Part shown: in pieces, positions 1 to 64,000 of the stretch
Layout of the letters: every line of letters starts with the position of its first letter
Numbering within the stretch: the first letter of the stretch is position 1
NCBI RefSeq assembly: GCF_025947225.1
Contig: NZ_CP110005.1
Span: 1,798,001-1,862,000, forward strand
From: Flavobacterium sp. N2270
GTDB lineage: Bacteria > Bacteroidota > Bacteroidia > Flavobacteriales > Flavobacteriaceae
Direction of reading: 5' to 3'
Length of the DNA: 64,000 nucleotides
Position numbers and translations under genes: made by a program
The notes under the pieces: generated by a model
The model's database searches: none
The model's input: only the letters and a program-made list of their open reading frames with translations
Told to the model about the DNA's origin: nothing

Positions 1-1841
1 TAACAAAGTTATTACTAGCATTTAATGAAAATAATACAGAATTTACAGAACAAAGAAATAGGTTTAAAGATAAAGTTTATCAACTAGCCGAAAACTATAA
101 TTCACAAAAGGAAACATTTATACAAAAGCATTTTCTTTTACGAGACAATGTATCAAATCTTTCTGAGCAAGAGTTAATTGAAACCATTACAATACTTGAA
201 AACTGGGAAAACTCATTTAGTAAGGAATACGAAATTTTATTACAACCATTTATTTACAATTCTGTAGACGTTGTATTTGCTACTTGTATTGGAATAAAAG
301 GGGATAAGATTTTTAGGGAAACTAATTTCAAATTTGATACGGTTATTATTGATGAAGCAGGTAAAGCAAATATAGCAGAATCATTAGTAGCAATGGAGTT
401 AGGTAAGAAAATAATCCTTGTTGGAGATCAAATGCAATTACCACCATATATGGATAGTTCACTTTTGGATAAAAATGATAAAAATAGCTTTCCAAATTCA
501 ATATATGGCTATGGTTTCACCGAAGATGAAATTGCGCATGCTTTAAAGACATCGTTTTTTGAATTTATAGTAAATCGCATTGATGTAGATTTGTTTCCCA
601 AAGACAATAAAGAAATGTTGAATTATCAACATAGAATGCATCCAAATATTGGAAAATTTGTATCAGAATCATTTTATGGTGCTGAAGTAGAAATGGGAAG
701 TAGAACACATCTAAATAGATTAAATTTACCTGCTCCATTTGATAAAGAAATCATATTCTTTGATACTTCAAATACCTCAAATCCTTATGAAATGAAAAGT
801 GAGAATGCAGTAAAAAATGATACTGAAGCAGAATATATATCTGAATTTATTTTGCCTGAATTGTTCAAAAACGATATTGATAAAAAAAATATTGCGATAA
901 TAGCTCCTTATAAATTTCAAGTTTCAAATATTAAGAACTTTATAAAGAAATCAACGTTATGCCAACAAAAAAATATTGATGTGGCTACACTAGATTCCTT
1001 CCAAGGTAAGGAATATGATATCATTATTTTTAGTTTTACAAGAGCATCAAACTTTTCAAAACCAACAATTGTAAATGGTAAGAAAGTTTCAAATAAAGTT
1101 GGCTTTTTAGACGATGCAAGAAGATTGAATGTAGCGTTTAGTAGAGCAAAGAAAAAATTAATTTTAGTTGGAAATGCGACAACATTAACCGATAAACGTT
1201 CTCACTTCGACCTTCTTTTTAATTATACAGATTTATTTAAAAAGTTAGTAAAGCTAAGTAAAAATAGAGATATTGGAAACTTCATAAACATTGCTAATTA
1301 TAATAGTAGTATAAAATCATTCAAAAATTTTTATAAAGATTACAAGGAAGGAGATATTGTAGATGCAAAATTTAAAACATTAGGTAAAAAAAATAATAAA
1401 ATTTTTGGAGCTTTTTTCTTTGTTGATAATATTGAAGCACTATTACCAAAATCACATATCCCAAATCATCAATTAAAATATTTTGAAGGTTTGGAGAAAG
1501 GGCAAACTATCAAATTATCGATATATAAAATAGATAAAGATCAAGAAAGGATAACGTTAATATTACCATTATCTAAAACGGAAAGAGATAGTATTGCTTT
1601 GAGTAAGAGAAATAAGTATTGGGATTCAATAAAAGATAATCTTTCTGTAGACAAAACTATTAAAGCAATAATTACAAAGAAAGTCGAATTCGGTTATTTT
1701 GTCAAATTAGATAACATTTTTGATGCATTACTTCACAATCGACAAATTCCAGAGAATTACATTGTGAATATAAATGATGAAATTGAAGTCAAAATCCATG
1801 AAATAGATTACAATAAAAAACAAATAGCGGTAAAAATATAA
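1..1841 (+). CDS. Superfamily 1 helicase with two C-terminal S1 domains, 5' end outside window
   Basis: The reading frame is open from base 3 to the stop at 1841, so the gene starts before the window and the Walker A part is not visible. A Walker B box reading DEAG is encoded at 351-362, followed by GDQMQLPPY (SF1 motif III type, about 423-450), LDSFQGKEYD (motif V, about 990-1019) and NVAFSRAKKKL (motif VI, about 1128-1160). This is the Upf1/DNA2-like arrangement of SF1 helicases. Two S1-type RNA/ssDNA-binding domains follow (about 1335-1560 and 1640-1841). The next gene starts one base after the stop, so it is in an operon with the genes below. An internal ATG at 393 falls inside the helicase core and is not a credible start. 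Likely unwinds or remodels nucleic acid in a defence system; that role is inferred from the neighbours. Confidence 0.85.
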   Translation, partial: TKLLLAFNENNTEFTEQRNRFKDKVYQLAENYNSQKETFIQKHFLLRDNVSNLSEQELIETITILENWENSFSKEYEILLQPFIYNSVDVVFATCIGIKGDKIFRETNFKFDTVIIDEAGKANIAESLVAMELGKKIILVGDQMQLPPYMDSSLLDKNDKNSFPNSIYGYGFTEDEIAHALKTSFFEFIVNRIDVDLFPKDNKEMLNYQHRMHPNIGKFVSESFYGAEVEMGSRTHLNRLNLPAPFDKEIIFFDTSNTSNPYEMKSENAVKNDTEAEYISEFILPELFKNDIDKKNIAIIAPYKFQVSNIKNFIKKSTLCQQKNIDVATLDSFQGKEYDIIIFSFTRASNFSKPTIVNGKKVSNKVGFLDDARRLNVAFSRAKKKLILVGNATTLTDKRSHFDLLFNYTDLFKKLVKLSKNRDIGNFINIANYNSSIKSFKNFYKDYKEGDIVDAKFKTLGKKNNKIFGAFFFVDNIEALLPKSHIPNHQLKYFEGLEKGQTIKLSIYKIDKDQERITLILPLSKTERDSIALSKRNKYWDSIKDNLSVDKTIKAIITKKVEFGYFVKLDNIFDALLHNRQIPENYIVNINDEIEVKIHEIDYNKKQIAVKI

Positions 1842-1842
1842 T

Positions 1843-3204
1843 ATGGGTTTATTTAGCTTAGATATAGAGAAAATTTACAAGGAACTTTCAGTAAAAGGTG
1901 AAAAGATTCTTGGGATGTTTTGTATACAATATCCAATATATTGTATTCATACAAATATTCTAGACAGTTCAATTGATAGTTTAGACAGTTTAGACCAATT
2001 AATAATAGATTGTTTAAATATAAAATTAAATTATTCACAATTACAATTAGCTGCTATTTTAGGTACTTCAAAAAAACTTATAGAATACCGCATTGATAAA
2101 TTAATTGTAGATAACCATTTAGAAAAAAAAGAAAATGATTTTATTATTACAGAGTTAGGTAAAGAAGTTTTTATTAATAAATCATTAAAACGTCTTCATA
2201 AAAAATCATATGACTTTTATTTAGATGGGGTTAATTTAAACCCATTAAGTGAAGATTTTTACAAATTCTATAAAACTAATTTTTTTAGTGAGAATGATAT
2301 AGAGTACTATACAAATAACAAAGGAAAAACTAGTATTAATAGACCATTTGCTCCTGATATTGTTCATACTCCAATTACAAAAGAAACTTTAGTAAATAAA
2401 ATAATGGATATCCCTGAACTTGAAAGAGAAAGCTATGCGATTCCATTAGGCTTAGTTGAAATTGAAGATATATCATTTACAAAACTTTCATTACCAGTTC
2501 TAATTAAAGTTTCTAAAAGTGTAAATGGAATAAAAAAAGAATTAATTGATGGCTTTGTATTTCATGCTTTTGATAGTGAAAATTCATACTATGATGAAGC
2601 ACGCAAAAATGTTATAGGATTTGAAAAGAATTGTATAGAAAGAATCAAAAATTTACAATTTAAAATTATAATACCTAAAAAAGGAGAGGAAGTAAATACA
2701 GATAAAAAACCACTTATTACTTCTAATTGGAATGAAATTGACAAATACAAAGAAAGTAATCAAAAATGTTTTATTTTCAGTAAAGAAGACCTAAAAGAAG
2801 TAGTTGAAAAGCTTTATAACTTAAAAAATGTTGAAATAGAAAATTTGATTAATGAAGAATCTGAAATTGGTATCAACATCACAAAAAAAATGTTGTTTGC
2901 TTCAAATGATAGAAAGACATTAATATCAAATTTATTGAGGGAAAGAGACTATACAATAGTAAATACTTATAACAATGTATTCATGCTCTATTTGTATTAT
3001 AAATCCACAGATGAATTTGTTAATAAAGTAATCAAGTTTAAAAAAATCATTGATGAATATACAAAAAACAAGAAAGATTTTCAAACCATTGTGTTTTTTC
3101 ATCCAGAGTATAAATACGATTTTAGAGAATGTCTAATAGCAGCCGGAGAATTTGAAGTTTTAGAAAGTATAGATATTTTTAATCACATGATATTACCTAA
3201 TTAA
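1843..3204 (+). CDS. Unknown protein with winged-helix-like segment, operon partner of helicase
   Basis: A 453-residue protein I do not recognise. Residues about 50-110 look like a helix-turn-helix/winged-helix unit (a recognition-helix-like stretch around LAAILGTSKKLIEYRIDKL followed by a turn and a strand pair). The middle is a mixed alpha/beta region without motifs I can name; the end (about 410-453) again looks alpha/beta. No signal peptide or membrane segment, so cytoplasmic. It starts directly after the helicase stop and its own stop overlaps the next start (TAATG), so translation is probably coupled with the phospholipase D-like protein. It could be the sensor or DNA-contact subunit of the defence locus, but that is a guess from position. 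Confidence 0.7.
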   Translation: MGLFSLDIEKIYKELSVKGEKILGMFCIQYPIYCIHTNILDSSIDSLDSLDQLIIDCLNIKLNYSQLQLAAILGTSKKLIEYRIDKLIVDNHLEKKENDFIITELGKEVFINKSLKRLHKKSYDFYLDGVNLNPLSEDFYKFYKTNFFSENDIEYYTNNKGKTSINRPFAPDIVHTPITKETLVNKIMDIPELERESYAIPLGLVEIEDISFTKLSLPVLIKVSKSVNGIKKELIDGFVFHAFDSENSYYDEARKNVIGFEKNCIERIKNLQFKIIIPKKGEEVNTDKKPLITSNWNEIDKYKESNQKCFIFSKEDLKEVVEKLYNLKNVEIENLINEESEIGINITKKMLFASNDRKTLISNLLRERDYTIVNTYNNVFMLYLYYKSTDEFVNKVIKFKKIIDEYTKNKKDFQTIVFFHPEYKYDFRECLIAAGEFEVLESIDIFNHMILPN

Positions 3205-4649
3205 TGAGTTTCGAAGTTAAACATACTGATGTCCTCAATCAAGGAGCATTTATAAGCATAGAGAGCCAACAATCCATTTATAATTTTTATGATTATGAAT
3301 CCATTTATTGTACTCATAAAGAAGATAAAAGACTTAAAAATGAGATAATTGAAATTATCGATTCGGCAGAAACAGTACTTAAAATTTGTAGTTTTATAAT
3401 TACTGATGATGAAATTTTTGAAGTATTAATAGACAAGGCAACATCAACCGATGTTGTTATATTCATATTAACTCAGTTTGATGCTAAAAAAATGACAAGT
3501 AGAAGTGATAATTTAGATTTTATCACAGAGGAGGAAATAGCAGAAAAACCAGAAGTAAAACATTTATCAAATATCAAAAAATTATATGATGTAGGTGTTC
3601 ATGTCAGAGCTTCTGAATCTGCTCATGCAAAGTTTATTATTTCCGATAGAGATAAAGGTTTTATTACTAGCGCAAACCTCACAACTCCATCATTAAATGA
3701 AAATATGGAATCTGGGGTGTATATGGATGAAGAGAGTAGTCAAGAATTAGATAAGTTATTTGATATTATCTATCAAAAAGGCACTAATTATACAAAGTTT
3801 TTAGATTCTTCTAGTTCAAATAAAATGTTTGTAATAAGTTCAGATGTTGATGATACTTTCGAAAATTTACCTGCCCCTGAGGATTCAAACCTCAGATACA
3901 CTTTTACGGAAAGTCATACAAATCTTTTAGAACAAATAATTAAATGTATTGATGAAGCAAATGATTTTATTTATTTATCAACTTATAGTATTGTAGGTTT
4001 GCAGAATATTCAGGAATTTGTGGAAGCAATTAAAAAAGCAAATCAAAGAGATGTACTAGTGAATATATTTTGTAGAGCAATGAATTATCGTAATGATCAT
4101 ATTGTTGCTTCTCAATTTTTAGCTGAATTAGGATGTGATATTTTTGCAAATTATGACAATCACTCAAAAGGAATTGTTACAGAAAATGAAGCAATGATTT
4201 TTACAGCTAATATTGATGGGAATCATGGTTTAACAAATGGTTTTGAGGTTGGATATATATTAAATGATGAACAATATGATGATTTTTTAAACTTTCACAA
4301 AGAATTAATTTATAACAGTAATCATAGGTTTAAAATTCGTCAAAAAAGAACAGATTTATTTAAAACCTTTTATAAATACGAAATTTTTAAAAAATTAAAG
4401 CCTCCTACAATTCCTCAGGAAATTATAATTTCCGCGAATAAAGAAATGAATATTGATATTGAAGATTTTAAAAATTTACCAATATTTTATAATGTTTCAG
4501 AGAGATTTACTCATGTTACAGTGGGGCATTTTACATATGAAGCAACTTTTTCGGGAAACATTTTTAGTATAATAAACAAACTGCCTTTCCAATATAATAA
4601 AGAAAAATATTTGTTGAAATTTTACAGCTTAATTTTAGAAATCAATTAA
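3204..4649 (+). CDS. Phospholipase D-like (HKD) family protein
   Basis: A 481-residue protein with two HKD-type half sites, as in the phospholipase D superfamily of nucleases and phosphodiesterases. The first is complete, HAKFIISD near residue 141 followed by GFITSANLT; the second reads HSKGIVTE near residue 319, with glutamate in place of the usual aspartate, then a TANID stretch. PLD-like proteins often accompany helicases in bacterial defence loci, where they act as nucleases or structural partners. No signal peptide. Start and stop both overlap neighbours by one base (TAATG junctions). The degenerate second half site may mean reduced or asymmetric catalysis. Confidence 0.8.
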   Translation: MSFEVKHTDVLNQGAFISIESQQSIYNFYDYESIYCTHKEDKRLKNEIIEIIDSAETVLKICSFIITDDEIFEVLIDKATSTDVVIFILTQFDAKKMTSRSDNLDFITEEEIAEKPEVKHLSNIKKLYDVGVHVRASESAHAKFIISDRDKGFITSANLTTPSLNENMESGVYMDEESSQELDKLFDIIYQKGTNYTKFLDSSSSNKMFVISSDVDDTFENLPAPEDSNLRYTFTESHTNLLEQIIKCIDEANDFIYLSTYSIVGLQNIQEFVEAIKKANQRDVLVNIFCRAMNYRNDHIVASQFLAELGCDIFANYDNHSKGIVTENEAMIFTANIDGNHGLTNGFEVGYILNDEQYDDFLNFHKELIYNSNHRFKIRQKRTDLFKTFYKYEIFKKLKPPTIPQEIIISANKEMNIDIEDFKNLPIFYNVSERFTHVTVGHFTYEATFSGNIFSIINKLPFQYNKEKYLLKFYSLILEIN

Positions 4650-5224
4650 TGAAAAAGAATATACCATACTTAGAAGAATGGTTGGAATTAGCAAATTCAG
4701 GCAATTTCAACAAAGCACAGGAATTGTATTATGAAAATCTTTTTAATGCAGTTATTGATAATTTTAAAAATAATTACAAAAATAAAATTGATTCAGGCGG
4801 AGTATTGTTTTCAATTTTAGGTTTTTCTCCAGAACCAATTATTTTAACTGCTAAAGCCATTGAACCTGAAAAGCATATTATTTTTACAACAAACAATAAA
4901 AGTGACGGAAATGATTACTTGGAAAAGTTTTTAGATACAAATTATGAAATGATATATATTGAAGATGAAAATTTCAACACTTTGTATAAGGCTTTAAAAG
5001 AATCTTTAATTTTGAATCCAAGCTCAAATATAACTCTTGATATTACTGGAGGAAAAAAATCCATGGTAGCTGCCGCAAGTATCTTTGGAAAAGATTATGG
5101 TTGTAAGATAGTTTATGTAGATTTTGCTGAATATTTAAAAGAATTACGAAAACCTTTACCAGGATCAGAGATTCTGAATATAGTTTACGATCCTTTAATC
5201 AATCAACCTGAATTATTCATATAA
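4649..5224 (+). CDS. Stand-alone CARF-like protein
   Basis: A 191-residue protein whose core looks like a CARF domain (CRISPR-associated Rossmann fold), the fold that binds cyclic oligoadenylates. Visible signs are a first strand-turn ILGFSPEPIIL near residues 56-66 and the hallmark DITGGKKSM near residues 131-139, the D-x-T-G-G-x-K pattern of CARF ligand-binding loops. There is no additional effector domain: the N-terminal 50 residues are helical and the chain ends soon after the CARF core. It could sense the signal, or act as a ring nuclease that removes it (stand-alone CARF proteins such as Crn1 do this in type III CRISPR systems). Translationally coupled on both sides. Confidence 0.75.
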   Translation: MKKNIPYLEEWLELANSGNFNKAQELYYENLFNAVIDNFKNNYKNKIDSGGVLFSILGFSPEPIILTAKAIEPEKHIIFTTNNKSDGNDYLEKFLDTNYEMIYIEDENFNTLYKALKESLILNPSSNITLDITGGKKSMVAAASIFGKDYGCKIVYVDFAEYLKELRKPLPGSEILNIVYDPLINQPELFI

Positions 5225-6336
5225 TGAAACATCAAATTTCACTTGTTGGAGGTCAATTGTTACCAATATATGTAGGTATTAAAGAATTTAATCCTGACAA
5301 AATACACTTTATTGTTTCAAAAGAATCGGTTGCAAGTTTAAACAACTTAAAACCAATTATTAAAGGTATTCCGTTTAATGAATATCAATGTAATCCTTTT
5401 GACTTTTATGAAATTAAATCCATTTGTGAAAAGATAATTTATAAATTAAATCCAAACGACACTATTGAATTCAATCTTACAGGTGGAACTAAAATTATGG
5501 TATTAGCTTGCCAAGCTATTATACACGAAAAAGAGTTAAAAGGTTTCTACATTAATCAAGATGATTCTTATTTGGAATTACCCTCATACGAAAGGAAAAA
5601 TATTAGTTTGGAGTTAACTGTAAATGAATTTTTTGATTTAAGCGGACATAAAACTTACAATTATAAAACAATTATAGATTTTAAAGAAGAAGATATAAAA
5701 ACTGCTGAGAAAATCAAAAATTTTGCTAATAATGACAATAGGTATAAAGTAATTATCGGATATTTTAGAAAAAAATATCTGAGTAATAATAACCCATTGC
5801 CTTTATCTGGTAATGAATCAATTAATAATAATCTCAAAGTGATTTGGAATCAATCAGTTTTAAAAATAGAATCTAATAATAAAGTCTTATTAAATATAAA
5901 TTCTTCCATATTACAAGACTTGTTTTTTAAAGCAGTATGGTGGGAATTATTAATTGCTAATGAAATTGCTAAAACAATAAAATTTAAAGAATTATTTTTA
6001 GGTTTTGAGCTAAATTTCAAATCAGATAAGAATACAACAAAAAACGAAATTGATATTTTAATTAACACAGGAAAAAAGTTGATTTTTATTGAATGTAAAT
6101 CAGGTTTAGTTAAACAAGAAGACATCAATAAAATGAAGATTGTAAAACAAACATATGGTGGTGCTATTGCAAAATCAATTTTAGTTTCAAGAGAATTGCC
6201 TAATTCATCTATAATTGAAAAATGTAAGGAATTAGACATTGAATTATTTTATACTAATGCATTAAATAAAGAAGTAAACTCACTAAATAAATTAAATAAA
6301 CTTATTAATGAAGTAGAAAGAAAAGCTTCTATGTAA
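5224..6336 (+). CDS. CARF plus PD-(D/E)xK nuclease, Card1/Can2-like
   Basis: A 370-residue protein. The N-terminal half has a CARF-type fold with FNLTGGTKIMVLA near residues 83-95. The C-terminal half has a PD-(D/E)xK nuclease pattern: a glutamate in the preceding helix, NEIDILI near 275-281 and IFIECKSG near 288-295, giving E...D...ExK. This order is that of Card1/Can2 (DUF1887-type) effectors, which cut DNA and RNA when cyclic tetra-adenylate binds. Last gene of the operon, overlapping the CARF-like gene by one base. No CRISPR repeats or cas10 are in the window, so the source of any cyclic nucleotide lies outside or is different. Confidence 0.8.
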   Translation: MKHQISLVGGQLLPIYVGIKEFNPDKIHFIVSKESVASLNNLKPIIKGIPFNEYQCNPFDFYEIKSICEKIIYKLNPNDTIEFNLTGGTKIMVLACQAIIHEKELKGFYINQDDSYLELPSYERKNISLELTVNEFFDLSGHKTYNYKTIIDFKEEDIKTAEKIKNFANNDNRYKVIIGYFRKKYLSNNNPLPLSGNESINNNLKVIWNQSVLKIESNNKVLLNINSSILQDLFFKAVWWELLIANEIAKTIKFKELFLGFELNFKSDKNTTKNEIDILINTGKKLIFIECKSGLVKQEDINKMKIVKQTYGGAIAKSILVSRELPNSSIIEKCKELDIELFYTNALNKEVNSLNKLNKLINEVERKASM

Positions 6337-6580
6337 TTTGATGTTATTTATTAAAATAGGAACGCTTCGCTGAAGTAGTTTCACCCACCCAGTCCAACGC
6401 TCCCCACCGCACAAGTGGTATTTTGTGTGTTTTTAGCACTTGTTTTACCCAAAGTAAGTAAATAAAAAAAGGCTCCCTGTTTTCCCAACCCCTCGCGCAC
6501 AGTCCACCTTTTTTTATCCACTTACACCCAATCCAAAAAACAAACGCTAAAAACACACAAAAACCACTCCCAAGCTATTA

Positions 6581-6655
6581 TTACATAATAAACCTTATAA
6601 TTCATTCCCAACACCCCACGCAGTCCCCCTGAAAGTTATAAGGGTTATTATGTAA
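6581..6655. repeat. 20-base inverted repeat
   Basis: TTACATAATAAACCTTATAA at 6581-6600 is matched in inverted orientation by TTATAAGGGTTATTATGTAA at 6636-6655 with one mismatch; the loop is 35 bases. It lacks a T run, so it is not an ordinary terminator. It may be a protein binding site, an element end or an RNA hairpin. Confidence 0.75.
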
Positions 6656-6724
6656 AATATCCGCGCCCAGCCGCACCCACCCGAAAAAAAATAGGAACGC
6701 TACCGCTAACGTAATTTTCATTGT

Positions 6725-6812
6725 TTTTTGAAGATGCTTCCCATTTCCATCAGACTTTAACTGCTAACTGTAAACTGCGACTGCTAACTGAACTATCAAG
6801 CATCCTCAAAAA
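6725..6812. repeat. 15-base inverted repeat with repetitive loop
   Basis: TTTTTGAAGATGCTT (6725-6739) pairs with AAGCATCCTCAAAAA (6798-6812), 14 of 15 bases. The loop contains two copies of ACTGCTAACTG. Not associated with a gene end, so its role is unknown. Confidence 0.6.
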
Positions 6813-6973
6813 TCAAACTATCACAAGAGTGTGTTTTTCTTTTTTCTCATCTTCACAAAGAAACATTGTCAAACCGAGCGCAGTCGAGGTCGTCTAGCAA
6901 AAAAAAGAAAACCACACCCTTGTTTACGAATCCCGATTGAACACCCCTAAAACCCCATTTCATAAGAACATTT

Positions 6974-7231
6974 GGGGTAAACATTTTTACAAAAAAAAGG
7001 ATAAAAAAGAAGCCAAAGGTTTGTTCCGGGTATTCAAAAAAGCAAGTTCAAGCCTTCGGTTACGGATAAAATCTCCACCCATACATTTTCAATACCACAA
7101 CATCCACTTAGCGTTTCCACAGACGCATATGGGTAGTATTTTACCCGTAAAACTTGCTTTTTTGAAACCCTCCACAAGGCAAGAGGGCTTTCTTTTTTTT
7201 CCTTTTTTCTTTTGCAAAAATGTGTGTGGGG
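6974..7231. repeat. Large imperfect palindrome, about 258 bases
   Basis: Two arms of about 100 bases (roughly 6974-7070 and 7131-7231) are imperfect inverted copies. The best block is a perfect 16-mer, TTCAAAAAAGCAAGTT at 7033-7048 against its complement at 7151-7166. Outer parts also pair: GGGG, ACATTTTT and the A-rich/T-rich stretches at 6984-7012 and 7187-7216. A single strand could fold into one long hairpin with a loop near 60 bases. It lies just upstream of the small gene at 7308. Confidence 0.7.
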
Positions 7232-7307
7232 CATCTCGGTTTCCAATCACATTTCGGGCAATCACGAAGGAAAGACGAAGGAAGTTAACCTGTTAAATCC
7301 TTGTACT

Positions 7308-7730
7308 ATGGACACAATTTTTATCAAAACCCACCAACCTGGGACGCACTATGCCAAACCGCACTTTTTCGTATTATCAAAAGGACTAAATAGCGGAAAA
7401 CCAAGCAATGAACCTTTTACAAACAGCTTTGTATTAGTCTTTCAAACCGAAGCTCAAAAAGAGGACATTTTTTGGATTGCCATGAGCCTATGGAAATCCA
7501 AATTCTGGATGCCTTTTCTTCGCGGTTCGGTTATTCCGTTCTTATCTCTCTATGAATTCAAAAAAGAGTTCAATCCAAAAGCCACCCGATTGATGCGTGA
7601 ACACGAGCTGCACCATAAAAACATCCAAGCACTCAAGCTGCTGCAAGAACAAGAAGCTCACCACGCAAAAAATATCCACTTAATCAACGAAATCCGTAAC
7701 GCCATCTTACTCCGTTACAGAAACAAATAA
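7308..7730 (+). CDS. Small protein resembling DUF6943
   Basis: A 140-residue protein (ATG at 7308) with the stretches KTHQPGTHYAKPHFFVLSKG, LNSGKPSNEPFTNSFVL and WKSKFWMPFLRGSVIPFLSL, which I associate with a Bacteroidota family of unknown function (DUF6943), with moderate certainty. No signal peptide; the C-terminal 45 residues are helical and rich in histidine, glutamate and lysine. An in-frame extension to 7212 runs into the palindrome and is unlikely. A strong hairpin terminator follows at once, which supports a real transcription unit. Function unknown. Confidence 0.7.
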   Translation: MDTIFIKTHQPGTHYAKPHFFVLSKGLNSGKPSNEPFTNSFVLVFQTEAQKEDIFWIAMSLWKSKFWMPFLRGSVIPFLSLYEFKKEFNPKATRLMREHELHHKNIQALKLLQEQEAHHAKNIHLINEIRNAILLRYRNK

Positions 7731-7734
7731 CACA

Positions 7735-7762
7735 AACCTGGCCCCGATGGGCTAGGTTTTTC
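7735..7762 (+). terminator. Terminator of the DUF6943-like gene
   Basis: AACCTGGCCC (7735-7744) pairs with GGGCTAGGTT (7749-7758) around a four-base loop and is followed by a T run. It starts five bases after the stop codon. Confidence 0.85.
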
Positions 7763-7879
7763 CATTTCAACAAATTTCCCAAAACAATCCCTATCCCGAA
7801 GCAAAACAATACATAACCGCAATATAAACGCACCAATTAAATAAAATTGGAAAAAGCGAAGCAATTGGGTATAAAACTA

Positions 7880-7907
7880 AAAAAAGCCCCTGAAATAGGA
7901 GCTTTTG
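7880..7907 (-). terminator. Terminator of the 7934-9781 minus-strand module
   Basis: On the minus strand AAAAGCTCCT pairs with AGGGGCTTTT around a short loop, followed by a T run. It lies just downstream of the last gene of the module. Confidence 0.75.
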
Positions 7908-7933
7908 ATTGCAATTTTTAAGCAATTTTTAGA

Positions 7934-8191
7934 TTATTTAACCTTGTCTTCCTGTGGAACTCTCGGTTTCTCATCATCTTGTACAGCGGTTTGCGATACT
8001 GCTGACAATACACCACCGCCCAGGACTAAATAACCTGCAGCTGCTACTAATCCAGCCGGCAATGCAATTGGTGAAGCGATGATAGTTCCTCCAACGGTTG
8101 CCAAGGCTAAACCAATTGTTCTCAATACTTTGAAAAACTTTGGTGTTGGAGCTTTCACTCTTTGAACGATATTCATTTCATTACTTTTCAT
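7934..8191 (-). CDS. Small glycine/alanine-rich membrane protein
   Basis: An 85-residue protein with two hydrophobic segments (about 22-42 and 45-66), rich in glycine and alanine, and a charged C-terminal tail (DDEKPRVPQEDKVK). Its start overlaps the end of the preceding gene by 11 bases, so the two are translated together. Size and shape are holin-like, and the neighbours are of the type seen in phage or phage-like modules, but no specific family is recognised. Confidence 0.65.
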   Translation of the reverse strand: MKSNEMNIVQRVKAPTPKFFKVLRTIGLALATVGGTIIASPIALPAGLVAAAGYLVLGGGVLSAVSQTAVQDDEKPRVPQEDKVK

Positions 8192-8444
8192 GTTCGTGAT
8201 TTTTAAAGATGGATAATTCTAATTTTTGTACTCGGTGTTCTAAATAATCTACTTTTTGGTTCAGTAAATCACTGCTGCTTTTAAACTCGGTTTTGATTAA
8301 TAATGCCATGGTTTTTACTTCAACAAGGTCTTTTTCCATTCTTTTGAAATCTGTGTGCAATTGTTTGATAAAATAGGCTACAACCGATAATAATATGCTT
8401 ATTAAACTTCCAAAAAGTACCATTAATTGTGGAGCTTGTTCCAT
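8181..8444 (-). CDS. Small membrane protein with coiled coil, holin-like
   Basis: An 87-residue protein: one N-terminal membrane helix (about 7-27) followed by a long heptad-like amphipathic helix to the C-terminus. This shape recalls XhlA-type phage haemolysin/holin partners. It overlaps the 85-residue gene and follows the DUF5675-like gene by 12 bases, so the three are one unit. Family assignment is by shape only. Confidence 0.65.
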   Translation of the reverse strand: MEQAPQLMVLFGSLISILLSVVAYFIKQLHTDFKRMEKDLVEVKTMALLIKTEFKSSSDLLNQKVDYLEHRVQKLELSIFKNHEHEK

Positions 8445-8456
8445 GGCATTACAAGT

Positions 8457-8909
8457 TTAAAATTGGAAATTGTTTTCGATACTAATCTTGTTTGCTTTGT
8501 TCTTTGCTAATGCAACTAGCTTAGGATAAATCATTTGGTAAGCCATAACACTTTGCGTAACTCGGTAATCGCCCTGGATAAGTTGGAACCCAAATCCACA
8601 AAGCGGACATCCTGCGGTATCTTCAATCGTATTTCCTGTATGGATATACACATAACTGAAATTTGGTAATCCTGTAATTTCAATCATACCTTGGTGAACT
8701 TTTCCAAATGCTTTTTTGTAGTTGACATTTTTTGCACCCCAAGTATTAAGCTGCAATGAATAGGTTCCAGTAGGTATGGCAGTATGTTCCTTGATTTTTT
8801 CTGTTCGTATTTTATCCTCTAGTAAATAGCATTGAAATACTCCGTTGATATATAATTGGCTTAATGTACTTTGTTTGCCCTGTGCTACGCGAATGATTTT
8901 TGTTTCCAT
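8457..8909 (-). CDS. DUF5675-like protein
   Basis: A 150-residue protein whose layout fits DUF5675: an N-terminal strand region with TLSQLYINGVFQCYLLED, then IPTGTYSLQL, and near residues 99-113 IHTGNTIEDTAGCPLCG. The H-x-G...GC pattern recalls the histidine/cysteine pair of L,D-transpeptidase-like folds, but catalysis is not demonstrated. DUF5675 genes are frequent in phage and phage-like clusters of Bacteroidota, near small membrane proteins as here. No signal peptide. Confidence 0.75.
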   Translation of the reverse strand: METKIIRVAQGKQSTLSQLYINGVFQCYLLEDKIRTEKIKEHTAIPTGTYSLQLNTWGAKNVNYKKAFGKVHQGMIEITGLPNFSYVYIHTGNTIEDTAGCPLCGFGFQLIQGDYRVTQSVMAYQMIYPKLVALAKNKANKISIENNFQF

Positions 8910-8933
8910 GGGAATTGAATTAGTAAGTTAAAA

Positions 8934-8966
8934 CAAAAAATCCCCCAGAGGTTCTGAGGGATTTGT
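8934..8966 (-). terminator. Hairpin between the 267-residue gene and the DUF5675-like gene
   Basis: On the minus strand AATCCCTCAGA pairs with TCTGGGGGATT and is followed by a T run. It separates the 267-residue gene from the three downstream genes and would reduce read-through, suggesting different expression levels. Confidence 0.85.
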
Positions 8967-8977
8967 AAGTAGGATTC

Positions 8978-9781
8978 TTAAAATGCGTCCTCAATTTTCA
9001 AGCAGTTTCCACTTGCAAATAAGTAATAGTTTGAACCTACTTGTTGGTAGAACTCAATTCCAATACCTTGAAGAACGGTAACATCTGTTGATGGAGTGAT
9101 ACCATTTGGCAAAGTTGCTGTAATGGTAGTTGCAGTTGCAGGAGCATACAAATCCAAGAAAGTGCTGAATTGAACATCACTCACTTCATTTTGTGCTGTG
9201 TCAATAGGATCATAACTATTCGTTACAGCATTGTAAGCAAAGTCACTCACTACAGAAAGCGTGTGAATCAATCTAAAATGAGTCGCACCTGCAGGAGCAT
9301 TAATTAAATTCGCTGGATTAAACGCAGGAATTACAAAATCAGCAGTGTTTCTTGCTGGGTCATGCGTAACACTGTAAGGAGCATTGAAAATACCATTTAA
9401 GGAAGTGTTTTTGTCAAACTCAAAACCTACCAAGTAATTTCTTTGAGTGGTAATCTCAATTTTACGATACCCTCTGGCTTCGGTTTGGTCTTCCAAATTG
9501 ATTTTCTTCATGATAGCAGTTAAACGTCCTGCTACTTGCGTATCAGACATTTGCTTCACAATTTGTGATAAACCAGTTCTAACTGATTTTCCTGCTTTAG
9601 CACAAGCACCAAACTCGTTCATGTTCTCACGAGTTCTTTCAAATTCTGGAGCTGATAAAACTTGCTCCCCTGAAGGTCCACCTACCATTCCGGCAAAGTA
9701 CCCTTCTTGTCCTTTAATTTTAAAGTGGCGAACATCTCCAAGAGTTCCCACATACTTTAAAACGCCTTTCTGTCTAGCCAT
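8978..9781 (-). CDS. Unknown 267-residue protein, first gene of minus-strand module
   Basis: A protein with N-terminus MARQKGVLKYVGTLGDVRHF, then a glycine-rich turn, a helical region (ERTRENMNEFG, about 48-100) and a C-terminal beta-rich half with Asn/Thr-rich strands. The combination (short basic N-terminal strand, helix with TREN, beta-rich tail) is common in Bacteroidota hypothetical proteins found beside DUF5675 genes; I cannot assign a function. It is strongly terminated downstream, as expected for an abundant, possibly structural, product. No signal peptide. Confidence 0.65.
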   Translation of the reverse strand: MARQKGVLKYVGTLGDVRHFKIKGQEGYFAGMVGGPSGEQVLSAPEFERTRENMNEFGACAKAGKSVRTGLSQIVKQMSDTQVAGRLTAIMKKINLEDQTEARGYRKIEITTQRNYLVGFEFDKNTSLNGIFNAPYSVTHDPARNTADFVIPAFNPANLINAPAGATHFRLIHTLSVVSDFAYNAVTNSYDPIDTAQNEVSDVQFSTFLDLYAPATATTITATLPNGITPSTDVTVLQGIGIEFYQQVGSNYYLFASGNCLKIEDAF

Positions 9782-9840
9782 TTTGTAAAGATTTTAGAAG
9801 TTAATATTTAAGTGAAATTTTATACTCAAATATCATTCAT

Positions 9841-9848
9841 TATCTTTG
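9841..9848 (+). promoter_or_regulatory. -7 box TATCTTTG upstream of the nuclease gene
   Basis: TATCTTTG fits the Bacteroidota -7 consensus TAnnTTTG and lies 30 bases before the ATG at 9879. No clear -33 TTTG is seen. Confidence 0.5.
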
Positions 9849-9878
9849 ATTTACAATAACTTAAAATACTGAAAATCA

Positions 9879-10370
9879 ATGCAATACAACGCAAAAGCAC
9901 CCTATTTAGTGGAAACCCATTGGCAAATAGATGAAGTCTTAGATGGAGACAGCATAATCATTAGCAATCTTTTCACTCGTTTGCGAAAAGAGATACGACT
10001 ATATGGTTTAGATGCACCAGAAGTAAAGTACAATAGAAAGATGAAAGAGGACGAACAGAAAACACGTTTAGCTGCTCAATTTTTAATCCAATTAGGATTG
10101 GAAGCCTTACATTATGTTTTGGAAGTGGCACCGCCTAAAACGGTTGTAACGATAATTACAGAACAGGATAACTTCTACGATTATTGGAATCGACAATTAG
10201 GATATGTAATCTTGCCAGGAGGGGAGTGTTTAAATGATTTGCTTTTGATCAATGGATTTGCAAAAGCAACAGACGAGTATTATTGTGGACGATTAGCAGA
10301 ATTTCAAAAAATGAATCGCAAAGCACAACTTAAAAAAAGAGGTATTTACAAGTATGTAAAAAAGTTCTGA
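9879..10370 (+). CDS. Thermonuclease (SNase) family protein
   Basis: A 163-residue protein of the staphylococcal nuclease family, which cleaves DNA or RNA using calcium. Recognisable segments are VLDGDSIII near residue 20, IRLYGLDAPEVKYN near residues 46-59 (arginine and aspartate of the active site) and DYWNRQLGYVILP near residues 103-115. No secretion signal is visible, unlike many SNases, so it may act inside the cell. It points towards the far end of the cassette array and ends about 90 bases before it. Confidence 0.8.
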   Translation: MQYNAKAPYLVETHWQIDEVLDGDSIIISNLFTRLRKEIRLYGLDAPEVKYNRKMKEDEQKTRLAAQFLIQLGLEALHYVLEVAPPKTVVTIITEQDNFYDYWNRQLGYVILPGGECLNDLLLINGFAKATDEYYCGRLAEFQKMNRKAQLKKRGIYKYVKKF

Positions 10371-10373
10371 TTT

Positions 10374-10394
10374 GTTGTACTTATGTTGTACTAA
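10374..10394. repeat. Tandem GTTGTACT pair at the array flank
   Basis: GTTGTACTTA (10374-10383) and GTTGTACTAA (10385-10394) lie directly after the nuclease gene. The first is identical to the 10-base core of cassette C13. They could be remnants of array cores or coincidence. Confidence 0.4.
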
Positions 10395-10450
10395 TGGATA
10401 TTTGAAAACTAAAAATATCAATAAATACAATGCTTTACATGCGTAATTAC

Positions 10451-10469
10451 AACAAACCGCTGTTAGCTG
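10451..10469. repeat. S20, collapsed half site at the distal end of the array
   Basis: AACAAACCGCTGTTAGCTG ends with the usual box-CTGTT and the core of C20, but the long centre and the other arm are missing: only eight bases separate AAC from GTT. Best read as a deleted or decayed terminal site. Confidence 0.6.
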
Positions 10470-10473
10470 ACGT

Positions 10474-11169
10474 TTATTTGTTTTCAAACATTTTCTTAAA
10501 GTTCGTTAGTTTTTTCGACAAGAATAATTCCTTAATTCGAGCTCCTAAAACTGGTTTGGCTTTGTTATGTTTAATTTTGTAAAATGGTTTTGGGACATAA
10601 GTTTTTAACATATATTCATTATATGTTGTTACATCATAAATAATTAAATTTCCTAAATCAATTTTAAAAGATTCCAGCTTTGAATTTATTATGAAATCTT
10701 CATCAGTATTAAATGAAAAACAACCAAATAATCTTCCTTTTTTATCTTCAAATAACGGATTATATTGATATTTTTGATGAAAGTAATATTTTCCATCCTC
10801 GCTTTTTGAAACATATAATAGCACATTCTCATAATCTTCAAAACCAGGTCTTCCATAATGATCATAAGCTACAAAATCTATTGTGTCTTTTTTAATGTCA
10901 TTAAATACTTTTTGTGAGATTAAGTATTTACACTTAAACCCTTTATCCATGCTATAAGTTTTATGAATTATTTTTTCCCCAGTTATTGAATCAATTTCAA
11001 CTTTTTCAACTTTTTCAGCGTTTGGGTCAAATTCTATAACTGATATTTTTTTACCGACAAAAGCAAACAAATTTACCGAAGTGTTTTCTTCGTAAAAATT
11101 ATCCTCTGCTTTATTTTGAGCAAAACAACCCAAAGAGAGAAAGAGAAAGTATGTAATTAAATTTTTCAA
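10474..11169 (-). CDS. C20: secreted protein of unknown function
   Basis: A 231-residue protein with an N-terminal signal peptide (KNLITYFLFLSLGCFAQ, cut probably after CFA). The mature part is mixed alpha/beta with several aromatic and lysine-rich strands, and no family is recognised. The only start giving a signal peptide is a TTG at 11167-11169, since no ATG lies nearby. The cassette core is GTTAGCTG with a mismatch at position 9, the weakest pairing of the array, which fits its position at the oldest end. Signal peptide predicts export to the periplasm or beyond. Confidence 0.65.
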   Translation of the reverse strand: MKNLITYFLFLSLGCFAQNKAEDNFYEENTSVNLFAFVGKKISVIEFDPNAEKVEKVEIDSITGEKIIHKTYSMDKGFKCKYLISQKVFNDIKKDTIDFVAYDHYGRPGFEDYENVLLYVSKSEDGKYYFHQKYQYNPLFEDKKGRLFGCFSFNTDEDFIINSKLESFKIDLGNLIIYDVTTYNEYMLKTYVPKPFYKIKHNKAKPVLGARIKELFLSKKLTNFKKMFENK

Positions 11170-11206
11170 ATTATTGTTTTACGTTCTGGTTTTTTAAATG
11201 GCAGCT

Positions 11207-11330
11207 AACGTTCCGGCGCTTGGCGAGGTTGCGAACTTCGGAACTGATTATTTTCTGTTAAAGATAAAATTTCTTGCGAAATGTAAACGTGAATTTACTA
11301 CAAAATTCGCAATCTTGCCAAACGCCTGTT
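11207..11330. repeat. S19, attC-like site between C19 and C20
   Basis: 124 bases, near-identical to S1 (family with GGCGCTTGGC paired to GCCAAACGCC). AAC at 11207 and GTT at 11328. TATCTTTA on the minus strand is one base off the promoter box present in S1. Confidence 0.85.
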
Positions 11331-11343
11331 GTGCGTAGTTTTT

Positions 11344-12486
11344 TTATTCCAAATCCCAATCGTCAAGTTCAAACCAAGCTGATTTTTCATTTTTTAAAAA
11401 TTTTACAATTCTTTTTTTTGGATCTGACCATTTTTTAGTTTCATTGTTATATATTTTTACATTATCATTAGTATAAATTACAATACCTTTTTTGTCACAG
11501 CTTTCAATAATTTTTACTTTTATTTTTAAATTTTTCTCATCTTTTTCAATTAAAATTCCTTTTGCTAAACAAATATCATCCATCCATTTGTCTTCTTGAC
11601 TTTGGTTAGAAAAACCATATTTATAATTGAACTCCAAAACATTACCTATTTTCAATTCAGCGAATGTTTCTTTCTTTTCTTTCAATTCTTTTTTTTCTCG
11701 TTCTAATTCATTTATTTTTGATTTTTCTTCCCATTCGACATATTCTTTAATTTGTTCATCAAATCTAATGTCTTCATTTTTTAAATAACGATAATAACTT
11801 TCCAAAATAACGACAGACATTGATTCAGGATGATTAATTTTATTATCTCGGAAAAATTTAGATAGGCGAGAACCGCCCCAAAGTTGCCAATTATTTCTCA
11901 TCCATAATCCAATCCCAAATCTATAATTACCTGACACATAATCTTCTTCTGTAAGTTTTGTGATTTTTAATTTTACGCTATCTGAATAAATTTTATTAAG
12001 TGAATTTATTGCATCATCAAGGTTTTTAGGAATATAAAATCCACTTAAGCTATCTGTTACATATCTGATTTCATTTTCTTTATTATTTTTTTGTTGTCTT
12101 AGTAGAAATGTTTTTAAAATTTCATCGTGTTTTGCTTTATTTCCTTTCAATTTATTTTGATAAGTTCTAAGCACAACTTCAATCATATCGTAAGGAATTT
12201 CCAATCCTTTCTTTTTGTAAAATTTTCCAAGGCTTGCATCTACTGTTGTACTCATTTGAGTCCATTTAAAAAACCAATTGTCCATTAAATCAAATTTCGA
12301 TTCGGAATTTTTGTAAAATATCAGCAAACTATCAGAAGAAATTTTTGTTAGTTTTTCTTTAATTTCTGTAGTTAGGTTTTTATCTAACGCTCTAATTGCT
12401 TGGTTTATATTTTTTGGTGATTTCGTTTCTTGTCCAAAGATTATGACGGAAAAGATTAAAAATATAATTGTGATTGAAAATCTCAT
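11344..12486 (-). CDS. C19: secreted protein with two DUF6794-like domains
   Basis: A 380-residue protein with a signal peptide (about 1-19, ending IIFGQ). Two copies of a domain of about 90 residues are visible: the second, near 155-240, has GIGLWMRNNWQLWGGSRLSKFF and HPESMSVVILESYYRYL, and the first, near 25-115, has the more diverged MDNWFFKWTQMS and IPYDMIEVVLRTYQ. This pattern fits DUF6794, whose function is unknown to me. A lysine/glutamate-rich coiled coil (about 245-275) links to a C-terminal beta domain of about 100 residues. Core GTTGTGCGTA. Confidence 0.75.
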   Translation of the reverse strand: MRFSITIIFLIFSVIIFGQETKSPKNINQAIRALDKNLTTEIKEKLTKISSDSLLIFYKNSESKFDLMDNWFFKWTQMSTTVDASLGKFYKKKGLEIPYDMIEVVLRTYQNKLKGNKAKHDEILKTFLLRQQKNNKENEIRYVTDSLSGFYIPKNLDDAINSLNKIYSDSVKLKITKLTEEDYVSGNYRFGIGLWMRNNWQLWGGSRLSKFFRDNKINHPESMSVVILESYYRYLKNEDIRFDEQIKEYVEWEEKSKINELEREKKELKEKKETFAELKIGNVLEFNYKYGFSNQSQEDKWMDDICLAKGILIEKDEKNLKIKVKIIESCDKKGIVIYTNDNVKIYNNETKKWSDPKKRIVKFLKNEKSAWFELDDWDLE

Positions 12487-12533
12487 TTCATTTTAATTTA
12501 CGCGGTTTCTTAAAATTACGCACAACGGTTTTG

Positions 12534-12650
12534 GCTATGGTTTCGCTGCGGAATAATTCGGCAGAATTATTCCGAGTACTCCCCAAAGTTAATAAAATGC
12601 TTGGAATTTCCGATAGGGAATTCCGTAGCAGTGAACTATAGCCGATGTTA
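12534..12650. repeat. S18, attC-like site between C18 and C19
   Basis: 117 bases, the shortest complete site and of a sequence type found once here. GGCTAT pairs with ATAGCC next to the ends; several inner hairpins (GAATAATTC-type) fill the centre. Confidence 0.8.
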
Positions 12651-12660
12651 GCCATAGTTG

Positions 12661-13140
12661 TTATTCCGTTCTTATTTCGGTTCTCAATTCAGTTTTAAAT
12701 TCCAACCAAATAGTCAAAATGTTTTCCGCATTATCGATTTCAATATCGTCAGTCGTATTTATTATTGTTAGCGATAAATTTTCAGTCAATTTTTTTTCAG
12801 CTCTTTTTGTATTTCGCCAAATCGGCTCAGAGTTTTCTCGGTTCAGTTCTTTTTCATTCGAGTATAATTTTCCAATGACATAATATGGAATGACGTACAA
12901 ATGGTGATTTTCGTAATCGTGAGGCATCAATTCATCCATTCCTTGTCCGACAGCTTTGGTCAAATCAATTCCAATTTTTTTGTCAAGTCCATTCAGTTCA
13001 GATTGAACATCGGAAATTTTAGTAACATAATTCAAACAGTCGGGACAATCGCAAATAAATCCGTTTTGGTTTGCATAGAATTTTTCCGTTTCTATTCGGT
13101 CAACTTCTATTTTTATATTTTCTAGTTCTACGGTTGTCAT
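12661..13140 (-). CDS. C18: cytoplasmic protein of unknown function with cysteine cluster
   Basis: A 159-residue protein starting at the ATG 13138-13140 (a TTG one codon upstream is unnecessary). Near residues 28-35 it has CDCPDCLNY, a possible metal-binding cluster, and then a soluble helical domain with HDYENHHLYVIPYYVIGKLY. The C-terminus repeats TELRTEIRTE. No signal peptide or membrane helix, one of four clearly soluble cytoplasmic products in the array. Core GTTAGCCATA. Family not recognised. Confidence 0.65.
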   Translation of the reverse strand: MTTVELENIKIEVDRIETEKFYANQNGFICDCPDCLNYVTKISDVQSELNGLDKKIGIDLTKAVGQGMDELMPHDYENHHLYVIPYYVIGKLYSNEKELNRENSEPIWRNTKRAEKKLTENLSLTIINTTDDIEIDNAENILTIWLEFKTELRTEIRTE

Positions 13141-13151
13141 CAATTATGGCT

Positions 13152-13281
13152 AACGTTTTGTGGCTTTGCATCAGTGGCTTGTGATTCAAGACTGACCACA
13201 ACAAATATAGACAAAATTTTGATTCATAGAGGTTTTTCCGAAGGAAAAACCAAGCCCAAGCCATTGTGCAAAACCACTGTT
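13152..13281. repeat. S17, attC-like site between C17 and C18, with -7 box
   Basis: 130 bases. GTGG-c-TTTGCA pairs with TGCAAA-a-CCAC; inner hairpin TTTTTCC/GGAAAAA. Minus-strand TATATTTG at 13202-13209 points at the C18 gene 62 bases away. Confidence 0.85.
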
Positions 13282-13296
13282 AGTTGCAGTAAACTA

Positions 13297-13866
13297 TTAA
13301 AGTTCTTTAATTTTATCTATTAAAAGGTCTCGAAGGTCAACATCATATTCTATAGTTCTTATTATAGTTTTATTTTCTTCCCCTTTTGATTTTATAATTG
13401 TATCTAAAAACAAGGTTTCTAGAACTTTTCCTTTAGGAGGAAGTAATTCAAGATAGTTTTCTATTTTCGAGTTTTCTCTAAAAAAAGTTGTGTCTAATTT
13501 TATAGTTTGATTACCGATTGAATCATTTGTAATTTTCCAACCGATAAATTGTGCATATCTTTTTTTTGGTATTGGATATTGCTTTTCATTAGGTGACCAA
13601 AGAACTAAATCATTTTCTATTATTTGTAGAAACATACTCTTTGAATAGTCAATTTCTCCATTTGGTAAAAAAGTGATTTTTTCATTAAGTTTTTTGGTAT
13701 TACCGTTTGAAAATCTATAAACGCAAATCATTTTATTATTCTCATTTTTCAAAACTACAATACTATCAACTGGAGTTTTAGTAGAAATACTTTGTGATTT
13801 TGGATTTTCGCGACCACAAGAAAATATAAGTATAATAATAAAAAGACTAATTAAATGGATTTTCAT
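13297..13866 (-). CDS. C17: lipoprotein of unknown function
   Basis: A 189-residue protein with a lipoprotein signal (IIILIFSCGRE; lipid attachment at Cys17). The mature part is beta-rich and includes NGEIDYSKSMFLQIIENDLVLW and a proline/lysine loop, with no recognised family. Its lipobox followed by polar residues suggests the outer or inner membrane, periplasm side. Core GTTAGTTGCA with 10 paired bases, then the fixed mismatch, then TAAA paired. Confidence 0.7.
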   Translation of the reverse strand: MKIHLISLFIIILIFSCGRENPKSQSISTKTPVDSIVVLKNENNKMICVYRFSNGNTKKLNEKITFLPNGEIDYSKSMFLQIIENDLVLWSPNEKQYPIPKKRYAQFIGWKITNDSIGNQTIKLDTTFFRENSKIENYLELLPPKGKVLETLFLDTIIKSKGEENKTIIRTIEYDVDLRDLLIDKIKEL

Positions 13867-13892
13867 TTACAACGATTTTTTTTATTGCAACT

Positions 13893-14022
13893 AACGTTTC
13901 GCGGCTAGCGAATGCCACAAGGATTCAGGACTAACCATAACAAATATAAAATAACTTTTGGAAAATCCGACAGGATTTCCCAAAAGTTGACCAAGCGTTT
14001 GTGGTTTTTGCTAACCGATGTT
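13893..14022. repeat. S16, attC-like site between C16 and C17, with -7 box
   Basis: 130 bases. CGG-c-TAGC pairs with GCTA-a-CCG; inner hairpin GGAAAATCC/GGATTTCC. Minus-strand TATATTTG at 13941-13948 points at the C17 gene 75 bases away. Confidence 0.85.
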
Positions 14023-14037
14023 GTATGCAGATTAAAT

Positions 14038-14475
14038 TTAATTTATTTTTTTGAAGTAACCAACATTTTTAAATACTGTTCCGCCTGATGATGTTTCAGT
14101 AAAGTCAGTTTTTAAATCTGTATTCGTCAACGTAATTACTGTTGAAATATCAGTTGAACCACCTGATGTTGTTGATATTGTAGTACCATTATAAACATAT
14201 GTACCACTTTCATCAGCTGTTGAATTACAATTTGCGTCATTATCGATTACTACATAAGTTCCATTAGTTTTGAATTCTATATAGTCTGGACAAGATGAAT
14301 TTTCTTCTACAGTAGTTTCAGTTTCATCTAAAACACCATCTGTATAATATTCAAATTTTACAGTTCTCCATTTTCCAACAATTGTTGGACTTTCATTATT
14401 GTCATCATCTTTACTACAACCAATAAAAGATGCTGCGAAAACCAATGTCAATGTTAATAATAAACTTTTTTTCAT
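14038..14475 (-). CDS. C16: small lipocalin-like lipoprotein
   Basis: A 145-residue lipoprotein starting at MKKSLLLTLTLVFAASFIGC; lipid attachment at the cysteine, followed by an acidic linker SKDDDNNE. The core IVGKWRTVKFEYY ... YIEFKTNGTYVV ... GTYVYNGTTIS fits the Bacteroidota lipocalin-like fold (antiparallel beta barrel with G-x-W near the start). An upstream in-frame ATG at 14499 would add eight residues before the signal and is less likely. Substrate unknown. Core GTTGTATGCA. Confidence 0.75.
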   Translation of the reverse strand: MKKSLLLTLTLVFAASFIGCSKDDDNNESPTIVGKWRTVKFEYYTDGVLDETETTVEENSSCPDYIEFKTNGTYVVIDNDANCNSTADESGTYVYNGTTISTTSGGSTDISTVITLTNTDLKTDFTETSSGGTVFKNVGYFKKIN

Positions 14476-14607
14476 AATTTTAAATTTTCCCCTTGCCATT
14501 TCTGACCATTAAGAACGAATATTTTAGGTACTTTTTTTTAGTTAGTTTTAGTCCGCTCTATTTTTATAATATATTGTTCAGATTTCGTTTTTTCATAATT
14601 TGCATAC

Positions 14608-14735
14608 AACGTGTTGCCGCTTGTGGCAGTTGCGTAAATTTATAACAAAAGATTACAAGTACAAAACTCCTCGTGGAATTTTCGGAGAAAATTCCGAACA
14701 CACACCAAGCCTAGCAATTGCTACAAACGGCTGTT
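14608..14735. repeat. S15, attC-like site between C15 and C16
   Basis: 128 bases, type A (GCCG-c-TTGTGGC against GCTACAA-a-CGGC), almost identical to S6, S11 and S14. No TAnnTTTG box inside. Confidence 0.85.
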
Positions 14736-14752
14736 ATAGCCAGTGTTTCTTG

Positions 14753-15349
14753 TCATTGTCCAACTTCATTTAGTAGTTTCGTCATTTCGTTATATGCTTC
14801 CGATTTAAGTCGCCCAAATTTCATTTTCTTAAAGTCAGGCCAGTCGGGTTCAGTTTTAATTATTGATTTGTCCGCACCGATTGTCAAGGTTGCAACAGTT
14901 TTGCTATTCTTTAAAAATTCAATTTTATATTCTGGTTCATATGTCGTCTCTGCCCAGTCAAATGAGACAGGGTCATTTATTATTTCCAAAAATTTGGCAG
15001 TCTGTTCGTTTGTGAGTGTCTTTGAAAACCCAATTGGTATTTTTTTAATTGTCAGTTCGTCAAAGGCTGTCATTGGATATAAACTGTCAACTTTGTTTTT
15101 GTCGTCCTTTAGGTCTGCAATTAGTTCTTTGGTCGTGTTAATATAAAACTCTCTAGTTGTCCAACCACCTTCTGTATCTGGTCCAACGTCTAACGTGTCA
15201 GAAAACAAAGTGTCAACAAGTTGTTGGTCTGTGTATTTGTCCCAATATTTTTCATAGCTATGTACGAAGTCTTTCCTGTCAGTCCTTGAACTGCAAGAAG
15301 CAACCAAAATTGTCAAAGTAAATATGATTATTTGTTTCGTAGTCGTCAT
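14753..15349 (-). CDS. C15: lipoprotein of unknown function
   Basis: A 198-residue lipoprotein (IFTLTILVASCSSR, lipid at Cys19). The mature part has an acidic helical region (about 25-100), a beta region with YEPEYKIEFLKNSKTVATLTIG and a C-terminal helix with MTKLLNEVGQ. No family recognised. Core GTTATAGCCA; the gene ends about 10 bases inside the cassette boundary. Confidence 0.7.
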   Translation of the reverse strand: MTTTKQIIIFTLTILVASCSSRTDRKDFVHSYEKYWDKYTDQQLVDTLFSDTLDVGPDTEGGWTTREFYINTTKELIADLKDDKNKVDSLYPMTAFDELTIKKIPIGFSKTLTNEQTAKFLEIINDPVSFDWAETTYEPEYKIEFLKNSKTVATLTIGADKSIIKTEPDWPDFKKMKFGRLKSEAYNEMTKLLNEVGQ

Positions 15350-15364
15350 TTTAACATTGGCTAT

Positions 15365-15492
15365 AACGTGTTGCCGCTTGTGGCAGTTGCGTAAATTTAA
15401 GACAAAAGATTACAAGTACAAAACCCCTCGTGGAATTTTCGGAGAAAATTCCGAACATAAACCATACCTAGCAATTGCTACAAACGGCTGTT
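15365..15492. repeat. S14, attC-like site between C14 and C15
   Basis: 128 bases, type A. AAC at 15365 and GTT at 15490. Differs from S15 at only a few positions. Confidence 0.85.
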
Positions 15493-15503
15493 AGCAACAG
15501 TTT

Positions 15504-16067
15504 TTATTCTTGCTTGTTCAAATAATCAATTAGTGAATTATATAAAGGATACATAGTTCCCTGGTCTGTCCAACCGTCCCACATTAAATTTACATAAATT
15601 TCATTTTGATAAATAAAATCAGCTTTGCTTGGGTCATAAATAGATATTCCAGTGTATAAAGAAGTATTGTTGTTAGTTTCTTTTTTTTCTTTAGTAAAGT
15701 GAAGTATTACAAAAGAACCATAATGATTATAAGCGTTTTTTAAACCAATTCTATCAGAAACACTTGGAATTTTATCTTCCAAATTTTTAGAAATTATATC
15801 TTTTTGAAATTCTTCAAACGTCATTATTTTGTCAAAAAAATTCAAATTTTTAACCATCTCAAGTGTGTACTCATCGTTTGGAACAATTATTAATTTTTTT
15901 AAAATGTCTTTACTAATTTTTTCTTCTTTAATGACAGTTACAGCTTTGTTTTTTTTAGCTGGAAAGTATCCAGTTTTGCTATCTATTTTAGATGTTTTGT
16001 TAAAAGTTCCACACGAAATAGAAGTAGAGATGCATATCAAAATGGTAAGTAATTTAATAGATTTCAT
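15504..16067 (-). CDS. C14: lipoprotein of unknown function
   Basis: A 187-residue lipoprotein (LLTILICISTSISCGTF, lipid at Cys19). The rest is alpha/beta with IIVPNDEYTLEMVKNLNFF, GSFVILHFTKEKK and a DQGTMYPLYNSLIDYL end, and might bind other envelope components; no family recognised. Core GTTAGCAACA, 10 bases paired, then TTTT paired after the fixed mismatch. Confidence 0.7.
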   Translation of the reverse strand: MKSIKLLTILICISTSISCGTFNKTSKIDSKTGYFPAKKNKAVTVIKEEKISKDILKKLIIVPNDEYTLEMVKNLNFFDKIMTFEEFQKDIISKNLEDKIPSVSDRIGLKNAYNHYGSFVILHFTKEKKETNNNTSLYTGISIYDPSKADFIYQNEIYVNLMWDGWTDQGTMYPLYNSLIDYLNKQE

Positions 16068-16091
16068 TTAGTATTTCTTAAAATTGTTGCT

Positions 16092-16214
16092 AACGTGTTT
16101 GTATATGGTTTGTTGCGTGGTTTAGCACGTAATTTAGCAAATAAAAACCGAATAGAAAATCCGCGAGGATTTTCGTAAGTAGGCTAGAACTAGCAATAAA
16201 TTATATACGGTGTT
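16092..16214. repeat. S13, attC-like site between C13 and C14
   Basis: 123 bases, sequence type found once. GTATAT pairs with ATATAC near the ends; the centre has a hairpin AAAATCCGCG/CGAGGATTTT. Confidence 0.8.
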
Positions 16215-16227
16215 GTACTTAGTTTTT

Positions 16228-16971
16228 TTATTCGTTTACTGATGAATTACTTATCCTATCTAATAATTCCGGTTTGTAATCCTTTATTAACTGTATAATA
16301 TTCTTTTTCTGCCAATCAGAACTGTAAGGCGAAATCATTAACTCAGATATCAATAGATCTAAATCTATTTTTAAAGAAATTATCTTTTTATGACTTTCAG
16401 TCCCATTGAGATAATCCATTAAAATTCTGTGTTTAATCTCAGGTTTATCAAATTGAGTTATAATTTCATCCAAACCAGTTATAAAGAATCTCACTTCCGC
16501 TTCCTCTTCATATGCTTTATTCTTAGTGTTAATAATTACTATGTTGTTTTGTAACTCCTCAAAGTGAAATTCATTTCTGTAATCTACAATTGCATAACTG
16601 AAGCTAAATTTGTTCCAGTCAACTGCTTTTATAAAATTACCTACGTTGGATTTAATCGCAACTCCTTGCTTAGTCGAGTCTAAATATGTTGCCCAAAGTG
16701 ACCTGGATTCATTTTCTTTCATTGTCCAGCAACTGATGTAAGTTGAATTCCTTAAATTCTTAATATGTTTGCTTGCGCTTTCAGCATGTGTTTCAAATTC
16801 TTTGGATTCTTCTAAGTTTTTTAAAATCCAATTAATTTCATTTTTGTCAGTAGCAATTGATGCTAATGTAAACTTGATTGTACCAGTTAGCAGAATGTCA
16901 ATGAATTTATCAAGTCCAATATATCTCCAAATTATAGATTCATTTGATGGTCTAATAGGTGTTTGAAACAT
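16228..16971 (-). CDS. C13: DUF2971 family protein
   Basis: A 247-residue cytoplasmic protein that fits DUF2971: WRYIGLDKFIDILL near the start, a small-residue turn TDKNEINW, the hallmark ISCWTMKENESRSLWATYLDS near residues 79-99, YAIVDYRN near 125-132 and EEEAEVRF near 154-161. The molecular role of DUF2971 is not established to my knowledge. It is one of the few cassette genes with a recognised domain. Core GTTGTACTTA. Confidence 0.8.
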   Translation of the reverse strand: MFQTPIRPSNESIIWRYIGLDKFIDILLTGTIKFTLASIATDKNEINWILKNLEESKEFETHAESASKHIKNLRNSTYISCWTMKENESRSLWATYLDSTKQGVAIKSNVGNFIKAVDWNKFSFSYAIVDYRNEFHFEELQNNIVIINTKNKAYEEEAEVRFFITGLDEIITQFDKPEIKHRILMDYLNGTESHKKIISLKIDLDLLISELMISPYSSDWQKKNIIQLIKDYKPELLDRISNSSVNE

Positions 16972-16993
16972 AGATTCTCTTTAAATTAAGTAC

Positions 16994-17118
16994 AACGGTC
17001 TCGTATAACCGTCAGTTACGGGTTTTAAATTACTATTTTTCGGTTAAGCACAGACGCTCGCAATTCCGAGTGGATTCGGACGTAGTCGAATCCGCCGTAA
17101 TTGCGGTTATACATTGTT
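16994..17118. repeat. S12, attC-like site between C12 and C13
   Basis: 125 bases, type found once. GTATAACCG pairs with CGGTTATAC; inner GATTCGGAC/GTCGAATC hairpin. The last codons and stop of C12 lie inside this site. Confidence 0.8.
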
Positions 17119-17391
17119 GGCAGTAGTTTTTAATTTTCTTATTTCAGTTAAAAGTTTACTTATATCTTGTTTTGCGTTTGCTATAAAGATAATATCATCC
17201 TTTGTTCCACCTGTCAATTCAATATCGTTTCCTCTTTCTGGATTTTTAAAGTCAGTACTGTTCTTGACATTAGTCATAATAAAATCCGAGCCAGAATCGT
17301 GAGTTATTCCCTCAATCATAGGAATCCAATTTCCTTTTGTGGAGTTATTTAATCGTTTTTCTATTTCCTTTAATTCTAATTCAGTTAACAT
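17107..17391 (-). CDS. C12: small cytoplasmic protein, C-terminus encoded by the site
   Basis: A 94-residue soluble protein beginning MLTELELKEIEKRLN; contains GTKDDIIFIANAKQDISKLLTEI, a pattern seen in small Bacteroidota hypothetical proteins. The reading frame passes the cassette core (GTTGGCAGTA) and stops 12 bases inside S12, so the C-terminal residues (ANNV) come from the recombination site. It is preceded by a 2-TM gene with a four-base gap; the pair may be one functional unit. Confidence 0.6.
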   Translation of the reverse strand: MLTELELKEIEKRLNNSTKGNWIPMIEGITHDSGSDFIMTNVKNSTDFKNPERGNDIELTGGTKDDIIFIANAKQDISKLLTEIRKLKTTANNV

Positions 17392-17395
17392 TTTA

Positions 17396-17641
17396 TTATT
17401 GGTTTATTTTTCTCATAAAGTATGGCTTTGTCAGATTTCTTAAAACAATGTAAATAATGATGAAACTTGAAACGATTAAAAGTCCGTTAACGCTAAAATT
17501 CTCGTCTTTCATTCCTCCGAGAAAATAAAGTAAAGCTCTAATTCCGACTAAAATGGAAAGCAAAATCATAATTCCGTAAAAGAAATTGATAGTTTTCCAT
17601 AAATATTCAAACATTATTTGCTTGTCGTATTTGTCTAACAT
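17396..17641 (-). CDS. C12: small membrane protein
   Basis: An 81-residue protein with two membrane helices (about 15-37 and 47-68) and a basic tail. First gene of a two-gene cassette. No family recognised. The next gene begins four bases after its stop, so the two are cotranslated. Confidence 0.6.
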   Translation of the reverse strand: MLDKYDKQIMFEYLWKTINFFYGIMILLSILVGIRALLYFLGGMKDENFSVNGLLIVSSFIIIYIVLRNLTKPYFMRKINQ

Positions 17642-17664
17642 TTCGGTTTTCTCAAATTACTGCC

Positions 17665-17792
17665 AACGTGTTGCCGCTTGTGGCAGTTGCGTAAATTTAT
17701 AACAAAAGATTACAAGTACAAAACTCCTCATGGAATTTTCGGAGAAAATTCCGAACACAAGCCAAGCCTAGCAATTGCAACAAACGGCTGTT
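17665..17792. repeat. S11, attC-like site between C11 and C12
   Basis: 128 bases, type A with the same boxes as S6, S14 and S15. Confidence 0.85.
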
Positions 17793-17804
17793 ACCAGCAG
17801 TAAT

Positions 17805-18341
17805 TTATTCATATTGTGTTGAGAATTTTTTTGTTTTTAAATTATATTCAAATATAAACATATTTGCGTCAAACCAGAATCCAGAACCTTCTCCAGATTG
17901 ATTTAATATTCTTTTTTTCAAGTTATAAGGATTCGATTTCGTAAGGTTAAAAATTACGCAATGAGCTATGCTATCATGTTTTGAATCTAATAAACCAAAG
18001 AATTGTTTATCATAAAATTTCAAATCCTTTTTGAGAATTGAATAATCTTGAGTTTCCTTCTGATAAGAAGTAATAAGTGATTCGTAATTTTCTACAAATA
18101 GACTGTCAATAGTTCTAACAGTTTTCTCATTTAGAGTAAAAACACCTTTCACTTTGTCAGAATGAGTGAAAACTCCTTTGCTATAGTTTGCAGGGAATAT
18201 TATTCCCTTTCCGTGACCTAATTCAATAATTTTTATTTCAGAAATAGTTTCTGAAACTTTCGAGTTTTCTACTTTCTTTTCTTTTTTGGAGCAAGAAATG
18301 AAAAATAAAAAGATTAAGAATATTTTATATATGTCTTTCAT
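17805..18341 (-). CDS. C11: lipoprotein of unknown function
   Basis: A 178-residue lipoprotein starting at MKDIYKIFLIFLFFISCSKK (lipid at Cys17); a longer frame to 18395 would read through site S10 and is rejected. The mature part holds IKIIELGHGKGIIFPANYSKG, a helical middle and a C-terminal beta part. Family not recognised. Core GTTACCAGCA. Confidence 0.7.
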   Translation of the reverse strand: MKDIYKIFLIFLFFISCSKKEKKVENSKVSETISEIKIIELGHGKGIIFPANYSKGVFTHSDKVKGVFTLNEKTVRTIDSLFVENYESLITSYQKETQDYSILKKDLKFYDKQFFGLLDSKHDSIAHCVIFNLTKSNPYNLKKRILNQSGEGSGFWFDANMFIFEYNLKTKKFSTQYE

Positions 18342-18366
18342 TACTAATTTTCGGACTATTGCTGGT

Positions 18367-18496
18367 AACGTTTTGCAGCTAGAAACAGTTTGCAAGAATT
18401 GTTACTAACTATAACAAATATAGAACAAAAACTGGAAAATCCGACAGGATTTTCCAAAAGTTGACCAAGCAATGCAAATTGTTTTTAGGTGCTGTT
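18367..18496. repeat. S10, attC-like site between C10 and C11, with -7 box
   Basis: 130 bases. GCA-g-CTA pairs with TAG-g-TGC; inner hairpin GGAAAATCC/GGATTTTCC. Minus-strand TATATTTG at 18415-18422, 74 bases before the C11 start. Confidence 0.85.
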
Positions 18497-18850
18497 GTGC
18501 TTAGTAGCTGTTTTAATTCAGACTGCGTCAATTCGGAACGAATTTATGTATGCTGAATTCAAACATTTAAAAGTAAAAAAGATATTTAAGCGAACTTTTT
18601 GACACAATTCGGTTTTTTATTTAGCACAAAATATGCTTGATAAATCGATTTGTTATATTCAAAATTTCAGCACAAAATTCGGCAAATTTTTAGGTACAAT
18701 TCGGTTTTCTGATTATACTATTTTGCAATAAATATACTTGAAAAAGCATTTCGTTCTTTTCAAGAAATCAACAAAAAATCACACGAATTTTATTGTTTAA
18801 AATCTGATTATTTTCTTTTTATACGGAAATTCGGAGCTATTGAGCACAAC
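18494..18850 (-). other. C10: cassette without an ORF
   Basis: A 357-base unit bounded like the others (GTTGTGCTTA at the left, TGAGCACAAC at the right, one mismatch at position 9) but with no ORF over about 20 codons on the minus strand. It contains the heptamer AATTCGG five times on the plus strand (18530, 18606, 18676, 18698, 18828), two of them within a longer repeated phrase ACAATTCGGTTTT. It could carry a small RNA, regulatory repeats or a decayed gene. Confidence 0.7.
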
Positions 18851-18974
18851 GTTTCGCAGCTACAAGAAGTTGCGTACTTCATTCACTGACAATTACAAAT
18901 ATAACCAAAACTTTGATTCAACAATTACCATTTCTGATAAATCCCATACCTAGCAATTTCTTGTAACTGCTGTT
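18848..18974. repeat. S9, attC-like site between C9 and C10, with -7 box
   Basis: 127 bases. GCAG-c-TACAAGAA pairs with TTCTTGTA-a-CTGC, one of the longest boxes. Minus-strand TATATTTG at 18896-18903 would transcribe the ORF-less cassette C10. Confidence 0.85.
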
Positions 18975-18985
18975 AGCAGATGGTT

Positions 18986-19876
18986 TTATTCTAAAATCCA
19001 TTTTATTAGATTTTCTCTTTCTACAATATTCCAAGAATGTGGATGTTTTTGGCCATTTGCTCTAATTCCACGATTTTCAGTTTTGATAAACTCGGTTTTT
19101 TTGCTTCCTAACTTGATTAAAGCATTATAAGTTTTTTCAAGTTTATAAGAATTTAGTTCTTCGTATGTTCGGTTTTTATTTTTCTTTTGCCATTCCAAGT
19201 TAGGCTCACAATAAAATCTTGTTTTAATATTTTTTAAATGTTCAATATTGTTTGTGGAATTGCAAGAAATTAGAAATGGAGAAATAGTTTTGTATTTTTC
19301 AATATTCTCACTTGGTATTCCAATTTCATTTTCAAACAATTTTATTAAAAATTTTCCTTCTTCAACAGCTTCTGCATCTACATTTTTCTTTAAGTCGCTT
19401 TTTGCCCCTTTATAAAGTTCTTCCAAATCCAAAGGAGAATCAACTATAAAAGTACCTTTTGGTTGAATACTATTTTTTGATTTAATCAAAAAGTTAGAAA
19501 GAACAAGTGATAAATTTCCACCACTTGAGAAACCTCCAATAAAGATATTTTCTTTTTCTACTTTGTTTTTTTTAAGAATTGTATTTAACAATTCCGCATA
19601 TTCTGTTTTTTCAGATTCCTTTAGAAACAATTTTTGATTTATATTTAAAAGGAGAGTTGTTATGCCTTCTTTTTCAATATCTTTTAAAAATTTTGCCTCT
19701 GTTTTAGTGTTTTCTATGTCGCAAGGAAAACAAGGAAATAGTATTAAAATAGCTTTTTGTTCACTTGCAATTTTTAACTCATAATTTTCGCCTTTTATGA
19801 TTTTAGTCTCATTATTTTTAGCTTTACAATTCACTAATAAAATAGATATTAGAATTATGAGAATATTTTTTTTCAT
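18986..19876 (-). CDS. C9: alpha/beta hydrolase-like lipoprotein
   Basis: A 296-residue lipoprotein (ILIILISILLVNCKAK, lipid at Cys17). It has the nucleophile-elbow-like IFIGGFSSGG near residues 111-120 and HPHSWNIVERENLIKWILE at the end (a plausible catalytic histidine region), so an esterase or peptidase-like hydrolase is likely. It is related to the C1 product over the whole length: both share GGFxxGG, a YxGAK motif, an EPxxxW motif and the HPxSWxI end. Core GTTAGCAGAT. Confidence 0.75.
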   Translation of the reverse strand: MKKNILIILISILLVNCKAKNNETKIIKGENYELKIASEQKAILILFPCFPCDIENTKTEAKFLKDIEKEGITTLLLNINQKLFLKESEKTEYAELLNTILKKNKVEKENIFIGGFSSGGNLSLVLSNFLIKSKNSIQPKGTFIVDSPLDLEELYKGAKSDLKKNVDAEAVEEGKFLIKLFENEIGIPSENIEKYKTISPFLISCNSTNNIEHLKNIKTRFYCEPNLEWQKKNKNRTYEELNSYKLEKTYNALIKLGSKKTEFIKTENRGIRANGQKHPHSWNIVERENLIKWILE

Positions 19877-19925
19877 TCTATTGATTTTCTTGTTTTTACG
19901 TTCTGTTTTTTTTTAACTATCTGCT

Positions 19926-20055
19926 AACGTTCTGCGGCTTGCTCACAGTGGCGTTGCACCAACACCAAGCCATTACAAATATAACAAAACATTCCATTCA
20001 GCAGCGGATTTTCCGTAGGAAAATCCGGAAGTAGCCATTGAAGCAAACCGCTGTT
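19926..20055. repeat. S8, attC-like site between C8 and C9, with -7 box
   Basis: 130 bases. GCGG-c-TTGC pairs with GCAA-a-CCGC; inner hairpin GGATTTTCC/GGAAAATCC. Minus-strand TATATTTG at 19976-19983, 100 bases before C9. Confidence 0.85.
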
Positions 20056-20066
20056 AGTAGAAGGCT

Positions 20067-20582
20067 TTATTTTTTTAAAATTGCTTTTCCATTAAATAGT
20101 TTATGCTCTGAATAAATTGTAATTCCGAGTATTTTCCATTCCATAATTCCATTCACGATGTAATTACAATAGTTTTTGTCTTTCTCTTTATCGATATCAA
20201 TATTCTCAACATTCCAATTTGTTCCACTTATGAATCCAGCTCTACTACAATTTGCATTCAGAATTACATATTCATTTTCTTTTTCACCTACAAGAATTGA
20301 TAGTCCAATATCTGAAGCTAAATTATTTTCTAATTTGATTTCTTTAAAAAACGAATTTCCATCAAATGCTTTTTTAGGATTTGATTGGTTAAGAAAATCA
20401 ATATTTTTATCGGCTAAATTTTTTTCATTTGGTTTTGACATAAATGATAATAAGCCTATAACAAAAATCAGGGATGCAAAAACTCCTATCTTTTCTTTAA
20501 TTATTTTTACTGATTTAAAGCATATTACAATAAAATAAATAAGTAAAAATCCATTAAATATTCCCCAAATTAATTCAAACAT
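20067..20582 (-). CDS. C8: membrane-anchored protein of unknown function
   Basis: A 171-residue protein with two N-terminal hydrophobic segments (about 3-23 and 32-51) followed by a soluble domain of about 115 residues with FKEIKLENNLASDIGLS and EWKILGITIYSEHKLFNGKA. The topology suggests a small domain anchored in the cytoplasmic membrane. Family not recognised. Core GTTAGTAGAA. Confidence 0.65.
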   Translation of the reverse strand: MFELIWGIFNGFLLIYFIVICFKSVKIIKEKIGVFASLIFVIGLLSFMSKPNEKNLADKNIDFLNQSNPKKAFDGNSFFKEIKLENNLASDIGLSILVGEKENEYVILNANCSRAGFISGTNWNVENIDIDKEKDKNYCNYIVNGIMEWKILGITIYSEHKLFNGKAILKK

Positions 20583-20630
20583 AATTTTTGTTTTTAAATG
20601 ATTCTTCTTTGTTATCCCAAGCTTTCTACT

Positions 20631-20758
20631 AACGTCCTGCAGCTAGCCTTCAGTGGCGATGATTTAGAACTGTACAACACAAATATAGACAAACTTTGGA
20701 AAATCCGAAGGATTTTCCAGACAAAAACTGCACCAAGCCATTGAGGCTAACTGCTGTT
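20631..20758. repeat. S7, attC-like site between C7 and C8, with -7 box
   Basis: 128 bases. GCAG-c-TAGCC pairs with GGCTA-a-CTGC; inner hairpin GGAAAATCC/GGATTTTCC. Minus-strand TATATTTG at 20680-20687, 98 bases before C8. Confidence 0.85.
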
Positions 20759-20773
20759 GTACACAGTATTTAT

Positions 20774-21223
20774 TTAACAATTCAATTCAGAATTATTAAG
20801 GTGTAATTTTTTATCTCCATAAAAGACAAACCAATCTACAATTCGGTCGCCAATTCTATCAAATATGTCATCTTCCAAATATGGTTGATTTTCAATATTT
20901 ATTTTATCTAAATCAGCATTAATTTGCTTAATAGTTTCTATATCAAATATTTTCTCATCAATTAGCTTTTCTCTCAGATATGCTACTAATAATTTATGGC
21001 AATTGTTATTAAAATTTCCGTTTCCATTTCGGTGTGCTTCGTCACGTAATTTCTCAATAGCTCTTAATAATTCACCTTGAACAGTTTTTGCTTGTCCAGA
21101 TTTAGGCACAAAGTTTTGCCATATAAATTTCCCTTTTTCTAAATATTCTGCTTGTGTCATTTCTTTCGTTTTCTCACAATTTGATAATAACAGAATTAGG
21201 ATTATGTATAAAGTTTTTCTCAT
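20774..21223 (-). CDS. C7: small lipoprotein of unknown function
   Basis: A 149-residue lipoprotein (LYIILILLLSNCEKT, lipid at Cys16). The mature part is helical with an E/K-rich stretch EMTQAEYLEKGKF and a helix DDIFDRIGDRIVDWFVFYG. Family not recognised. Core GTTGTACACA. Confidence 0.7.
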   Translation of the reverse strand: MRKTLYIILILLLSNCEKTKEMTQAEYLEKGKFIWQNFVPKSGQAKTVQGELLRAIEKLRDEAHRNGNGNFNNNCHKLLVAYLREKLIDEKIFDIETIKQINADLDKINIENQPYLEDDIFDRIGDRIVDWFVFYGDKKLHLNNSELNC

Positions 21224-21232
21224 ATTGTGTAC

Positions 21233-21360
21233 AACGTGTTGCCGCTTGTGGCAGTTGCGTAAATTTATAACAAAAGTTTACAAGTACAAAACTCCTCGTA
21301 GAATTTTCGGAGAAAATTCCGAACACAAGCCAAGCCTAGCAATTGCTACAAACGGCTGTT
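21233..21360. repeat. S6, attC-like site between C6 and C7
   Basis: 128 bases, type A, with the same boxes and inner AATTTTCGG/CCGAA-type hairpin as S5, S11, S14 and S15. Confidence 0.85.
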
Positions 21361-21372
21361 AGCAGTGGTTTT

Positions 21373-21771
21373 TTAACTCCAACTCATTCGGATTGTGACC
21401 TTTTCTTTTTCAACACTTACTTTTCCACCAAGTGATTCATTTTCGCCCGGAAAAACTTCGTAAGTTTTGTTTACTCCTTTTATTTTTGGTTTACTTTTTT
21501 TAAGTCTCTTACTATTAAGAATCCAATTTTCAATTTGCTTTTCATCAGCTTTAAATTCAATAGTAAAAGTTCGGGTAAACATACTTCCTGATTTTTCAAC
21601 GCTAAGATTTTCTACTTCTTTCGGCAGTTCTGCTAAACCGCCCCAATTTAATGTCGTTTTAATCGCTTCTGCTTTTTGCCAAGGAAAAACAATGCTTGAG
21701 AAAAAGTTCAAATAGCCGAAAATCAAAAGAACGAATAGGAGAGAAGCTAGTATTTTAATTGTCTTTTTCAT
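21373..21771 (-). CDS. C6: small membrane-anchored protein
   Basis: A 132-residue protein with an N-terminal membrane segment (about 6-28) and a soluble beta-rich domain with MFTRTFTIEFKADEKQIENW and the end GKVSVEKEKVTIRMSW. The hydrophobic segment could also be an uncleaved signal. Family not recognised. Core GTTAGCAGTG. Confidence 0.65.
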   Translation of the reverse strand: MKKTIKILASLLFVLLIFGYLNFFSSIVFPWQKAEAIKTTLNWGGLAELPKEVENLSVEKSGSMFTRTFTIEFKADEKQIENWILNSKRLKKSKPKIKGVNKTYEVFPGENESLGGKVSVEKEKVTIRMSWS

Positions 21772-21809
21772 TAACTAAAAATTTTCTTTTCTGAGGCAAA
21801 ATCACTGCT

Positions 21810-21967
21810 AACGTGTTGCCGCTTGTGGCAGTTGCGTAAATTTATGACAAAAGATTACAAGTACAAAACTCCTCGTGGAATTTTCGGAGACTCGAGCACT
21901 TTGTGCGAACTGGCGAAGCAAAATTCCGAACACACACCGAGCCTAGCAATTGCTACAAACGGCTGTT
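21810..21967. repeat. S5, attC-like site between C5 and C6, with 30-base insertion
   Basis: 158 bases, type A but with 30 additional bases (21891-21920) between TTTTCGGAGA and AAATTCCGAAC in the loop. The insert contains GCACTTTGTGC, a small hairpin of its own. Boxes at both ends are unchanged. The C5 reading frame ends inside it. Confidence 0.85.
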
Positions 21968-22665
21968 ACCTGCTGGCTTTTATTCGGTCGTGATAAATTC
22001 GATAAAGCCAAAAGTCCTCCAACTGCTAATATTGCTCCTCCAACAAAAGGAAATCCAGCACCAACTAAATCTGCCATATTAGATGAAAAAAGAAATGGCA
22101 AACAGAATATCATTCCAAAAATACCAGCTGCTATTGAAGCAAAAGCTCCAAATTTAGTAACTCGTTTCATATCAAATATTGTTTTATGTTCAAATTCTGG
22201 TTTTAATAATTCAGCTCTTAATTCAGTTAGATTTCGAGTTGCATACTTTTCGATTGTCCATTCCGAAATTCCGATAGAGTTCTTCCCTTTTTTAAAGTCC
22301 GAATAAAAAGTACGCCACAAGTCTGGAAGTAAAATTGCTCCGAAAAACAGAATGGCAAATGAAGGAATAGAATAATTTCCATTTCCAACCATAAAAGCTT
22401 GCATTCGGATTTCGTCTTCAGCTGTCATTTGGTAGTTAAGTAAAACGTGTTTCAAATCATGGCTTTCATATTTGGGCACTAATGTCAAACTATGACTGTC
22501 AAGACAATTTGCAATTTCCTTTCCTAAAGTACCGTTTTTAAGATTTCTTAATTCATTAACTTGTTTATGGTACTTATCCATTTCACTGAAGCACTCAATT
22601 GTCTTAACGGATGTGTCAAATGAAATTTTGATTATTCGTCTAGCTATTTTCTGTAAAATATTCAT
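21943..22665 (-). CDS. C5: membrane protein whose C-terminus is encoded by the site
   Basis: A 240-residue protein starting at MNILQKIARR (22663-22665; a longer frame reads through S4). The N-terminal part is soluble and helical (KYHKQVNELRNLKNG); hydrophobic segments lie about 112-130, 177-198 and 208-228. The frame has no stop before the cassette core and ends with SQQVTAVCSNC, whose last residues are encoded by site S5; the stop is a TAG in the arm. Family not recognised. Core GTTACCTGC, shared with C1. Confidence 0.6.
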   Translation of the reverse strand: MNILQKIARRIIKISFDTSVKTIECFSEMDKYHKQVNELRNLKNGTLGKEIANCLDSHSLTLVPKYESHDLKHVLLNYQMTAEDEIRMQAFMVGNGNYSIPSFAILFFGAILLPDLWRTFYSDFKKGKNSIGISEWTIEKYATRNLTELRAELLKPEFEHKTIFDMKRVTKFGAFASIAAGIFGMIFCLPFLFSSNMADLVGAGFPFVGGAILAVGGLLALSNLSRPNKSQQVTAVCSNC

Positions 22666-22694
22666 TTGCGTATTTTTTTGTTCAGCTTGCAGGT

Positions 22695-22824
22695 AACGTT
22701 TTGCAGCTAAAAGAAGTGGCGACGAGCCAAGACCAAGCCAAAACAAATATAACGCAAACTTTTGAATTTTCGGAGAAAATTCGGAAGTATGCCCTTGCTT
22801 AAGCCATTACTTTTAACTGCTGTT
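22695..22824. repeat. S4, attC-like site between C4 and C5, with -7 box
   Basis: 130 bases. GCAG-c-TAAAAG pairs with CTTTTA-a-CTGC; almost identical to S2. Minus-strand TATATTTG at 22744-22751, 79 bases before the C5 start. Confidence 0.85.
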
Positions 22825-22836
22825 ATGCGTGGTTTT

Positions 22837-23301
22837 TTATTTTACGATTCTTTTGTCCGCAATAAGGTTTCCACTTCCATAAATGGAGTTTTTAAATTCA
22901 AGTGCAGTTTTGTTATTAATGATTGGTTTGAAAACATAATTATTAGTGTCTTTTCTCACTGTGGATTCATACACATAAGCAGCATTAGTTTTTCTTTTTA
23001 CTTCTAACGTGTCATAAAAAGAAGGATTTTTTTCTTGTGAAAACAAAACTTTATCCTCATCATTATACGCAACAAAAAAAAATTCTCCAGTATATTTTTG
23101 GCCTATTTTCAATTCTTTGTTTTCTGCAGGAATATGCCTAACAAATACATGATCAAATATGTATTTAGTTTTCAACGTATTAAGAACTGTCATTAAGCTA
23201 TCGTTTGTTTTTTGTAATTCAGTTGCTCTTTTTGATAGTTCAGTATTTTCATTACAACTCATTATAATGAAACTAAGAGAAATAATAATTATTTTCTTCA
23301 T
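22837..23301 (-). CDS. C4: lipoprotein with coiled coil
   Basis: A 154-residue lipoprotein (IIIISLSFIIMSCNEN, lipid at Cys16). Residues about 20-45 form a short coiled coil (LSKRATELQKTNDSLMTVL), followed by a beta-rich domain with LKIGQKYTGEFFFVAYNDE. Could be a small envelope adaptor; family not recognised. Core GTTATGCGTG. Confidence 0.7.
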   Translation of the reverse strand: MKKIIIISLSFIIMSCNENTELSKRATELQKTNDSLMTVLNTLKTKYIFDHVFVRHIPAENKELKIGQKYTGEFFFVAYNDEDKVLFSQEKNPSFYDTLEVKRKTNAAYVYESTVRKDTNNYVFKPIINNKTALEFKNSIYGSGNLIADKRIVK

Positions 23302-23357
23302 ATAATATGTTTATTAATTTTAATATTACTGTTTGTTCGTTCGACAAAATCACGCAT

Positions 23358-23481
23358 AACGTTTCGCAGCTACAGGAAGTTGGCGATTTCGAAGCACTAA
23401 ACTGTCTGCCAGCACTACACTTGATACGAAGCACAAAACTTCATTTAACCACTGAACCGCCAATTTTTTGTAGGTGCTGTT
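23358..23481. repeat. S3, attC-like site between C3 and C4
   Basis: 124 bases. GCA-g-CTAC pairs with GTAG-g-TGC, then TTGGC/GCCAA further in. No TAnnTTTG box inside. Confidence 0.85.
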
Positions 23482-23492
23482 ACAAGCTGGGC

Positions 23493-24539
23493 TTATTGTC
23501 CTGTCAGCCATTTGAAAACATAATTTGCAACTATTCCTGTCAAAATACTTATAGCAATTGAAGCCCAAAACCAATAAACTTTTCTTTCGCTTTTCTTAAC
23601 TTGTAAGTCTCTGTTTTTCTTTGCTTCTCTAGTTAATACTAGATAGCTTTTGGTTTTATTGTCTGCTTGTGATTCAACCCAAACACCCAAGATTATTGCG
23701 ATAAAAATGGATACAACAATGAATAATAAACTTTTAAGGAAAAATAAATTTTGGTTGTTTTGTGCAATATAGTTTAACAAATAGTCAATTTTTCCATCTA
23801 TAACGGTTGTGTTTTTCACAAACTCCGTTACATTGTTAATCTCGCTTATATTGAATGACCGTGTGTAGAAAAATATACCGACTAGCGAACTAATTAAAAA
23901 TAACAATCCCGTAAACAGTCCAATTCGTTCACTTCTTCGTCTAACAAATTCTTTCAATTTCGAGCAAGGCGTCAAAATTGAATTAATTTGATTCGTAATT
24001 AAAGATTCAATGTCTGCTCCCCAAGTTCTTGCTGTATGCTTAATAATTATGCGAAACTGTCCGTAACTTGGAAAAATTACAGGAATATCGTCATCTTCAA
24101 TCACGTTTCTTTGTGGAGTAGAAACTATCATCAATTCGATTTCTTGCTTCTCAGGCACATTTTTGTCTGCAAATTGAATTAAATAAGCCCAAGTCATTCT
24201 TACTGCTTCGGAAATTACCGGTTTCACTTCATTGTACGTGACTAATTCTTCATATGAACTCAATAAAACAGAAGATTCATCCGAATAGTAAATTTGAGTT
24301 TTCAGATGAACGAGTTTTCCGTTATTCTGCTGAGTAATTCTTTGATTTATTAAGTCGTGAAAATTTTGTAAGTCCTTTAAATGTACTTCGAAATTACCCT
24401 TTATTCTTTTTGTAATGGTTTGCGGTGTTCCAAGAAGTCCTTTTATGAATTCCTTAAATTGGTCTTCATTAAAAGGTAGAGTTAAATACCCTTTTTGAAA
24501 GTCTTGAACCTGTCCTACTTCAGAGTTTTTCTTTTCCAT
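23493..24539 (-). CDS. C3: membrane protein with large soluble domain
   Basis: A 348-residue protein: an N-terminal soluble domain of about 200 residues (with NEDQFKEFIKGLLGTPQTI and VHLKTQIYYSDESSVLLSSY), then hydrophobic helices near 206-226, 262-284 and 325-345. The three-helix C-terminal layout suggests a membrane-bound protein with a cytoplasmic domain. Family not recognised. It is among the largest cassette genes. Core GTTACAAGC with position 10 also mismatched. Confidence 0.65.
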   Translation of the reverse strand: MEKKNSEVGQVQDFQKGYLTLPFNEDQFKEFIKGLLGTPQTITKRIKGNFEVHLKDLQNFHDLINQRITQQNNGKLVHLKTQIYYSDESSVLLSSYEELVTYNEVKPVISEAVRMTWAYLIQFADKNVPEKQEIELMIVSTPQRNVIEDDDIPVIFPSYGQFRIIIKHTARTWGADIESLITNQINSILTPCSKLKEFVRRRSERIGLFTGLLFLISSLVGIFFYTRSFNISEINNVTEFVKNTTVIDGKIDYLLNYIAQNNQNLFFLKSLLFIVVSIFIAIILGVWVESQADNKTKSYLVLTREAKKNRDLQVKKSERKVYWFWASIAISILTGIVANYVFKWLTGQ

Positions 24540-24587
24540 TAATTTTGTTTTTATTTATTTCGTTGGTTGTCTGTTAGCCTTGCTTGT

Positions 24588-24716
24588 AACGTTTTGCAGC
24601 TAAAAGAAGTGGCGACGAGCCAAAACCAAGCCAAACAAATATAACGCAAACTTTTGAATTTTCGGAGAAAATTCGAAAGTATGCCCTTGCCTAAGCCATT
24701 GCTTTTAACTGCTGTT
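24588..24716. repeat. S2, attC-like site between C2 and C3, with -7 box
   Basis: 129 bases. Same type as S4. Minus-strand TATATTTG at 24636-24643, 97 bases before C3. Confidence 0.85.
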
Positions 24717-24739
24717 GTAACACGTTTTTATTTATTAAA

Positions 24740-24985
24740 TTACTTTTTTGTTTTTTCTCTGATTAACTGAAAAGTCAGAATTATAATAATTCCTATTCCG
24801 ATTATCAATAATCCATATTTCAATAATCCAGTTAGAAATAATGTAGGAAATCCATCATAACGAAACTTACTCATTTTTTCTACGAGATTTGAAATCACGT
24901 TGGTATTCTCCAAAAAGAAATAGCAGACAATACATATTAAACCAATAATATATAGTCGTAAAATATTTAATTTTTTTTTACTCAT
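24740..24985 (-). CDS. C2: small membrane protein
   Basis: An 81-residue protein with two membrane helices (about 8-28 and 52-74) and a basic C-terminus. It is the second gene of the C2 cassette, starting six bases after its partner. Shape and size resemble the membrane protein of C12. Family not recognised. Confidence 0.6.
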   Translation of the reverse strand: MSKKKLNILRLYIIGLICIVCYFFLENTNVISNLVEKMSKFRYDGFPTLFLTGLLKYGLLIIGIGIIIILTFQLIREKTKK

Positions 24986-24991
24986 CTACAG

Positions 24992-25444
24992 CTATTCTTT
25001 TTCTTTTATGAATTTCAAAAGGTCAATTAAATGTTTTTCCGAATGAGTTCTCATAGAAAAATCAAATTCCCAAAGAGCATCCATTTCACTTGTGTTGTCC
25101 ATTTTCCATTTTACAGTAAGTAAGTCTTTTATAATATCAGTTAAATCGTCTAAAGCATCTCCAATTCCAATTTCAACATTTGGTTGTATTTCGTTTAAAT
25201 TCAAAACCATACTATACCAATCAAAATTAGGAAAATTGGATTTTACATTTTTTCTTATTTCTGCGTAATCAAATTCTGGTTCTTCTTCATATTCTTTGTT
25301 GTCAAATTCAAATTCTACATTTAGATATTCAGAATAAATTTCAACTAATAGTTTTTTTAAGACATCAGTTTTGTCTGAAATTCCAACTTTCGGTTTAATT
25401 CCGAATTCAGTTATTTGGTCTATTAATTTTCTTAATTTACTCAA
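24992..25444 (-). CDS. C2: soluble protein of unknown function
   Basis: A 150-residue acidic protein with a TTG start (25442-25444), no better ATG being near. It contains NFDWYSMVLNLNE and an acidic region YEEEPEFDYAE, with a C-terminal helical end MRTHSEKHLIDLLKFIKEKE. Looks soluble and cytoplasmic; family not recognised. First gene of a two-gene cassette whose core GTTGTAACAC pairs over 10 bases. Confidence 0.6.
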   Translation of the reverse strand: MSKLRKLIDQITEFGIKPKVGISDKTDVLKKLLVEIYSEYLNVEFEFDNKEYEEEPEFDYAEIRKNVKSNFPNFDWYSMVLNLNEIQPNVEIGIGDALDDLTDIIKDLLTVKWKMDNTSEMDALWEFDFSMRTHSEKHLIDLLKFIKEKE

Positions 25445-25472
25445 TTTTTCTTGGTTTGGTAAAATGTGTTAC

Positions 25473-25596
25473 AACGTTCCGGCGCTTGGCGAGGTTGCGA
25501 ACTTCGGAACCGATTATTTTCTATCAAAGATAAAATTTCTTGCGAAATGTAAACGTGAATTTACCACAAAATTCGCAATCTTGCCAAACGCCTGTT
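25473..25596. repeat. S1, attC-like site between C1 and C2, with -7 box
   Basis: 124 bases. GGCG-c-TTGGC pairs with GCCAA-a-CGCC. Minus-strand TATCTTTG at 25525-25532, 81 bases before C2. Near-identical to S19 at the other end of the array. Confidence 0.85.
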
Positions 25597-25613
25597 ACCT
25601 GCTGGCTTTGTTA

Positions 25614-26543
25614 TCAGATTTTCTGTAGCCATTTTATTATTTGTTTCGGGTCTGCAATGCTCCAAGAATTGGGATGTCTAACTTTATTCGGCATTCTGTA
25701 ACCTTTATTTGTTGTTGTTATTAATACTGCATTTTTATTACCTAATCTTTGTAACTCATTAATCATTGCTACTTGGTCAAAAATGTTGTTATATGAACAA
25801 TCATAATTACGTTCTTTTAAGTACCACTGAATGTCAGGCTCTGAAATAATCATAATAGGAATTTTGATTAAGTTTTTTATTGCTTTTTGTGTGATGTCAG
25901 AGAACGAATATGGTGATTGGGAATGATAACTTTCCAATACTGTTTCTGGTGTTCCACCCATTTCTTTTTCTATTCGGCTAATCATATAGAAAACTTCATC
26001 ATTAACTTTTGTAGTGTCTGAAAGTCTTATAACTCTTTTTGCTCCATTATAATAACGTTCCCAATCAAGAATTGGATTAATTGCAAAAATTGCTTTCGGT
26101 TTAATTTCATAATTTTCTTGAACAGCTAATTCAGAATATTTTACAGCACAAGTCCCGCCAATTCCAAATCCGCCAATATAAAAATCTTTACCTTTTAATT
26201 GATATTTAGAAACTACAAGAAGAATAATTTCTTTTAAAGATTCTTGAGATGCAATATCACTTCCCCAATATGTAGAGCCTGTCTTTAAAACAGGCATAAT
26301 TGTCAAGATGCCATTTTTCGTGGCAAATTTTGGAATTTCTGTTTGTGATAATGCACTATTTGGGGAATTTCCAAAACCATCCAACAGTATCATAAACGAT
26401 TTTACACTTTCATTTTTTGGTAAAACAGCTATGAACATATTTGAGGTGCTGTCTTTTTCATTCAAGTAAACTGTTTCAGTTCTCTGTCCGTAAGATACGT
26501 TTGAGATAAAAATTGTCAGTAAAAGTATTATTGTTCTTCTCAT
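25614..26543 (-). CDS. C1: alpha/beta hydrolase-like secreted protein
   Basis: A 309-residue protein with a signal peptide (IILLLTIFISNVSYGQ). FYIGGFGIGG near residues 121-130 is the nucleophile-elbow region, but a glycine replaces the serine expected at the elbow, so activity is uncertain; HPNSWSIADPKQIIKWL closes the fold. It is a distant relative of the C9 product, which has a serine (SSGG). As the cassette next to the attI-like site it should be the most recent arrival if insertion occurs there. Core GTTACCTGC. Confidence 0.75.
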   Translation of the reverse strand: MRRTIILLLTIFISNVSYGQRTETVYLNEKDSTSNMFIAVLPKNESVKSFMILLDGFGNSPNSALSQTEIPKFATKNGILTIMPVLKTGSTYWGSDIASQESLKEIILLVVSKYQLKGKDFYIGGFGIGGTCAVKYSELAVQENYEIKPKAIFAINPILDWERYYNGAKRVIRLSDTTKVNDEVFYMISRIEKEMGGTPETVLESYHSQSPYSFSDITQKAIKNLIKIPIMIISEPDIQWYLKERNYDCSYNNIFDQVAMINELQRLGNKNAVLITTTNKGYRMPNKVRHPNSWSIADPKQIIKWLQKI

Positions 26544-26570
26544 TGTTTTGGTTTTCTTAAGCTTGCAGGT

Positions 26571-26644
26571 AACTTGTTTATATGTATGATGTAGTCATAC
26601 ATATATGCCCAATTTTGGCTGTATATGTATGATAAGCATCATAC
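26571..26644. promoter_or_regulatory. attI-like junction
   Basis: The core of C1 ends at 26573 and is not followed by an attC-type arm. Instead TATATGTATGAT occurs twice in the same orientation (26579-26590, 26622-26633), with TCATACATATA in inverse orientation at 26595-26605, which makes an 11-base palindrome with the first copy (loop five bases). This is the organisation expected of recombinase-binding repeats next to an integron insertion point. Assignment is inferred from position and symmetry. Confidence 0.6.
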
Positions 26645-26656
26645 TTTTTTCTTACC

Positions 26657-26664
26657 CAAATCTA
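26657..26664 (-). promoter_or_regulatory. Candidate array promoter, -7 box TAGATTTG
   Basis: On the minus strand TAGATTTG matches TAnnTTTG, 84 bases upstream of the first cassette junction and pointing into the array, where an integron Pc promoter would be. No convincing -33 element at the usual distance. Confidence 0.45.
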
Positions 26665-26723
26665 AATAAAATTTTTTATATTTAATTCATAATTGAACAA
26701 AAAAAATAACTTATTTAAAAAGT

Positions 26724-26811
26724 ACATACTCCATACATACTCCGTACATACTCCGTACATACTCCATACATACTCCGTACATACTCCATACATACTCCAT
26801 ACATACTCCAT
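26724..26811. repeat. Eight tandem 11-base iterons
   Basis: ACATACTCCRT occurs eight times with no spacers (26724-26811). The only variable base reads A,G,G,A,G,A,A,A in order. A period of 11 puts all copies on nearly the same helix face. It starts 13 bases beyond the recombinase stop codon and lies between it and the attI-like site. Confidence 0.95.
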
Positions 26812-26824
26812 GTAAAGTATGTTT

Positions 26825-27871
26825 TTATAAATCATCAAATGGACTTTTTATTTGCTGCAAACTTTTTGTACTTACATGAGTGTAAATTTCGGTTGTTTTA
26901 CTACTATTATGACCAAGTAATTCTTGTATATAACGCAAATCGGTTCCGCTTTCAAGTAAATGGGTGGCATAACTGTGGCGTAACCAATGTAAGGTAACGG
27001 GTTTTGTTATGTTTACTTTTTTTAACGCTTGTTTTAATACGCTTTGTAAACTTTGTTCTGAATACTGTTCTTCTGTTTTTCCTTCAAATAAATAATTTTT
27101 CGGTTTATACATTTTGTAATAATCTCGTAATAAATCAAGTATTTTTGGCGATAAAGGGGCTATTCGGTCTTTTCTTCCTTTAGATTGTCGTATAATTACT
27201 ATATTTCTCTTAGAATCAATGTCAGTAGATTTTAAATGCAATAGTTCGCTTCTTCGTAAACCACAACTATATATTAAACTCAACATAGCTCTGTGTTTTA
27301 GGTTTACATGTGCTTCAAGTATTTTTTTTACTTCTTCCTTACTTAAAACATTGGGCAACACTTTTTCTCGCTTGGGTCTATGAATTTTATCTAATTCTAA
27401 ACTTATATTTTGAATGGTTTTAAAATATAACTTAATTGCATTTACTAGCTGGTTTTGATAAGAATGTGATAAATTATTTTTTATAATATATTCGTTATTA
27501 TAAGTAACTAAATCTTCATTTGTTATCGTCAAAATATCTTTAGTATTATAAAAAACCAAAAACGATTTCAAAGCATCAGTATACGTTTTTATAGTGTTTT
27601 CACTATACCGTTTAGATTTTAACCAATAAGAAAATTTTTGCACATGCTTTATTCCTTCTTCAGACGGAAGAGAGTAGGATAGAGGCTCTAGGTTAAAAAG
27701 AGATCGATTATATTCGGTATCTAATACATACCACACTTTTTTAGATTGACTCCAAATGCTACCTTGAATTTTTTTTACTTCTTGAATTAAGTTTGAATCT
27801 TTTTCAAAAAGAATAAAGATTACCTTTTGATTTCTATGAATCCCAATTTTATAAGAAAAAGGCTTTGGCAT
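26825..27871 (-). CDS. Tyrosine recombinase of the cassette array (Xer/IntI-like, no IntI insertion)
   Basis: A 348-residue tyrosine recombinase. Catalytic residues are all visible: Arg206 (CGLRRSELL), Lys231 (SKGRKDR), His295 and Arg298 (LHWLRHS), His321 (LLGHNSS) and Tyr330 (IYTHV). The first 65 residues form a small extra domain with two tryptophans, followed by a SAM-like core-binding domain (about 72-155). Spacing from the lysine to HxxR is 64 residues, close to XerD and about 40 shorter than in IntI1 as I remember those proteins, so the IntI-specific extra domain is absent. The C-terminal IKSPFDDL does recall IntI tails. It faces the same way as the cassettes. Likely the enzyme that moves them, but this is inferred from adjacency. 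Confidence 0.85.
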   Translation of the reverse strand: MPKPFSYKIGIHRNQKVIFILFEKDSNLIQEVKKIQGSIWSQSKKVWYVLDTEYNRSLFNLEPLSYSLPSEEGIKHVQKFSYWLKSKRYSENTIKTYTDALKSFLVFYNTKDILTITNEDLVTYNNEYIIKNNLSHSYQNQLVNAIKLYFKTIQNISLELDKIHRPKREKVLPNVLSKEEVKKILEAHVNLKHRAMLSLIYSCGLRRSELLHLKSTDIDSKRNIVIIRQSKGRKDRIAPLSPKILDLLRDYYKMYKPKNYLFEGKTEEQYSEQSLQSVLKQALKKVNITKPVTLHWLRHSYATHLLESGTDLRYIQELLGHNSSKTTEIYTHVSTKSLQQIKSPFDDL

Positions 27872-27900
27872 ATAATGGATTATTTTGGCGTTTAAACAAC

Positions 27901-27908
27901 CAAAAATA
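27901..27908 (-). promoter_or_regulatory. -7 box TATTTTTG upstream of the recombinase
   Basis: Fits TAnnTTTG and lies 30 bases before the recombinase ATG on the minus strand. Confidence 0.5.
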
Positions 27909-27944
27909 CAAAATTTGAATTATTATTCAGATATAATTATTTAA

Positions 27945-28002
27945 AACGTCAGTTCGAGTATTTTTTGTGTAGTAAAACGAAACAAAAAATGTATCGAGAA
28001 CC
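27945..28002. repeat. REP-like repeat, copy 1
   Basis: About 58 bases starting AACGTCAGTTCGAGT, containing TTTTTTGTGT and AACAAAAAAT as inverted arms and ending ATCGAGAACC. A second copy, differing at one base, begins at 28109. Confidence 0.8.
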
Positions 28003-28108
28003 TCTTTTTATGATTTTTTTCTTTCAATATTTACTTAAATTGATGAAAATTAATCACCTAAGACTAATTAACCCCTATGAGTTAAAATTATCCGATGTAA
28101 TCATTTAT

Positions 28109-28166
28109 AACGTCAGTTCGAGTGTTTTTTGTGTAGTAAAACGAAACAAAAAATGTATCGAGAACC
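28109..28166. repeat. REP-like repeat, copy 2
   Basis: Direct repeat of 27945-28002 with one substitution (GAGTATTTT to GAGTGTTTT); can form the same hairpin. The rest of the 27872-28226 gap has no gene I can support. Confidence 0.8.
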
Positions 28167-28226
28167 GTTTTTAATGAAAATTGATCATCAACTACCATTT
28201 ATACTTTACAGATTTAATAAAATTTT

Positions 28227-29696
28227 TTAAACTTCTTTTTTCTTTACAATATGTCCTCTCGTTTCATCGCCTTCAATAAGTACAATTTCCGAATGTAAAA
28301 ATTGTGCAGCTTCTGCAGAATCTTTTACTTTTGAAGCACTACGTTTAAGCATTTCTTTTTCAAAAGGAACTAACACCTTTTTTTTAATTCCAGCACTTCT
28401 CCATGAAGGTAAAGATTTGCACTCTTTTGCAATTGTTCTAGCCAACAACAAAGCATCAAGCAAAGCTTGGTTTGCACCTTGTCCTTTAAACGGACTCATA
28501 GGGTGAGCTGCATCGCCAATAAGTGAAACTTGCGTTGCTTTTTCTAGTAATTCACCATTCAGTAAAGCTCTATCATATACAGGATATCCTGTAATTTGAT
28601 TTTCTAGTGTTGCTTCTAAAATTTGCGGAACCGGACTATGCCATTGCGTTCTCCTACAAGCCTCTTCTTTGAGTGCTTTAGTACCTAAATTACTCAAGTT
28701 TTTAGCTTCATCTTCAGTCATTTGAAAACTAAGTTGCCACATCACCGAGTCGGCCGTAAAAGGCATTATATAAATTCGCTCATCACCATTAGCAGTTTGA
28801 AATACAGTTGCTGAATCCAATAATGAACTTTCAATATTTTTAAGTGCAGATAAAGGACAAATACCCAAAATCACTATACAACCTAAATAACGCAAAGGAC
28901 TCACTTCTTCACCTATTACTAATTTTCTCACGGTACTGCGAATTCCATCAGCTCCTATTAAAACATCGGCTTTAGCCTTTTTTATTTTACCATCAACTTC
29001 AAAGGTCAGTTCAACACCTTTATGTTCCTTTTCTGTAAAACTCATTAATTGATGATTCCATTGCACCATATTTTCATCGCCAAGCTGCTCAAGTAAAGCC
29101 AAACGCAAAGCTTGCCTTGCTATATGAATATTTCTTCGTTTAGAAGGTTTTTCTGGAGCTAATAGGTTATTTCTATTTCTAAATCCCCATTCTCCAATTA
29201 TTTTTCCATCTGTGTTGTGTACCACATGCCGTGTTGAAATAATACCTTTTTTTAAAGAGAAAATTCCTAAACCTTCAATAGCTTTACTTGCTTGTTGTAA
29301 AGTGAGTCCGTATCCTTGAGAACGGGCATTAAAATTAGTATCGCGCTCATAAAGCGTAAAAGGTATGCCACGGTGCAAACAGGCTACAGCCAAAGCTACT
29401 CCGCCAATACCAGCACCAATAATGGCCACGTGTGGATAATTTTCTTTATCTACTTCAGTAGGTTTGTCAGAAGGAACAAGACCAGAACCAGAACAGTTTT
29501 TACAAGAATCAAAATGACCTTTAGGACGATTTGGAACGCTTTCTGTTCCATTAGATTTTTCAAACTGTTCAAATGCTGCCTTGTAAAGAAGTTGTGCCTT
29601 TTTACTGGGCCTTCTACTTTTTTTACCTAGTCCCTTACATTCCCTACAAGTAGTCCAGTGAATGGCTTCATTTTTACTTACTTCATTATCTAACAT
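28227..29696 (-). CDS. FAD-dependent monooxygenase with N-terminal zinc-ribbon-like region
   Basis: A 489-residue flavoprotein. The Rossmann FAD site GAGIGGVALAVACLHRG is near residues 92-108 and the second FAD motif GDAAHPMSPFKGQGANQALLDAL near residues 396-418, as in class A aromatic hydroxylases and the TetX group. The first 80 residues contain two CxxC pairs (CRECKGLG and CKNCSGSG), arranged like a DnaJ-type zinc ribbon. Substrate cannot be named. Transcribed alone, with a short gap to the antiporter. Confidence 0.8.
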   Translation of the reverse strand: MLDNEVSKNEAIHWTTCRECKGLGKKSRRPSKKAQLLYKAAFEQFEKSNGTESVPNRPKGHFDSCKNCSGSGLVPSDKPTEVDKENYPHVAIIGAGIGGVALAVACLHRGIPFTLYERDTNFNARSQGYGLTLQQASKAIEGLGIFSLKKGIISTRHVVHNTDGKIIGEWGFRNRNNLLAPEKPSKRRNIHIARQALRLALLEQLGDENMVQWNHQLMSFTEKEHKGVELTFEVDGKIKKAKADVLIGADGIRSTVRKLVIGEEVSPLRYLGCIVILGICPLSALKNIESSLLDSATVFQTANGDERIYIMPFTADSVMWQLSFQMTEDEAKNLSNLGTKALKEEACRRTQWHSPVPQILEATLENQITGYPVYDRALLNGELLEKATQVSLIGDAAHPMSPFKGQGANQALLDALLLARTIAKECKSLPSWRSAGIKKKVLVPFEKEMLKRSASKVKDSAEAAQFLHSEIVLIEGDETRGHIVKKKEV

Positions 29697-29747
29697 AATC
29701 TTAACATATCTTTACAAATTACTCAGTCAGTGGACTTATAAAATAGT

Positions 29748-31979
29748 TTATGCAAAAAACAAAGCAACCTTTTTTCTATCTCCCACAACCCAAACCACAT
29801 CGTTTTTACTTAAAATAAAATTAGATTCAGGATTTAAAATTCTTTTTCCGTTATGTTCTACACCTACAATTAAACCATTTGTTTTTTCTCTTAATTGAGA
29901 CTCTCTAATAGTTTTTCCAATAAAATTTTGATGTTCTAGCTCAAATTGTTGTAACACAATATCTGAGTCTTCTTCTTCAATAAACTTAAACTCATGTTTT
30001 TTCAAATAATCACCAAATTCTTTCACTTGAACATCTGTACCAATAACAAAAATTTCATCACTTGGATATAGCTTTTCATATTTTGTAGGAACATTAATGT
30101 GTAAGTTTCCACGTTTTATATAGGCAATATTAACACCTATTTCTTCCCTAATTTTTATTTCTTCTAGTGGTTTACCTACTAAATCAGATTCAGGAACAAT
30201 AATAAAGTTGGCCAAATGGCCGTCCCAAGGAGATAAATTATTTCGGTTTATTTTTTTTACCGAAAGTTCTCTTTGATTATAATTTTTAATAAAACGATTT
30301 TCAATTTTTAAATAAAGCTTATTAATTTTTTTTGGAAATAACATAATTAACACAACCGAAAGAACAAAAGCCAAAACAGCAATTCCAGGCGAAAAGAAAT
30401 TATTTAACATCATTCCTATAAAGAATAGTCCAATAACCATTCTAATGAAGATTAAAACCAAAATAGGACCATGATGTTTCTTGTTTTTTAATAATTCTTG
30501 CACTTCAGTTGTTGCAATTCGTCTTAACGATAAAGCCCATAAAAAAGGAGCAATAATCATAAAAGTTATAATTGCCGTTACAATATTTCCATAACTAAAA
30601 TCACTCATAAAAGGCAATAAAAAGCGTTTTGACATTTGAATGATTGCAAATAATATAATAGAATGAATTAATACTTGAAAAACATATTCTTTAATTGCTT
30701 TTTGCCATGTACTAACAGTTTTGATAGCTTGTGCATTAGCACTATATATTTCAATTCGCTTAACCCATCTTTTAGGAAGTTTATTTTCAACAAAGCCAGC
30801 AACGGGCGTGGCATACTTTATCATGTATGGAGTTGTAAAAGCAGTCACCGCCGAAACGGCAACAACAATAGGGTATAAGAAGTCACCAGTAACGTTTAAC
30901 GAAGCACCAAGTGTGGCAATAATAAAAGAGAATTCTCCAATTTGAGACAAACTCATTCCCGTTTGTATGGATTCTTTTAAAGGTTGCCCCGAAATTATAG
31001 TTCCAATAGTAGAAGTGATAGATTGTCCAAAAATGGTAATCAAAGTCAAGATCATTACAGGAAACGCGTATTCTATTAACGTGTCAGGATTTATAAGCAT
31101 TCCAACCGATACAAAGAAAACAGCACCAAATAAATCTTTTACTGGTTTTACTAAATGTTCAATATGTTCGGCTTCATTGGTTTCAGCAATAATTGAACCC
31201 ATGATGAATGCTCCTAATGCAGCAGAAAACCCAACATTAGCCGCAAAAATAACCATTAATAAACACAATGCTAATGAAATGATGAGTAACATTTCATCGG
31301 TAAATAATGGTTTTAATTTTTTTAATAATGTAGGAATAAAAAAGATTCCAGATATAAACCAAATAGCTAAAAAGAAACTTAACTTAAGTAACGATAAAAG
31401 TAACTCTGTTCCCGAAAACTGCTGACTTACCGCAATGGTAGAAAGTAAAACCATCATTAAAATAGCTACAATATCTTGTACAATTAAAGCACCAATAACA
31501 TTTCCGGTAAACTTTTGCGACTTTACGCCCAGTTCATCAAAAGCTTTTAAAATAATTGTGGTAGAGGAAATAGATAAAATTACTCCTAGAAATATTGAGT
31601 TCATTTCATCCCAACCCATAAATTTTCCTACATAGTAACCAAGAATAATCATGGAAATAATTTGCGTCAATGCTGTTATAGAAGCAGTTCCTCCAACTTT
31701 TATTAATTTTTTAAAACTAAACTCTAAACCTAAGCTAAATAGTAAAAATATTACACCAATTTCGGCCCAAACCGTTATACTATTTGTATCTTTTACAGAA
31801 GGGAAAAATGAAAAATGAGAACTAGCTAAAAAACCAGCAACTAAATAACCTAAAACTAGCGGTTGTTTTAATTTTTTAAAAATCAATACAGCAATTGCCG
31901 CTGTAATTAGAATTAATCCTAAATCATTTATTAAATTAGGTATATGAACAGTAGTATTGGCAACTAATGGGATTAGCAT
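29748..31979 (-). CDS. Cation/proton antiporter, CPA2 type, with TrkA_C domains
   Basis: A 743-residue membrane protein. The N-terminal 400 residues hold about 12 hydrophobic helices in the Na+/H+ exchanger (CPA2/KefB) fold, with GAFIMGSIIAETNEAEHI and SVGMLINP. A further block of helices (about 430-560) precedes two TrkA_C-type regulatory regions near 590-665 and 670-742 that probably bind nucleotide or ions. Exports monovalent cations in exchange for protons in the cytoplasmic membrane. It lies upstream of the monooxygenase on the same strand with 51 bases between. Confidence 0.85.
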   Translation of the reverse strand: MLIPLVANTTVHIPNLINDLGLILITAAIAVLIFKKLKQPLVLGYLVAGFLASSHFSFFPSVKDTNSITVWAEIGVIFLLFSLGLEFSFKKLIKVGGTASITALTQIISMIILGYYVGKFMGWDEMNSIFLGVILSISSTTIILKAFDELGVKSQKFTGNVIGALIVQDIVAILMMVLLSTIAVSQQFSGTELLLSLLKLSFFLAIWFISGIFFIPTLLKKLKPLFTDEMLLIISLALCLLMVIFAANVGFSAALGAFIMGSIIAETNEAEHIEHLVKPVKDLFGAVFFVSVGMLINPDTLIEYAFPVMILTLITIFGQSITSTIGTIISGQPLKESIQTGMSLSQIGEFSFIIATLGASLNVTGDFLYPIVVAVSAVTAFTTPYMIKYATPVAGFVENKLPKRWVKRIEIYSANAQAIKTVSTWQKAIKEYVFQVLIHSIILFAIIQMSKRFLLPFMSDFSYGNIVTAIITFMIIAPFLWALSLRRIATTEVQELLKNKKHHGPILVLIFIRMVIGLFFIGMMLNNFFSPGIAVLAFVLSVVLIMLFPKKINKLYLKIENRFIKNYNQRELSVKKINRNNLSPWDGHLANFIIVPESDLVGKPLEEIKIREEIGVNIAYIKRGNLHINVPTKYEKLYPSDEIFVIGTDVQVKEFGDYLKKHEFKFIEEEDSDIVLQQFELEHQNFIGKTIRESQLREKTNGLIVGVEHNGKRILNPESNFILSKNDVVWVVGDRKKVALFFA

Positions 31980-32042
31980 TTTTGATTTTTTTTAAAAATA
32001 CTAAATTTGCTTCTTTCAAAACTTAATTTTAAGAAAAATTAA

Positions 32043-32079
32043 CAAAAAAATCCACTAGTGTTTTCTAGTGGATTTTTTT
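32043..32079 (-). terminator. Terminator of the TetR/ABC1/TIGR03643 operon
   Basis: Perfect stem ATCCACTAG (32050-32058) with CTAGTGGAT (32065-32073), flanked by A run and T run, so it can work in both directions. It ends the operon starting at 34322. Confidence 0.9.
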
Positions 32080-32356
32080 ATCGCTTGGATATCTTATTGT
32101 TAGTAATTTGTCTTTGTAGTTTGCATTTAAATCGACCTTCTGTAAAACTTCGCAATTTTTCGTGCTTGGTTTTTCTATTGGTTACTCGTTTACGCCATAA
32201 TTCATAGCTTGAACGTTTTAATTTATTTCGCATTAATGCTTTTACGTCCATTTCTGATAAACCAAATTGAAATTCAATAGCTTCAAAAGTAGTTCTGTCT
32301 TCCCAAGCCATTTCAATTACTCTATCAATTTCTATATAGCTTAATTCTCTTTTCAT
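32078..32356 (-). CDS. TIGR03643 (DUF2805) family protein
   Basis: A 92-residue basic protein; residues 1-60 match the TIGR03643/DUF2805 pattern (IDRVIEMAWEDRTTFEAIEFQFGLSE, then LKRSSYELWRKRV). The helical layout with arginine-rich ends suggests nucleic-acid binding. It directly follows the ABC1-kinase gene and overlaps it by one base; this partnership is common in Bacteroidota. Biological role unknown. Confidence 0.8.
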   Translation of the reverse strand: MKRELSYIEIDRVIEMAWEDRTTFEAIEFQFGLSEMDVKALMRNKLKRSSYELWRKRVTNRKTKHEKLRSFTEGRFKCKLQRQITNNKISKR

Positions 32357-33666
32357 TAAAACTGCTTATAATTATTAATGATTACCTTATTAGCCTTTAT
32401 GTCGTGCATTAAATTGTATAAACCAAAGAAGGTTCTGTTAATGTAAATAAAGTGCTTAGAACCTCTATTTCCATTCATATTTCTAATCTCAGTACTTTTT
32501 GAATATTTTTCACCCAAGTCGGCAATTTTACCAAAAAAAACGTCATCAGAAAAATCAAACGAGTCTTCATGAAACGGTTGGGTAAATAAACTCAGCATTT
32601 CATGAAATAATTTAGAGAAAAATACTTTTTCTTCAGCAGTATCTTCAGGTTTTAAGATTTCTAATTCATACAGCTTTTCTTCAAAAATTGCTGGATTGTT
32701 GATGTTTTCTTTTTTAGCCAATTCAAAATAAGGAACATAAAAATCTTCTGGAACTTCTTTCATACAACCAAAATCGAGCACAATTAATTTTCCTTCTTCC
32801 GAAACTAAAAAGTTTCCTGGATGCGGATCGGCATGTACTTTTTTAATTACGTGCATTTGATACATGTAAAAATCCCAAAGGGCTTGACCAATTATATTTG
32901 AAGTTTCCTGACTTGTATTTACAGCAGTAAATTCTGAAAGGTGTTTACCTGTCATCCAATCCATTGTAATGATGCGGTCAGAAGACCATTGTTCATAATA
33001 TTCTGGAAACAATAAATTGGGCAAATGTTTACAAGCCAAAGCAACTTCTTTACTTTGTTTTACTTCATTGATATAATCGGTTTCTTCTACTAACTTATTT
33101 TCAACTTCCCGAAAATATTTGTCAGAATCTTTTCCTTTTATATTGAACATTTTAATAGCAATGGGTTTTACCAATGCTAAATCCGACGAAATGCTTTGTG
33201 CTACACCCGGATATTGAATTTTAACGGCTAATTTTTTACCTTCTAATTCCGCCTGATGTACTTGCCCAATACTTGCTGCGTTAATGGATTCTGGGTTAAA
33301 TGTATCAAAGATTTCATTTGGCGCTTTTCCAAAATAACTTTTAAATGTTTTGATAACCAAAGGAGCCGATAAAGGCGGAACAGAAAACTGAGAAAGAGAA
33401 AATTTCTCTACATAAGCACGAGGCAAAATACTTTTTTCCATACTCAGCATTTGCGCTACTTTTAAAGCACTTCCTTTCATTTGTTTCAAGCCATCGTAAA
33501 TATCTTCAGCATTAGATTGATTTAAGCTTTCTTTGGCTTCTTCTTCGGTTTTAACCAATTTATCACCATAATATTTTAAATAATTCACACCTACTTTTGC
33601 ACCTGTTTGAATCAGTTTAGAAGCACGTTGAATTTTGGACGTAGGAATACTGTCTAGTGTTTTCAT
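32356..33666 (-). CDS. ABC1/UbiB-type atypical kinase
   Basis: A 436-residue protein of the UbiB/AarF/ABC1 family. Family marks are LKGSALKVAQMLS-like KxGQ region near 44-56 (here KGSALKVAQML), VKIQYPGV with the ATP-binding lysine near 148, VHADPHPGNFLV near 278-289 and VLDFG near 297-301. ABC1 kinases support quinone or lipid-related metabolism; the substrate in this branch is unknown. Lies between a TetR-type regulator (two bases upstream) and the TIGR03643 gene. Confidence 0.85.
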   Translation of the reverse strand: MKTLDSIPTSKIQRASKLIQTGAKVGVNYLKYYGDKLVKTEEEAKESLNQSNAEDIYDGLKQMKGSALKVAQMLSMEKSILPRAYVEKFSLSQFSVPPLSAPLVIKTFKSYFGKAPNEIFDTFNPESINAASIGQVHQAELEGKKLAVKIQYPGVAQSISSDLALVKPIAIKMFNIKGKDSDKYFREVENKLVEETDYINEVKQSKEVALACKHLPNLLFPEYYEQWSSDRIITMDWMTGKHLSEFTAVNTSQETSNIIGQALWDFYMYQMHVIKKVHADPHPGNFLVSEEGKLIVLDFGCMKEVPEDFYVPYFELAKKENINNPAIFEEKLYELEILKPEDTAEEKVFFSKLFHEMLSLFTQPFHEDSFDFSDDVFFGKIADLGEKYSKSTEIRNMNGNRGSKHFIYINRTFFGLYNLMHDIKANKVIINNYKQF

Positions 33667-33668
33667 AA

Positions 33669-34322
33669 TTAGTTATTCATTTTCTCTTTCCAAAGAAATT
33701 TACCAAAATCAATGATGTTTTTAAAAGGCGTAACGTCTAACATGTCAAAGCTTGCATGAACTGATTTTTCAATAAAAATATCTGTTTTTTCAAATGAAGG
33801 CGATTTGTCTTCCATCCAAAACTTTAAAGTCATCATCATTTGAATCCATGCCATTTCAGAAATACTTTTGTGTTGGATTTTTTGTATCTTTTCTTGTGGT
33901 ATATTAATTGTTTCAATTCCTAAACCATCAATATAGCTCTTAAAGTGTTTTCTAAGACCTGTTAGTTTTTTAAGATTTTCAAGCTTATTTCTATCTTCGG
34001 TTAAAAGATGAAGTACTAAACTTCTGTTGGCAGTTAATTGCTCAAAAAAAGTAAAGTAAAAACTCAATACTTTTGTTTTAGCATCGTAACTGTTGTATTC
34101 ATCGCTTTTTGAAAGTAAATTTAAAGTACTTTCAAATAAATTTTCAAAAATACTTTCCTCAAGGTGTTCAAAACTAGAGAAGAATTGATAAAATTGAGGT
34201 TCTTCTATTTTTAATAACTGACAAAAATGGTAAATTGAATTTGGTTTTTTACCTTCTTCTACAATCATTTTAGTGTATGCACTTATGATTTTTTCTTTAC
34301 TTATTTTTATTTCTTTAGCCAT
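33669..34322 (-). CDS. TetR-family transcriptional regulator
   Basis: A 217-residue protein with an N-terminal helix-turn-helix region (KEKIISAYTKMIVEEGKKPNSIYHFCQLLKIEEPQFYQFF) of TetR type, and a helical ligand-binding domain behind it. First gene of a three-gene operon with the ABC1 kinase; probably controls it. The HTH is diverged from the TetR consensus. Confidence 0.75.
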   Translation of the reverse strand: MAKEIKISKEKIISAYTKMIVEEGKKPNSIYHFCQLLKIEEPQFYQFFSSFEHLEESIFENLFESTLNLLSKSDEYNSYDAKTKVLSFYFTFFEQLTANRSLVLHLLTEDRNKLENLKKLTGLRKHFKSYIDGLGIETINIPQEKIQKIQHKSISEMAWIQMMMTLKFWMEDKSPSFEKTDIFIEKSVHASFDMLDVTPFKNIIDFGKFLWKEKMNN

Positions 34323-34339
34323 AGCAATTTATTTTACTT

Positions 34340-34347
34340 CAAAGATA
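34340..34347 (-). promoter_or_regulatory. -7 box TATCTTTG of the TetR operon
   Basis: Fits TAnnTTTG on the minus strand, 18 bases before the ATG of the TetR gene. Confidence 0.5.
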
Positions 34348-34419
34348 AAGAATTATTTGTTTAAAAAATAGTATTAAAAGTTAAACAAAATATAAAATTG
34401 ACCAGAGAGTTATTGAAAA

Positions 34420-35538
34420 TTAGTGTTTATTATCTAAATCAATAGGAGGAATATCTATTATATGGCATTTTTTACAAAAATCGGGAGTTTCATTTTTGTG
34501 CCATTGTGTTCTAAAAGCTCGATATTCTGGAGTGTTTAAAGTTTTCATTAGTCCGTCTTTAAAAACATTTCCAAAGTTTAATATTTTAGGAAAGGGTTTT
34601 GCACAGCATGGCGACATCCATCCGTTCCAACTCACGTAAAAATGACTCCAAGGCAATGAACATTTTTGAAAGTTATTGGCAGTTTTAAAATCAAATGTAC
34701 TTAGTTCAACACCATTTTCTTGAGCCACTTTATAGGCTTCTTTAAGTGCTTCTTTAAATTGTGGAGTGTCGTACATTTTATAAATATCTGTACTTACTGC
34801 AGGTGTTGAGGTAACATTCATAGTTTGAAAATCTACATATTTTATACCTATTTCTCCAGCCACTTTTACAATCTCTGCCATTTGATGATAGTTTTCTTTA
34901 ATTACTACCATATTAAACATTAGTTCGGTATTGCCGTTTTGTTTTTTAGCAATTTTAGCAATTTCAGCAGTGTTTTTAATAAAAAAAGAATAATCACCTT
35001 CTAATCGTACATTTTCATATACATCTCTTAATCCGTCTATTGAAATTTGAATAGTGTCTATTTTTCCAATTATCTGTTCAGCAATTTCGATACTTTTAGG
35101 TAAATGAGCATTTATAGAAATTGAAATGATTATGCCTTTGTTTTTAGACTTAATATAATTTACCGCTTCAACAAGTGGTTTGTACAACATGGTTTCACCA
35201 AGTCCTGTAAGTCCTATCGAATCTACATAAGGATAAGCCTGATCAACAACTTTTTTTAATTCTTCAATAGGAATAAAGCCTTTGTCCATTTCATCGCCAA
35301 AAACATATTCTCTAGGACAAGTAATGCATTTTAAATTACAATGGTTAGTTACTTCTATCATAATACTTGATGGATGAGCAACCTTAGTACTTTTTATCAG
35401 TTTTAAATAATAAGTATATAATTTATTAAAAGAATACCTGAAAAAATCTAAACCTCTTGGTAAATGTTTGATTCTAAAAAATGCTTTTTCTAATTTTCTT
35501 TTTCTTCGTGAAGAAGTAGTATTTTTAAAATCACTCAT
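34420..35538 (-). CDS. Radical SAM protein with SPASM-like C-terminus
   Basis: A 372-residue protein with NHCNLKCITCPRE near residues 65-77, the CxxxCxxC cluster of radical SAM enzymes, and a C-terminal cysteine-rich part (CSLPW, SPCCAKPF, CKKCH) like a SPASM auxiliary cluster. Such proteins modify peptides, proteins or sugars. No precursor peptide is obvious next to it; it precedes an acyltransferase on the other side by about 80 bases. Substrate unknown. Confidence 0.8.
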   Translation of the reverse strand: MSDFKNTTSSRRKRKLEKAFFRIKHLPRGLDFFRYSFNKLYTYYLKLIKSTKVAHPSSIMIEVTNHCNLKCITCPREYVFGDEMDKGFIPIEELKKVVDQAYPYVDSIGLTGLGETMLYKPLVEAVNYIKSKNKGIIISISINAHLPKSIEIAEQIIGKIDTIQISIDGLRDVYENVRLEGDYSFFIKNTAEIAKIAKKQNGNTELMFNMVVIKENYHQMAEIVKVAGEIGIKYVDFQTMNVTSTPAVSTDIYKMYDTPQFKEALKEAYKVAQENGVELSTFDFKTANNFQKCSLPWSHFYVSWNGWMSPCCAKPFPKILNFGNVFKDGLMKTLNTPEYRAFRTQWHKNETPDFCKKCHIIDIPPIDLDNKH

Positions 35539-35619
35539 ATTTTAAGTAAAGATGTTTTTATAGAAATGTAAATTTATTATAAAAATAGGCAAGAACAAAG
35601 AAAGTAATTGGTTAAAAAA

Positions 35620-37383
35620 TTATTTAAATATTGTCCCTTCATTTATTTTTAATAATTCAACAAAATATAGTGCACCGTTTTTTGTAAAATGCTTGCAGTC
35701 ATGACTAATATATTTATGATTTGGAGTAAAAACAGGAACCGTTTTTTTGTTGTCAATTACTAATGCAATTAAATCAATATATCTTTCATTCCATTCTTTT
35801 TTTAAGGCTAAATGATCTTCAAAATAACTTTTTGCCATAATTGTTCTTTGTTTGTAATAAGCAGTATCTTTTTTGGCATTATAAAAGATTCCGTTTGTAA
35901 CCCCAAAGTTTTTAAGCCCTACATTCCATACCTTATTAGAGTCAATTGAAAGTTGTTTTCTCAGCAATTTATAATTTTGCATTTTAATTGCTGAGAAAAA
36001 GATATAATCAGCTGAGTCAAATTTAGATTGATGTTCAATTAAGTTATCAGAATTTTCAATATACGAAAGTTCTATTTTTGAAGCATAATTTGATTCTAAT
36101 AGTACATTAGCCCAATCTCTTGCAAAGCTATTTCCTATAACTAAAACCTTAATTTTTGTCTTAGATGTAAACTCTTTATCATAATCGTAAATCCGAGCAT
36201 TATAACTGATATGTGGATTTTTTTTGGTGTTGAATACATTATAATTAAGAGGTGTTTTATTTTTAGTAATATCTAATTCGGGAATATCTTTTATGATTCC
36301 AGAAGTTGCATAAAAATAAAACGAAGTTCCGGTTAAAAGTAAAAACGAAATTCCAGTAATGAGTAAAGTCTGGGTATTACTTACTTTTTCTTTATTTCTA
36401 AAAGGTTGTTCAATAAAGTTATAACTAAGAATTGATAAAACTACTGTAATTCCAAAGATAAAGAAGTAATCTATAGGTTTAAAATCATATTTAATGATGT
36501 ATCTAGTAAACGCCAAAACAATTTGATGCCACATATACAAGCTAAAACTTATTTTCCCTAAGCCAATCATTATTTTATTTTCTAAAACGCTATGTAGTAG
36601 TTTATTTTTTGCTTCAGATTCTAACAAAACAATCAATGTAGAACTAATTAAAACGAGTACAATTATATTTTTAGGGATTGAAATGTCAACGCACAAAAGA
36701 AAGATAATTAGTACCAAACAAATAGCTTTTAAATGACTGCTTACTTTTTTATTTAAACATACAATAGCACCAATTCCGCCAATTGAAAGTTCAAAGAATC
36801 GGTATGGCATTAAGTAAAATTGATAATATTCATTTTCAGTTAAAAGAAAACCAAAAGCAGAGAAAAACGTTAAAATAATTAGTATTGGTAAAATATTCTT
36901 TTTCTTAAGAAAGAGAAACAGGAATGGATATACAATATAAAACTGTTCTTCAATTCCTAGACTCCAAGTGTGCATTAGAGGCTTAAAGTCATTTACAGTA
37001 AACCAATAATTTCCGGTGGTAATTAATTGTAATATATTATTAGCAAAGAAATTTGTGGCAACGATTGATGCACCTAAGTTTTCTAAATCATCTGGTAACA
37101 TTGTAAAATAACCTATAACTAAGGCTGTTGCAGAGGTGAAAAATACTAAAGGAAATATTCTTCTAATTCGCTTTAAATAAAAGGTTTTTATAGAAAAATT
37201 ACGAACTAAAACACTTTTATAAATAATTGAAGTAATTAAAAAACCGCTTATTACAAAAAAGATATCAACACCTAAATAACCGTTTGTAAAATATCCAAAA
37301 TGAAAAAAAATAACAGCCAATACTGCAATTGCTCTTAAACCATCTATGTCTTTTCGGTACTTTAAGGAATGATGTTTGTTCAT
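35620..37383 (-). CDS. Acyltransferase 3 family protein with SGNH-like C-terminal domain
   Basis: A 587-residue membrane protein. The start YRKDIDGLRAIAVLAVIFFHFG is the acyltransferase-3 signature with the catalytic histidine, followed by about ten hydrophobic helices (to near 350). The last 200 residues form a soluble domain with VLVIGNSFARDWAN, an SGNH-type motif in which N-S replaces D-S. Such fusions (OafA/OatA group) O-acetylate cell-surface sugars. Likely acts on lipopolysaccharide or another glycan. Confidence 0.85.
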   Translation of the reverse strand: MNKHHSLKYRKDIDGLRAIAVLAVIFFHFGYFTNGYLGVDIFFVISGFLITSIIYKSVLVRNFSIKTFYLKRIRRIFPLVFFTSATALVIGYFTMLPDDLENLGASIVATNFFANNILQLITTGNYWFTVNDFKPLMHTWSLGIEEQFYIVYPFLFLFLKKKNILPILIILTFFSAFGFLLTENEYYQFYLMPYRFFELSIGGIGAIVCLNKKVSSHLKAICLVLIIFLLCVDISIPKNIIVLVLISSTLIVLLESEAKNKLLHSVLENKIMIGLGKISFSLYMWHQIVLAFTRYIIKYDFKPIDYFFIFGITVVLSILSYNFIEQPFRNKEKVSNTQTLLITGISFLLLTGTSFYFYATSGIIKDIPELDITKNKTPLNYNVFNTKKNPHISYNARIYDYDKEFTSKTKIKVLVIGNSFARDWANVLLESNYASKIELSYIENSDNLIEHQSKFDSADYIFFSAIKMQNYKLLRKQLSIDSNKVWNVGLKNFGVTNGIFYNAKKDTAYYKQRTIMAKSYFEDHLALKKEWNERYIDLIALVIDNKKTVPVFTPNHKYISHDCKHFTKNGALYFVELLKINEGTIFK

Positions 37384-37400
37384 TTATATAAGCTAAAAAA

Positions 37401-37408
37401 CAAATATA
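37401..37408 (-). promoter_or_regulatory. -7 box TATATTTG of the acyltransferase gene
   Basis: Fits TAnnTTTG on the minus strand, 18 bases before the ATG. Confidence 0.5.
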
Positions 37409-37456
37409 GTATTTCTCCACTGAAGTTGTTTTAAAATACTATTTTCTCTCGTTTAT

Positions 37457-38092
37457 TTAACGAACTCTTTCTTGCTTGTTTTGTTTAATAAAAAAAGTGG
37501 AATTAATTAAAGATAATGTTTCTATAGACTCTAATGAATCACTTCCATCATCGTTTTTTGAATCTTGGAAAGAGATGAAATGTGAACTTCCATCATTTGA
37601 TTTAACTTTATACATGTCATAAGTTAATTTTTGACCTAATAATTCAACGTTAATTCTTTTGCCTTCAAGGCTTGTATTGCCAATTTTAGAAGTTTTTTTG
37701 TTAACGGTGCAGTTCTTTTTACCAAATTTTATAACAATCTCTTTTATTAGCATGTCTAATTCAACTTCTGAACTTAATTTAAAATAGGAAACAACAAAAT
37801 TATTTCCGTCTAACGTCCAATTTTGATATCCAAAATCTGTTTCGCTTGAAAATGCAAAATGTTTAGGATAATCAAATTTTAAAATTCCATAATCAAACGT
37901 TACAGAATTAGAAATTCGAGCAATTATTTTATTGTTATTAACAGTTAAAGTATCACCATCATTTACATGATATTTTTCACCATTAATTTCAATATCAATT
38001 TTGAAAGCGGGAGAACTGGTTTCTTTTGAGTTTTGCCCATAAATGGAACATGAAATTAATGCAAAAGTGAATGTTATAATTGTTTTTATCAT
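37457..38092 (-). CDS. Secreted protein of unknown function
   Basis: A 211-residue protein with a signal peptide (TIITFTFALISCSIYGQ). The mature part is beta-rich (DTLTVNNNKIIARISNSVTF, FDYPKHFAFSSETDFGYQNW). No family recognised. It lies in a series of same-strand genes but with its own spacing. Confidence 0.65.
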   Translation of the reverse strand: MIKTIITFTFALISCSIYGQNSKETSSPAFKIDIEINGEKYHVNDGDTLTVNNNKIIARISNSVTFDYGILKFDYPKHFAFSSETDFGYQNWTLDGNNFVVSYFKLSSEVELDMLIKEIVIKFGKKNCTVNKKTSKIGNTSLEGKRINVELLGQKLTYDMYKVKSNDGSSHFISFQDSKNDDGSDSLESIETLSLINSTFFIKQNKQERVR

Positions 38093-38121
38093 GATATTTT
38101 AAATGTGTAAATTATTTTGTT

Positions 38122-38811
38122 TTAAGACAATAATTGCTCAAAAAAGCCTCCAATTTCTAGCTCTTTGTTTATAAAGTGAATTTCGTAAATCCAAAATCGT
38201 TCTTCTCCATTAATATCTTTTGCCGACATTAATACATCGTTATTGACATCGTTATTGGGATGAATATAATTGATTTCATCTTCGCCAAGAAGTTTTTCAT
38301 GCGGGAAATTACCCACTAAATGTCCGCAATGATGGTTTCCATATTCCCAACCATATTTTTTAGCCAATTCTTTAGTGTAATTAAAAAAATCAGCGCCAGT
38401 TAGCTTGTCTTTATTTAAATCGAAATACACTTTTCCTTCTTTCCAAGCAAGTTCTACATCTTGTTTTAACTTTAGTTTTGGCGCATTATTTCCAAGTACA
38501 TAAGTTTTACCAACATCTGCTTCCCAATCTTCAAATACAGGTCCGAAATCAAAAAATAGAATGTCATCTTCTTGAATAGCTAAGTTAGGCGGATTCTCTT
38601 TATAAGGCAATAAAGTATTCTTACCCGAACGAACAATGCGCTTGTGCCAAAACTTACGAATGCCAAACAATTCAAATGCCAATTCAAATACCTCATTATT
38701 CAATTCACGTTCCGTTTTTCCAGCAATTACCAGATTTCTATTTTCAATTTCTTGAAATAAGATTTCTGCTTTTTTCTCGGCTTCGATTAAGTGGGTAAGG
38801 GCTGGTTTCAT
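38122..38811 (-). CDS. M24 family metallopeptidase-like protein
   Basis: A 229-residue protein with the pita-bread fold of methionine aminopeptidase and prolidase relatives: ILFFDFGPVFEDWEADVGKTY near residues 84-104 holds the two aspartates of the metal site, GNHHCGHLVG near 157-166 the histidine and YEIHF near 209-213 the glutamate. It lacks the N-terminal domain of prolidases. Probably an Xaa-Pro-type dipeptidase or a derived hydrolase. Confidence 0.75.
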   Translation of the reverse strand: MKPALTHLIEAEKKAEILFQEIENRNLVIAGKTERELNNEVFELAFELFGIRKFWHKRIVRSGKNTLLPYKENPPNLAIQEDDILFFDFGPVFEDWEADVGKTYVLGNNAPKLKLKQDVELAWKEGKVYFDLNKDKLTGADFFNYTKELAKKYGWEYGNHHCGHLVGNFPHEKLLGEDEINYIHPNNDVNNDVLMSAKDINGEERFWIYEIHFINKELEIGGFFEQLLS

Positions 38812-38867
38812 ATTTTGGTTATATGGTTTTGATTATACGAATTAGCTACAAAACCAAAATAATTTAA

Positions 38868-41630
38868 TTAAAATTTAATTATTTTATCATCTATAATACT
38901 ATTATCGTAAAAGATAATTTTTATTAGATATGTTCCATTCTGTAGGTCAGAAATATCAATTTCATTTAAGTCTTTAAAGCTTTTAATTTTTTGACCGACC
39001 AAGTTAAATAATTCTACTTTTGAAATTTCTTTTTCAGTATTAATGTTAATAAAGTTTTTAGTAGGATTAGGATATATCCATACTTTTTTATTGTCAAAAG
39101 AATCATTACTGAGAAGCTGATGGACTGTAACTGGTAGTCGATGGTTACTTTCTATACCATTAATTGTTTGTGATGCATAATATGTAGTTCCGTCTACTAA
39201 TGGCGTATTATTTGGTAATAGGATATTTGTAGAATTGTTTGAAAGTGAATTTTTATACCAGTTATGTGTTATTTCTGAACAAATATTTTGATTGCTATAC
39301 CACTGGATATTTTGACCATAAACGATTAAATCATTCAATGTCTGTCCTAAAGAAAAAGATTGAATGGTATCTCCAGTTGGTGCTGGAGTTAGTGAAAGAT
39401 TTGGATTTTTAATTCTAGAAATAAATGACTTGTTTGAATTTAAAATATTTTCAAAATCTCCACTAACAATTATACTTTCGCAATTTTGTATAGCAAATGA
39501 ATTGTAAAAATTTAAAGTACTATTATCTGTTCCACTTTTAACAGGTATATCAATATTATACAAATAATTTCCATCATAATCATATACTTTTAGTATTTTG
39601 TTTAAATTATTAAGATTGTCATTATCTAATACAATAATGTGATTATTACTGCTAAAAAAATTGAAATATTTTGGATAATTAATTGAAATTTGATTAAAAC
39701 TATAATCAAATGTACCATCATTATTTAATCTAGATATAGAAGAGTTTAGTCCACCACCTTCATTGGAAAAATAAATTTTATCATTTAATTTTTTAGTTCT
39801 AATTTTTCCATTATTCCCATTTGTTGTTGTATAAAATTCATTTAAATTATTACCAGTATTAGAATCTACTGTAGTGATAATATCGTCATAACTTGAATTG
39901 TATGCTGTTAAAATAATATTTTCATTGTTTAAATATTCAATATGCTTGATTTGAATGAAACCTGGTTGGGTCATAAAGTTATTGTCAACTAATCCATTAG
40001 CATCAAATTTTTTTAAAATATTGTATCCATTATTTGTAAAAAAAGAATTTGAATTAGCACCTACTAAGATTAATTCATTATCGTTTGTCACTATCATTTG
40101 TAGAGGATGCTTATAAATACTGTTGAAAGTATTATCAATTGAACCATTATTATCTAGTTTAATGATATATGTTGAACCATAAGGATTTATTAATGATAAA
40201 TAAATGCTGCCATCATAATTGTAACGATTGAATTCTAAAGGATTTTCAGTGTTTGAAGAAAAAATTAAGTTTGTTAATGTACTATCAAGGTTAAAGGTAT
40301 TATCAATAGTTCCATTTTCATTTAATCTAAAAAGTTTTTTTACTGGTATATCATTATAAGTTGTAAATCCTCCATACATTAACAACTTATTATCTGGTAA
40401 TTTAAATATTTTAAGTTTATCATTATTCATCATATTTGGTCCAAAATGAGGATTAAAAGTTAAATCAATGCTACCATTCATATTTAATCTAAAAAAACCA
40501 TTTCTTGTAATACCATCAGAATTTATATAATTTCCGTTAACAATAATCTTATTATTTAATAATATAAAATAATATGTATTATTTGGACTTGTATTAAGGT
40601 CAATAAAGGACGAGGTGTATTGTGTAAATCCAATATTATTCGCTAATCTCAATCTATTACCGCTCTGATAATAAAACCAACCATAATTATCAATTATAAA
40701 TTTTTTCGAACCAGAAGCAGTTGAAGTAAAGCTCAGGTCGATTGAACCATTACTATTTAATCTAACTAAACCTTGACTGTAATTTGACCCATTTCTTCTT
40801 ATATTTACTCCAGAAGTAACAATTTTTCCATCATTCTGAATTTTAACATCATAGAACTGACCAGAGGAATGATTATACCCATTTTGAGTTCCACCAAAAG
40901 AACTAATTGAATAATAAACGCCAAAACTAGTATCTAAAGATCCATTATAATTTAATCGAGCTATTCCTCTAATAGAGTTATTATAATTATTACCATTATA
41001 TGTATCAAACTCACCTACTGCAATTATTTTATTGTCAGACTGTATATCAATTGCCCTAATAATATTATTAAAACCTGTTCCAATATTAAAATTTGTATCT
41101 ACTATTCCAAGATTAGATATTTTACAAATATTAGAATAGTTTAAAGAGTTTACGTTATTAAAATTACCGGCAACTATTAAATTACCATCATTCATTATTT
41201 TTAGTGCATAAACATCTTTTAAACCTGAACTTGAAGTTATTAAGCAAATATTAAAATTTGTATCAATGGTACCATCTGGATTGTAATGTTCTAAAATTGT
41301 ATTATTGAGATTTTTTCTAGCAATGTAAAAGTCTCCATCTATTTTATTTGTAAAAACATTAATTTCAATAGCTTCTGGATAATAAAATGAAGTTTGTGTA
41401 AATGAATTGTCAATACTTCCATTAGGATTTATTCGAACTATTTTTTTTTCATTATTGAAGGTTTTTTTTACAGAAATTATTTTTCCATCATTAAGAAAAT
41501 CACCTGTAAACCCAATGTTTTGAACAAATTCACCTGTGTCTGAAGGGTTAAAACTATTATCAACATCAAAAATTTGGGCATTAACTAAATAAAAGTTACT
41601 TAGAAATAATAAAAGTATTAATTTTTTCAT
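38868..41630 (-). CDS. Type IX secreted delta-60 repeat protein
   Basis: A 920-residue protein with a signal peptide (LILLLFLSNFYLVNAQ), many repeats of the NxNGSIDxSF type (delta-60 repeats forming beta-propeller-like blades) from about 40 to 720, and a C-terminal type IX sorting domain (KVWIYPNPTKNFININ, then LFNLVGQKI ... NGTYLIKI) at about 835-920. It is probably secreted through the type IX system and held at the cell surface. Cargo function unknown. Confidence 0.85.
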   Translation of the reverse strand: MKKLILLLFLSNFYLVNAQIFDVDNSFNPSDTGEFVQNIGFTGDFLNDGKIISVKKTFNNEKKIVRINPNGSIDNSFTQTSFYYPEAIEINVFTNKIDGDFYIARKNLNNTILEHYNPDGTIDTNFNICLITSSSGLKDVYALKIMNDGNLIVAGNFNNVNSLNYSNICKISNLGIVDTNFNIGTGFNNIIRAIDIQSDNKIIAVGEFDTYNGNNYNNSIRGIARLNYNGSLDTSFGVYYSISSFGGTQNGYNHSSGQFYDVKIQNDGKIVTSGVNIRRNGSNYSQGLVRLNSNGSIDLSFTSTASGSKKFIIDNYGWFYYQSGNRLRLANNIGFTQYTSSFIDLNTSPNNTYYFILLNNKIIVNGNYINSDGITRNGFFRLNMNGSIDLTFNPHFGPNMMNNDKLKIFKLPDNKLLMYGGFTTYNDIPVKKLFRLNENGTIDNTFNLDSTLTNLIFSSNTENPLEFNRYNYDGSIYLSLINPYGSTYIIKLDNNGSIDNTFNSIYKHPLQMIVTNDNELILVGANSNSFFTNNGYNILKKFDANGLVDNNFMTQPGFIQIKHIEYLNNENIILTAYNSSYDDIITTVDSNTGNNLNEFYTTTNGNNGKIRTKKLNDKIYFSNEGGGLNSSISRLNNDGTFDYSFNQISINYPKYFNFFSSNNHIIVLDNDNLNNLNKILKVYDYDGNYLYNIDIPVKSGTDNSTLNFYNSFAIQNCESIIVSGDFENILNSNKSFISRIKNPNLSLTPAPTGDTIQSFSLGQTLNDLIVYGQNIQWYSNQNICSEITHNWYKNSLSNNSTNILLPNNTPLVDGTTYYASQTINGIESNHRLPVTVHQLLSNDSFDNKKVWIYPNPTKNFININTEKEISKVELFNLVGQKIKSFKDLNEIDISDLQNGTYLIKIIFYDNSIIDDKIIKF

Positions 41631-41651
41631 ATAAAATTTTTAAAAACCTAT

Positions 41652-41659
41652 CAAATATA
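41652..41659 (-). promoter_or_regulatory. -7 box TATATTTG of the delta-60 protein gene
   Basis: Fits TAnnTTTG on the minus strand, 22 bases before the ATG. Confidence 0.45.
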
Positions 41660-41669
41660 ATATTTAAAC

Positions 41670-43016
41670 TCAAATCCCCAAATAATTACTTGGAGTAATT
41701 TGTTTCAATTCGTTTTTAATGTCGTCAGAAACATTTAACGTTTCAATAAACGCCTGAATAGATTCTTTATTGATAACCGTATTAGTTCTTGTCAATTCCT
41801 TTAAAGCTTCATACGGATTTGGATACCCTTCACGTCTTAAAATCGTTTGAATAGCTTCGGCAACAACTGCCCAGTTTTTTTCTAAATCTTCGGCAAATTT
41901 AGCTTCGTTTAATAATAATTTATTCAATCCTTTCAATGTAGCTTCAAAAGCAATAATGGTATGTCCAAAAGGAACTCCAACATTACGTAAAACCGTACTG
42001 TCTGTTAAATCACGTTGTAAACGAGAAATAGGTAATTTAGCAGAAAGGTGTTCAAAAATAGCATTGGCAATTCCTAAATTTCCTTCACTATTTTCAAAAT
42101 CAATCGGGTTTACTTTATGTGGCATAGCACTCGAACCAATTTCTCCTGCTTTAATTTTTTGTTTGAAATATTCCATTGAAACGTACGTCCAAATATCTCT
42201 ATCTAAATCAATTAAAATAGTATTGATGCGTTTTAAAGCATCGAAAAAGGCTGCAAAATGATCGTAATGCTCAATTTGTGTAGTTGGGAAAGAATGGTGT
42301 AAACCTAGAATATCTTCTACAAATTGAGAACCAAACGCTTTCCAATCGTTATTTGGATACGCAACTTTGTGTGCGTTATAATTCCCAGTTGCACCACCAA
42401 ATTTAGCTGCAAAAGGCACATTGAACAACAAACGCATTTGCTCTTCTAAACGCTCTACAAAAACTAAAATTTCTTTTCCTAAACGAGTAGGAGAGGCCGG
42501 TTGTCCGTGAGTTCGTGCTAATAATGGCACATCTTTCCATTCTACGCTTAATTCTTTTAATTTTTGGATAACAGAAATTAAAGAAGGCAAGTAAACATTT
42601 TCAAATGCTTCTTTTGTAGAAAGCGGAATGGCTGTATTGTTTATATCTTGAGAAGTCAATCCGAAATGGATGAATTCTTTATATTTTTCTAATCCTAATG
42701 CGTCAAATTTACTTTTAATGAAGTATTCAACCGCTTTAACATCGTGATTTGTCGTTTTCTCTGTTTCTTTAATCCAAAGAGCATCTTCACTAGAGAAGTT
42801 CTCGTACATTGCTCTTAATGCTGGAAAAACTGCTTTGTCTACACCAGAAAGTTGTGGTAATGGAACTTCGCAAAGTGCAATAAAGTATTCTACTTCAATT
42901 AAAACTCTATATTTTATAAGGGCTTCTTCTGAAAAATAAGGAGCTAAATTTTGAGTTTTGTTTCTGTATCGACCGTCAATAGGCGAAATGGCATTTAATT
43001 CTGATAAGTGTTGCAT
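41670..43016 (-). CDS. purB: Adenylosuccinate lyase
   Basis: A 448-residue enzyme of purine synthesis that splits adenylosuccinate to AMP and SAICAR to AICAR. MQHLSELNAISPIDGRYRNK at the start and the fumarase/aspartase signature GSSAMPHKVNPIDFENSEGN are diagnostic. The start is the ATG at 43014-43016; a longer frame to 43049 would overlap the -7 box. Its end lies 40 bases from the delta-60 gene start. The gene sits alone with a promoter of its own. Confidence 0.92.
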   Translation of the reverse strand: MQHLSELNAISPIDGRYRNKTQNLAPYFSEEALIKYRVLIEVEYFIALCEVPLPQLSGVDKAVFPALRAMYENFSSEDALWIKETEKTTNHDVKAVEYFIKSKFDALGLEKYKEFIHFGLTSQDINNTAIPLSTKEAFENVYLPSLISVIQKLKELSVEWKDVPLLARTHGQPASPTRLGKEILVFVERLEEQMRLLFNVPFAAKFGGATGNYNAHKVAYPNNDWKAFGSQFVEDILGLHHSFPTTQIEHYDHFAAFFDALKRINTILIDLDRDIWTYVSMEYFKQKIKAGEIGSSAMPHKVNPIDFENSEGNLGIANAIFEHLSAKLPISRLQRDLTDSTVLRNVGVPFGHTIIAFEATLKGLNKLLLNEAKFAEDLEKNWAVVAEAIQTILRREGYPNPYEALKELTRTNTVINKESIQAFIETLNVSDDIKNELKQITPSNYLGI

Positions 43017-43046
43017 GTTGTTGTGTTGTTGTTTTTTAACGAAGTG

Positions 43047-43054
43047 CAAATTTA
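43047..43054 (-). promoter_or_regulatory. -7 box TAAATTTG of purB
   Basis: Fits TAnnTTTG on the minus strand, 31 bases before the purB ATG; decides the start codon. Next to it lies a run of direct AGTGATTAGT/AGTAATTAGT repeats (43053-43089). Confidence 0.55.
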
Positions 43055-43176
43055 GTGATTAGTGATTAGTAATTAGTAATTAGTGATTAGTTTTTTTTAG
43101 CATTTACTTTTTTGAAGTTGAAACTTGATATTGTAATTGCTTTTTTAAAAGAAATACAGTTAAATAAATTACCAAA

Positions 43177-43860
43177 TCAACGTACCAACAAATCTTTCAA
43201 TATTTTCATTCCTTCGGTGGCCGAAAGTGGAATTACTTCAAGAGGATTCGGCAAGTCATAAATCGTAGCAGGTTTTGGATCAATATAATATACCGGAATA
43301 TTTTGGTTTACATAATTGATTAATCCAGCAGCAGGATAAACTTGTAAAGAAGTTCCAATTACTATTAAAATATCGGCTTGTTCTACAATTTCTAATGCCT
43401 TGTCCATTTCGGGAACTTCTTCGCCAAACCATACAATATGAGGACGAAGTTGGTTTCCAAATTTATCTACATCGCCAAGAAATAAATCGGTTTTCCAATC
43501 TAAAATAATTTGTTCGTTATAAACGCTTCGAGCTTTTAATAATTCACCATGCAAATGAATTACATTATTGCTTCCGGCACGTTCATGTAAATCGTCTACA
43601 TTTTGAGTGATGATGTGTATATCAAATTCATTTTGAAGTTCGGCAAGAATACTATGTGCTTGATTTGGTTGCACTTCTAAGAGTTGTGCTCTTCGTTTGT
43701 TGTAGAAATCTAAAACTAATTCCGGATTTTTAGCAAACCCAATTGGCGAAGCTACTTCCATGATGTCATGACCTTCCCAAAGTCCGTCTGCATCACGAAA
43801 AGTTTTAATTCCACTTTCAGCACTAATACCTGCTCCACTTAGTACAACTAATTTTTTCAT
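43177..43860 (-). CDS. cobB: Sir2-type NAD-dependent protein deacylase
   Basis: A 227-residue sirtuin starting at MKKLVVLSGAGISAESG (43858-43860). GAGISAESGIKTFRDADGLW binds NAD, TQNVDDLHERAGS and HLHGEL carry the catalytic histidine. No zinc-binding cysteine pairs are visible in the usual insertion, as in some bacterial class III sirtuins. Removes acyl groups from lysines using NAD. Transcribed alone. Confidence 0.85.
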   Translation of the reverse strand: MKKLVVLSGAGISAESGIKTFRDADGLWEGHDIMEVASPIGFAKNPELVLDFYNKRRAQLLEVQPNQAHSILAELQNEFDIHIITQNVDDLHERAGSNNVIHLHGELLKARSVYNEQIILDWKTDLFLGDVDKFGNQLRPHIVWFGEEVPEMDKALEIVEQADILIVIGTSLQVYPAAGLINYVNQNIPVYYIDPKPATIYDLPNPLEVIPLSATEGMKILKDLLVR

Positions 43861-43922
43861 AAATATTAAAACCAATGATTACACTTTCTCGTATATGATA
43901 AATATAACTAAAAATTAAACTT

Positions 43923-45386
43923 ATGAAAAAGCAATTACTTGTTTTATTTAGTCTTTTATTTTCTATTACTTTTTTTGCTCAAGTAGGAATAGGGACAACT
44001 AATATTTTAAACGGTGTAGAATTACAAATTGAAAGCAGTTCAAGAGGATTGTTAATTCCTCGAGTTGCATTAACATCAACAATTATTCAAGCTCCTGTAG
44101 GTCCTGCACCTATTGCAACAGGTGTTTTGGTTTATAATACTAATATAAATGGTGTGGGAGCAACAGCGGTTTCTCCAGGGTTTTATTATTGGTCAGGAAC
44201 TGAATGGGTTGCTCTAAAATCAAACACAGGAACACCAAGTTTACAAAATTGGTCCTTATTAGGTAACGCAGGAACAACTCCAGGAACTAATTATTTGGGA
44301 ACATCAGACAATAGAGATTTACAATTTAAAACCAATAATCAATTACGAATGACTACTAAAAATTCAGGCGAAGTTATTATTGGAAACTCAACAAATCCTT
44401 TAGGAAATACACTAACAACAATTTTTCCAACCGGAACACAAATTGGTTTATTTGCTTACAGTGATAATTCACCAAGAACAATAAGAGCATTAAATGTTGA
44501 TAATACACAATTTGTTATTGATGGAGGAAATTTAGATGCTGATGGTGGTAGAGGAGTTATTGGTATTAGTGCTAATTTAGCTTCTAGCTCTACAAATACT
44601 GTTATGGGGGTTTTAGGTGTTGCTGGTAGAACTACGTTTACTGAACTTCCAGGTGAATCAGTTGGTGTTTCTGGACAAGGAACAACAGGTTTGCACGTAA
44701 GAGGAGTTGGTAAAACAGGAAGTAACGATTATTATTCAGCTTATTTTGAGTATGATCAAGATGATAACTTATCTACAAGTAATGGCCCTCAAGCAAGAAT
44801 AGCGGGTAAAGATTTTGATTATTTTGGAGGTGGAGCAGCAAGAAGAGATGTTACTTATGGAGGTTATTTTGATGCAAACACTTCAAATTCTGATTATGTT
44901 TTTGTAGGTGCACGTAATAATAATACATCTTATAAAGTTTTAGGAGGAGGAAGTGTTTCTACTATGGTAAAAGACGATGACGGGAATAATAGAATTCTTC
45001 ATGCAACTGAAACACCCGAAATTTTGTTTGAAGATTTTGGAACAGGAAAACTAATAAATGGAGTTGCTTATATTGATTTGGATCCAATTTTTTCAAAAAA
45101 CATTTTTGTAAGTCAAGAACATCCAATGAAAGTTTTCATTCAACTAGAAGGCGATTGTAAAGGTGTTTATGTAACTGAGAAAACCGCAAAAGGGTTTTTA
45201 GTAAAAGAATTACAAAATGGAAATTCTAACGTTTCTTTTTCATGGAATGTTGTTGCAAATAGAAAAGATACTTTAAAAGAAGACGGAAGTATAGATTCTG
45301 AGCACGTGGGTGTTCGTTTTCCTATAGGTCCTAATCGATTAAAACCTGTTTTAGGTAGAGAAGTAAAGTATGATATAAAGGAATAA
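43923..45386 (+). CDS. Secreted Flavobacterial protein of unknown function
   Basis: A 487-residue protein with a signal peptide (LLVLFSLLFSITFFAQ) and the Bacteroidota start-of-mature pattern QVGIGTT ... RGLLIPRVALTS ... GVLVYNTNINGVG ... PGFYYWSGTEWVAL, seen in many surface or tail-fibre-like proteins. The centre is glycine-rich beta sequence; the C-terminal part (about 345-487) has no recognised domain. Not followed by a type IX domain. Divergent from the sirtuin gene. Confidence 0.7.
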   Translation: MKKQLLVLFSLLFSITFFAQVGIGTTNILNGVELQIESSSRGLLIPRVALTSTIIQAPVGPAPIATGVLVYNTNINGVGATAVSPGFYYWSGTEWVALKSNTGTPSLQNWSLLGNAGTTPGTNYLGTSDNRDLQFKTNNQLRMTTKNSGEVIIGNSTNPLGNTLTTIFPTGTQIGLFAYSDNSPRTIRALNVDNTQFVIDGGNLDADGGRGVIGISANLASSSTNTVMGVLGVAGRTTFTELPGESVGVSGQGTTGLHVRGVGKTGSNDYYSAYFEYDQDDNLSTSNGPQARIAGKDFDYFGGGAARRDVTYGGYFDANTSNSDYVFVGARNNNTSYKVLGGGSVSTMVKDDDGNNRILHATETPEILFEDFGTGKLINGVAYIDLDPIFSKNIFVSQEHPMKVFIQLEGDCKGVYVTEKTAKGFLVKELQNGNSNVSFSWNVVANRKDTLKEDGSIDSEHVGVRFPIGPNRLKPVLGREVKYDIKE

Positions 45387-45404
45387 TGGTTAGTTATTTA
45401 TTTT

Positions 45405-45433
45405 CAAAAGTCCTAATGATTAATTTCATTGGG
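45405..45433 (+). terminator. Terminator after the secreted protein gene
   Basis: TCCTAATGA pairs with TCATTGGGA (one mismatch), followed by a T run. Confidence 0.75.
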
Positions 45434-45606
45434 ATTTTTTTATGCAACTAATATAAACAATTGAGTCTTTTTGTAAGTGATATTAATAACAAGTATTTAA
45501 TTATTTAGAGAGGAATATAGTATTTATCAATTCTTTTTTTAACTATAATAGATGTTTGTTGTACGTGATTAAACCTAAATGTTTGTGCGTAACTACTACA
45601 AATAAA

Positions 45607-45635
45607 AAAAACCGCTTATATAGCGGTTTTTTTTA
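45607..45635 (-). terminator. Terminator of the sigma/anti-sigma operon
   Basis: ACCGCT (45611-45616) pairs with AGCGGT (45622-45627), extended by A/T runs; ends the operon on the minus strand. Confidence 0.85.
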
Positions 45636-45651
45636 TTTGTATACTAGTGAA

Positions 45652-46434
45652 TTATACTTTTCCTAAGGTATAAAGCTGTTCTAATGTTGGAGAAACACTT
45701 CCGCCTGCAGGTTCTAATGTAATTCCAAAAGCTTCCGCATCATCTGCTTTGTCTACTTTAAATACTTTTGAGTTACTTGCAGTGAAATTGTTAAGTAAAC
45801 CTATACTTTTTGGTGTTAAAGGATCTAATTTTAAACCCCAAACTTGGTAAACTTTTCCTTCAGGTGGAGCCGGTAAACCAGCCGCATCAATATATACCTC
45901 TTTTGTTTCTTTGTTGTAATATGCTTTTGCAAAAGCATTTGGAGCAACTTCTTGACCTCCAAGAGCAACCTGAATATTATTATTGTCTCTTACAATTGCT
46001 AAAACAGATTCTGCATCTTGTTTTTTCAATTCTAAATCTACAATTGATTCTTGCATAACTGATTTTTCAGTTGACAATTTATTTATTGTTTCATTAGATT
46101 GGTTTAATTTGTAAAATTGTAATCCAAACCCAAGTACAAAAACAGCTGCAGCAGCCCAGCCCATATATTGAGCATAATTTTTACGAGGTTGTAATTGAAT
46201 TACTTTATTTTTTTCTAAAAGCTGCGTTCTAATTTTCTCATAATTTGTTGCAGATAAATGGGGTGCAACACTTTGTGAAAGGTTCATAATTGCATTTTCA
46301 ATAGCTTTAATTTCTTCCTGAATTTCAGGATTGTTTTTAGCCATTTCAAGTACTTCATTATTTTCTGCATCTGTAAGTTTACCAAAAACAAACAGTTCCA
46401 AAATTCCAGATTCTATGTATTCTCTACTATTCAT
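45652..46434 (-). CDS. Anti-sigma factor with RskA-type domain
   Basis: A 260-residue protein with an N-terminal anti-sigma helical domain (about 1-85), one membrane helix (about 88-108, YMGWAAAAVFVLGFG) and a periplasmic C-terminal domain with VYIDAAGLPAPPEGKVYQVWGLKLDPLTP, the RskA pattern. It overlaps the sigma-factor gene by eight bases. Binds and holds the sigma factor at the membrane until a signal. Confidence 0.88.
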   Translation of the reverse strand: MNSREYIESGILELFVFGKLTDAENNEVLEMAKNNPEIQEEIKAIENAIMNLSQSVAPHLSATNYEKIRTQLLEKNKVIQLQPRKNYAQYMGWAAAAVFVLGFGLQFYKLNQSNETINKLSTEKSVMQESIVDLELKKQDAESVLAIVRDNNNIQVALGGQEVAPNAFAKAYYNKETKEVYIDAAGLPAPPEGKVYQVWGLKLDPLTPKSIGLLNNFTASNSKVFKVDKADDAEAFGITLEPAGGSVSPTLEQLYTLGKV

Positions 46435-46957
46435 TGATCATCAGTCTTAATTCATTCATACAATTTCTATTGTTCGTTTTCACAGTTCCCAAAGGAATTT
46501 CCAACTCTTCAGAAGCTTCTTGTTGGGTATAACCTTGAAAAAACAACAATTCAATAATTTGAATACATTTTGGTTTCAATTTATCAATAAACTTTTTAAT
46601 ACCAATTGCATCAATTCTATTCATTGTTTTTGAATTGTCTTCTAACATATATACGAAATTATCTGCAGAAAGGTTTTTTTGACTGTTATTATAGCCTTTA
46701 GAGCGTAACTTATCAATAGTTGTATTACGAGCTATATTGAGCATCCAAGTATATAAACGCCCTTTAGATTCATTATAAGAATCAATATTATTCCAAATCT
46801 TCACGAATACTTCTTGTAAAACATCTTCCGCTTCTTCCTTATTTCTTATTAGGTTATAAATGACGCCATATAAACTTTTTGAATAGTTGTCATATAATAA
46901 GGTAAACGAATTATTGTCTTTCTTAAGCAATTCTTTTACTAAAAGTTCTTGTTCCAT
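46427..46957 (-). CDS. ECF sigma factor
   Basis: A 176-residue sigma-70 factor of the ECF type: region 2 has YGVIYNLIRNKEEAEDVLQEVFVKIW (about 29-54) and region 4 ELLFFQGYTQQEASEELEIPLGTVKTN (about 136-162). Coupled to its anti-sigma factor. It faces the DUF4331/TPR/TonB cluster across 112 bases, which it may control. Confidence 0.9.
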   Translation of the reverse strand: MEQELLVKELLKKDNNSFTLLYDNYSKSLYGVIYNLIRNKEEAEDVLQEVFVKIWNNIDSYNESKGRLYTWMLNIARNTTIDKLRSKGYNNSQKNLSADNFVYMLEDNSKTMNRIDAIGIKKFIDKLKPKCIQIIELLFFQGYTQQEASEELEIPLGTVKTNNRNCMNELRLMINE

Positions 46958-47069
46958 AGAGGGTAAAGTTAGTACTAAAAAAATAAAAATAAACTTTTTT
47001 TTACTTTTTTAAAACCAAAAATGAATTCCTCTCGTAACTGTAGTTATAAATCATTTAAAAACTAACAAA

Positions 47070-47717
47070 ATGAAAAAATCAAAATTACTTTTAGGGTTAT
47101 CATTCTTCGGAGTGTTAGGTCTTGTTTTAGTCGCTGCAGATCATATTGATGCTCCTGCAGTTCAAGGTGGAACTTCTGATATTACAGATTTCTATTCTTT
47201 TCAAGGTTCAAATACTAATAATTTAGTTTTTGTAGCTAATGTTAAAGGTTTACTTTCTCCTTCAGCAACTGCTGATGCCGCATTTGATGAAAATGTTATG
47301 GTTGAATTTAACATTGATAATAATGGAGATAATATTGAAGATTTAGTTATTCAAGCAGTACCTAAAGATGGTAAAATGTATTTCTTTGGACCAGTTGCTC
47401 CAGGATTAGCAGGTTCAACAAGTACAGTAAAAACTTCATCTGCTTTAGGAAGTGTTGCAATCACAGAATATGCAGAAACAGCTGTTATTTATTCAAACGA
47501 TGGTGTTAGTTTATTTGCAGGACCAAGAGATGATCCTTTCTTTTTTGACTTTGGACAATATTCTGAAATTATAGCTGGTAATGCAGGAAGTTTTAACAAT
47601 CCAGGAACAGATACTTTTGCTGGAACAAATGTAATGTCAGTAGTGGTTGAATTACCAAAAACTATGCTTGGTGGTTCTGGTACATTGAATACTTGGGTAG
47701 AAACAAAAAGAAAATAA
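47070..47717 (+). CDS. DUF4331 family secreted protein
   Basis: A 215-residue protein. A signal segment (LLLGLSFFGVLGLVLVAA) is followed by ADHIDAPAVQGGTSDITDFYSF, the DUF4331 signature; then a beta-rich region with ENVMVEFNIDNNG and DDPFFFDFGQY. Function unknown. First gene of a cluster with a second DUF4331-like gene 23 bases downstream, facing the ECF sigma operon, which may control it. Confidence 0.85.
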   Translation: MKKSKLLLGLSFFGVLGLVLVAADHIDAPAVQGGTSDITDFYSFQGSNTNNLVFVANVKGLLSPSATADAAFDENVMVEFNIDNNGDNIEDLVIQAVPKDGKMYFFGPVAPGLAGSTSTVKTSSALGSVAITEYAETAVIYSNDGVSLFAGPRDDPFFFDFGQYSEIIAGNAGSFNNPGTDTFAGTNVMSVVVELPKTMLGGSGTLNTWVETKRK

Positions 47718-47740
47718 TTAAATTTTAAAAAAGAAATATT

Positions 47741-48286
47741 ATGAAATCAATTCAATATAAAAGTTTATTTGCATCCTTAGTTATTGCTTTATTTGCGGTA
47801 GGATGTAGTAATGATGATTCTAATGATAATGGAAATACATCAGATTTTAGCGGAACTTATGTACAACAAGATCAAATGGGAAGACCAGCTATAAATACGG
47901 TTTTTGTAACTTCAGGAAATAAAGATCGTTTCAATACAACTATTCCATCAGTTATGGGATCAAATTTTCAATCGGCATTTCAAACCCAATTATTAGCTTT
48001 AAACCCTGGTTACACTACTAATGCATTAGGTTTAGATGCGGCAACTTTTACAAGTGTTTTAGCTACCGATGTTTTAGGCGTTTCTACAACTGGTACTACA
48101 ACTTTTTTTGACGGTACAAATGTGTTAACTGGAAGAGCTCTTGCTGATGATGTAATTGATGTAGAATTACTTTTAATTTTTGGAGGACCAACTGGTGGAG
48201 ATAATGCAGCATTAACTTCAGATAATGTAAGTGCAAATGATAAAGCATTTTTATCATCTTTTCCTTATTTAGCTTCTCCTTGGTAG
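47741..48286 (+). CDS. DUF4331-like lipoprotein
   Basis: A 181-residue lipoprotein (LVIALFAVGCSNDD, lipid at the cysteine). The domain LTGRALADDVIDVELLLIFGG resembles the C-terminal part of DUF4331 proteins, while the upstream gene resembles the N-terminal part, so the two may be one function on two chains. Followed by a hairpin before the TPR gene. Confidence 0.8.
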   Translation: MKSIQYKSLFASLVIALFAVGCSNDDSNDNGNTSDFSGTYVQQDQMGRPAINTVFVTSGNKDRFNTTIPSVMGSNFQSAFQTQLLALNPGYTTNALGLDAATFTSVLATDVLGVSTTGTTTFFDGTNVLTGRALADDVIDVELLLIFGGPTGGDNAALTSDNVSANDKAFLSSFPYLASPW

Positions 48287-48299
48287 AAATATAGCTTTT

Positions 48300-48334
48300 A
48301 AAACAATGAGTATCAATTTGATGCTCATTGTTTT
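48300..48334 (+). terminator. Hairpin between the DUF4331-like and TPR genes
   Basis: AAAACAATGAG (48300-48310) pairs perfectly with CTCATTGTTTT (48324-48334). The T run is short, so it may act as an attenuator. It contains the false start codon at 48306. Confidence 0.7.
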
Positions 48335-48362
48335 AATTTCTTTTATACTAAACAAACAAATT

Positions 48363-49664
48363 ATGAAAAACTATTTTATAAAACCAATTATACTTTTGTT
48401 AATTTCCTTTGTTGTACTTAGCTGTTCTTCAAAATCTGAAAAACAAATAACGAACAAAGAAGATTACCAATCGTTTCTTATTGAAAAAGAAAATACATCT
48501 TTAAAAAAGATAAATAATGAAATTGATTTTTGGCAAAAGAAATACGATAATGCTCCTAATCAATATACTTATTTAATTTCTCTAGCTTCATTATACAGTC
48601 AGAAATTTGAAATTACTGGCAATATTCAAGAACTATATTTGGCTGAAAAGTTATTAATAGACTGTAATAATAGAGTAAAAGGCGAAAAAGCCGGAATTCA
48701 TAGAGCAATTGCAAAAAACTATATTTCTCAGCATCGTTTTAAAGAAGCTTTAAGTCATTTAAACCAAGCTTTTGAACTTGGCGAAAATAAGATTGCTACC
48801 AATAAAATGCTTTTTGATGTTCAAATGGAATTAGGAAATTATGAAGAAGCAAAACAAAAATTAACCACTATTTTAGATTTCAAAGATTTTGATTATTTAA
48901 TTAGAGCTGCAAAATGGAATGATCATATTGGCGATTTAGATAAAGCAATTCAATTAATGGAAAATGCTAAAACAATTGCAGAACAATCTAAAAACAAAGA
49001 TTTAAAAATATGGGTTTATTCTAATATTGCCGATTTTTACGGTCACGCCGGAAGAATTGAAGATTCATACAGCTTCTATTTAAAAACATTAGAAATAGAT
49101 TCTAATAATATGTACGCTCTAAAAGGAATTGCTTGGATTGTTTTCTCTCACGAAAGAAATCCTCAAGAAGCATTACAAATTGTAGATTATATTTCAAATC
49201 ATCATCCAGTTCCTGATTTGCATCTTCTTAAAGCAGATATTCATGATTTTACGGGAAATGTATCTGAAAAGAGAAATGCAATGAATGAATATTATGCTTC
49301 TTTAGAAAAGAATAATTATGGAGATATGTATAACAAATACAATGCTTTACTTTATGCTGAAACTTCTGGTGAAGCAAACAAAGCGATTGAAATTGCAAAA
49401 AAAGAAATTGAAAATAGACCAACACCAGAATCGTATGATTTATTGGCTTGGGCGTATTATAATAACGGCGATTTTGATAAAGCTTTAAAAATAATTGAGA
49501 ATCACACAATTGGAAAATCTCACGAACCTTTAATTGTTTTTCATAATGAAACTATTTTGAAAGCAAATAATAAGTTGACCAAAGAAAACACAAATAAAAC
49601 CGATTTATTAGCCAGTATTTACGAATTAGGTCCTAATTTAGAGGCTTCAATTAAAAGATTATAA
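48363..49664 (+). CDS. TPR-repeat lipoprotein
   Basis: A 433-residue lipoprotein starting at MKNYFIKPIILLLISFVVLSCSSK (48363; an upstream ATG at 48306 lies in the hairpin). Several TPR-like helix pairs follow (about 70-390), for instance GIHRAIAKNYISQHRFKEALSHLNQAFELG and PESYDLLAWAYYNNGDFDKALKII. Likely an outer-membrane-associated protein interaction scaffold of the cluster. Confidence 0.8.
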   Translation: MKNYFIKPIILLLISFVVLSCSSKSEKQITNKEDYQSFLIEKENTSLKKINNEIDFWQKKYDNAPNQYTYLISLASLYSQKFEITGNIQELYLAEKLLIDCNNRVKGEKAGIHRAIAKNYISQHRFKEALSHLNQAFELGENKIATNKMLFDVQMELGNYEEAKQKLTTILDFKDFDYLIRAAKWNDHIGDLDKAIQLMENAKTIAEQSKNKDLKIWVYSNIADFYGHAGRIEDSYSFYLKTLEIDSNNMYALKGIAWIVFSHERNPQEALQIVDYISNHHPVPDLHLLKADIHDFTGNVSEKRNAMNEYYASLEKNNYGDMYNKYNALLYAETSGEANKAIEIAKKEIENRPTPESYDLLAWAYYNNGDFDKALKIIENHTIGKSHEPLIVFHNETILKANNKLTKENTNKTDLLASIYELGPNLEASIKRL

Positions 49665-49668
49665 TCCA

Positions 49669-51888
49669 ATGAAATATTTTTATTTATTGATAGTTTCATT
49701 ACTGTCTTTAACTTCCTATGGACAAAATTTAAATGGAAAAGTTGAAGATGTATATGGAAACCCAATTGCAGATGTTTATGTCTATAATGAAAGTAGCGAT
49801 GTACACACGCATACAAATGAGTTTGGAAATTTTGTATTAACTAAGGTTAAATTAAATGAAAGCTATAAAATTTCAAAACTTGGTTATATAGCTATTGAAT
49901 TTAAAGTAAATCAACTAAATGAAAGAGTAAAAATTATTTTAGAAGAAGAAGTTTTTAAACTTTCTGAAGTTACTATTTCTCCAAATGTAAATATAAACTC
50001 AACAATCATGAAATTGGATTTAAATACAAATCCAGTAAATTCTTCTCAAGAAATTCTTAGAAAAGTTCCAGGTTTATTTATTGGTCAGCATGCTGGTGGA
50101 GGTAAAGCAGAACAACTCTTTTTAAGAGGTTTTGATATCGATCATGGAACCGATGTTGCAATAACTGCCGACGGAATTCCAGTAAATATGGTTTCTCATG
50201 CGCACGGACAAGGTTATTCCGATTTGCATTTTATTATTCCAGAAACGATAAATATTATCGATTTTGGAAAAGGTCCTTATAATGCTGCAAAAGGTAATTT
50301 TGCTACTGCAGGTTATGTAGATTTTAAAACAAAAGATAAGTTAGAAGAAAGTAAGTTAAGTGTTGAGGTTGGCCAATTTAACACTGTTAGAACTGTTGGT
50401 TTATTCGATTTATTAGGAAATAAAACAAAATCAAATGCTTATTTGGCAACTGAATATATTGAAACAGATGGACCTTTTGATTCTCCTCAAAATTTCAATC
50501 GATTTAATATTTTTGGAAAATATTCAACCATTTTAGAAAATCAAACCAAGTTGAGTTTTATAGGTTCTCATTTTACAAGTAAATGGGATGCTTCAGGCCA
50601 AATCCCAAACCGATTAGTGAACAACGGAACTATTTCTCGTTTTGGAGCTGTAGATGATACCGAAGGCGGATTTACTTCTAGAACTAATTTAGCTGTAGCA
50701 ATAGATAAAATCATTGATGAAAACAGTTATTTAAAAACCAATGTGTATTTTTCAAAATACGACTTTACGCTGTTTTCAAACTTTACTTTTTTCTTAGAAG
50801 ATCCTGTAAACGGCGACCAAATTAGACAATATGAAAATAGAAAATTGTATGGTTTTAATTCCGAATATACCACGAAAAAAACATATGATACTTTCAAATT
50901 AAAATGGCAAACAGGAATTGGTTTAAAAGTAAATGCTACTAAAGATTCTGAACTTTCGCACACGTTAAATAGAAATACAGTTCTAAATTATATTCAACTT
51001 GGTGATATTGATGAATCTAACTTTTCAGCTTATACAAATGTTGAATTTCAGTTTAATAAATTAACTATAAATCCTTCTTTACGAATGGATTACTTTAAAT
51101 TCAATTACCAAGATAAATTGGCTGCGAGTTATGAAACGCTTTCAAATACTAAATTTAAAGTGTTACCCAAATTAAATTTTAATTATGTTCAAAACGATAA
51201 AGTCGCTTACTTTTTAAAATCTGGTTTCGGGTTTCATTCCAACGATACCAGAGTTGTTTTACAAGAAGATAAAGAAATTTTACCCACTGTTTTTGGTGCC
51301 GATTTAGGTACAACTTTAAAACCAACAAAAAATTTAATTGTTAACGCTGCACTTTGGACTTTATTTTCAAATCAAGAGTTTGTATATGTTGGCGATGCTG
51401 GAATTGTAGAACCTTCTGGAAAATCTAAACGTTTAGGTGTAGATTTAGGTGTAAGATATCAATTAAACGATTATTTATTTTTAGATTTTGATGCAAATTA
51501 TGCTTTTGCACGAAGTGTAGACGAACCGAGTGGACAAGATTATATTCCTTTAGCTCCAGAATTTACTTCAACAGGAGGAATTAGTTTTAAAAATTTCAAA
51601 CGATTTTCAGGGAATTTAAATTACCGTTTTATGGGAGATCGTGCGGCAAATGAAGATGATTCGGTAATTGCAAAAGGTTATTTGGTATCTGATTTATCGG
51701 TAAACTATAAATTAAGTAAAACTTTTGAAGTTGGAGTAGTGGTAAACAATCTTTTTAATACAGAGTGGAATGAAACGCAATTTTTAACCGAATCGCAATT
51801 ACAAACCGAATCTCAAAGTGTAGAAGAAATTCATTTTACGCCAGGAACGCCGTTTTTTGCAAAAATTAAATTGACATATAGTTTCTAA
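49669..51888 (+). CDS. TonB-dependent receptor with carboxypeptidase-like N-terminal domain
   Basis: A 739-residue outer-membrane receptor: signal peptide (YFYLLIVSLLSLTSYGQ), CarboxypepD_reg-like domain (about 20-100), plug domain with the motif PVNMVSHAHGQGYSDL near 175 and GKGPYNAAKGNFATAGYVDFKTKD, then a 22-stranded barrel ending in LTYSF. Imports an unknown ligand. Four bases after the TPR gene, so cotranscribed. Confidence 0.88.
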   Translation: MKYFYLLIVSLLSLTSYGQNLNGKVEDVYGNPIADVYVYNESSDVHTHTNEFGNFVLTKVKLNESYKISKLGYIAIEFKVNQLNERVKIILEEEVFKLSEVTISPNVNINSTIMKLDLNTNPVNSSQEILRKVPGLFIGQHAGGGKAEQLFLRGFDIDHGTDVAITADGIPVNMVSHAHGQGYSDLHFIIPETINIIDFGKGPYNAAKGNFATAGYVDFKTKDKLEESKLSVEVGQFNTVRTVGLFDLLGNKTKSNAYLATEYIETDGPFDSPQNFNRFNIFGKYSTILENQTKLSFIGSHFTSKWDASGQIPNRLVNNGTISRFGAVDDTEGGFTSRTNLAVAIDKIIDENSYLKTNVYFSKYDFTLFSNFTFFLEDPVNGDQIRQYENRKLYGFNSEYTTKKTYDTFKLKWQTGIGLKVNATKDSELSHTLNRNTVLNYIQLGDIDESNFSAYTNVEFQFNKLTINPSLRMDYFKFNYQDKLAASYETLSNTKFKVLPKLNFNYVQNDKVAYFLKSGFGFHSNDTRVVLQEDKEILPTVFGADLGTTLKPTKNLIVNAALWTLFSNQEFVYVGDAGIVEPSGKSKRLGVDLGVRYQLNDYLFLDFDANYAFARSVDEPSGQDYIPLAPEFTSTGGISFKNFKRFSGNLNYRFMGDRAANEDDSVIAKGYLVSDLSVNYKLSKTFEVGVVVNNLFNTEWNETQFLTESQLQTESQSVEEIHFTPGTPFFAKIKLTYSF

Positions 51889-51916
51889 GTTCAAAAGGTT
51901 TTATATTTTTGAAACC

Positions 51917-52570
51917 ATGAGACAAGAAGCTTTACTAGAATATTTAGAAGGTTTTATTTCGGAAAATCGTAAACAACGCTTTTTAGACGTTTTAAAAAAC
52001 AGAACCAAACATTTTACCATTGCTATGGAAGATGTGTATCAAATGCATAATACAAGTGCTGTAATGCGCAGTTGTGAAGTTTTTGGTATTCAAGAACTAA
52101 ATGTTATTGAGCAAAAGTATGGTAAATCTATTGACAAGCAAATTGCCATGGGTGCTCAAAAATGGGTCGATATAAAAGAACATGAAGATGCTGCTTCTTG
52201 TTTAAAGAGTTTAAGAGCTCAAGGTTATCAAATTATTGCAACCACACCACATAACGAATCGTGTTTAATTCACGAATTTGATATTACAAAACCATCGGCT
52301 TTATTTTTTGGAACGGAGAAAGAAGGACTTTCAGAAGAAATAATGAATAACGCCGATGGATATTTAAAAATTCCAATGGTTGGTTTTACCGAAAGTTTAA
52401 ACATATCGGTTTCAGCAGCAATTATTATTCAAGACATTACAAACCGACTCAGAAACTCAAAAATTGATTGGCAATTATCTGAAGAAGAAATTTTTGAAAA
52501 AAGATTAGATTGGACACGAAAAACCATAAAAGATGCTGCTTTTGTAGAAAGTAAGTTTTATGAGAAGTAG
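51917..52570 (+). CDS. trmH: tRNA (guanosine-2'-O-)-methyltransferase, TrmH-like
   Basis: A 217-residue SPOUT methyltransferase. LFFGTEKEGLSEEIMNNAD and KIPMVGFTESLNISVSAAI give the SPOUT motifs 2 and 3 with the trefoil-knot residues; HNTSAVMRSCEVFGI near 42-56 is motif 1. The length fits TrmH, which methylates G18 of tRNA, rather than RlmB, but substrate is not proven. 28 bases after the TonB receptor gene. Confidence 0.85.
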   Translation: MRQEALLEYLEGFISENRKQRFLDVLKNRTKHFTIAMEDVYQMHNTSAVMRSCEVFGIQELNVIEQKYGKSIDKQIAMGAQKWVDIKEHEDAASCLKSLRAQGYQIIATTPHNESCLIHEFDITKPSALFFGTEKEGLSEEIMNNADGYLKIPMVGFTESLNISVSAAIIIQDITNRLRNSKIDWQLSEEEIFEKRLDWTRKTIKDAAFVESKFYEK

Positions 52571-52581
52571 ATTATTGTTTT

Positions 52582-53394
52582 TTATTTCTGTCCTAAACTC
52601 CAAATCAACGCTTTTTCTTTAGTCGCTCTAAAAATAGTATTGTGTTGTTCATTTGGTTCGTCTGAATACAACCAAGTGAAGTTGCCTTTAGAATTGTTGA
52701 ATTTTTTTTCTAATTCTTTAGTATATTTAGAAATATCTTCCGCATCAGACCCGGCAAACCAAATCTTTTTATTTGTGTAGTTTTTGGTTTTTACTAAGCT
52801 TTCAAAATTTTGCACTAAATATTGCTCATTAAACCATAATGAAGGATCAATTGCAATATAGTTGTCAAACATTTCATTGTCTAATAAAAAGGTTTCAACT
52901 ACAAATAAACCAGCAAGCGATTCACCAATGATAAATTTCTTGTTAGTTGTTCTGTATTTTTCATTTATTACAGGAAACAATTCATTTTTTATGAACTTTC
53001 TAAAATTATCAGCACCACCAGCTTTAGGAATATATTCCAAATCGTACTCAATTTTTGTTGGTCCAGTTAAATCTCTACCGCGTATAGTATTTTCAATTCC
53101 TACCAATATACAAGCTGGAACTTTGTTTTCAGCAATTAATTTTTCTAACGTATTTGCAATATGCGGAAAATCTTCTTTAATTCCGCCATCAGGCATATAT
53201 AAAACAGGTAAACTATCAATTGATTGTTCGTAATTTTTTGGAGTCCAAATGTTAATTACTCGATTATCATTTGTAAACTTTGAAGCTATTTTTAAACTGT
53301 CGTGTTTAGGAATAGGATCGTTATAAACAACGGCTGCGTTTTTACAACTAAATAGAAATGTTACAATGAATAGAAATAAAATATTTTTTTTCAT
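52582..53394 (-). CDS. Alpha/beta-hydrolase lipoprotein (esterase-like)
   Basis: A 270-residue lipoprotein (LFLFIVTFLFSCKNA, lipid at the cysteine). FIIGESLAGLFVVETF near 156-171 is the GxSxxG nucleophile elbow; NEQHNTIFRATKEK near 246-259 holds the histidine, and the layout resembles the ferric-siderophore esterase group (DUF3327/Fes-like). It may release iron from imported siderophore or act on another ester. Confidence 0.8.
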   Translation of the reverse strand: MKKNILFLFIVTFLFSCKNAAVVYNDPIPKHDSLKIASKFTNDNRVINIWTPKNYEQSIDSLPVLYMPDGGIKEDFPHIANTLEKLIAENKVPACILVGIENTIRGRDLTGPTKIEYDLEYIPKAGGADNFRKFIKNELFPVINEKYRTTNKKFIIGESLAGLFVVETFLLDNEMFDNYIAIDPSLWFNEQYLVQNFESLVKTKNYTNKKIWFAGSDAEDISKYTKELEKKFNNSKGNFTWLYSDEPNEQHNTIFRATKEKALIWSLGQK

Positions 53395-53438
53395 TAGTTA
53401 GGTTTTTAGATAGTTACAGTTAGTTAACAAAGTAAAAA

Positions 53439-54212
53439 CTACTTATTCTTATTTAGAATTTTATATTCTTCATAACATGAATTAATGGCATCCATAATTT
53501 GAAGGTCATTAGCCGTTTTGATAAAATATTCAGAATAATTACAGTTTTGAAGAATTAAAGGAATATCATCTTTGTCAATTTCAAGTAATGCAGCTAGTGT
53601 TTCTCTATCGTATTTTGAAGCTAAAAGATTACGCACAGTATCATCTTTCTTCATTTCCTTTAGTTTCTTCATTTCTTTTGGACGTTTTCCAAAAGCACTA
53701 TATAAGAAATCAGCCGGATTAAAAATAGCTCCTAATACTTTAGTAACAGCCCCAGGAGATTTATCGCCTACTTCGTAGCCTTCATTTAAACCAGAAATAC
53801 TATATCTGTAGTTGCTTTCATCTACATATATTAATTCTGTATCAACTTGTATATAGCCTGTTAAATTGTATTGAGTTACTACTATTTCTTCAAGAGCATA
53901 TGCTTTTTCGGTAAGATAAATTTTAGAAGATTTATTTTTTACCCAATCATTTGAAACTTTAACTTTAATAGTCTCAAATCCTAAATAAGAGATTAGTAAA
54001 GTATCATTTACTTTCGCTGTAATTTCAAATAAACCATTTCCGTCTGTTGTGGTTCCTTTAATTTTGGTGGTATTAATGACATGCACGTTTGACATAGGAA
54101 GTCTCGTTTCGCTGTTATAAACGCTACCTGAAAGTTTACTTACAATTGTGTCTTTTTGACTAAAAGAACTTATTGTAAATATTGAAAACAAAAAAACTAT
54201 AAAATATCTCAT
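53439..54212 (-). CDS. Carboxypeptidase-like-domain protein, signal-peptided
   Basis: A 257-residue protein with a signal peptide (YFIVFLFSIFTISSFS), a CarboxypepD_reg-like beta domain (about 24-110, SGSVYNSETRLPMSNVHVINTTKIKGTTTDGNG), and an uncharacterised helical part (KEMKKLKEMKKDD). Exported, role unknown; such proteins often are outer-membrane partners. Confidence 0.75.
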   Translation of the reverse strand: MRYFIVFLFSIFTISSFSQKDTIVSKLSGSVYNSETRLPMSNVHVINTTKIKGTTTDGNGLFEITAKVNDTLLISYLGFETIKVKVSNDWVKNKSSKIYLTEKAYALEEIVVTQYNLTGYIQVDTELIYVDESNYRYSISGLNEGYEVGDKSPGAVTKVLGAIFNPADFLYSAFGKRPKEMKKLKEMKKDDTVRNLLASKYDRETLAALLEIDKDDIPLILQNCNYSEYFIKTANDLQIMDAINSCYEEYKILNKNK

Positions 54213-54228
54213 CTTTTAATTATTGATT

Positions 54229-54236
54229 CAAAAATA
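54229..54236 (-). promoter_or_regulatory. -7 box TATTTTTG of the carboxypeptidase-like gene
   Basis: Fits TAnnTTTG on the minus strand, 17 bases before the ATG. Confidence 0.45.
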
Positions 54237-54298
54237 CAAATCAATTGGAGATATTTTATAGTTTCTTAAATATTTATCAGAAAATTAACGAAAAACGC

Positions 54299-56227
54299 TT
54301 AATCTCTTCTAGATCTTTTTGCTTTATCAAAGAATCCACCGTTAGAATCATTAGAAGAACTTCTTCTAGATGGTCTTTCGCTATTAGAGCTAGATTCTCT
54401 TCTTGGCCTTTCACTTCTTGATGAAAAACCTCTATCGTCTTTGTTTGAACTTCTTTCTCTTGGAGCAAAATTTCTGTCGCTACCGCTTCTAGAGTTTGAA
54501 CTTCTTTCTCCTCTAGGACTAGAATTACGTTCTCTAAAACCACCAGAATTTCTTCCGCTGCTTCTTCCTCCGCTTCTTCCACCAGAATTTCTTCCACCAT
54601 GATCTCTTCTTCTGCTATTTCCTCCACCGTCGTTATTAGAAATCTCAACATTAATTTTTCTACCATCAATGTTAACAGCATTTAATGTTTCCATCACTTT
54701 GGTTGCATGTTCAGCATCAGTATTAAAGAAAGAGAATCCTTCTTTAACATCTACTTTAAATAAGTCGTCTTGACCTAATTCTAGAGTATCTCTTAAATAA
54801 TCTTTTAAAGTCATCCAATCAAAATTATCTCTTGATCCAATGTTTATAAAGAAACGAACCGCACCGTTAGATGGAATAACTCCAGGTTCACGACGTTCAT
54901 TGGTTCCTTGAGAAATATCTCTAGATTTTTTATAGTATGCGATAAATCTATTAAATTCAACAGACACCATTCTCTTAATTAGTTCGTCTTTTGGAAGATC
55001 TTGTAAAACCTCTTCAATAGCAGGTAAATATTTGTCGATTTCGTGATCGATTTCAACATCTTTGATTCTATTTGCTAAATGAAATAATTGAATTTGACAA
55101 ATTTCTTCTCCTGAAGGAATTGGCTTTTCTTCAAATTTCATTTTAATGATTCTCTCAATTTGAGAAATTTTACGCAATTCACTTTTTGTAATAATTACTA
55201 ATGAAGTACCTGATTTACCCGCACGACCAGTTCTACCAGAACGGTGCGTATAAGTTTCAATTTCATCAGGTAATTGGTAGTTTATTACGTGTGTAATATC
55301 GTCAACATCAATTCCACGAGCAGCAACATCAGTTGCAACAAGCATTTGAATTTGTCTTCCTCTAAACGATTTCATAACTCCGTCACGTTGCGCTTGAGAT
55401 AAATCTCCATGCAATGCAGCAGCATTATATCCATCTTCAATTAATTTTTCAGCAACAGCTTGAGTATCACGTTTTGTTCTACAGAAAATTACTGAGAAAA
55501 TATCCGGATTTGCATCTGCTAATCTTTTAAGAGCTGGATATCTATCACGAGCACTTACTAAGTAAAACTCATGTGATACATTTTCATTTCCAGAATTTTT
55601 GTGTCCAACAGTAATTTCTTGCGGACTGTTCATAAACTCTTTAGCTATTCTTGCTACCTCTTGCGGCATTGTTGCAGAAAATAACCAAGTGCTTTTTTCT
55701 TTTGGTGTATCAGATAAAATAGCTGTAATGTCTTCATAGAATCCCATGTTTAACATTTCATCCGCTTCATCTAATATACAATAGTCAATGTTTTTTATGT
55801 TAACCATTCCGCGGTTAATCATATCTTGCATTCTACCAGGAGTTGCCACAATTATTTGTGCTCCTCTACGTATGTCTTTTGCTTGTTCTGTTATACTTGC
55901 CCCACCGTAAACCGCAACTGTGTTCAGTCCTTTTACGTATTTTGAGTATAACTTAATTTCGTTAGTAATTTGAAGACATAACTCTCTTGTAGGCGATAAA
56001 ATTAATGCTTGAGTGTCTCTGTTTTCTGCATCAATTTTTTGGATAACTGGAAAACCAAACGCTGCAGTCTTACCCGTTCCGGTCTGCGCTAACGCTACAA
56101 TGTCTGTGTCTTTTTCCAATAATAGGGGAATCGCTTTTTCCTGTACTTCTGACGGATTTTCAAATCCTAGATCTTTAATCGCCAGCAGTAGCGATTCGTT
56201 TAATCCTAATTGTTCAAATTTATTCAT
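54299..56227 (-). CDS. DEAD-box RNA helicase, DeaD/CsdA type
   Basis: A 642-residue helicase with AQTGTGKTAAFG, DEAD, SAT and HRSGRTGRAG motifs in the core (about 1-370), a linker, a DbpA-type RNA-binding domain (about 465-545) and a long arginine/glycine/serine-rich tail (about 550-642). Unwinds short RNA duplexes, as in cold growth and ribosome assembly. The GC-rich repetitive tail gives a second, false ORF in another frame. Confidence 0.92.
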   Translation of the reverse strand: MNKFEQLGLNESLLLAIKDLGFENPSEVQEKAIPLLLEKDTDIVALAQTGTGKTAAFGFPVIQKIDAENRDTQALILSPTRELCLQITNEIKLYSKYVKGLNTVAVYGGASITEQAKDIRRGAQIIVATPGRMQDMINRGMVNIKNIDYCILDEADEMLNMGFYEDITAILSDTPKEKSTWLFSATMPQEVARIAKEFMNSPQEITVGHKNSGNENVSHEFYLVSARDRYPALKRLADANPDIFSVIFCRTKRDTQAVAEKLIEDGYNAAALHGDLSQAQRDGVMKSFRGRQIQMLVATDVAARGIDVDDITHVINYQLPDEIETYTHRSGRTGRAGKSGTSLVIITKSELRKISQIERIIKMKFEEKPIPSGEEICQIQLFHLANRIKDVEIDHEIDKYLPAIEEVLQDLPKDELIKRMVSVEFNRFIAYYKKSRDISQGTNERREPGVIPSNGAVRFFINIGSRDNFDWMTLKDYLRDTLELGQDDLFKVDVKEGFSFFNTDAEHATKVMETLNAVNIDGRKINVEISNNDGGGNSRRRDHGGRNSGGRSGGRSSGRNSGGFRERNSSPRGERSSNSRSGSDRNFAPRERSSNKDDRGFSSRSERPRRESSSNSERPSRRSSSNDSNGGFFDKAKRSRRD

Positions 56228-56247
56228 GTGTATTTTTAAATTGGGTG

Positions 56248-56255
56248 CAAAAGTA
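56248..56255 (-). promoter_or_regulatory. -7 box TACTTTTG of the DEAD-box helicase
   Basis: Fits TAnnTTTG on the minus strand, 21 bases before the ATG. Confidence 0.5.
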
Positions 56256-56361
56256 CTGATTATTAGTGAGATATACTAATTATTTCTAAATTGTTCACTT
56301 TCAGATGCTTTAATGCTAAAAACAATCACAATTTTTGATTTTATTGTTCTGTAATAATGGC

Positions 56362-56369
56362 TACTTTTG
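56362..56369 (+). promoter_or_regulatory. -7 box TACTTTTG of the TRIC-family gene
   Basis: Fits TAnnTTTG, 26 bases before the ATG at 56396. Confidence 0.5.
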
Positions 56370-56395
56370 CACAAAAAAATAAAAATTAATACAAA

Positions 56396-56998
56396 ATGTT
56401 TCAGTTTTTAGACATTATAGGTACATTGGCTTTTGCAATTTCTGGAGCATTAACTGGTTGGCATAAGAAGCTCGATCCTTTTGGTGTTTTTATTATTGCT
56501 TTTGTGACTGCTCTTGGCGGAGGAACTTTACGTGATATATTAATTGGACGGACTCCAGTAGGGTGGATGTTGGATTTAACCTATGTTTACATGATAATTT
56601 TAGGTTTTATAGCTACAATTATTTTGAAAACTAGATTAGAGAAACTGAGAATTTCCTTGTTTTTATTTGATACAATTGGTTTAGGGATTTTTACTATAAT
56701 AGGTTTAGAGAAAGGAATTGAGATTGGATTACATCCAATTATTTGTATTGCTTTAGGGACAATGACTGCTAGTTTTGGAGGTGTTATTCGTGATATATTG
56801 TGTAATGAAATCCCGGTTATATTTAGAAAAGAAATCTATGCAACTATAAGTATAAGTGGTGGAGTTTTGTTTTTTTCTTTAAATGAATTTCAACTGAATA
56901 AAGATATATTGTATCTTGTAACATCGTCATTTATGATTGTTTTTAGATTATTAGCAGTAAAAAACAAATGGTATTTACCTTCACCATATAAAGAATAA
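56396..56998 (+). CDS. Trimeric intracellular cation channel family (UPF0126) protein
   Basis: A 200-residue membrane protein with six to seven helices and the paired repeat of UPF0126/TRIC: FVTALGGGTLRDILIGRTP near 42-60 and MTASFGGVIRDILCNEIP near 122-139. Forms cation or small-molecule channels in the cytoplasmic membrane; the bacterial ligand is not certain. Confidence 0.88.
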   Translation: MFQFLDIIGTLAFAISGALTGWHKKLDPFGVFIIAFVTALGGGTLRDILIGRTPVGWMLDLTYVYMIILGFIATIILKTRLEKLRISLFLFDTIGLGIFTIIGLEKGIEIGLHPIICIALGTMTASFGGVIRDILCNEIPVIFRKEIYATISISGGVLFFSLNEFQLNKDILYLVTSSFMIVFRLLAVKNKWYLPSPYKE

Positions 56999-57001
56999 AA
57001 A

Positions 57002-57577
57002 TTATTCTTTACTTAAAAAATCTATTAAAGATCTTGTAGCAATTCCTCTATGGCTAATTTTTGCTTTTTCAATCATTGAAATTTGTGCAAATGTAGAAGA
57101 ATGCCCTTGGGGTTGAAATATAGGATCGTAACCAAAACCATCAACACCTTTTTTTTCAAAAGTAATTGTTCCTTTTGCAATTCCTTCAAATAAGTGCTGT
57201 TCTCCGTTTATATTTAAAGCAATTACAGTTTTAAAATGAGCATTTCTGTTTGACTTATCATTAAGCTCAAACAAAAGTTTGTTCATGTTATCTTCTGCAT
57301 TTTTTTGTTCTCCGGCATAACGTGCTGAATAAACTCCTGGCTCACCATTTAAAACTTCAACTTCTAAACCTGTATCATCTGCAAAACAATTATAACCGAA
57401 TTTTTTAGTTACATAATTTGCTTTTAAAATTGCATTTCCTTCAATAGTAGTTGAAGTCTCTGGAATATCTTCAAAACAGCCAATATCTTCAAGGCTTAAT
57501 ATTTTTATTGAGCTTGGAAGTAGTTGCTGAATTTCTTGAATTTTATTTTTGTTGTTTGAAGCGAAAACGAGTTGCAT
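57002..57577 (-). CDS. rdgB: Non-canonical purine NTP diphosphatase (RdgB/HAM1)
   Basis: A 191-residue house-cleaning enzyme that hydrolyses ITP and XTP. FASNNKNKIQEI near the start, FADDTGLEVEVLNGEPGVYSARYAG near 65-89 and GFGYDPIFQPQG near 145-156 are diagnostic. It faces the TRIC-family gene, their stops being three bases apart. Confidence 0.92.
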   Translation of the reverse strand: MQLVFASNNKNKIQEIQQLLPSSIKILSLEDIGCFEDIPETSTTIEGNAILKANYVTKKFGYNCFADDTGLEVEVLNGEPGVYSARYAGEQKNAEDNMNKLLFELNDKSNRNAHFKTVIALNINGEQHLFEGIAKGTITFEKKGVDGFGYDPIFQPQGHSSTFAQISMIEKAKISHRGIATRSLIDFLSKE

Positions 57578-57599
57578 TTTATTTACTTAGAATGAAAGT

Positions 57600-57607
57600 C
57601 AAAAATA
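57600..57607 (-). promoter_or_regulatory. -7 box TATTTTTG of rdgB
   Basis: Fits TAnnTTTG on the minus strand, 23 bases before the rdgB ATG. Confidence 0.5.
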
Positions 57608-57633
57608 CAAAGTTTTTTTAGAAATAGAAACAC

Positions 57634-57706
57634 TATAAAAATATAAAAGCCAACCTGGAGCGGTCGACTTTTATGGTGAACGTGTAACCACATTTCTGTG
57701 TCGTTC
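57634..57706 (-). ncRNA. Candidate small structured RNA
   Basis: Read on the minus strand from about 57706: GAACG (57702-57706) pairs with CGTTC (57678-57682), enclosing CACA-GAAA-TGTG (57689-57700), a small hairpin with a GAAA loop. Then comes a second hairpin, ATAAAAG (57668-57674) with CTTTTAT (57643-57649) and ACC with GGT inside, followed by TATATTTTT, a terminator-like end. A -7 box TACTTTTG lies at 57711-57718, right before the start. rdgB has its own -7 box further on, so this is an independent short transcript. Class unknown; the rest of the 57578-57904 gap holds only promoters. Confidence 0.55.
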
Positions 57707-57710
57707 GATG

Positions 57711-57718
57711 CAAAAGTA
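57711..57718 (-). promoter_or_regulatory. -7 box TACTTTTG of the candidate small RNA
   Basis: Fits TAnnTTTG on the minus strand, five bases before the GAACG stem. Confidence 0.5.
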
Positions 57719-57868
57719 ATTAAACTATTTATATTTTTATGTTTTTTTATTTTTATTTTTAAAAAATAAATAATTGTTACTTGAATATGTGTATAAAAAG
57801 ATTCCTTGAGTTAAGTTCATTTGCTTATTTCATATAAAAATAAATTATTAAAAACCCTTTTTTATTCT

Positions 57869-57876
57869 TACTTTTG
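57869..57876 (+). promoter_or_regulatory. -7 box TACTTTTG of the alpha-oxoamine synthase gene
   Basis: Fits TAnnTTTG, 28 bases before the ATG at 57905. Confidence 0.5.
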
Positions 57877-57904
57877 CCAAGTTTTTTAAAACATATTCTA
57901 TATT

Positions 57905-59164
57905 ATGGTAAAAGATTTATTTGAAAGAATTCAACAAAATAAAGGTCCATTAGGTAAATGGGCTTCACAAGCAGAAGGATATTTTGTTTTCCCAAAACTA
58001 GAAGGTGAACTTGGTCCTAGAATGAAATTTCATGGAAAAGAAGTTTTAAACTGGAGTATTAATGATTATCTAGGTTTAGCAAATCACCCAGAAGTACGCA
58101 AGGTTGATGCTGAGGCTGCTGCGCAATATGGTGCTGCTTATCCTATGGGAGCACGTATGATGAGTGGTCATACAGATATTCACGAACAATTAGAAAAAGA
58201 ATTAGCGGCTTTTGTACAAAAAGATGCCGCTTATTTATTAAATTTTGGTTATCAAGGAATGGTGTCAATTATTGATGCCTTAGTAACTAAAAATGATGTT
58301 ATTGTTTATGATGTAGATGGTCATGCTTGTATTATTGATGGAGTTCGTTTGCATATGGGAAAACGCTTTACTTACAAACACAATGATATTGAGAGCATGG
58401 AGAAGAATCTTCAACGTGCTACAAAATTAGCTCAAGAAACTGGCGGAGGTATTTTATTTATTACTGAAGGTGTTTTTGGAATGCGAGGTCAACAAGGAAA
58501 GTTAAAAGAAATTGTTGAGATGAAGAAAAAATACAATTTCCGTTTGTTAGTTGATGATGCGCATGGTTTTGGAACTCTTGGTAAAACAGGAGCTGGAGCA
58601 GGTGAGGAGCAAGGTTGTCAAGATGGTATTGATGTTTACTTTTCAACTTTTGCAAAATCAATGGCAAGTATTGGTGCTTTTGTAGCTGCTGATAAAGACA
58701 TAATTGATTATTTAAAATATAATTTACGTTCTCAAATGTTTGCTAAATCATTACCTATGGTAATGACAATTGGAGCATTAAAAAGATTAGAATTGTTGCG
58801 TAATTCTTCTGAAATTAAGGACAAACTTTGGGAAAATGTAAATGCACTTCAATCAGGGTTAACTTCTAGAGGATTTAATATTGGTGATACAAATACTTGT
58901 ATTACACCTGTTTATTTAGAAGGTTCAATTCCTGAGGCAATGATTATGGTAAATGATTTAAGAGAAAATTATGGTATTTTCTTGTCAATTGTTGTTTACC
59001 CTGTAATTCCAAAAGGAATAATTTTATTAAGAATGATTCCTACTGCATCTCATACTATGAAAGATATTGAAGATACTCTTTCAGCTTTTGAAGCTATTAG
59101 AGAAAAATTAGTAAATGGAACTTATAAGAAAATTGCTGCTGAAACTACAGTAGATGTTTCATAA
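57905..59164 (+). CDS. Alpha-oxoamine synthase (serine palmitoyltransferase/KBL family)
   Basis: A 419-residue PLP enzyme of the alpha-oxoamine synthase group, which condense an amino acid with an acyl-CoA or acyl-ACP. LLVDDAHGFGTLGKTG near 214-229 and TFAKSMASIGAF near 248-259 (PLP lysine in FAKS) are the hallmarks. In this phylum the type is usually serine palmitoyltransferase or the related cysteate-using enzyme of sulfonolipid synthesis; I cannot choose between them. Monocistronic, with a bidirectional terminator behind it. Confidence 0.85.
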   Translation: MVKDLFERIQQNKGPLGKWASQAEGYFVFPKLEGELGPRMKFHGKEVLNWSINDYLGLANHPEVRKVDAEAAAQYGAAYPMGARMMSGHTDIHEQLEKELAAFVQKDAAYLLNFGYQGMVSIIDALVTKNDVIVYDVDGHACIIDGVRLHMGKRFTYKHNDIESMEKNLQRATKLAQETGGGILFITEGVFGMRGQQGKLKEIVEMKKKYNFRLLVDDAHGFGTLGKTGAGAGEEQGCQDGIDVYFSTFAKSMASIGAFVAADKDIIDYLKYNLRSQMFAKSLPMVMTIGALKRLELLRNSSEIKDKLWENVNALQSGLTSRGFNIGDTNTCITPVYLEGSIPEAMIMVNDLRENYGIFLSIVVYPVIPKGIILLRMIPTASHTMKDIEDTLSAFEAIREKLVNGTYKKIAAETTVDVS

Positions 59165-59186
59165 AAGAAAGAAACAAATATATAAA

Positions 59187-59217
59187 TAAAAAAAGCCTTC
59201 TTTATGAAGGCTTTTTT
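59187..59217. terminator. Bidirectional terminator
   Basis: AAAAAGCCTTC (59190-59200) pairs with GAAGGCTTTTT (59206-59216), loop TTTAT. Serves the converging genes on both sides. Confidence 0.92.
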
Positions 59218-59221
59218 AATA

Positions 59222-60343
59222 TTAAATAAGTTTTTTGCTATAAGTTCGCCTTCTTTTATTTATTGTTGGATTAAAGTTTTTCCATAAATTATGGATGGCG
59301 TGATTTTCATCTAATTCAGGAGTTCTAATGCACATTTCAATTCCTTTTGCAACACAAGTAATGTAGCATTCTTCAAAGATAAGTGCAGTTACACCTTTAC
59401 TTTGGTATTCTGGGGAAACTCCAATTAAGTAAAAAACAACTTCTTTAGAATTATTTCTTGCTTTTAGTAAATGATAAAAGCCAAATGGAAATAATTTTCC
59501 TTTTGCTTTTTGTAGTGCTTGAGCATAACCAGGCATCATGATAGCAAAAGCAACCATATTATTGTCTTTATCAAGTACAAACTTAATATATTCAGGGTTT
59601 ATAAAACTTATGTATTTCTTTTTAAAATATTCCTTTTGGATATCATTAATAGGAACAAATGATTGAAGAACCGAATATGTATCATTAAACAAATCAAACA
59701 TTTTGTCAACATAAGGCATAACATCTTTTGTTTTTGTAAAACTTAAAGATTTTAATCCATAACGTTGTTTTATTAATCCACTTGCTTTTTCAAAAGAAGC
59801 TGGGTTAATATTTGAAAAAGGAAAGTAACTTTCTATATACTCTTTTTCCTTAGTTAGGCCTAATTTTTCAAAATGTTCTATATAATAAGGCATACTGTAC
59901 CAAGTAATCATATTTCCCATTTGATCAAAACCTTCAGTAAGTATTCCTACTTTGTCTAAATTTGAAAACCCTATTGGTCCTTCAACCATTTCTAGTTGAT
60001 GTTTTTTACCTAACTCGTATACTTTTTCTAATAAAGCTTCAGTTACTTTGATATCATCAATAACATCAAACCAGCCAAAACGGACTTTGTTTTTTTTAAG
60101 GATATTTACTTCATCCCAGTTTACAATTGCAGCTAATTTTCCAACAATTTTATTTTGTTTATAAGCAATATAAAAATGTACTTCTGCGCTTTTAAATGCA
60201 GGGTTTTTATTTTTATCAAAAGTTTCCAGTTCATCAGAAATTATGGGCGGAACCCAATATGGGTTGTCTTTATATAAATCAAAAGAAAACATGATGAATT
60301 CTTTTAATTCTTTTTTAGTTTTAGCTTCTTTTATTGTAATCAT
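59222..60343 (-). CDS. GNAT-type acyltransferase family protein
   Basis: A 373-residue protein. VVFYLIGVSPEYQSKGVTALIFEECY near 310-335 resembles the acetyl-CoA-binding motif of GNAT enzymes and the N-terminal part (about 1-120) resembles a second, degenerate GNAT unit. Similar proteins are common in Bacteroidota and of unknown substrate. The next gene upstream on the same strand is one base away. Confidence 0.7.
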   Translation of the reverse strand: MITIKEAKTKKELKEFIMFSFDLYKDNPYWVPPIISDELETFDKNKNPAFKSAEVHFYIAYKQNKIVGKLAAIVNWDEVNILKKNKVRFGWFDVIDDIKVTEALLEKVYELGKKHQLEMVEGPIGFSNLDKVGILTEGFDQMGNMITWYSMPYYIEHFEKLGLTKEKEYIESYFPFSNINPASFEKASGLIKQRYGLKSLSFTKTKDVMPYVDKMFDLFNDTYSVLQSFVPINDIQKEYFKKKYISFINPEYIKFVLDKDNNMVAFAIMMPGYAQALQKAKGKLFPFGFYHLLKARNNSKEVVFYLIGVSPEYQSKGVTALIFEECYITCVAKGIEMCIRTPELDENHAIHNLWKNFNPTINKRRRTYSKKLI

Positions 60344-60344
60344 C

Positions 60345-61313
60345 TTATTCTAAATCTACTGCGTCTTTTCTTTTCTTAGCTTCTTTTTCTCCTTTTTTCT
60401 TCATTTTCTTATCCATTTTACTACCATTATCCTTTTCTAACTTCACCTCTTCATAAGTAGCAGAAAATCGCCAAGAAAAACCAACTCCAACAGTTAAAAT
60501 TTCAGGAGTACCTTTGAAGTTTTTACCTAATGAAGCATCAACTTGCATGTCTTTTCCAATTAGATAAGCTGCTCCAGCTCTAACAATTCCGTCTGAATAA
60601 TAATCTCCACTATAACCTTGATTTTCAATAAAACCAGACCATTCAGCATTAAATCCTCTAGTTAAAGTTAAAACATAATTCAAACTTTTAAAATCTGAAG
60701 TAATTTTATCATAAGTAATATTAGTTACCAAAACCCATCTGCTTCCAAAGTGATTTTGTGCAATAACACTAACTTTAGGGCTAAATGATGGTTCTTCAAT
60801 ATTTGAAGGAGCATAATTAAAAGGATTTTTCCCTAAACTGAAGTTTGCACCTGCATAAACTGCTACAGCAGGATATAGTTGTCTCCATTTAAAACTATGA
60901 TTGGCTTTCCAACTATATAAGTTTGGTTTTTCTTCATAATTTTTAAAAGGATCGTAAACTAAATATTTTGCACCAAGGGTTAATTGTTTAATACCACTTC
61001 TGTTTTCATTTAAATAAGAAGAGCTAAACTTGTCGTTTTGATATTGAACTTCTAAAATTGCTTCAAGCTCTTCTTTCCAAACACCATAACGAACACCAAG
61101 TTCTCCTATAAAACCTTTTGCGCTATAGTTTAAATTATTATGATTTTCAGAAACATAAGTGAATCCAGTTTCAGCCTGAATAATTTTTTTACCTACAGAA
61201 AAAGCCATCATAGATCTACCTGGTCTGTTTGAATTAATTTCATCTGTAAATTGAGCAAATTGAACTTGATAACTTAATAAAAATAAGAAAGCAATTAATT
61301 TAGAATATTTCAT
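60345..61313 (-). CDS. Outer-membrane beta-barrel protein, PF13557-like
   Basis: A 322-residue protein with a signal peptide (LIAFLFLLSYQVQFAQ) and the sequence INSNRPGRSMMAFSVGKKIIQAETGF, typical of the Phenol_MetA_deg-type transporter barrels. Alternating strands run to residue 285; the last 35 residues are lysine-rich. Likely an outer-membrane channel. First gene of a two-gene unit with the GNAT gene. Confidence 0.75.
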   Translation of the reverse strand: MKYSKLIAFLFLLSYQVQFAQFTDEINSNRPGRSMMAFSVGKKIIQAETGFTYVSENHNNLNYSAKGFIGELGVRYGVWKEELEAILEVQYQNDKFSSSYLNENRSGIKQLTLGAKYLVYDPFKNYEEKPNLYSWKANHSFKWRQLYPAVAVYAGANFSLGKNPFNYAPSNIEEPSFSPKVSVIAQNHFGSRWVLVTNITYDKITSDFKSLNYVLTLTRGFNAEWSGFIENQGYSGDYYSDGIVRAGAAYLIGKDMQVDASLGKNFKGTPEILTVGVGFSWRFSATYEEVKLEKDNGSKMDKKMKKKGEKEAKKRKDAVDLE

Positions 61314-61332
61314 ACGTGTCTAATTTATCTTC

Positions 61333-61340
61333 CAAAAATA
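61333..61340 (-). promoter_or_regulatory. -7 box TATTTTTG of the barrel/GNAT unit
   Basis: Fits TAnnTTTG on the minus strand, 20 bases before the ATG. Confidence 0.5.
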
Positions 61341-61420
61341 CATTTTTATAATAATTTTAAGAAACATTACTACTTAAATCTCGACATATATGTATAAATT
61401 TGAATTTTAAAATTACAAAT

Positions 61421-61687
61421 ATGGAAATGGCATCATTTGCAGGTTTTATTAAAACCTTAGTTTACATAATATTATTCTATTATCTGTTTAAGTTCTTAGC
61501 TCGAATTTTTGCACCAATATTAATGCAAAAAGCTATGAGTAAAGTGCAACAGAAAATGCAAGAACAAGCTCAACAGCAGCAACAAAATTATACAAACCAG
61601 CAATCTCAACAACAAACTCAAAGAGCAGAAATGCCACGTGAAAAGAAAAAAGTAGGAGAGTATGTGGATTATGAAGAAGTAGAGTAA
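61421..61687 (+). CDS. DUF4834 family small membrane protein
   Basis: An 88-residue protein starting at MEMASFAGFIKTLV (ATG 61421; the longer frame begins with TTG at 61400). One membrane helix (about 8-28) is followed by a glutamine-rich helix (QEQAQQQQQ) and an acidic end. Fits DUF4834, whose function is unknown. Followed by a strong terminator. Confidence 0.75.
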   Translation: MEMASFAGFIKTLVYIILFYYLFKFLARIFAPILMQKAMSKVQQKMQEQAQQQQQNYTNQQSQQQTQRAEMPREKKKVGEYVDYEEVE

Positions 61688-61703
61688 AAAATTTAATTAT
61701 CAT

Positions 61704-61736
61704 AAAAAAAGGATATTGAAACAATATCCTTTTTTT
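61704..61736 (+). terminator. Terminator after the DUF4834 gene
   Basis: GGATATTG (61711-61718) pairs with CAATATCC (61722-61729), flanked by A and T runs. Confidence 0.92.
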
Positions 61737-61772
61737 ATTTACCTTAGCATTTTAATAAAAACACCTTTTTTA

Positions 61773-64000
61773 ATGAAAAAATTCCAAGCATTATTGCCGC
61801 ATTTAGCTGCAATTATAGGATTTGTTTTAGTTTCTATTTTTTATTTTTATCCTGTTTTAAAAGGAGAAAAAATATATCAGTCAGATATTGCTCAATATAC
61901 CGGAATGGCAAAAGAGCAAAATGATTTTAGACAAGAAACCGATTCTGAACCGTTTTGGACCAATAGCGCATTTGGTGGAATGCCAACTTATCAATTAGGT
62001 GCAAATTACCCTCACAATTATATTAAAAAACTAGATTCGGTTTTGCGTTTTTTACCAAGACCCGCTGATTACTTGTTTTTATACTTTTTAGGTTTTTATA
62101 TTTTATTAATGGTTTTAAAAGTTGATCCGCTAAAAGCCTTTTTTGGCGCGGTGGCTTTTGGTTTTTCAACCTATTTAATCATTATTTTGGGCGTTGGACA
62201 TAATGCAAAAGCACATGCTATAGCTTATATGCCAATGGTTGTGGCTGGTGTTTTGTTGGTTTTTCAACGAAAATATATTGTGGGTGGAATTTTAACGATG
62301 ATTGCAGCTGCTTTAGAAATTCAGGCAAATCACTTTCAAATGACCTATTATTTATTGATTATTTTAATTTCACTTGGAATTTACTACTGTTTTAATTTTG
62401 TAAAAAATAAAGAATATAATGTTTTAGCTAAAACTATTGGAGTATTATTAGGTGCGGCTATTTTATCAATTGGTGCTAATGCTACTGGTTTATTGGCTAC
62501 TTCTGAATATGCAAACCATAGTATTAGAGGAAAAAGTGAACTAACTTTTAATGCAGATGGTTCTCAAAACCAAACAAGCTCTTCAATGAAATATGACTAT
62601 ATAACCGAATATAGTTATGGAATTGCAGAAAGTTTTAACTTAATCGCTCCAAGACTTTTTGGAGGTGGAAATAGTGAAGAATTAGGCGAAAAATCAAATG
62701 TATATGAATTTTTAATTGGTTATGGAGCGGCTCCAAATGAAGCTTTACAAACTGCAAATTATTACGGAAGAACGTATTGGGGAGAACAACCTATTGTTGC
62801 TGCTCCGGCTTATATTGGTGCTATTGTTTTTTTCTTGGCTGTATTGGCAATGTATCACGATAAGCGTAAAGTAAAATATGTATTTCTTATAAGTGCAATT
62901 ATTTCATTATTATTATCATGGGGTAAAAATTTCGATGTTTTAACTCGTTTTTTTATTGATTATGTTCCTATGTACGATAAGTTTAGAGCAGTTTCATCTA
63001 TACAAGTGGTTCTAGAATTATGTTTACCAGTATTAGCCATAATGGGTTTACAATCGTTTTTTACTAAAGATCAAGAGCTTCAAAAAGACAGTTTAATTAA
63101 AGCTACTGCAACAAGTTTAGGGTTGATAGTTGTTCTATTTTTGGCAAAAGGATTGTTCGATTTTTCGGGTTCGGTTGACGGGCAGTTGCTAAGAATGTTT
63201 AGCGAAAGTCAAGACAATTCATTCGGTATTGGATTTATTGATGCTTTAAAAGAAGATAGAAAAAGCATGTACGTTGCTGATTTACTTCGATCTGCGTTTT
63301 TTATTGCAGTTGCTGCTTTGACGATGTGGATGTATCTTAAAAATAAATTAGCCACTCAAACAGCTGTGATTATAATTGGTATTTTTATGATTTCCGATTT
63401 GTTTTTTATTGATAAAAATTATGTGGGAGCCAAAGATTTTAGAGATGCAAGAGAAGTTGATGTTCCATTCATAGCTTCAGAAATTGACACACAAATATTA
63501 AAAGATACTTCAAATTATAGAGTGTACGATGTGCAAGGTCGTTTACAAGGACAGACTTCTTATTTTCATAAATCAGTAGGAGGTTATAGCGCGGTTCGAC
63601 CAAGAAGAATGGATGAATTATTTGAATATAATGTAGAGCAAAATTTAAATGAAGTTGGTAATTCTATAGATTCGACTTTAAATATAACGAAGAGTAATCC
63701 GGTTTTAGATTTCTTAAATGTAAAGTATTTAGTAATTCCTACAGGTCAAGGTAGTTTAGCTGTTACTAATCCTTTTGCTAACGGAAGTGCTTGGTTTGTT
63801 GAAAAAGTGATAACGGTAAATTCTCCAGACGAAGAAATGAAAGCTTTGAATGGTTTGGATTCTAAAAATGTTGCAGTTGTAAATAAAAAAGACTTTAAAA
63901 TTGAAAAAACTTCATTTGCGAAAGATACTACAGCAATTATAAAGTTAAATGTTAATAAACCAAATCATTTAAAATATACTTCTAATAATTCAAATGAAGG
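61773..64000 (+). CDS. YfhO family membrane protein, 3' end outside window
   Basis: The ATG at 61773 opens a frame to the window end, giving 742 residues so far. Start is MKKFQALLPHLAAIIGFVLVSIFYFYPVL. About eleven hydrophobic helices are interspersed with soluble loops such as DIAQYTGMAKEQNDFR and PFWTNSAFGGMPTYQLG, the early YfhO pattern also found in GT-C-type glycosyltransferases. YfhO proteins are usually about 800-850 residues, so the missing end is small. Probably moves or transfers a sugar at the membrane. Confidence 0.85.
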   Translation, partial: MKKFQALLPHLAAIIGFVLVSIFYFYPVLKGEKIYQSDIAQYTGMAKEQNDFRQETDSEPFWTNSAFGGMPTYQLGANYPHNYIKKLDSVLRFLPRPADYLFLYFLGFYILLMVLKVDPLKAFFGAVAFGFSTYLIIILGVGHNAKAHAIAYMPMVVAGVLLVFQRKYIVGGILTMIAAALEIQANHFQMTYYLLIILISLGIYYCFNFVKNKEYNVLAKTIGVLLGAAILSIGANATGLLATSEYANHSIRGKSELTFNADGSQNQTSSSMKYDYITEYSYGIAESFNLIAPRLFGGGNSEELGEKSNVYEFLIGYGAAPNEALQTANYYGRTYWGEQPIVAAPAYIGAIVFFLAVLAMYHDKRKVKYVFLISAIISLLLSWGKNFDVLTRFFIDYVPMYDKFRAVSSIQVVLELCLPVLAIMGLQSFFTKDQELQKDSLIKATATSLGLIVVLFLAKGLFDFSGSVDGQLLRMFSESQDNSFGIGFIDALKEDRKSMYVADLLRSAFFIAVAALTMWMYLKNKLATQTAVIIIGIFMISDLFFIDKNYVGAKDFRDAREVDVPFIASEIDTQILKDTSNYRVYDVQGRLQGQTSYFHKSVGGYSAVRPRRMDELFEYNVEQNLNEVGNSIDSTLNITKSNPVLDFLNVKYLVIPTGQGSLAVTNPFANGSAWFVEKVITVNSPDEEMKALNGLDSKNVAVVNKKDFKIEKTSFAKDTTAIIKLNVNKPNHLKYTSNNSNE

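What the first reader, a model, noticed from the sequence alone, without database searches (positions are those of the whole stretch)
10462..26573. Integron-like array of 20 cassettes
Twenty units, 21 genes, all on one strand, separated by palindromic sites with attC-like layout and next to a tyrosine recombinase. The boxes do not match GTTRRRY, so standard attC models could miss them. Seen directly: sites, repeats, orientation. Inferred: that cassettes move by site-specific recombination.
Basis: partly seen in the sequence, partly recalled or inferred. Interest (0 to 1): 0.95.

Follow-up and report, generated by a model that had tools for sequence, protein, structure and literature searches.

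The report
A hidden second kind of integron
A Flavobacterium chromosome carries 20 gene cassettes in a row beside a recombinase that lacks the special domain of known integron enzymes, and exact copies of three of them in a second array half a megabase away begin and end at the predicted cutting point, so this is likely a separate kind of gene-shuffling integron that usual searches would overlook.

Summary
The array is real, and it is an integron-type system. Twenty cassettes (26573 to 10464, minus strand) each begin GTT plus seven variable bases and end with the reverse complement plus AAC. The match is within the cassette (118 of 120 positions), not across the local site (32 of 114). The sites are attC-like hairpins whose bottom strand folds better (428 of 457). 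The insertion point (attI) lies between array and recombinase; in 37 of 46 relatives with a site it sits 92 to 108 bp after the recombinase's last codon. Three window cassettes have 100% identical copies in a second, recombinase-less array about 0.5 Mb away, which has an identical attI; identity ends within four bases of the next GTT. The recombinase lacks the integron-specific I2 region, is a deep relative of IntI, and relatives occur in 130 of 247 Bacteroidia genomes. GTTRRRY boxes and extrahelical bases are also mostly absent. Some cassettes keep their gene but carry a different hairpin, a possible footprint of second-strand exchange. Recombination itself is inferred, not demonstrated. New variant of a known kind; interest high.

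The parts
26825..27871 (-). Tyrosine recombinase, 348 aa, without the I2 region; reads towards the cassettes
   Evidence: PF00589 5e-42; NF040815 225.5 bits over cut-off 220, TIGR02249 209 below cut-off 265; 2A3V residues 209-241 unmatched; Arg-I to HxxR spacing 91 against 133 in IntI
27653..27871 (-). N-terminal domain of the recombinase (about 70 aa, beta-beta-alpha-beta-beta-alpha), role unknown
   Evidence: alignment A5, model m58537d9f0c8a; weak DUF5710 hits in 8 of 22 relatives
26723..26811 (.). 11-bp tandem repeats TACATACTCC[AG]
   Evidence: part of the repeat tract is also present beside the second attI of the genome
26571..26643 (-). attI: two lineage-specific palindromes, a central ACCC..GGGT-like palindrome, then TATAAACAA^GTT
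   Evidence: 100% identical 73-nt copy at G000:C1:2286033-2286105
25476..26573 (-). Cassette 1 with its attC-like site (25475-25596); ORF 25614-26543
24591..25475 (-). Cassette 2 with site (24590-24716); two ORFs
23361..24590 (-). Cassette 3 with site (23360-23481)
22698..23360 (-). Cassette 4 with site (22697-22824)
21813..22697 (-). Cassette 5 with site (21812-21967); 100% copy (885 bp) at G000:C1:2336903
21236..21812 (-). Cassette 6 with site (21235-21360); 100% copy (577 bp) at G000:C1:2338614
20634..21235 (-). Cassette 7 with site (20633-20758)
19929..20633 (-). Cassette 8 with site (19928-20055)
18851..19928 (-). Cassette 9 with site (18850-18974)
18370..18850 (-). Cassette 10, no ORF of 70 aa or more, with site (18369-18496); 100% copy (481 bp) at G000:C1:2328199
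17668..18369 (-). Cassette 11 with site (17667-17792)
16997..17667 (-). Cassette 12 with site (16996-17118); two ORFs
16095..16996 (-). Cassette 13 with site (16094-16214)
15368..16094 (-). Cassette 14 with site (15367-15492); body 98.8% identical to a copy at G000:C1:2291978 that carries a different hairpin
14611..15367 (-). Cassette 15 with site (14610-14735)
13896..14610 (-). Cassette 16 with site (13895-14022); lipocalin-like ORF
13155..13895 (-). Cassette 17 with site (13154-13281)
12527..13154 (-). Cassette 18 with site (12526-12649)
11210..12526 (-). Cassette 19 with site (11209-11330); DUF6794 ORF
10464..11209 (-). Cassette 20, last of the array; end box at 10464, own-end match 5 of 6
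10357..10466 (-). Degenerate or truncated last site
   Evidence: 15.9 bits, E 0.2

Best explanation
This is a chromosomal integron-type array in which the adjacent XerA-like tyrosine recombinase, which lacks the integron-specific I2 domain, likely inserts circular gene cassettes at attI and moves them between hairpin sites. Shown by sequence: each cassette runs from GTT to the next GTT; its two ends are complementary to each other; identical cassettes sit in another array with identity bounded at GTT; attI lies at a fixed place after the recombinase gene in most relatives that show a site; the site's bottom strand folds better than its top strand. Inferred: the recombinase is the enzyme that acts; the folded bottom strand of the circular cassette is the substrate; strand transfer occurs at G^TT of attI or of a site; the resulting junction is resolved by replication, or by a second strand exchange that can swap the hairpin between cassettes. 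The second array of the genome has attI but no recombinase gene and is predicted to be served in trans.
For: Own-end match of at least 5 of 6: 468 of 499 cassettes from the window and fetched loci, against 58 of 499 for the two boxes of one site (10 cassettes of L120 and G204, one genome, are counted twice). Orientation: 205 of 205 covariance-model sites in 80 recombinase loci lie on one strand, 203 of them downstream of the gene (downstream by hand count). attI at +92..+108 in 37 of 46 loci with a site. Three identical cassettes elsewhere: 2 to 12 identical bases before their GTT, 3 or 4 from the next G, upstream neighbour stems only 51-59% identical. Identical 73-nt attI at the second array. 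Bottom strand more stable: 19 of 19 window sites, 428 of 457 overall, control segments 120 of 456. Recombinase and site counts associate across 199 Flavobacterium genomes (Fisher p 2.5e-7). Arrays beside relatives of the recombinase in other families and on a Chryseobacterium plasmid.
Against: No recombination was observed. Recombinase activity, circles and single-strand use are inferred. The link is not one to one: of 101 Flavobacterium genomes without a recombinase hit at 1e-60, 73 still have at least one site and 35 have four or more; of 98 with a hit, 8 have no site. In 9 of 46 loci the first cassette start found is not at +92..108. Beside class-wide relatives, 25 of 40 regions had no site, many of them cut short by the contig end. 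The AlphaFold model has pTM 0.51. One stem position runs against the bottom-strand preference.
Confidence: 0.86

Rival explanations
1. The cassettes are moved by another enzyme, such as the cell's own XerC/XerD or a classical IntI acting in trans, and the neighbouring recombinase is a bystander.
For: The second own array has no recombinase gene and works, if at all, in trans. Own XerC/XerD-like proteins exist. 73 of 101 genomes without a close recombinase hit keep some sites.
Against: The recombinase is the gene next to attI in 37 of 46 loci with a site, at a fixed distance, and site counts are higher where it is present. No TIGR02249 match at 1e-50 was found in the own genome, and the one same-class genome listed with a match is in another family.
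Confidence: 0.08
2. A static array: unrelated genes separated by spreading hairpin elements (MITE- or REP-like), or grown by tandem duplication, with no cassette movement.
For: Near-identical hairpins stand beside unrelated genes (118 own-genome pairs).
Against: A spreading hairpin cannot explain why the two ends of each gene unit match each other but not across the hairpin, nor 100% gene-plus-hairpin copies at other places, nor the attI junction.
Confidence: 0.03
3. Copies of cassettes arose by ordinary homologous recombination or gene conversion between arrays.
For: Some sites in one genome are over 90% identical and could serve as homology.
Against: For the three identical cassettes the upstream neighbour stems are only 51-59% identical and the shared stretch before GTT is 2 to 12 bases. 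C5 and C6 are neighbours in the window and separated in the other array.
Confidence: 0.03

Closest known systems
Integrons (IntI, attI, attC), including sedentary chromosomal integrons
   Same: attI beside a tyrosine recombinase, tandem one-strand cassettes with hairpin sites, box complementarity (extended to 9-11 nt in most classical cassettes too: PMC2727003, passages), GTT cut position, more stable bottom strand, recombinase-less clusters
   Different: Recombinase lacks I2; boxes not GTTRRRY; extrahelical bases on the R''-L'' arm mostly absent; attI lies after the recombinase gene, which reads towards the cassettes (the opposite, usual layout of class 1 is recalled); hairpin and gene look separately exchangeable
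XerA-type recombinases (NF040815; PDB 5HXY, 4A8E)
   Different: Extra N-terminal domain of about 70 aa; beside an attI and an array; groups with IntI against four Xer rows (99/98)
CALIN (attC clusters without integrase)
   Same: The second own array (58 model hits) has no recombinase gene
   Different: It keeps its own identical attI

Membership tests
Integron (strict sense) | IntI-specific additional domain (I2) in the recombinase | tested here: not met
   Arg-I to HxxR spacing 91-94 in 122 of 124 recombinases examined, 133 in 17 of 20 IntI loci, the other 3 not measurable; 33 residues of 2A3V unmatched; TIGR02249 below cut-off. Feature as defined in PMC9668308 and PMC4792948 (passages)
Integron (strict sense) | attC R box GTTRRRY | tested here: not met
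Integron (strict sense) | Two to three extrahelical bases on the R''-L'' arm | tested here: not met
   35 of 581 distinct sites have any extra base there; the finder favours in-register stems, so this is somewhat biased. Definition from PMC2727003 (passages)
Integron (works like) | Box complementarity within each cassette | tested here: met
   468 of 499
Integron (works like) | attI next to the recombinase gene | tested here: met
   37 of 46 loci with a site; window at 252 bp
Integron (works like) | Bottom strand of the site forms the better hairpin | tested here: met
   428 of 457 against 120 of 456 control segments
Integron (works like) | Same cassette at different places with cut-point boundaries | tested here: met
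Integron (works like) | Recombinase catalyses attI x attC recombination | not testable with these tools
   needs an assay
Integron (works like) | Pc promoter drives the first cassettes | not tested
   -
XerA (NF040815) | Family model over its cut-off | tested here: met
   225.5 over 220 bits
XerA (NF040815) | Acts at dif in chromosome dimer resolution | not tested
   -
HARP / XPB damage-recognition fold (N-terminal domain) | Structural match | tested here: inconclusive

The most novel reading that the evidence does not exclude
Bacteroidia carry a second, I2-free branch of integrons, sister to the IntI branch, so folded single-strand cassette recombination predates I2 or does not need it. Without I2 and extrahelical bases to block cutting at the L box, its recombinase also completes the second strand exchange on folded sites. 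This swaps whole hairpins between cassettes and hands attC sites to new genes: a working route of cassette genesis.
Probability: 0.45. Interest if true: 0.97.

Novelty: new variant of a known kind. Interest (0 to 1): 0.9.

Why it matters
Published work holds that integron integrases moved from double- to single-strand recombination by acquiring I2 (PMC7790495, passages), and an earlier survey took only proteins with that domain as integron integrases (PMC2426708, passages). A large clade with the whole cassette system and no I2 would change the account of how integrons arose, give a natural I2-free enzyme for testing strand choice and junction resolution, and open a large unread cassette pool in Bacteroidia. 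[quoted passage not shown] In the titles and abstract openings listed by the ten searches of the open-access library I saw no description of such a system in Flavobacterium; subscription papers and preprints were not covered.

Tried and rejected
Rfam scan of the window: no match. tRNA or tmRNA as insertion target: none in the window. The 409-aa recombinase beside the small own array (L004) was considered as an alternative enzyme; it is a weaker PF00589 match (71 bits), and a look for the first cassette start of that array found no attI-like junction. First tree contained a mis-extracted IntI row (L204, branch over 8); rebuilt. In one search the I2-free group alone is one side of a branch in 38% of bootstrap trees (21%); holding it together is not rejected (p-AU 0.41), so 'sister' or 'paraphyletic to IntI' is open. 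IntI with XerA is also not rejected (p-AU 0.22), and only four Xer rows were used. PDB sequence search with the N-terminal domain gave nothing usable. PHROGs gave integrase families and two families of unknown function. Homology of cassette genes: few Pfam matches (47 of the own small and giant array cassettes) and isolated PADLOC matches, no common function. Contig ends just after the recombinase: in a hand-typed, incomplete list 13 of 34 ends within 320 nt fall at +97..122, that is at attI, which would fit mixed first cassettes in a population; kept as a weak hint only. The stem-agnostic chain test cannot tell strands apart, because GTT..AAC pairs read the same on both strands. In the conserved stem one position is top-strand T.G in 13 of 18 window sites (bottom A.C), against the bottom-strand preference. 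A pair with identical bodies and 79% stems (L149_3700, L150_15390) differs inside the stem, not at its base, so not every stem difference is a swap at AAC.
Full report
Where it is. The window is G000:C1:1798001-1862000 of a 2.79-Mb single-contig genome.

The units. Twenty units on the minus strand run from 26573 to 10464. Each starts with GTT and about seven variable bases and ends with the reverse complement of these plus AAC. Identity between the start and the reversed end of the same unit is 118 of 120 over six variable positions; between the two boxes of one local site it is 32 of 114; shuffled pairings give mean 47.9 and at most 80 in 100000. This is what a circular cassette closing on itself requires, and it does not follow from hairpins or spacers alone. 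Over the window and fetched relatives, 468 of 499 units match their own other end at 5 or 6 of 6 positions, and 58 of 499 across the site (the L120 and G204 loci are one genome, so 10 units are counted twice). The longest ORF lies on the cassette strand in 417 of 468. Only 17 of 468 starts fit GTTRRRY.

The sites. They are 123 to 158 nt long in the window: AACA, an 18-pair stem, a variable tip, then CGTT. On 18 of the 19 window sites (the long site 5 left out) the stem shows 73 double-change cells (shuffles 22.9) and 81% of cells paired (shuffles 57.9; slid versions at most 43). Folded in circular form, the bottom strand is more stable in 19 of 19 window sites by 4.8 kcal/mol on average, and in 428 of 457 sites overall, against 120 of 456 control segments. 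One stem position is A.C on the top strand, hence T.G on the bottom strand, in 18 of 18; another is the reverse in 13 of 18. Across 581 distinct sites bottom G.T outnumber bottom A.C 953 to 516. Classical attC sites have two to three unpaired bases on the R''-L'' arm (PMC2727003, passages). Here 35 of 581 have any, with the caveat that the finder favours in-register stems.

attI. In 46 of the 80 recombinase loci the finder sees a site after the gene. In 37 of the 46 the first cassette begins 92 to 108 bp after the last codon of the recombinase, usually directly after a TATAtACaA motif. Upstream lie two palindromes whose sequence differs between lineages (TATGA..TCATA, TCTGA..TCAGA, GCGAA..TTCGC, AGCCA..TGGCT), around a central ACCC..GGGT palindrome (consensus of 41 sequences). 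In the window the distance is 252 bp; the tract between holds 11-bp tandem repeats.

Evidence for movement. A covariance model of 18 window sites finds 89 sites in the own genome (150 of 3463 candidates scored): 19 in the window array, 58 in a second array (2288873-2344608), 7 in a small third one and 5 elsewhere (hand count). The second array has no PF00589 gene near it but carries a 73-nt attI identical to that of the window. A third, degenerate attI (76%) has one matched cassette. Window cassettes 5 (885 bp), 6 (577 bp) and 10 (481 bp) have 100% identical copies, site included, in the second array. Before their GTT the copies share only 12, 7 and 2 further bases, and from the next G only 4, 3 and 4; the neighbouring upstream stems are 59, 51 and 56% identical. 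Cassettes 5 and 6 are neighbours in the window and separated by one cassette in the second array. Between species, near-identical cassettes also occur, for example G179/G203, L081/L138 and L132/own genome. Only 29 of 224 cassette proteins cluster with any other, so array contents differ widely.

Hairpin swaps. Of 39 cassette pairs with bodies at least 90% identical (the duplicate genome removed), 32 also share the stem at 85% or more, 6 have stems under 70% and one 79%. Two of the six share one cassette and are likely one event. In the four swapped pairs displayed, body identity of 95 to 99.9%, variable end box included, stops within about eight bases after AAC. For five swapped pairs I looked at all ten stems: eight have a counterpart of 86 to 99% identity on an unrelated cassette, seven of them 92% or more. 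Conversely, 118 own-genome pairs share a stem at 90% or more with unrelated bodies, and the identity profile is high from AAC to GTT and falls outside. Gene body and hairpin therefore behave as two modules. A second strand exchange on a folded site, cutting at R' on one strand and at L'' on the other, would do exactly this; in IntI, extrahelical bases and the I2 that holds them are said to prevent it (PMC4792948, passages). This step is inference.

Distribution. Recombinase at E up to 1e-60: 98 of 199 Flavobacterium genomes. Sites: 163 of 199 (stricter filters). Across the class, relatives at 1e-45: 130 of 247 genomes, 81 of 135 genera. Of 40 regions fetched beside class relatives, 15 have at least one site after the gene (51 sites, none on the other strand), and 30 of 32 cassettes match their own ends. 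In 6 of the 22 regions with 3 kb or more after the gene, a stem-blind chain test exceeds all 20 simulated sequences; in the other 16 it does not. IntI itself is over its cut-off in 84 of 296 genomes of the phylum; among the listed positives one (G247) is in the same class. A Chryseobacterium plasmid carries the recombinase, the attI motif and six model hits with E at most 0.01, all on one strand.

Limits. No reaction has been observed. Counts from genome searches depend on a model built from one array. Hand counts are marked. Papers were read as passages only.

Noticed in passing
G000:C1:2286033-2344608 (L148-L151): Second, much larger own array (58 model hits) with an identical attI and no recombinase gene; predicted to be served in trans.
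   Followed up: yes
G000:C1:2016866-2018954 (L225): Third, degenerate attI with one matched cassette (start GTTGTGCAT, end ATGCACAAC).
   Followed up: partly
L268 (Chryseobacterium sp. SNU WT5 plasmid NZ_CP041688.1): Plasmid-borne recombinase, attI motif and array; an IS110-family transposase gene and a group II intron lie inside the array, between sites. L269 (C. oryzae plasmid) has the recombinase and the attI motif but no clear sites.
   Followed up: partly
window 27653-27871: Conserved N-terminal domain of the recombinase with a W..W..PD motif; weak likeness to DUF5710 and to the XPB damage-recognition and SMARCAL1 HARP folds, which could bear on hairpin recognition.
   Followed up: partly
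window 18370-18850: Cassette 10 has no ORF of 70 aa or more, yet has an identical copy in the second array; gene-less cassettes with promoters are described for Vibrio (PMC11014356, search listing only).
   Followed up: no
window 27947-28006 and 28107-28166: A roughly 60-bp near-identical direct repeat upstream of the recombinase gene.
   Followed up: no
G247:C40:3592-4530: A protein over the IntI cut-off in a same-class (Bacteroidia) genome, in another family.
   Followed up: no
own small and giant arrays (L147-L150): Single cassettes match SMI1/KNR4, Imm74, DKNYY and ankyrin families, some of them immunity-type.
   Followed up: no
plasmids collection: Relatives of the recombinase on 50 Acinetobacter plasmids; not examined.
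   Followed up: no
cassette starts and ends: A nearly fixed A at +10 after the G of GTT (identity 1.0, rounded, over 118 own-genome pairs) faces a commonly C position at the other end: A.C on top, G.T on the bottom strand.
   Followed up: partly
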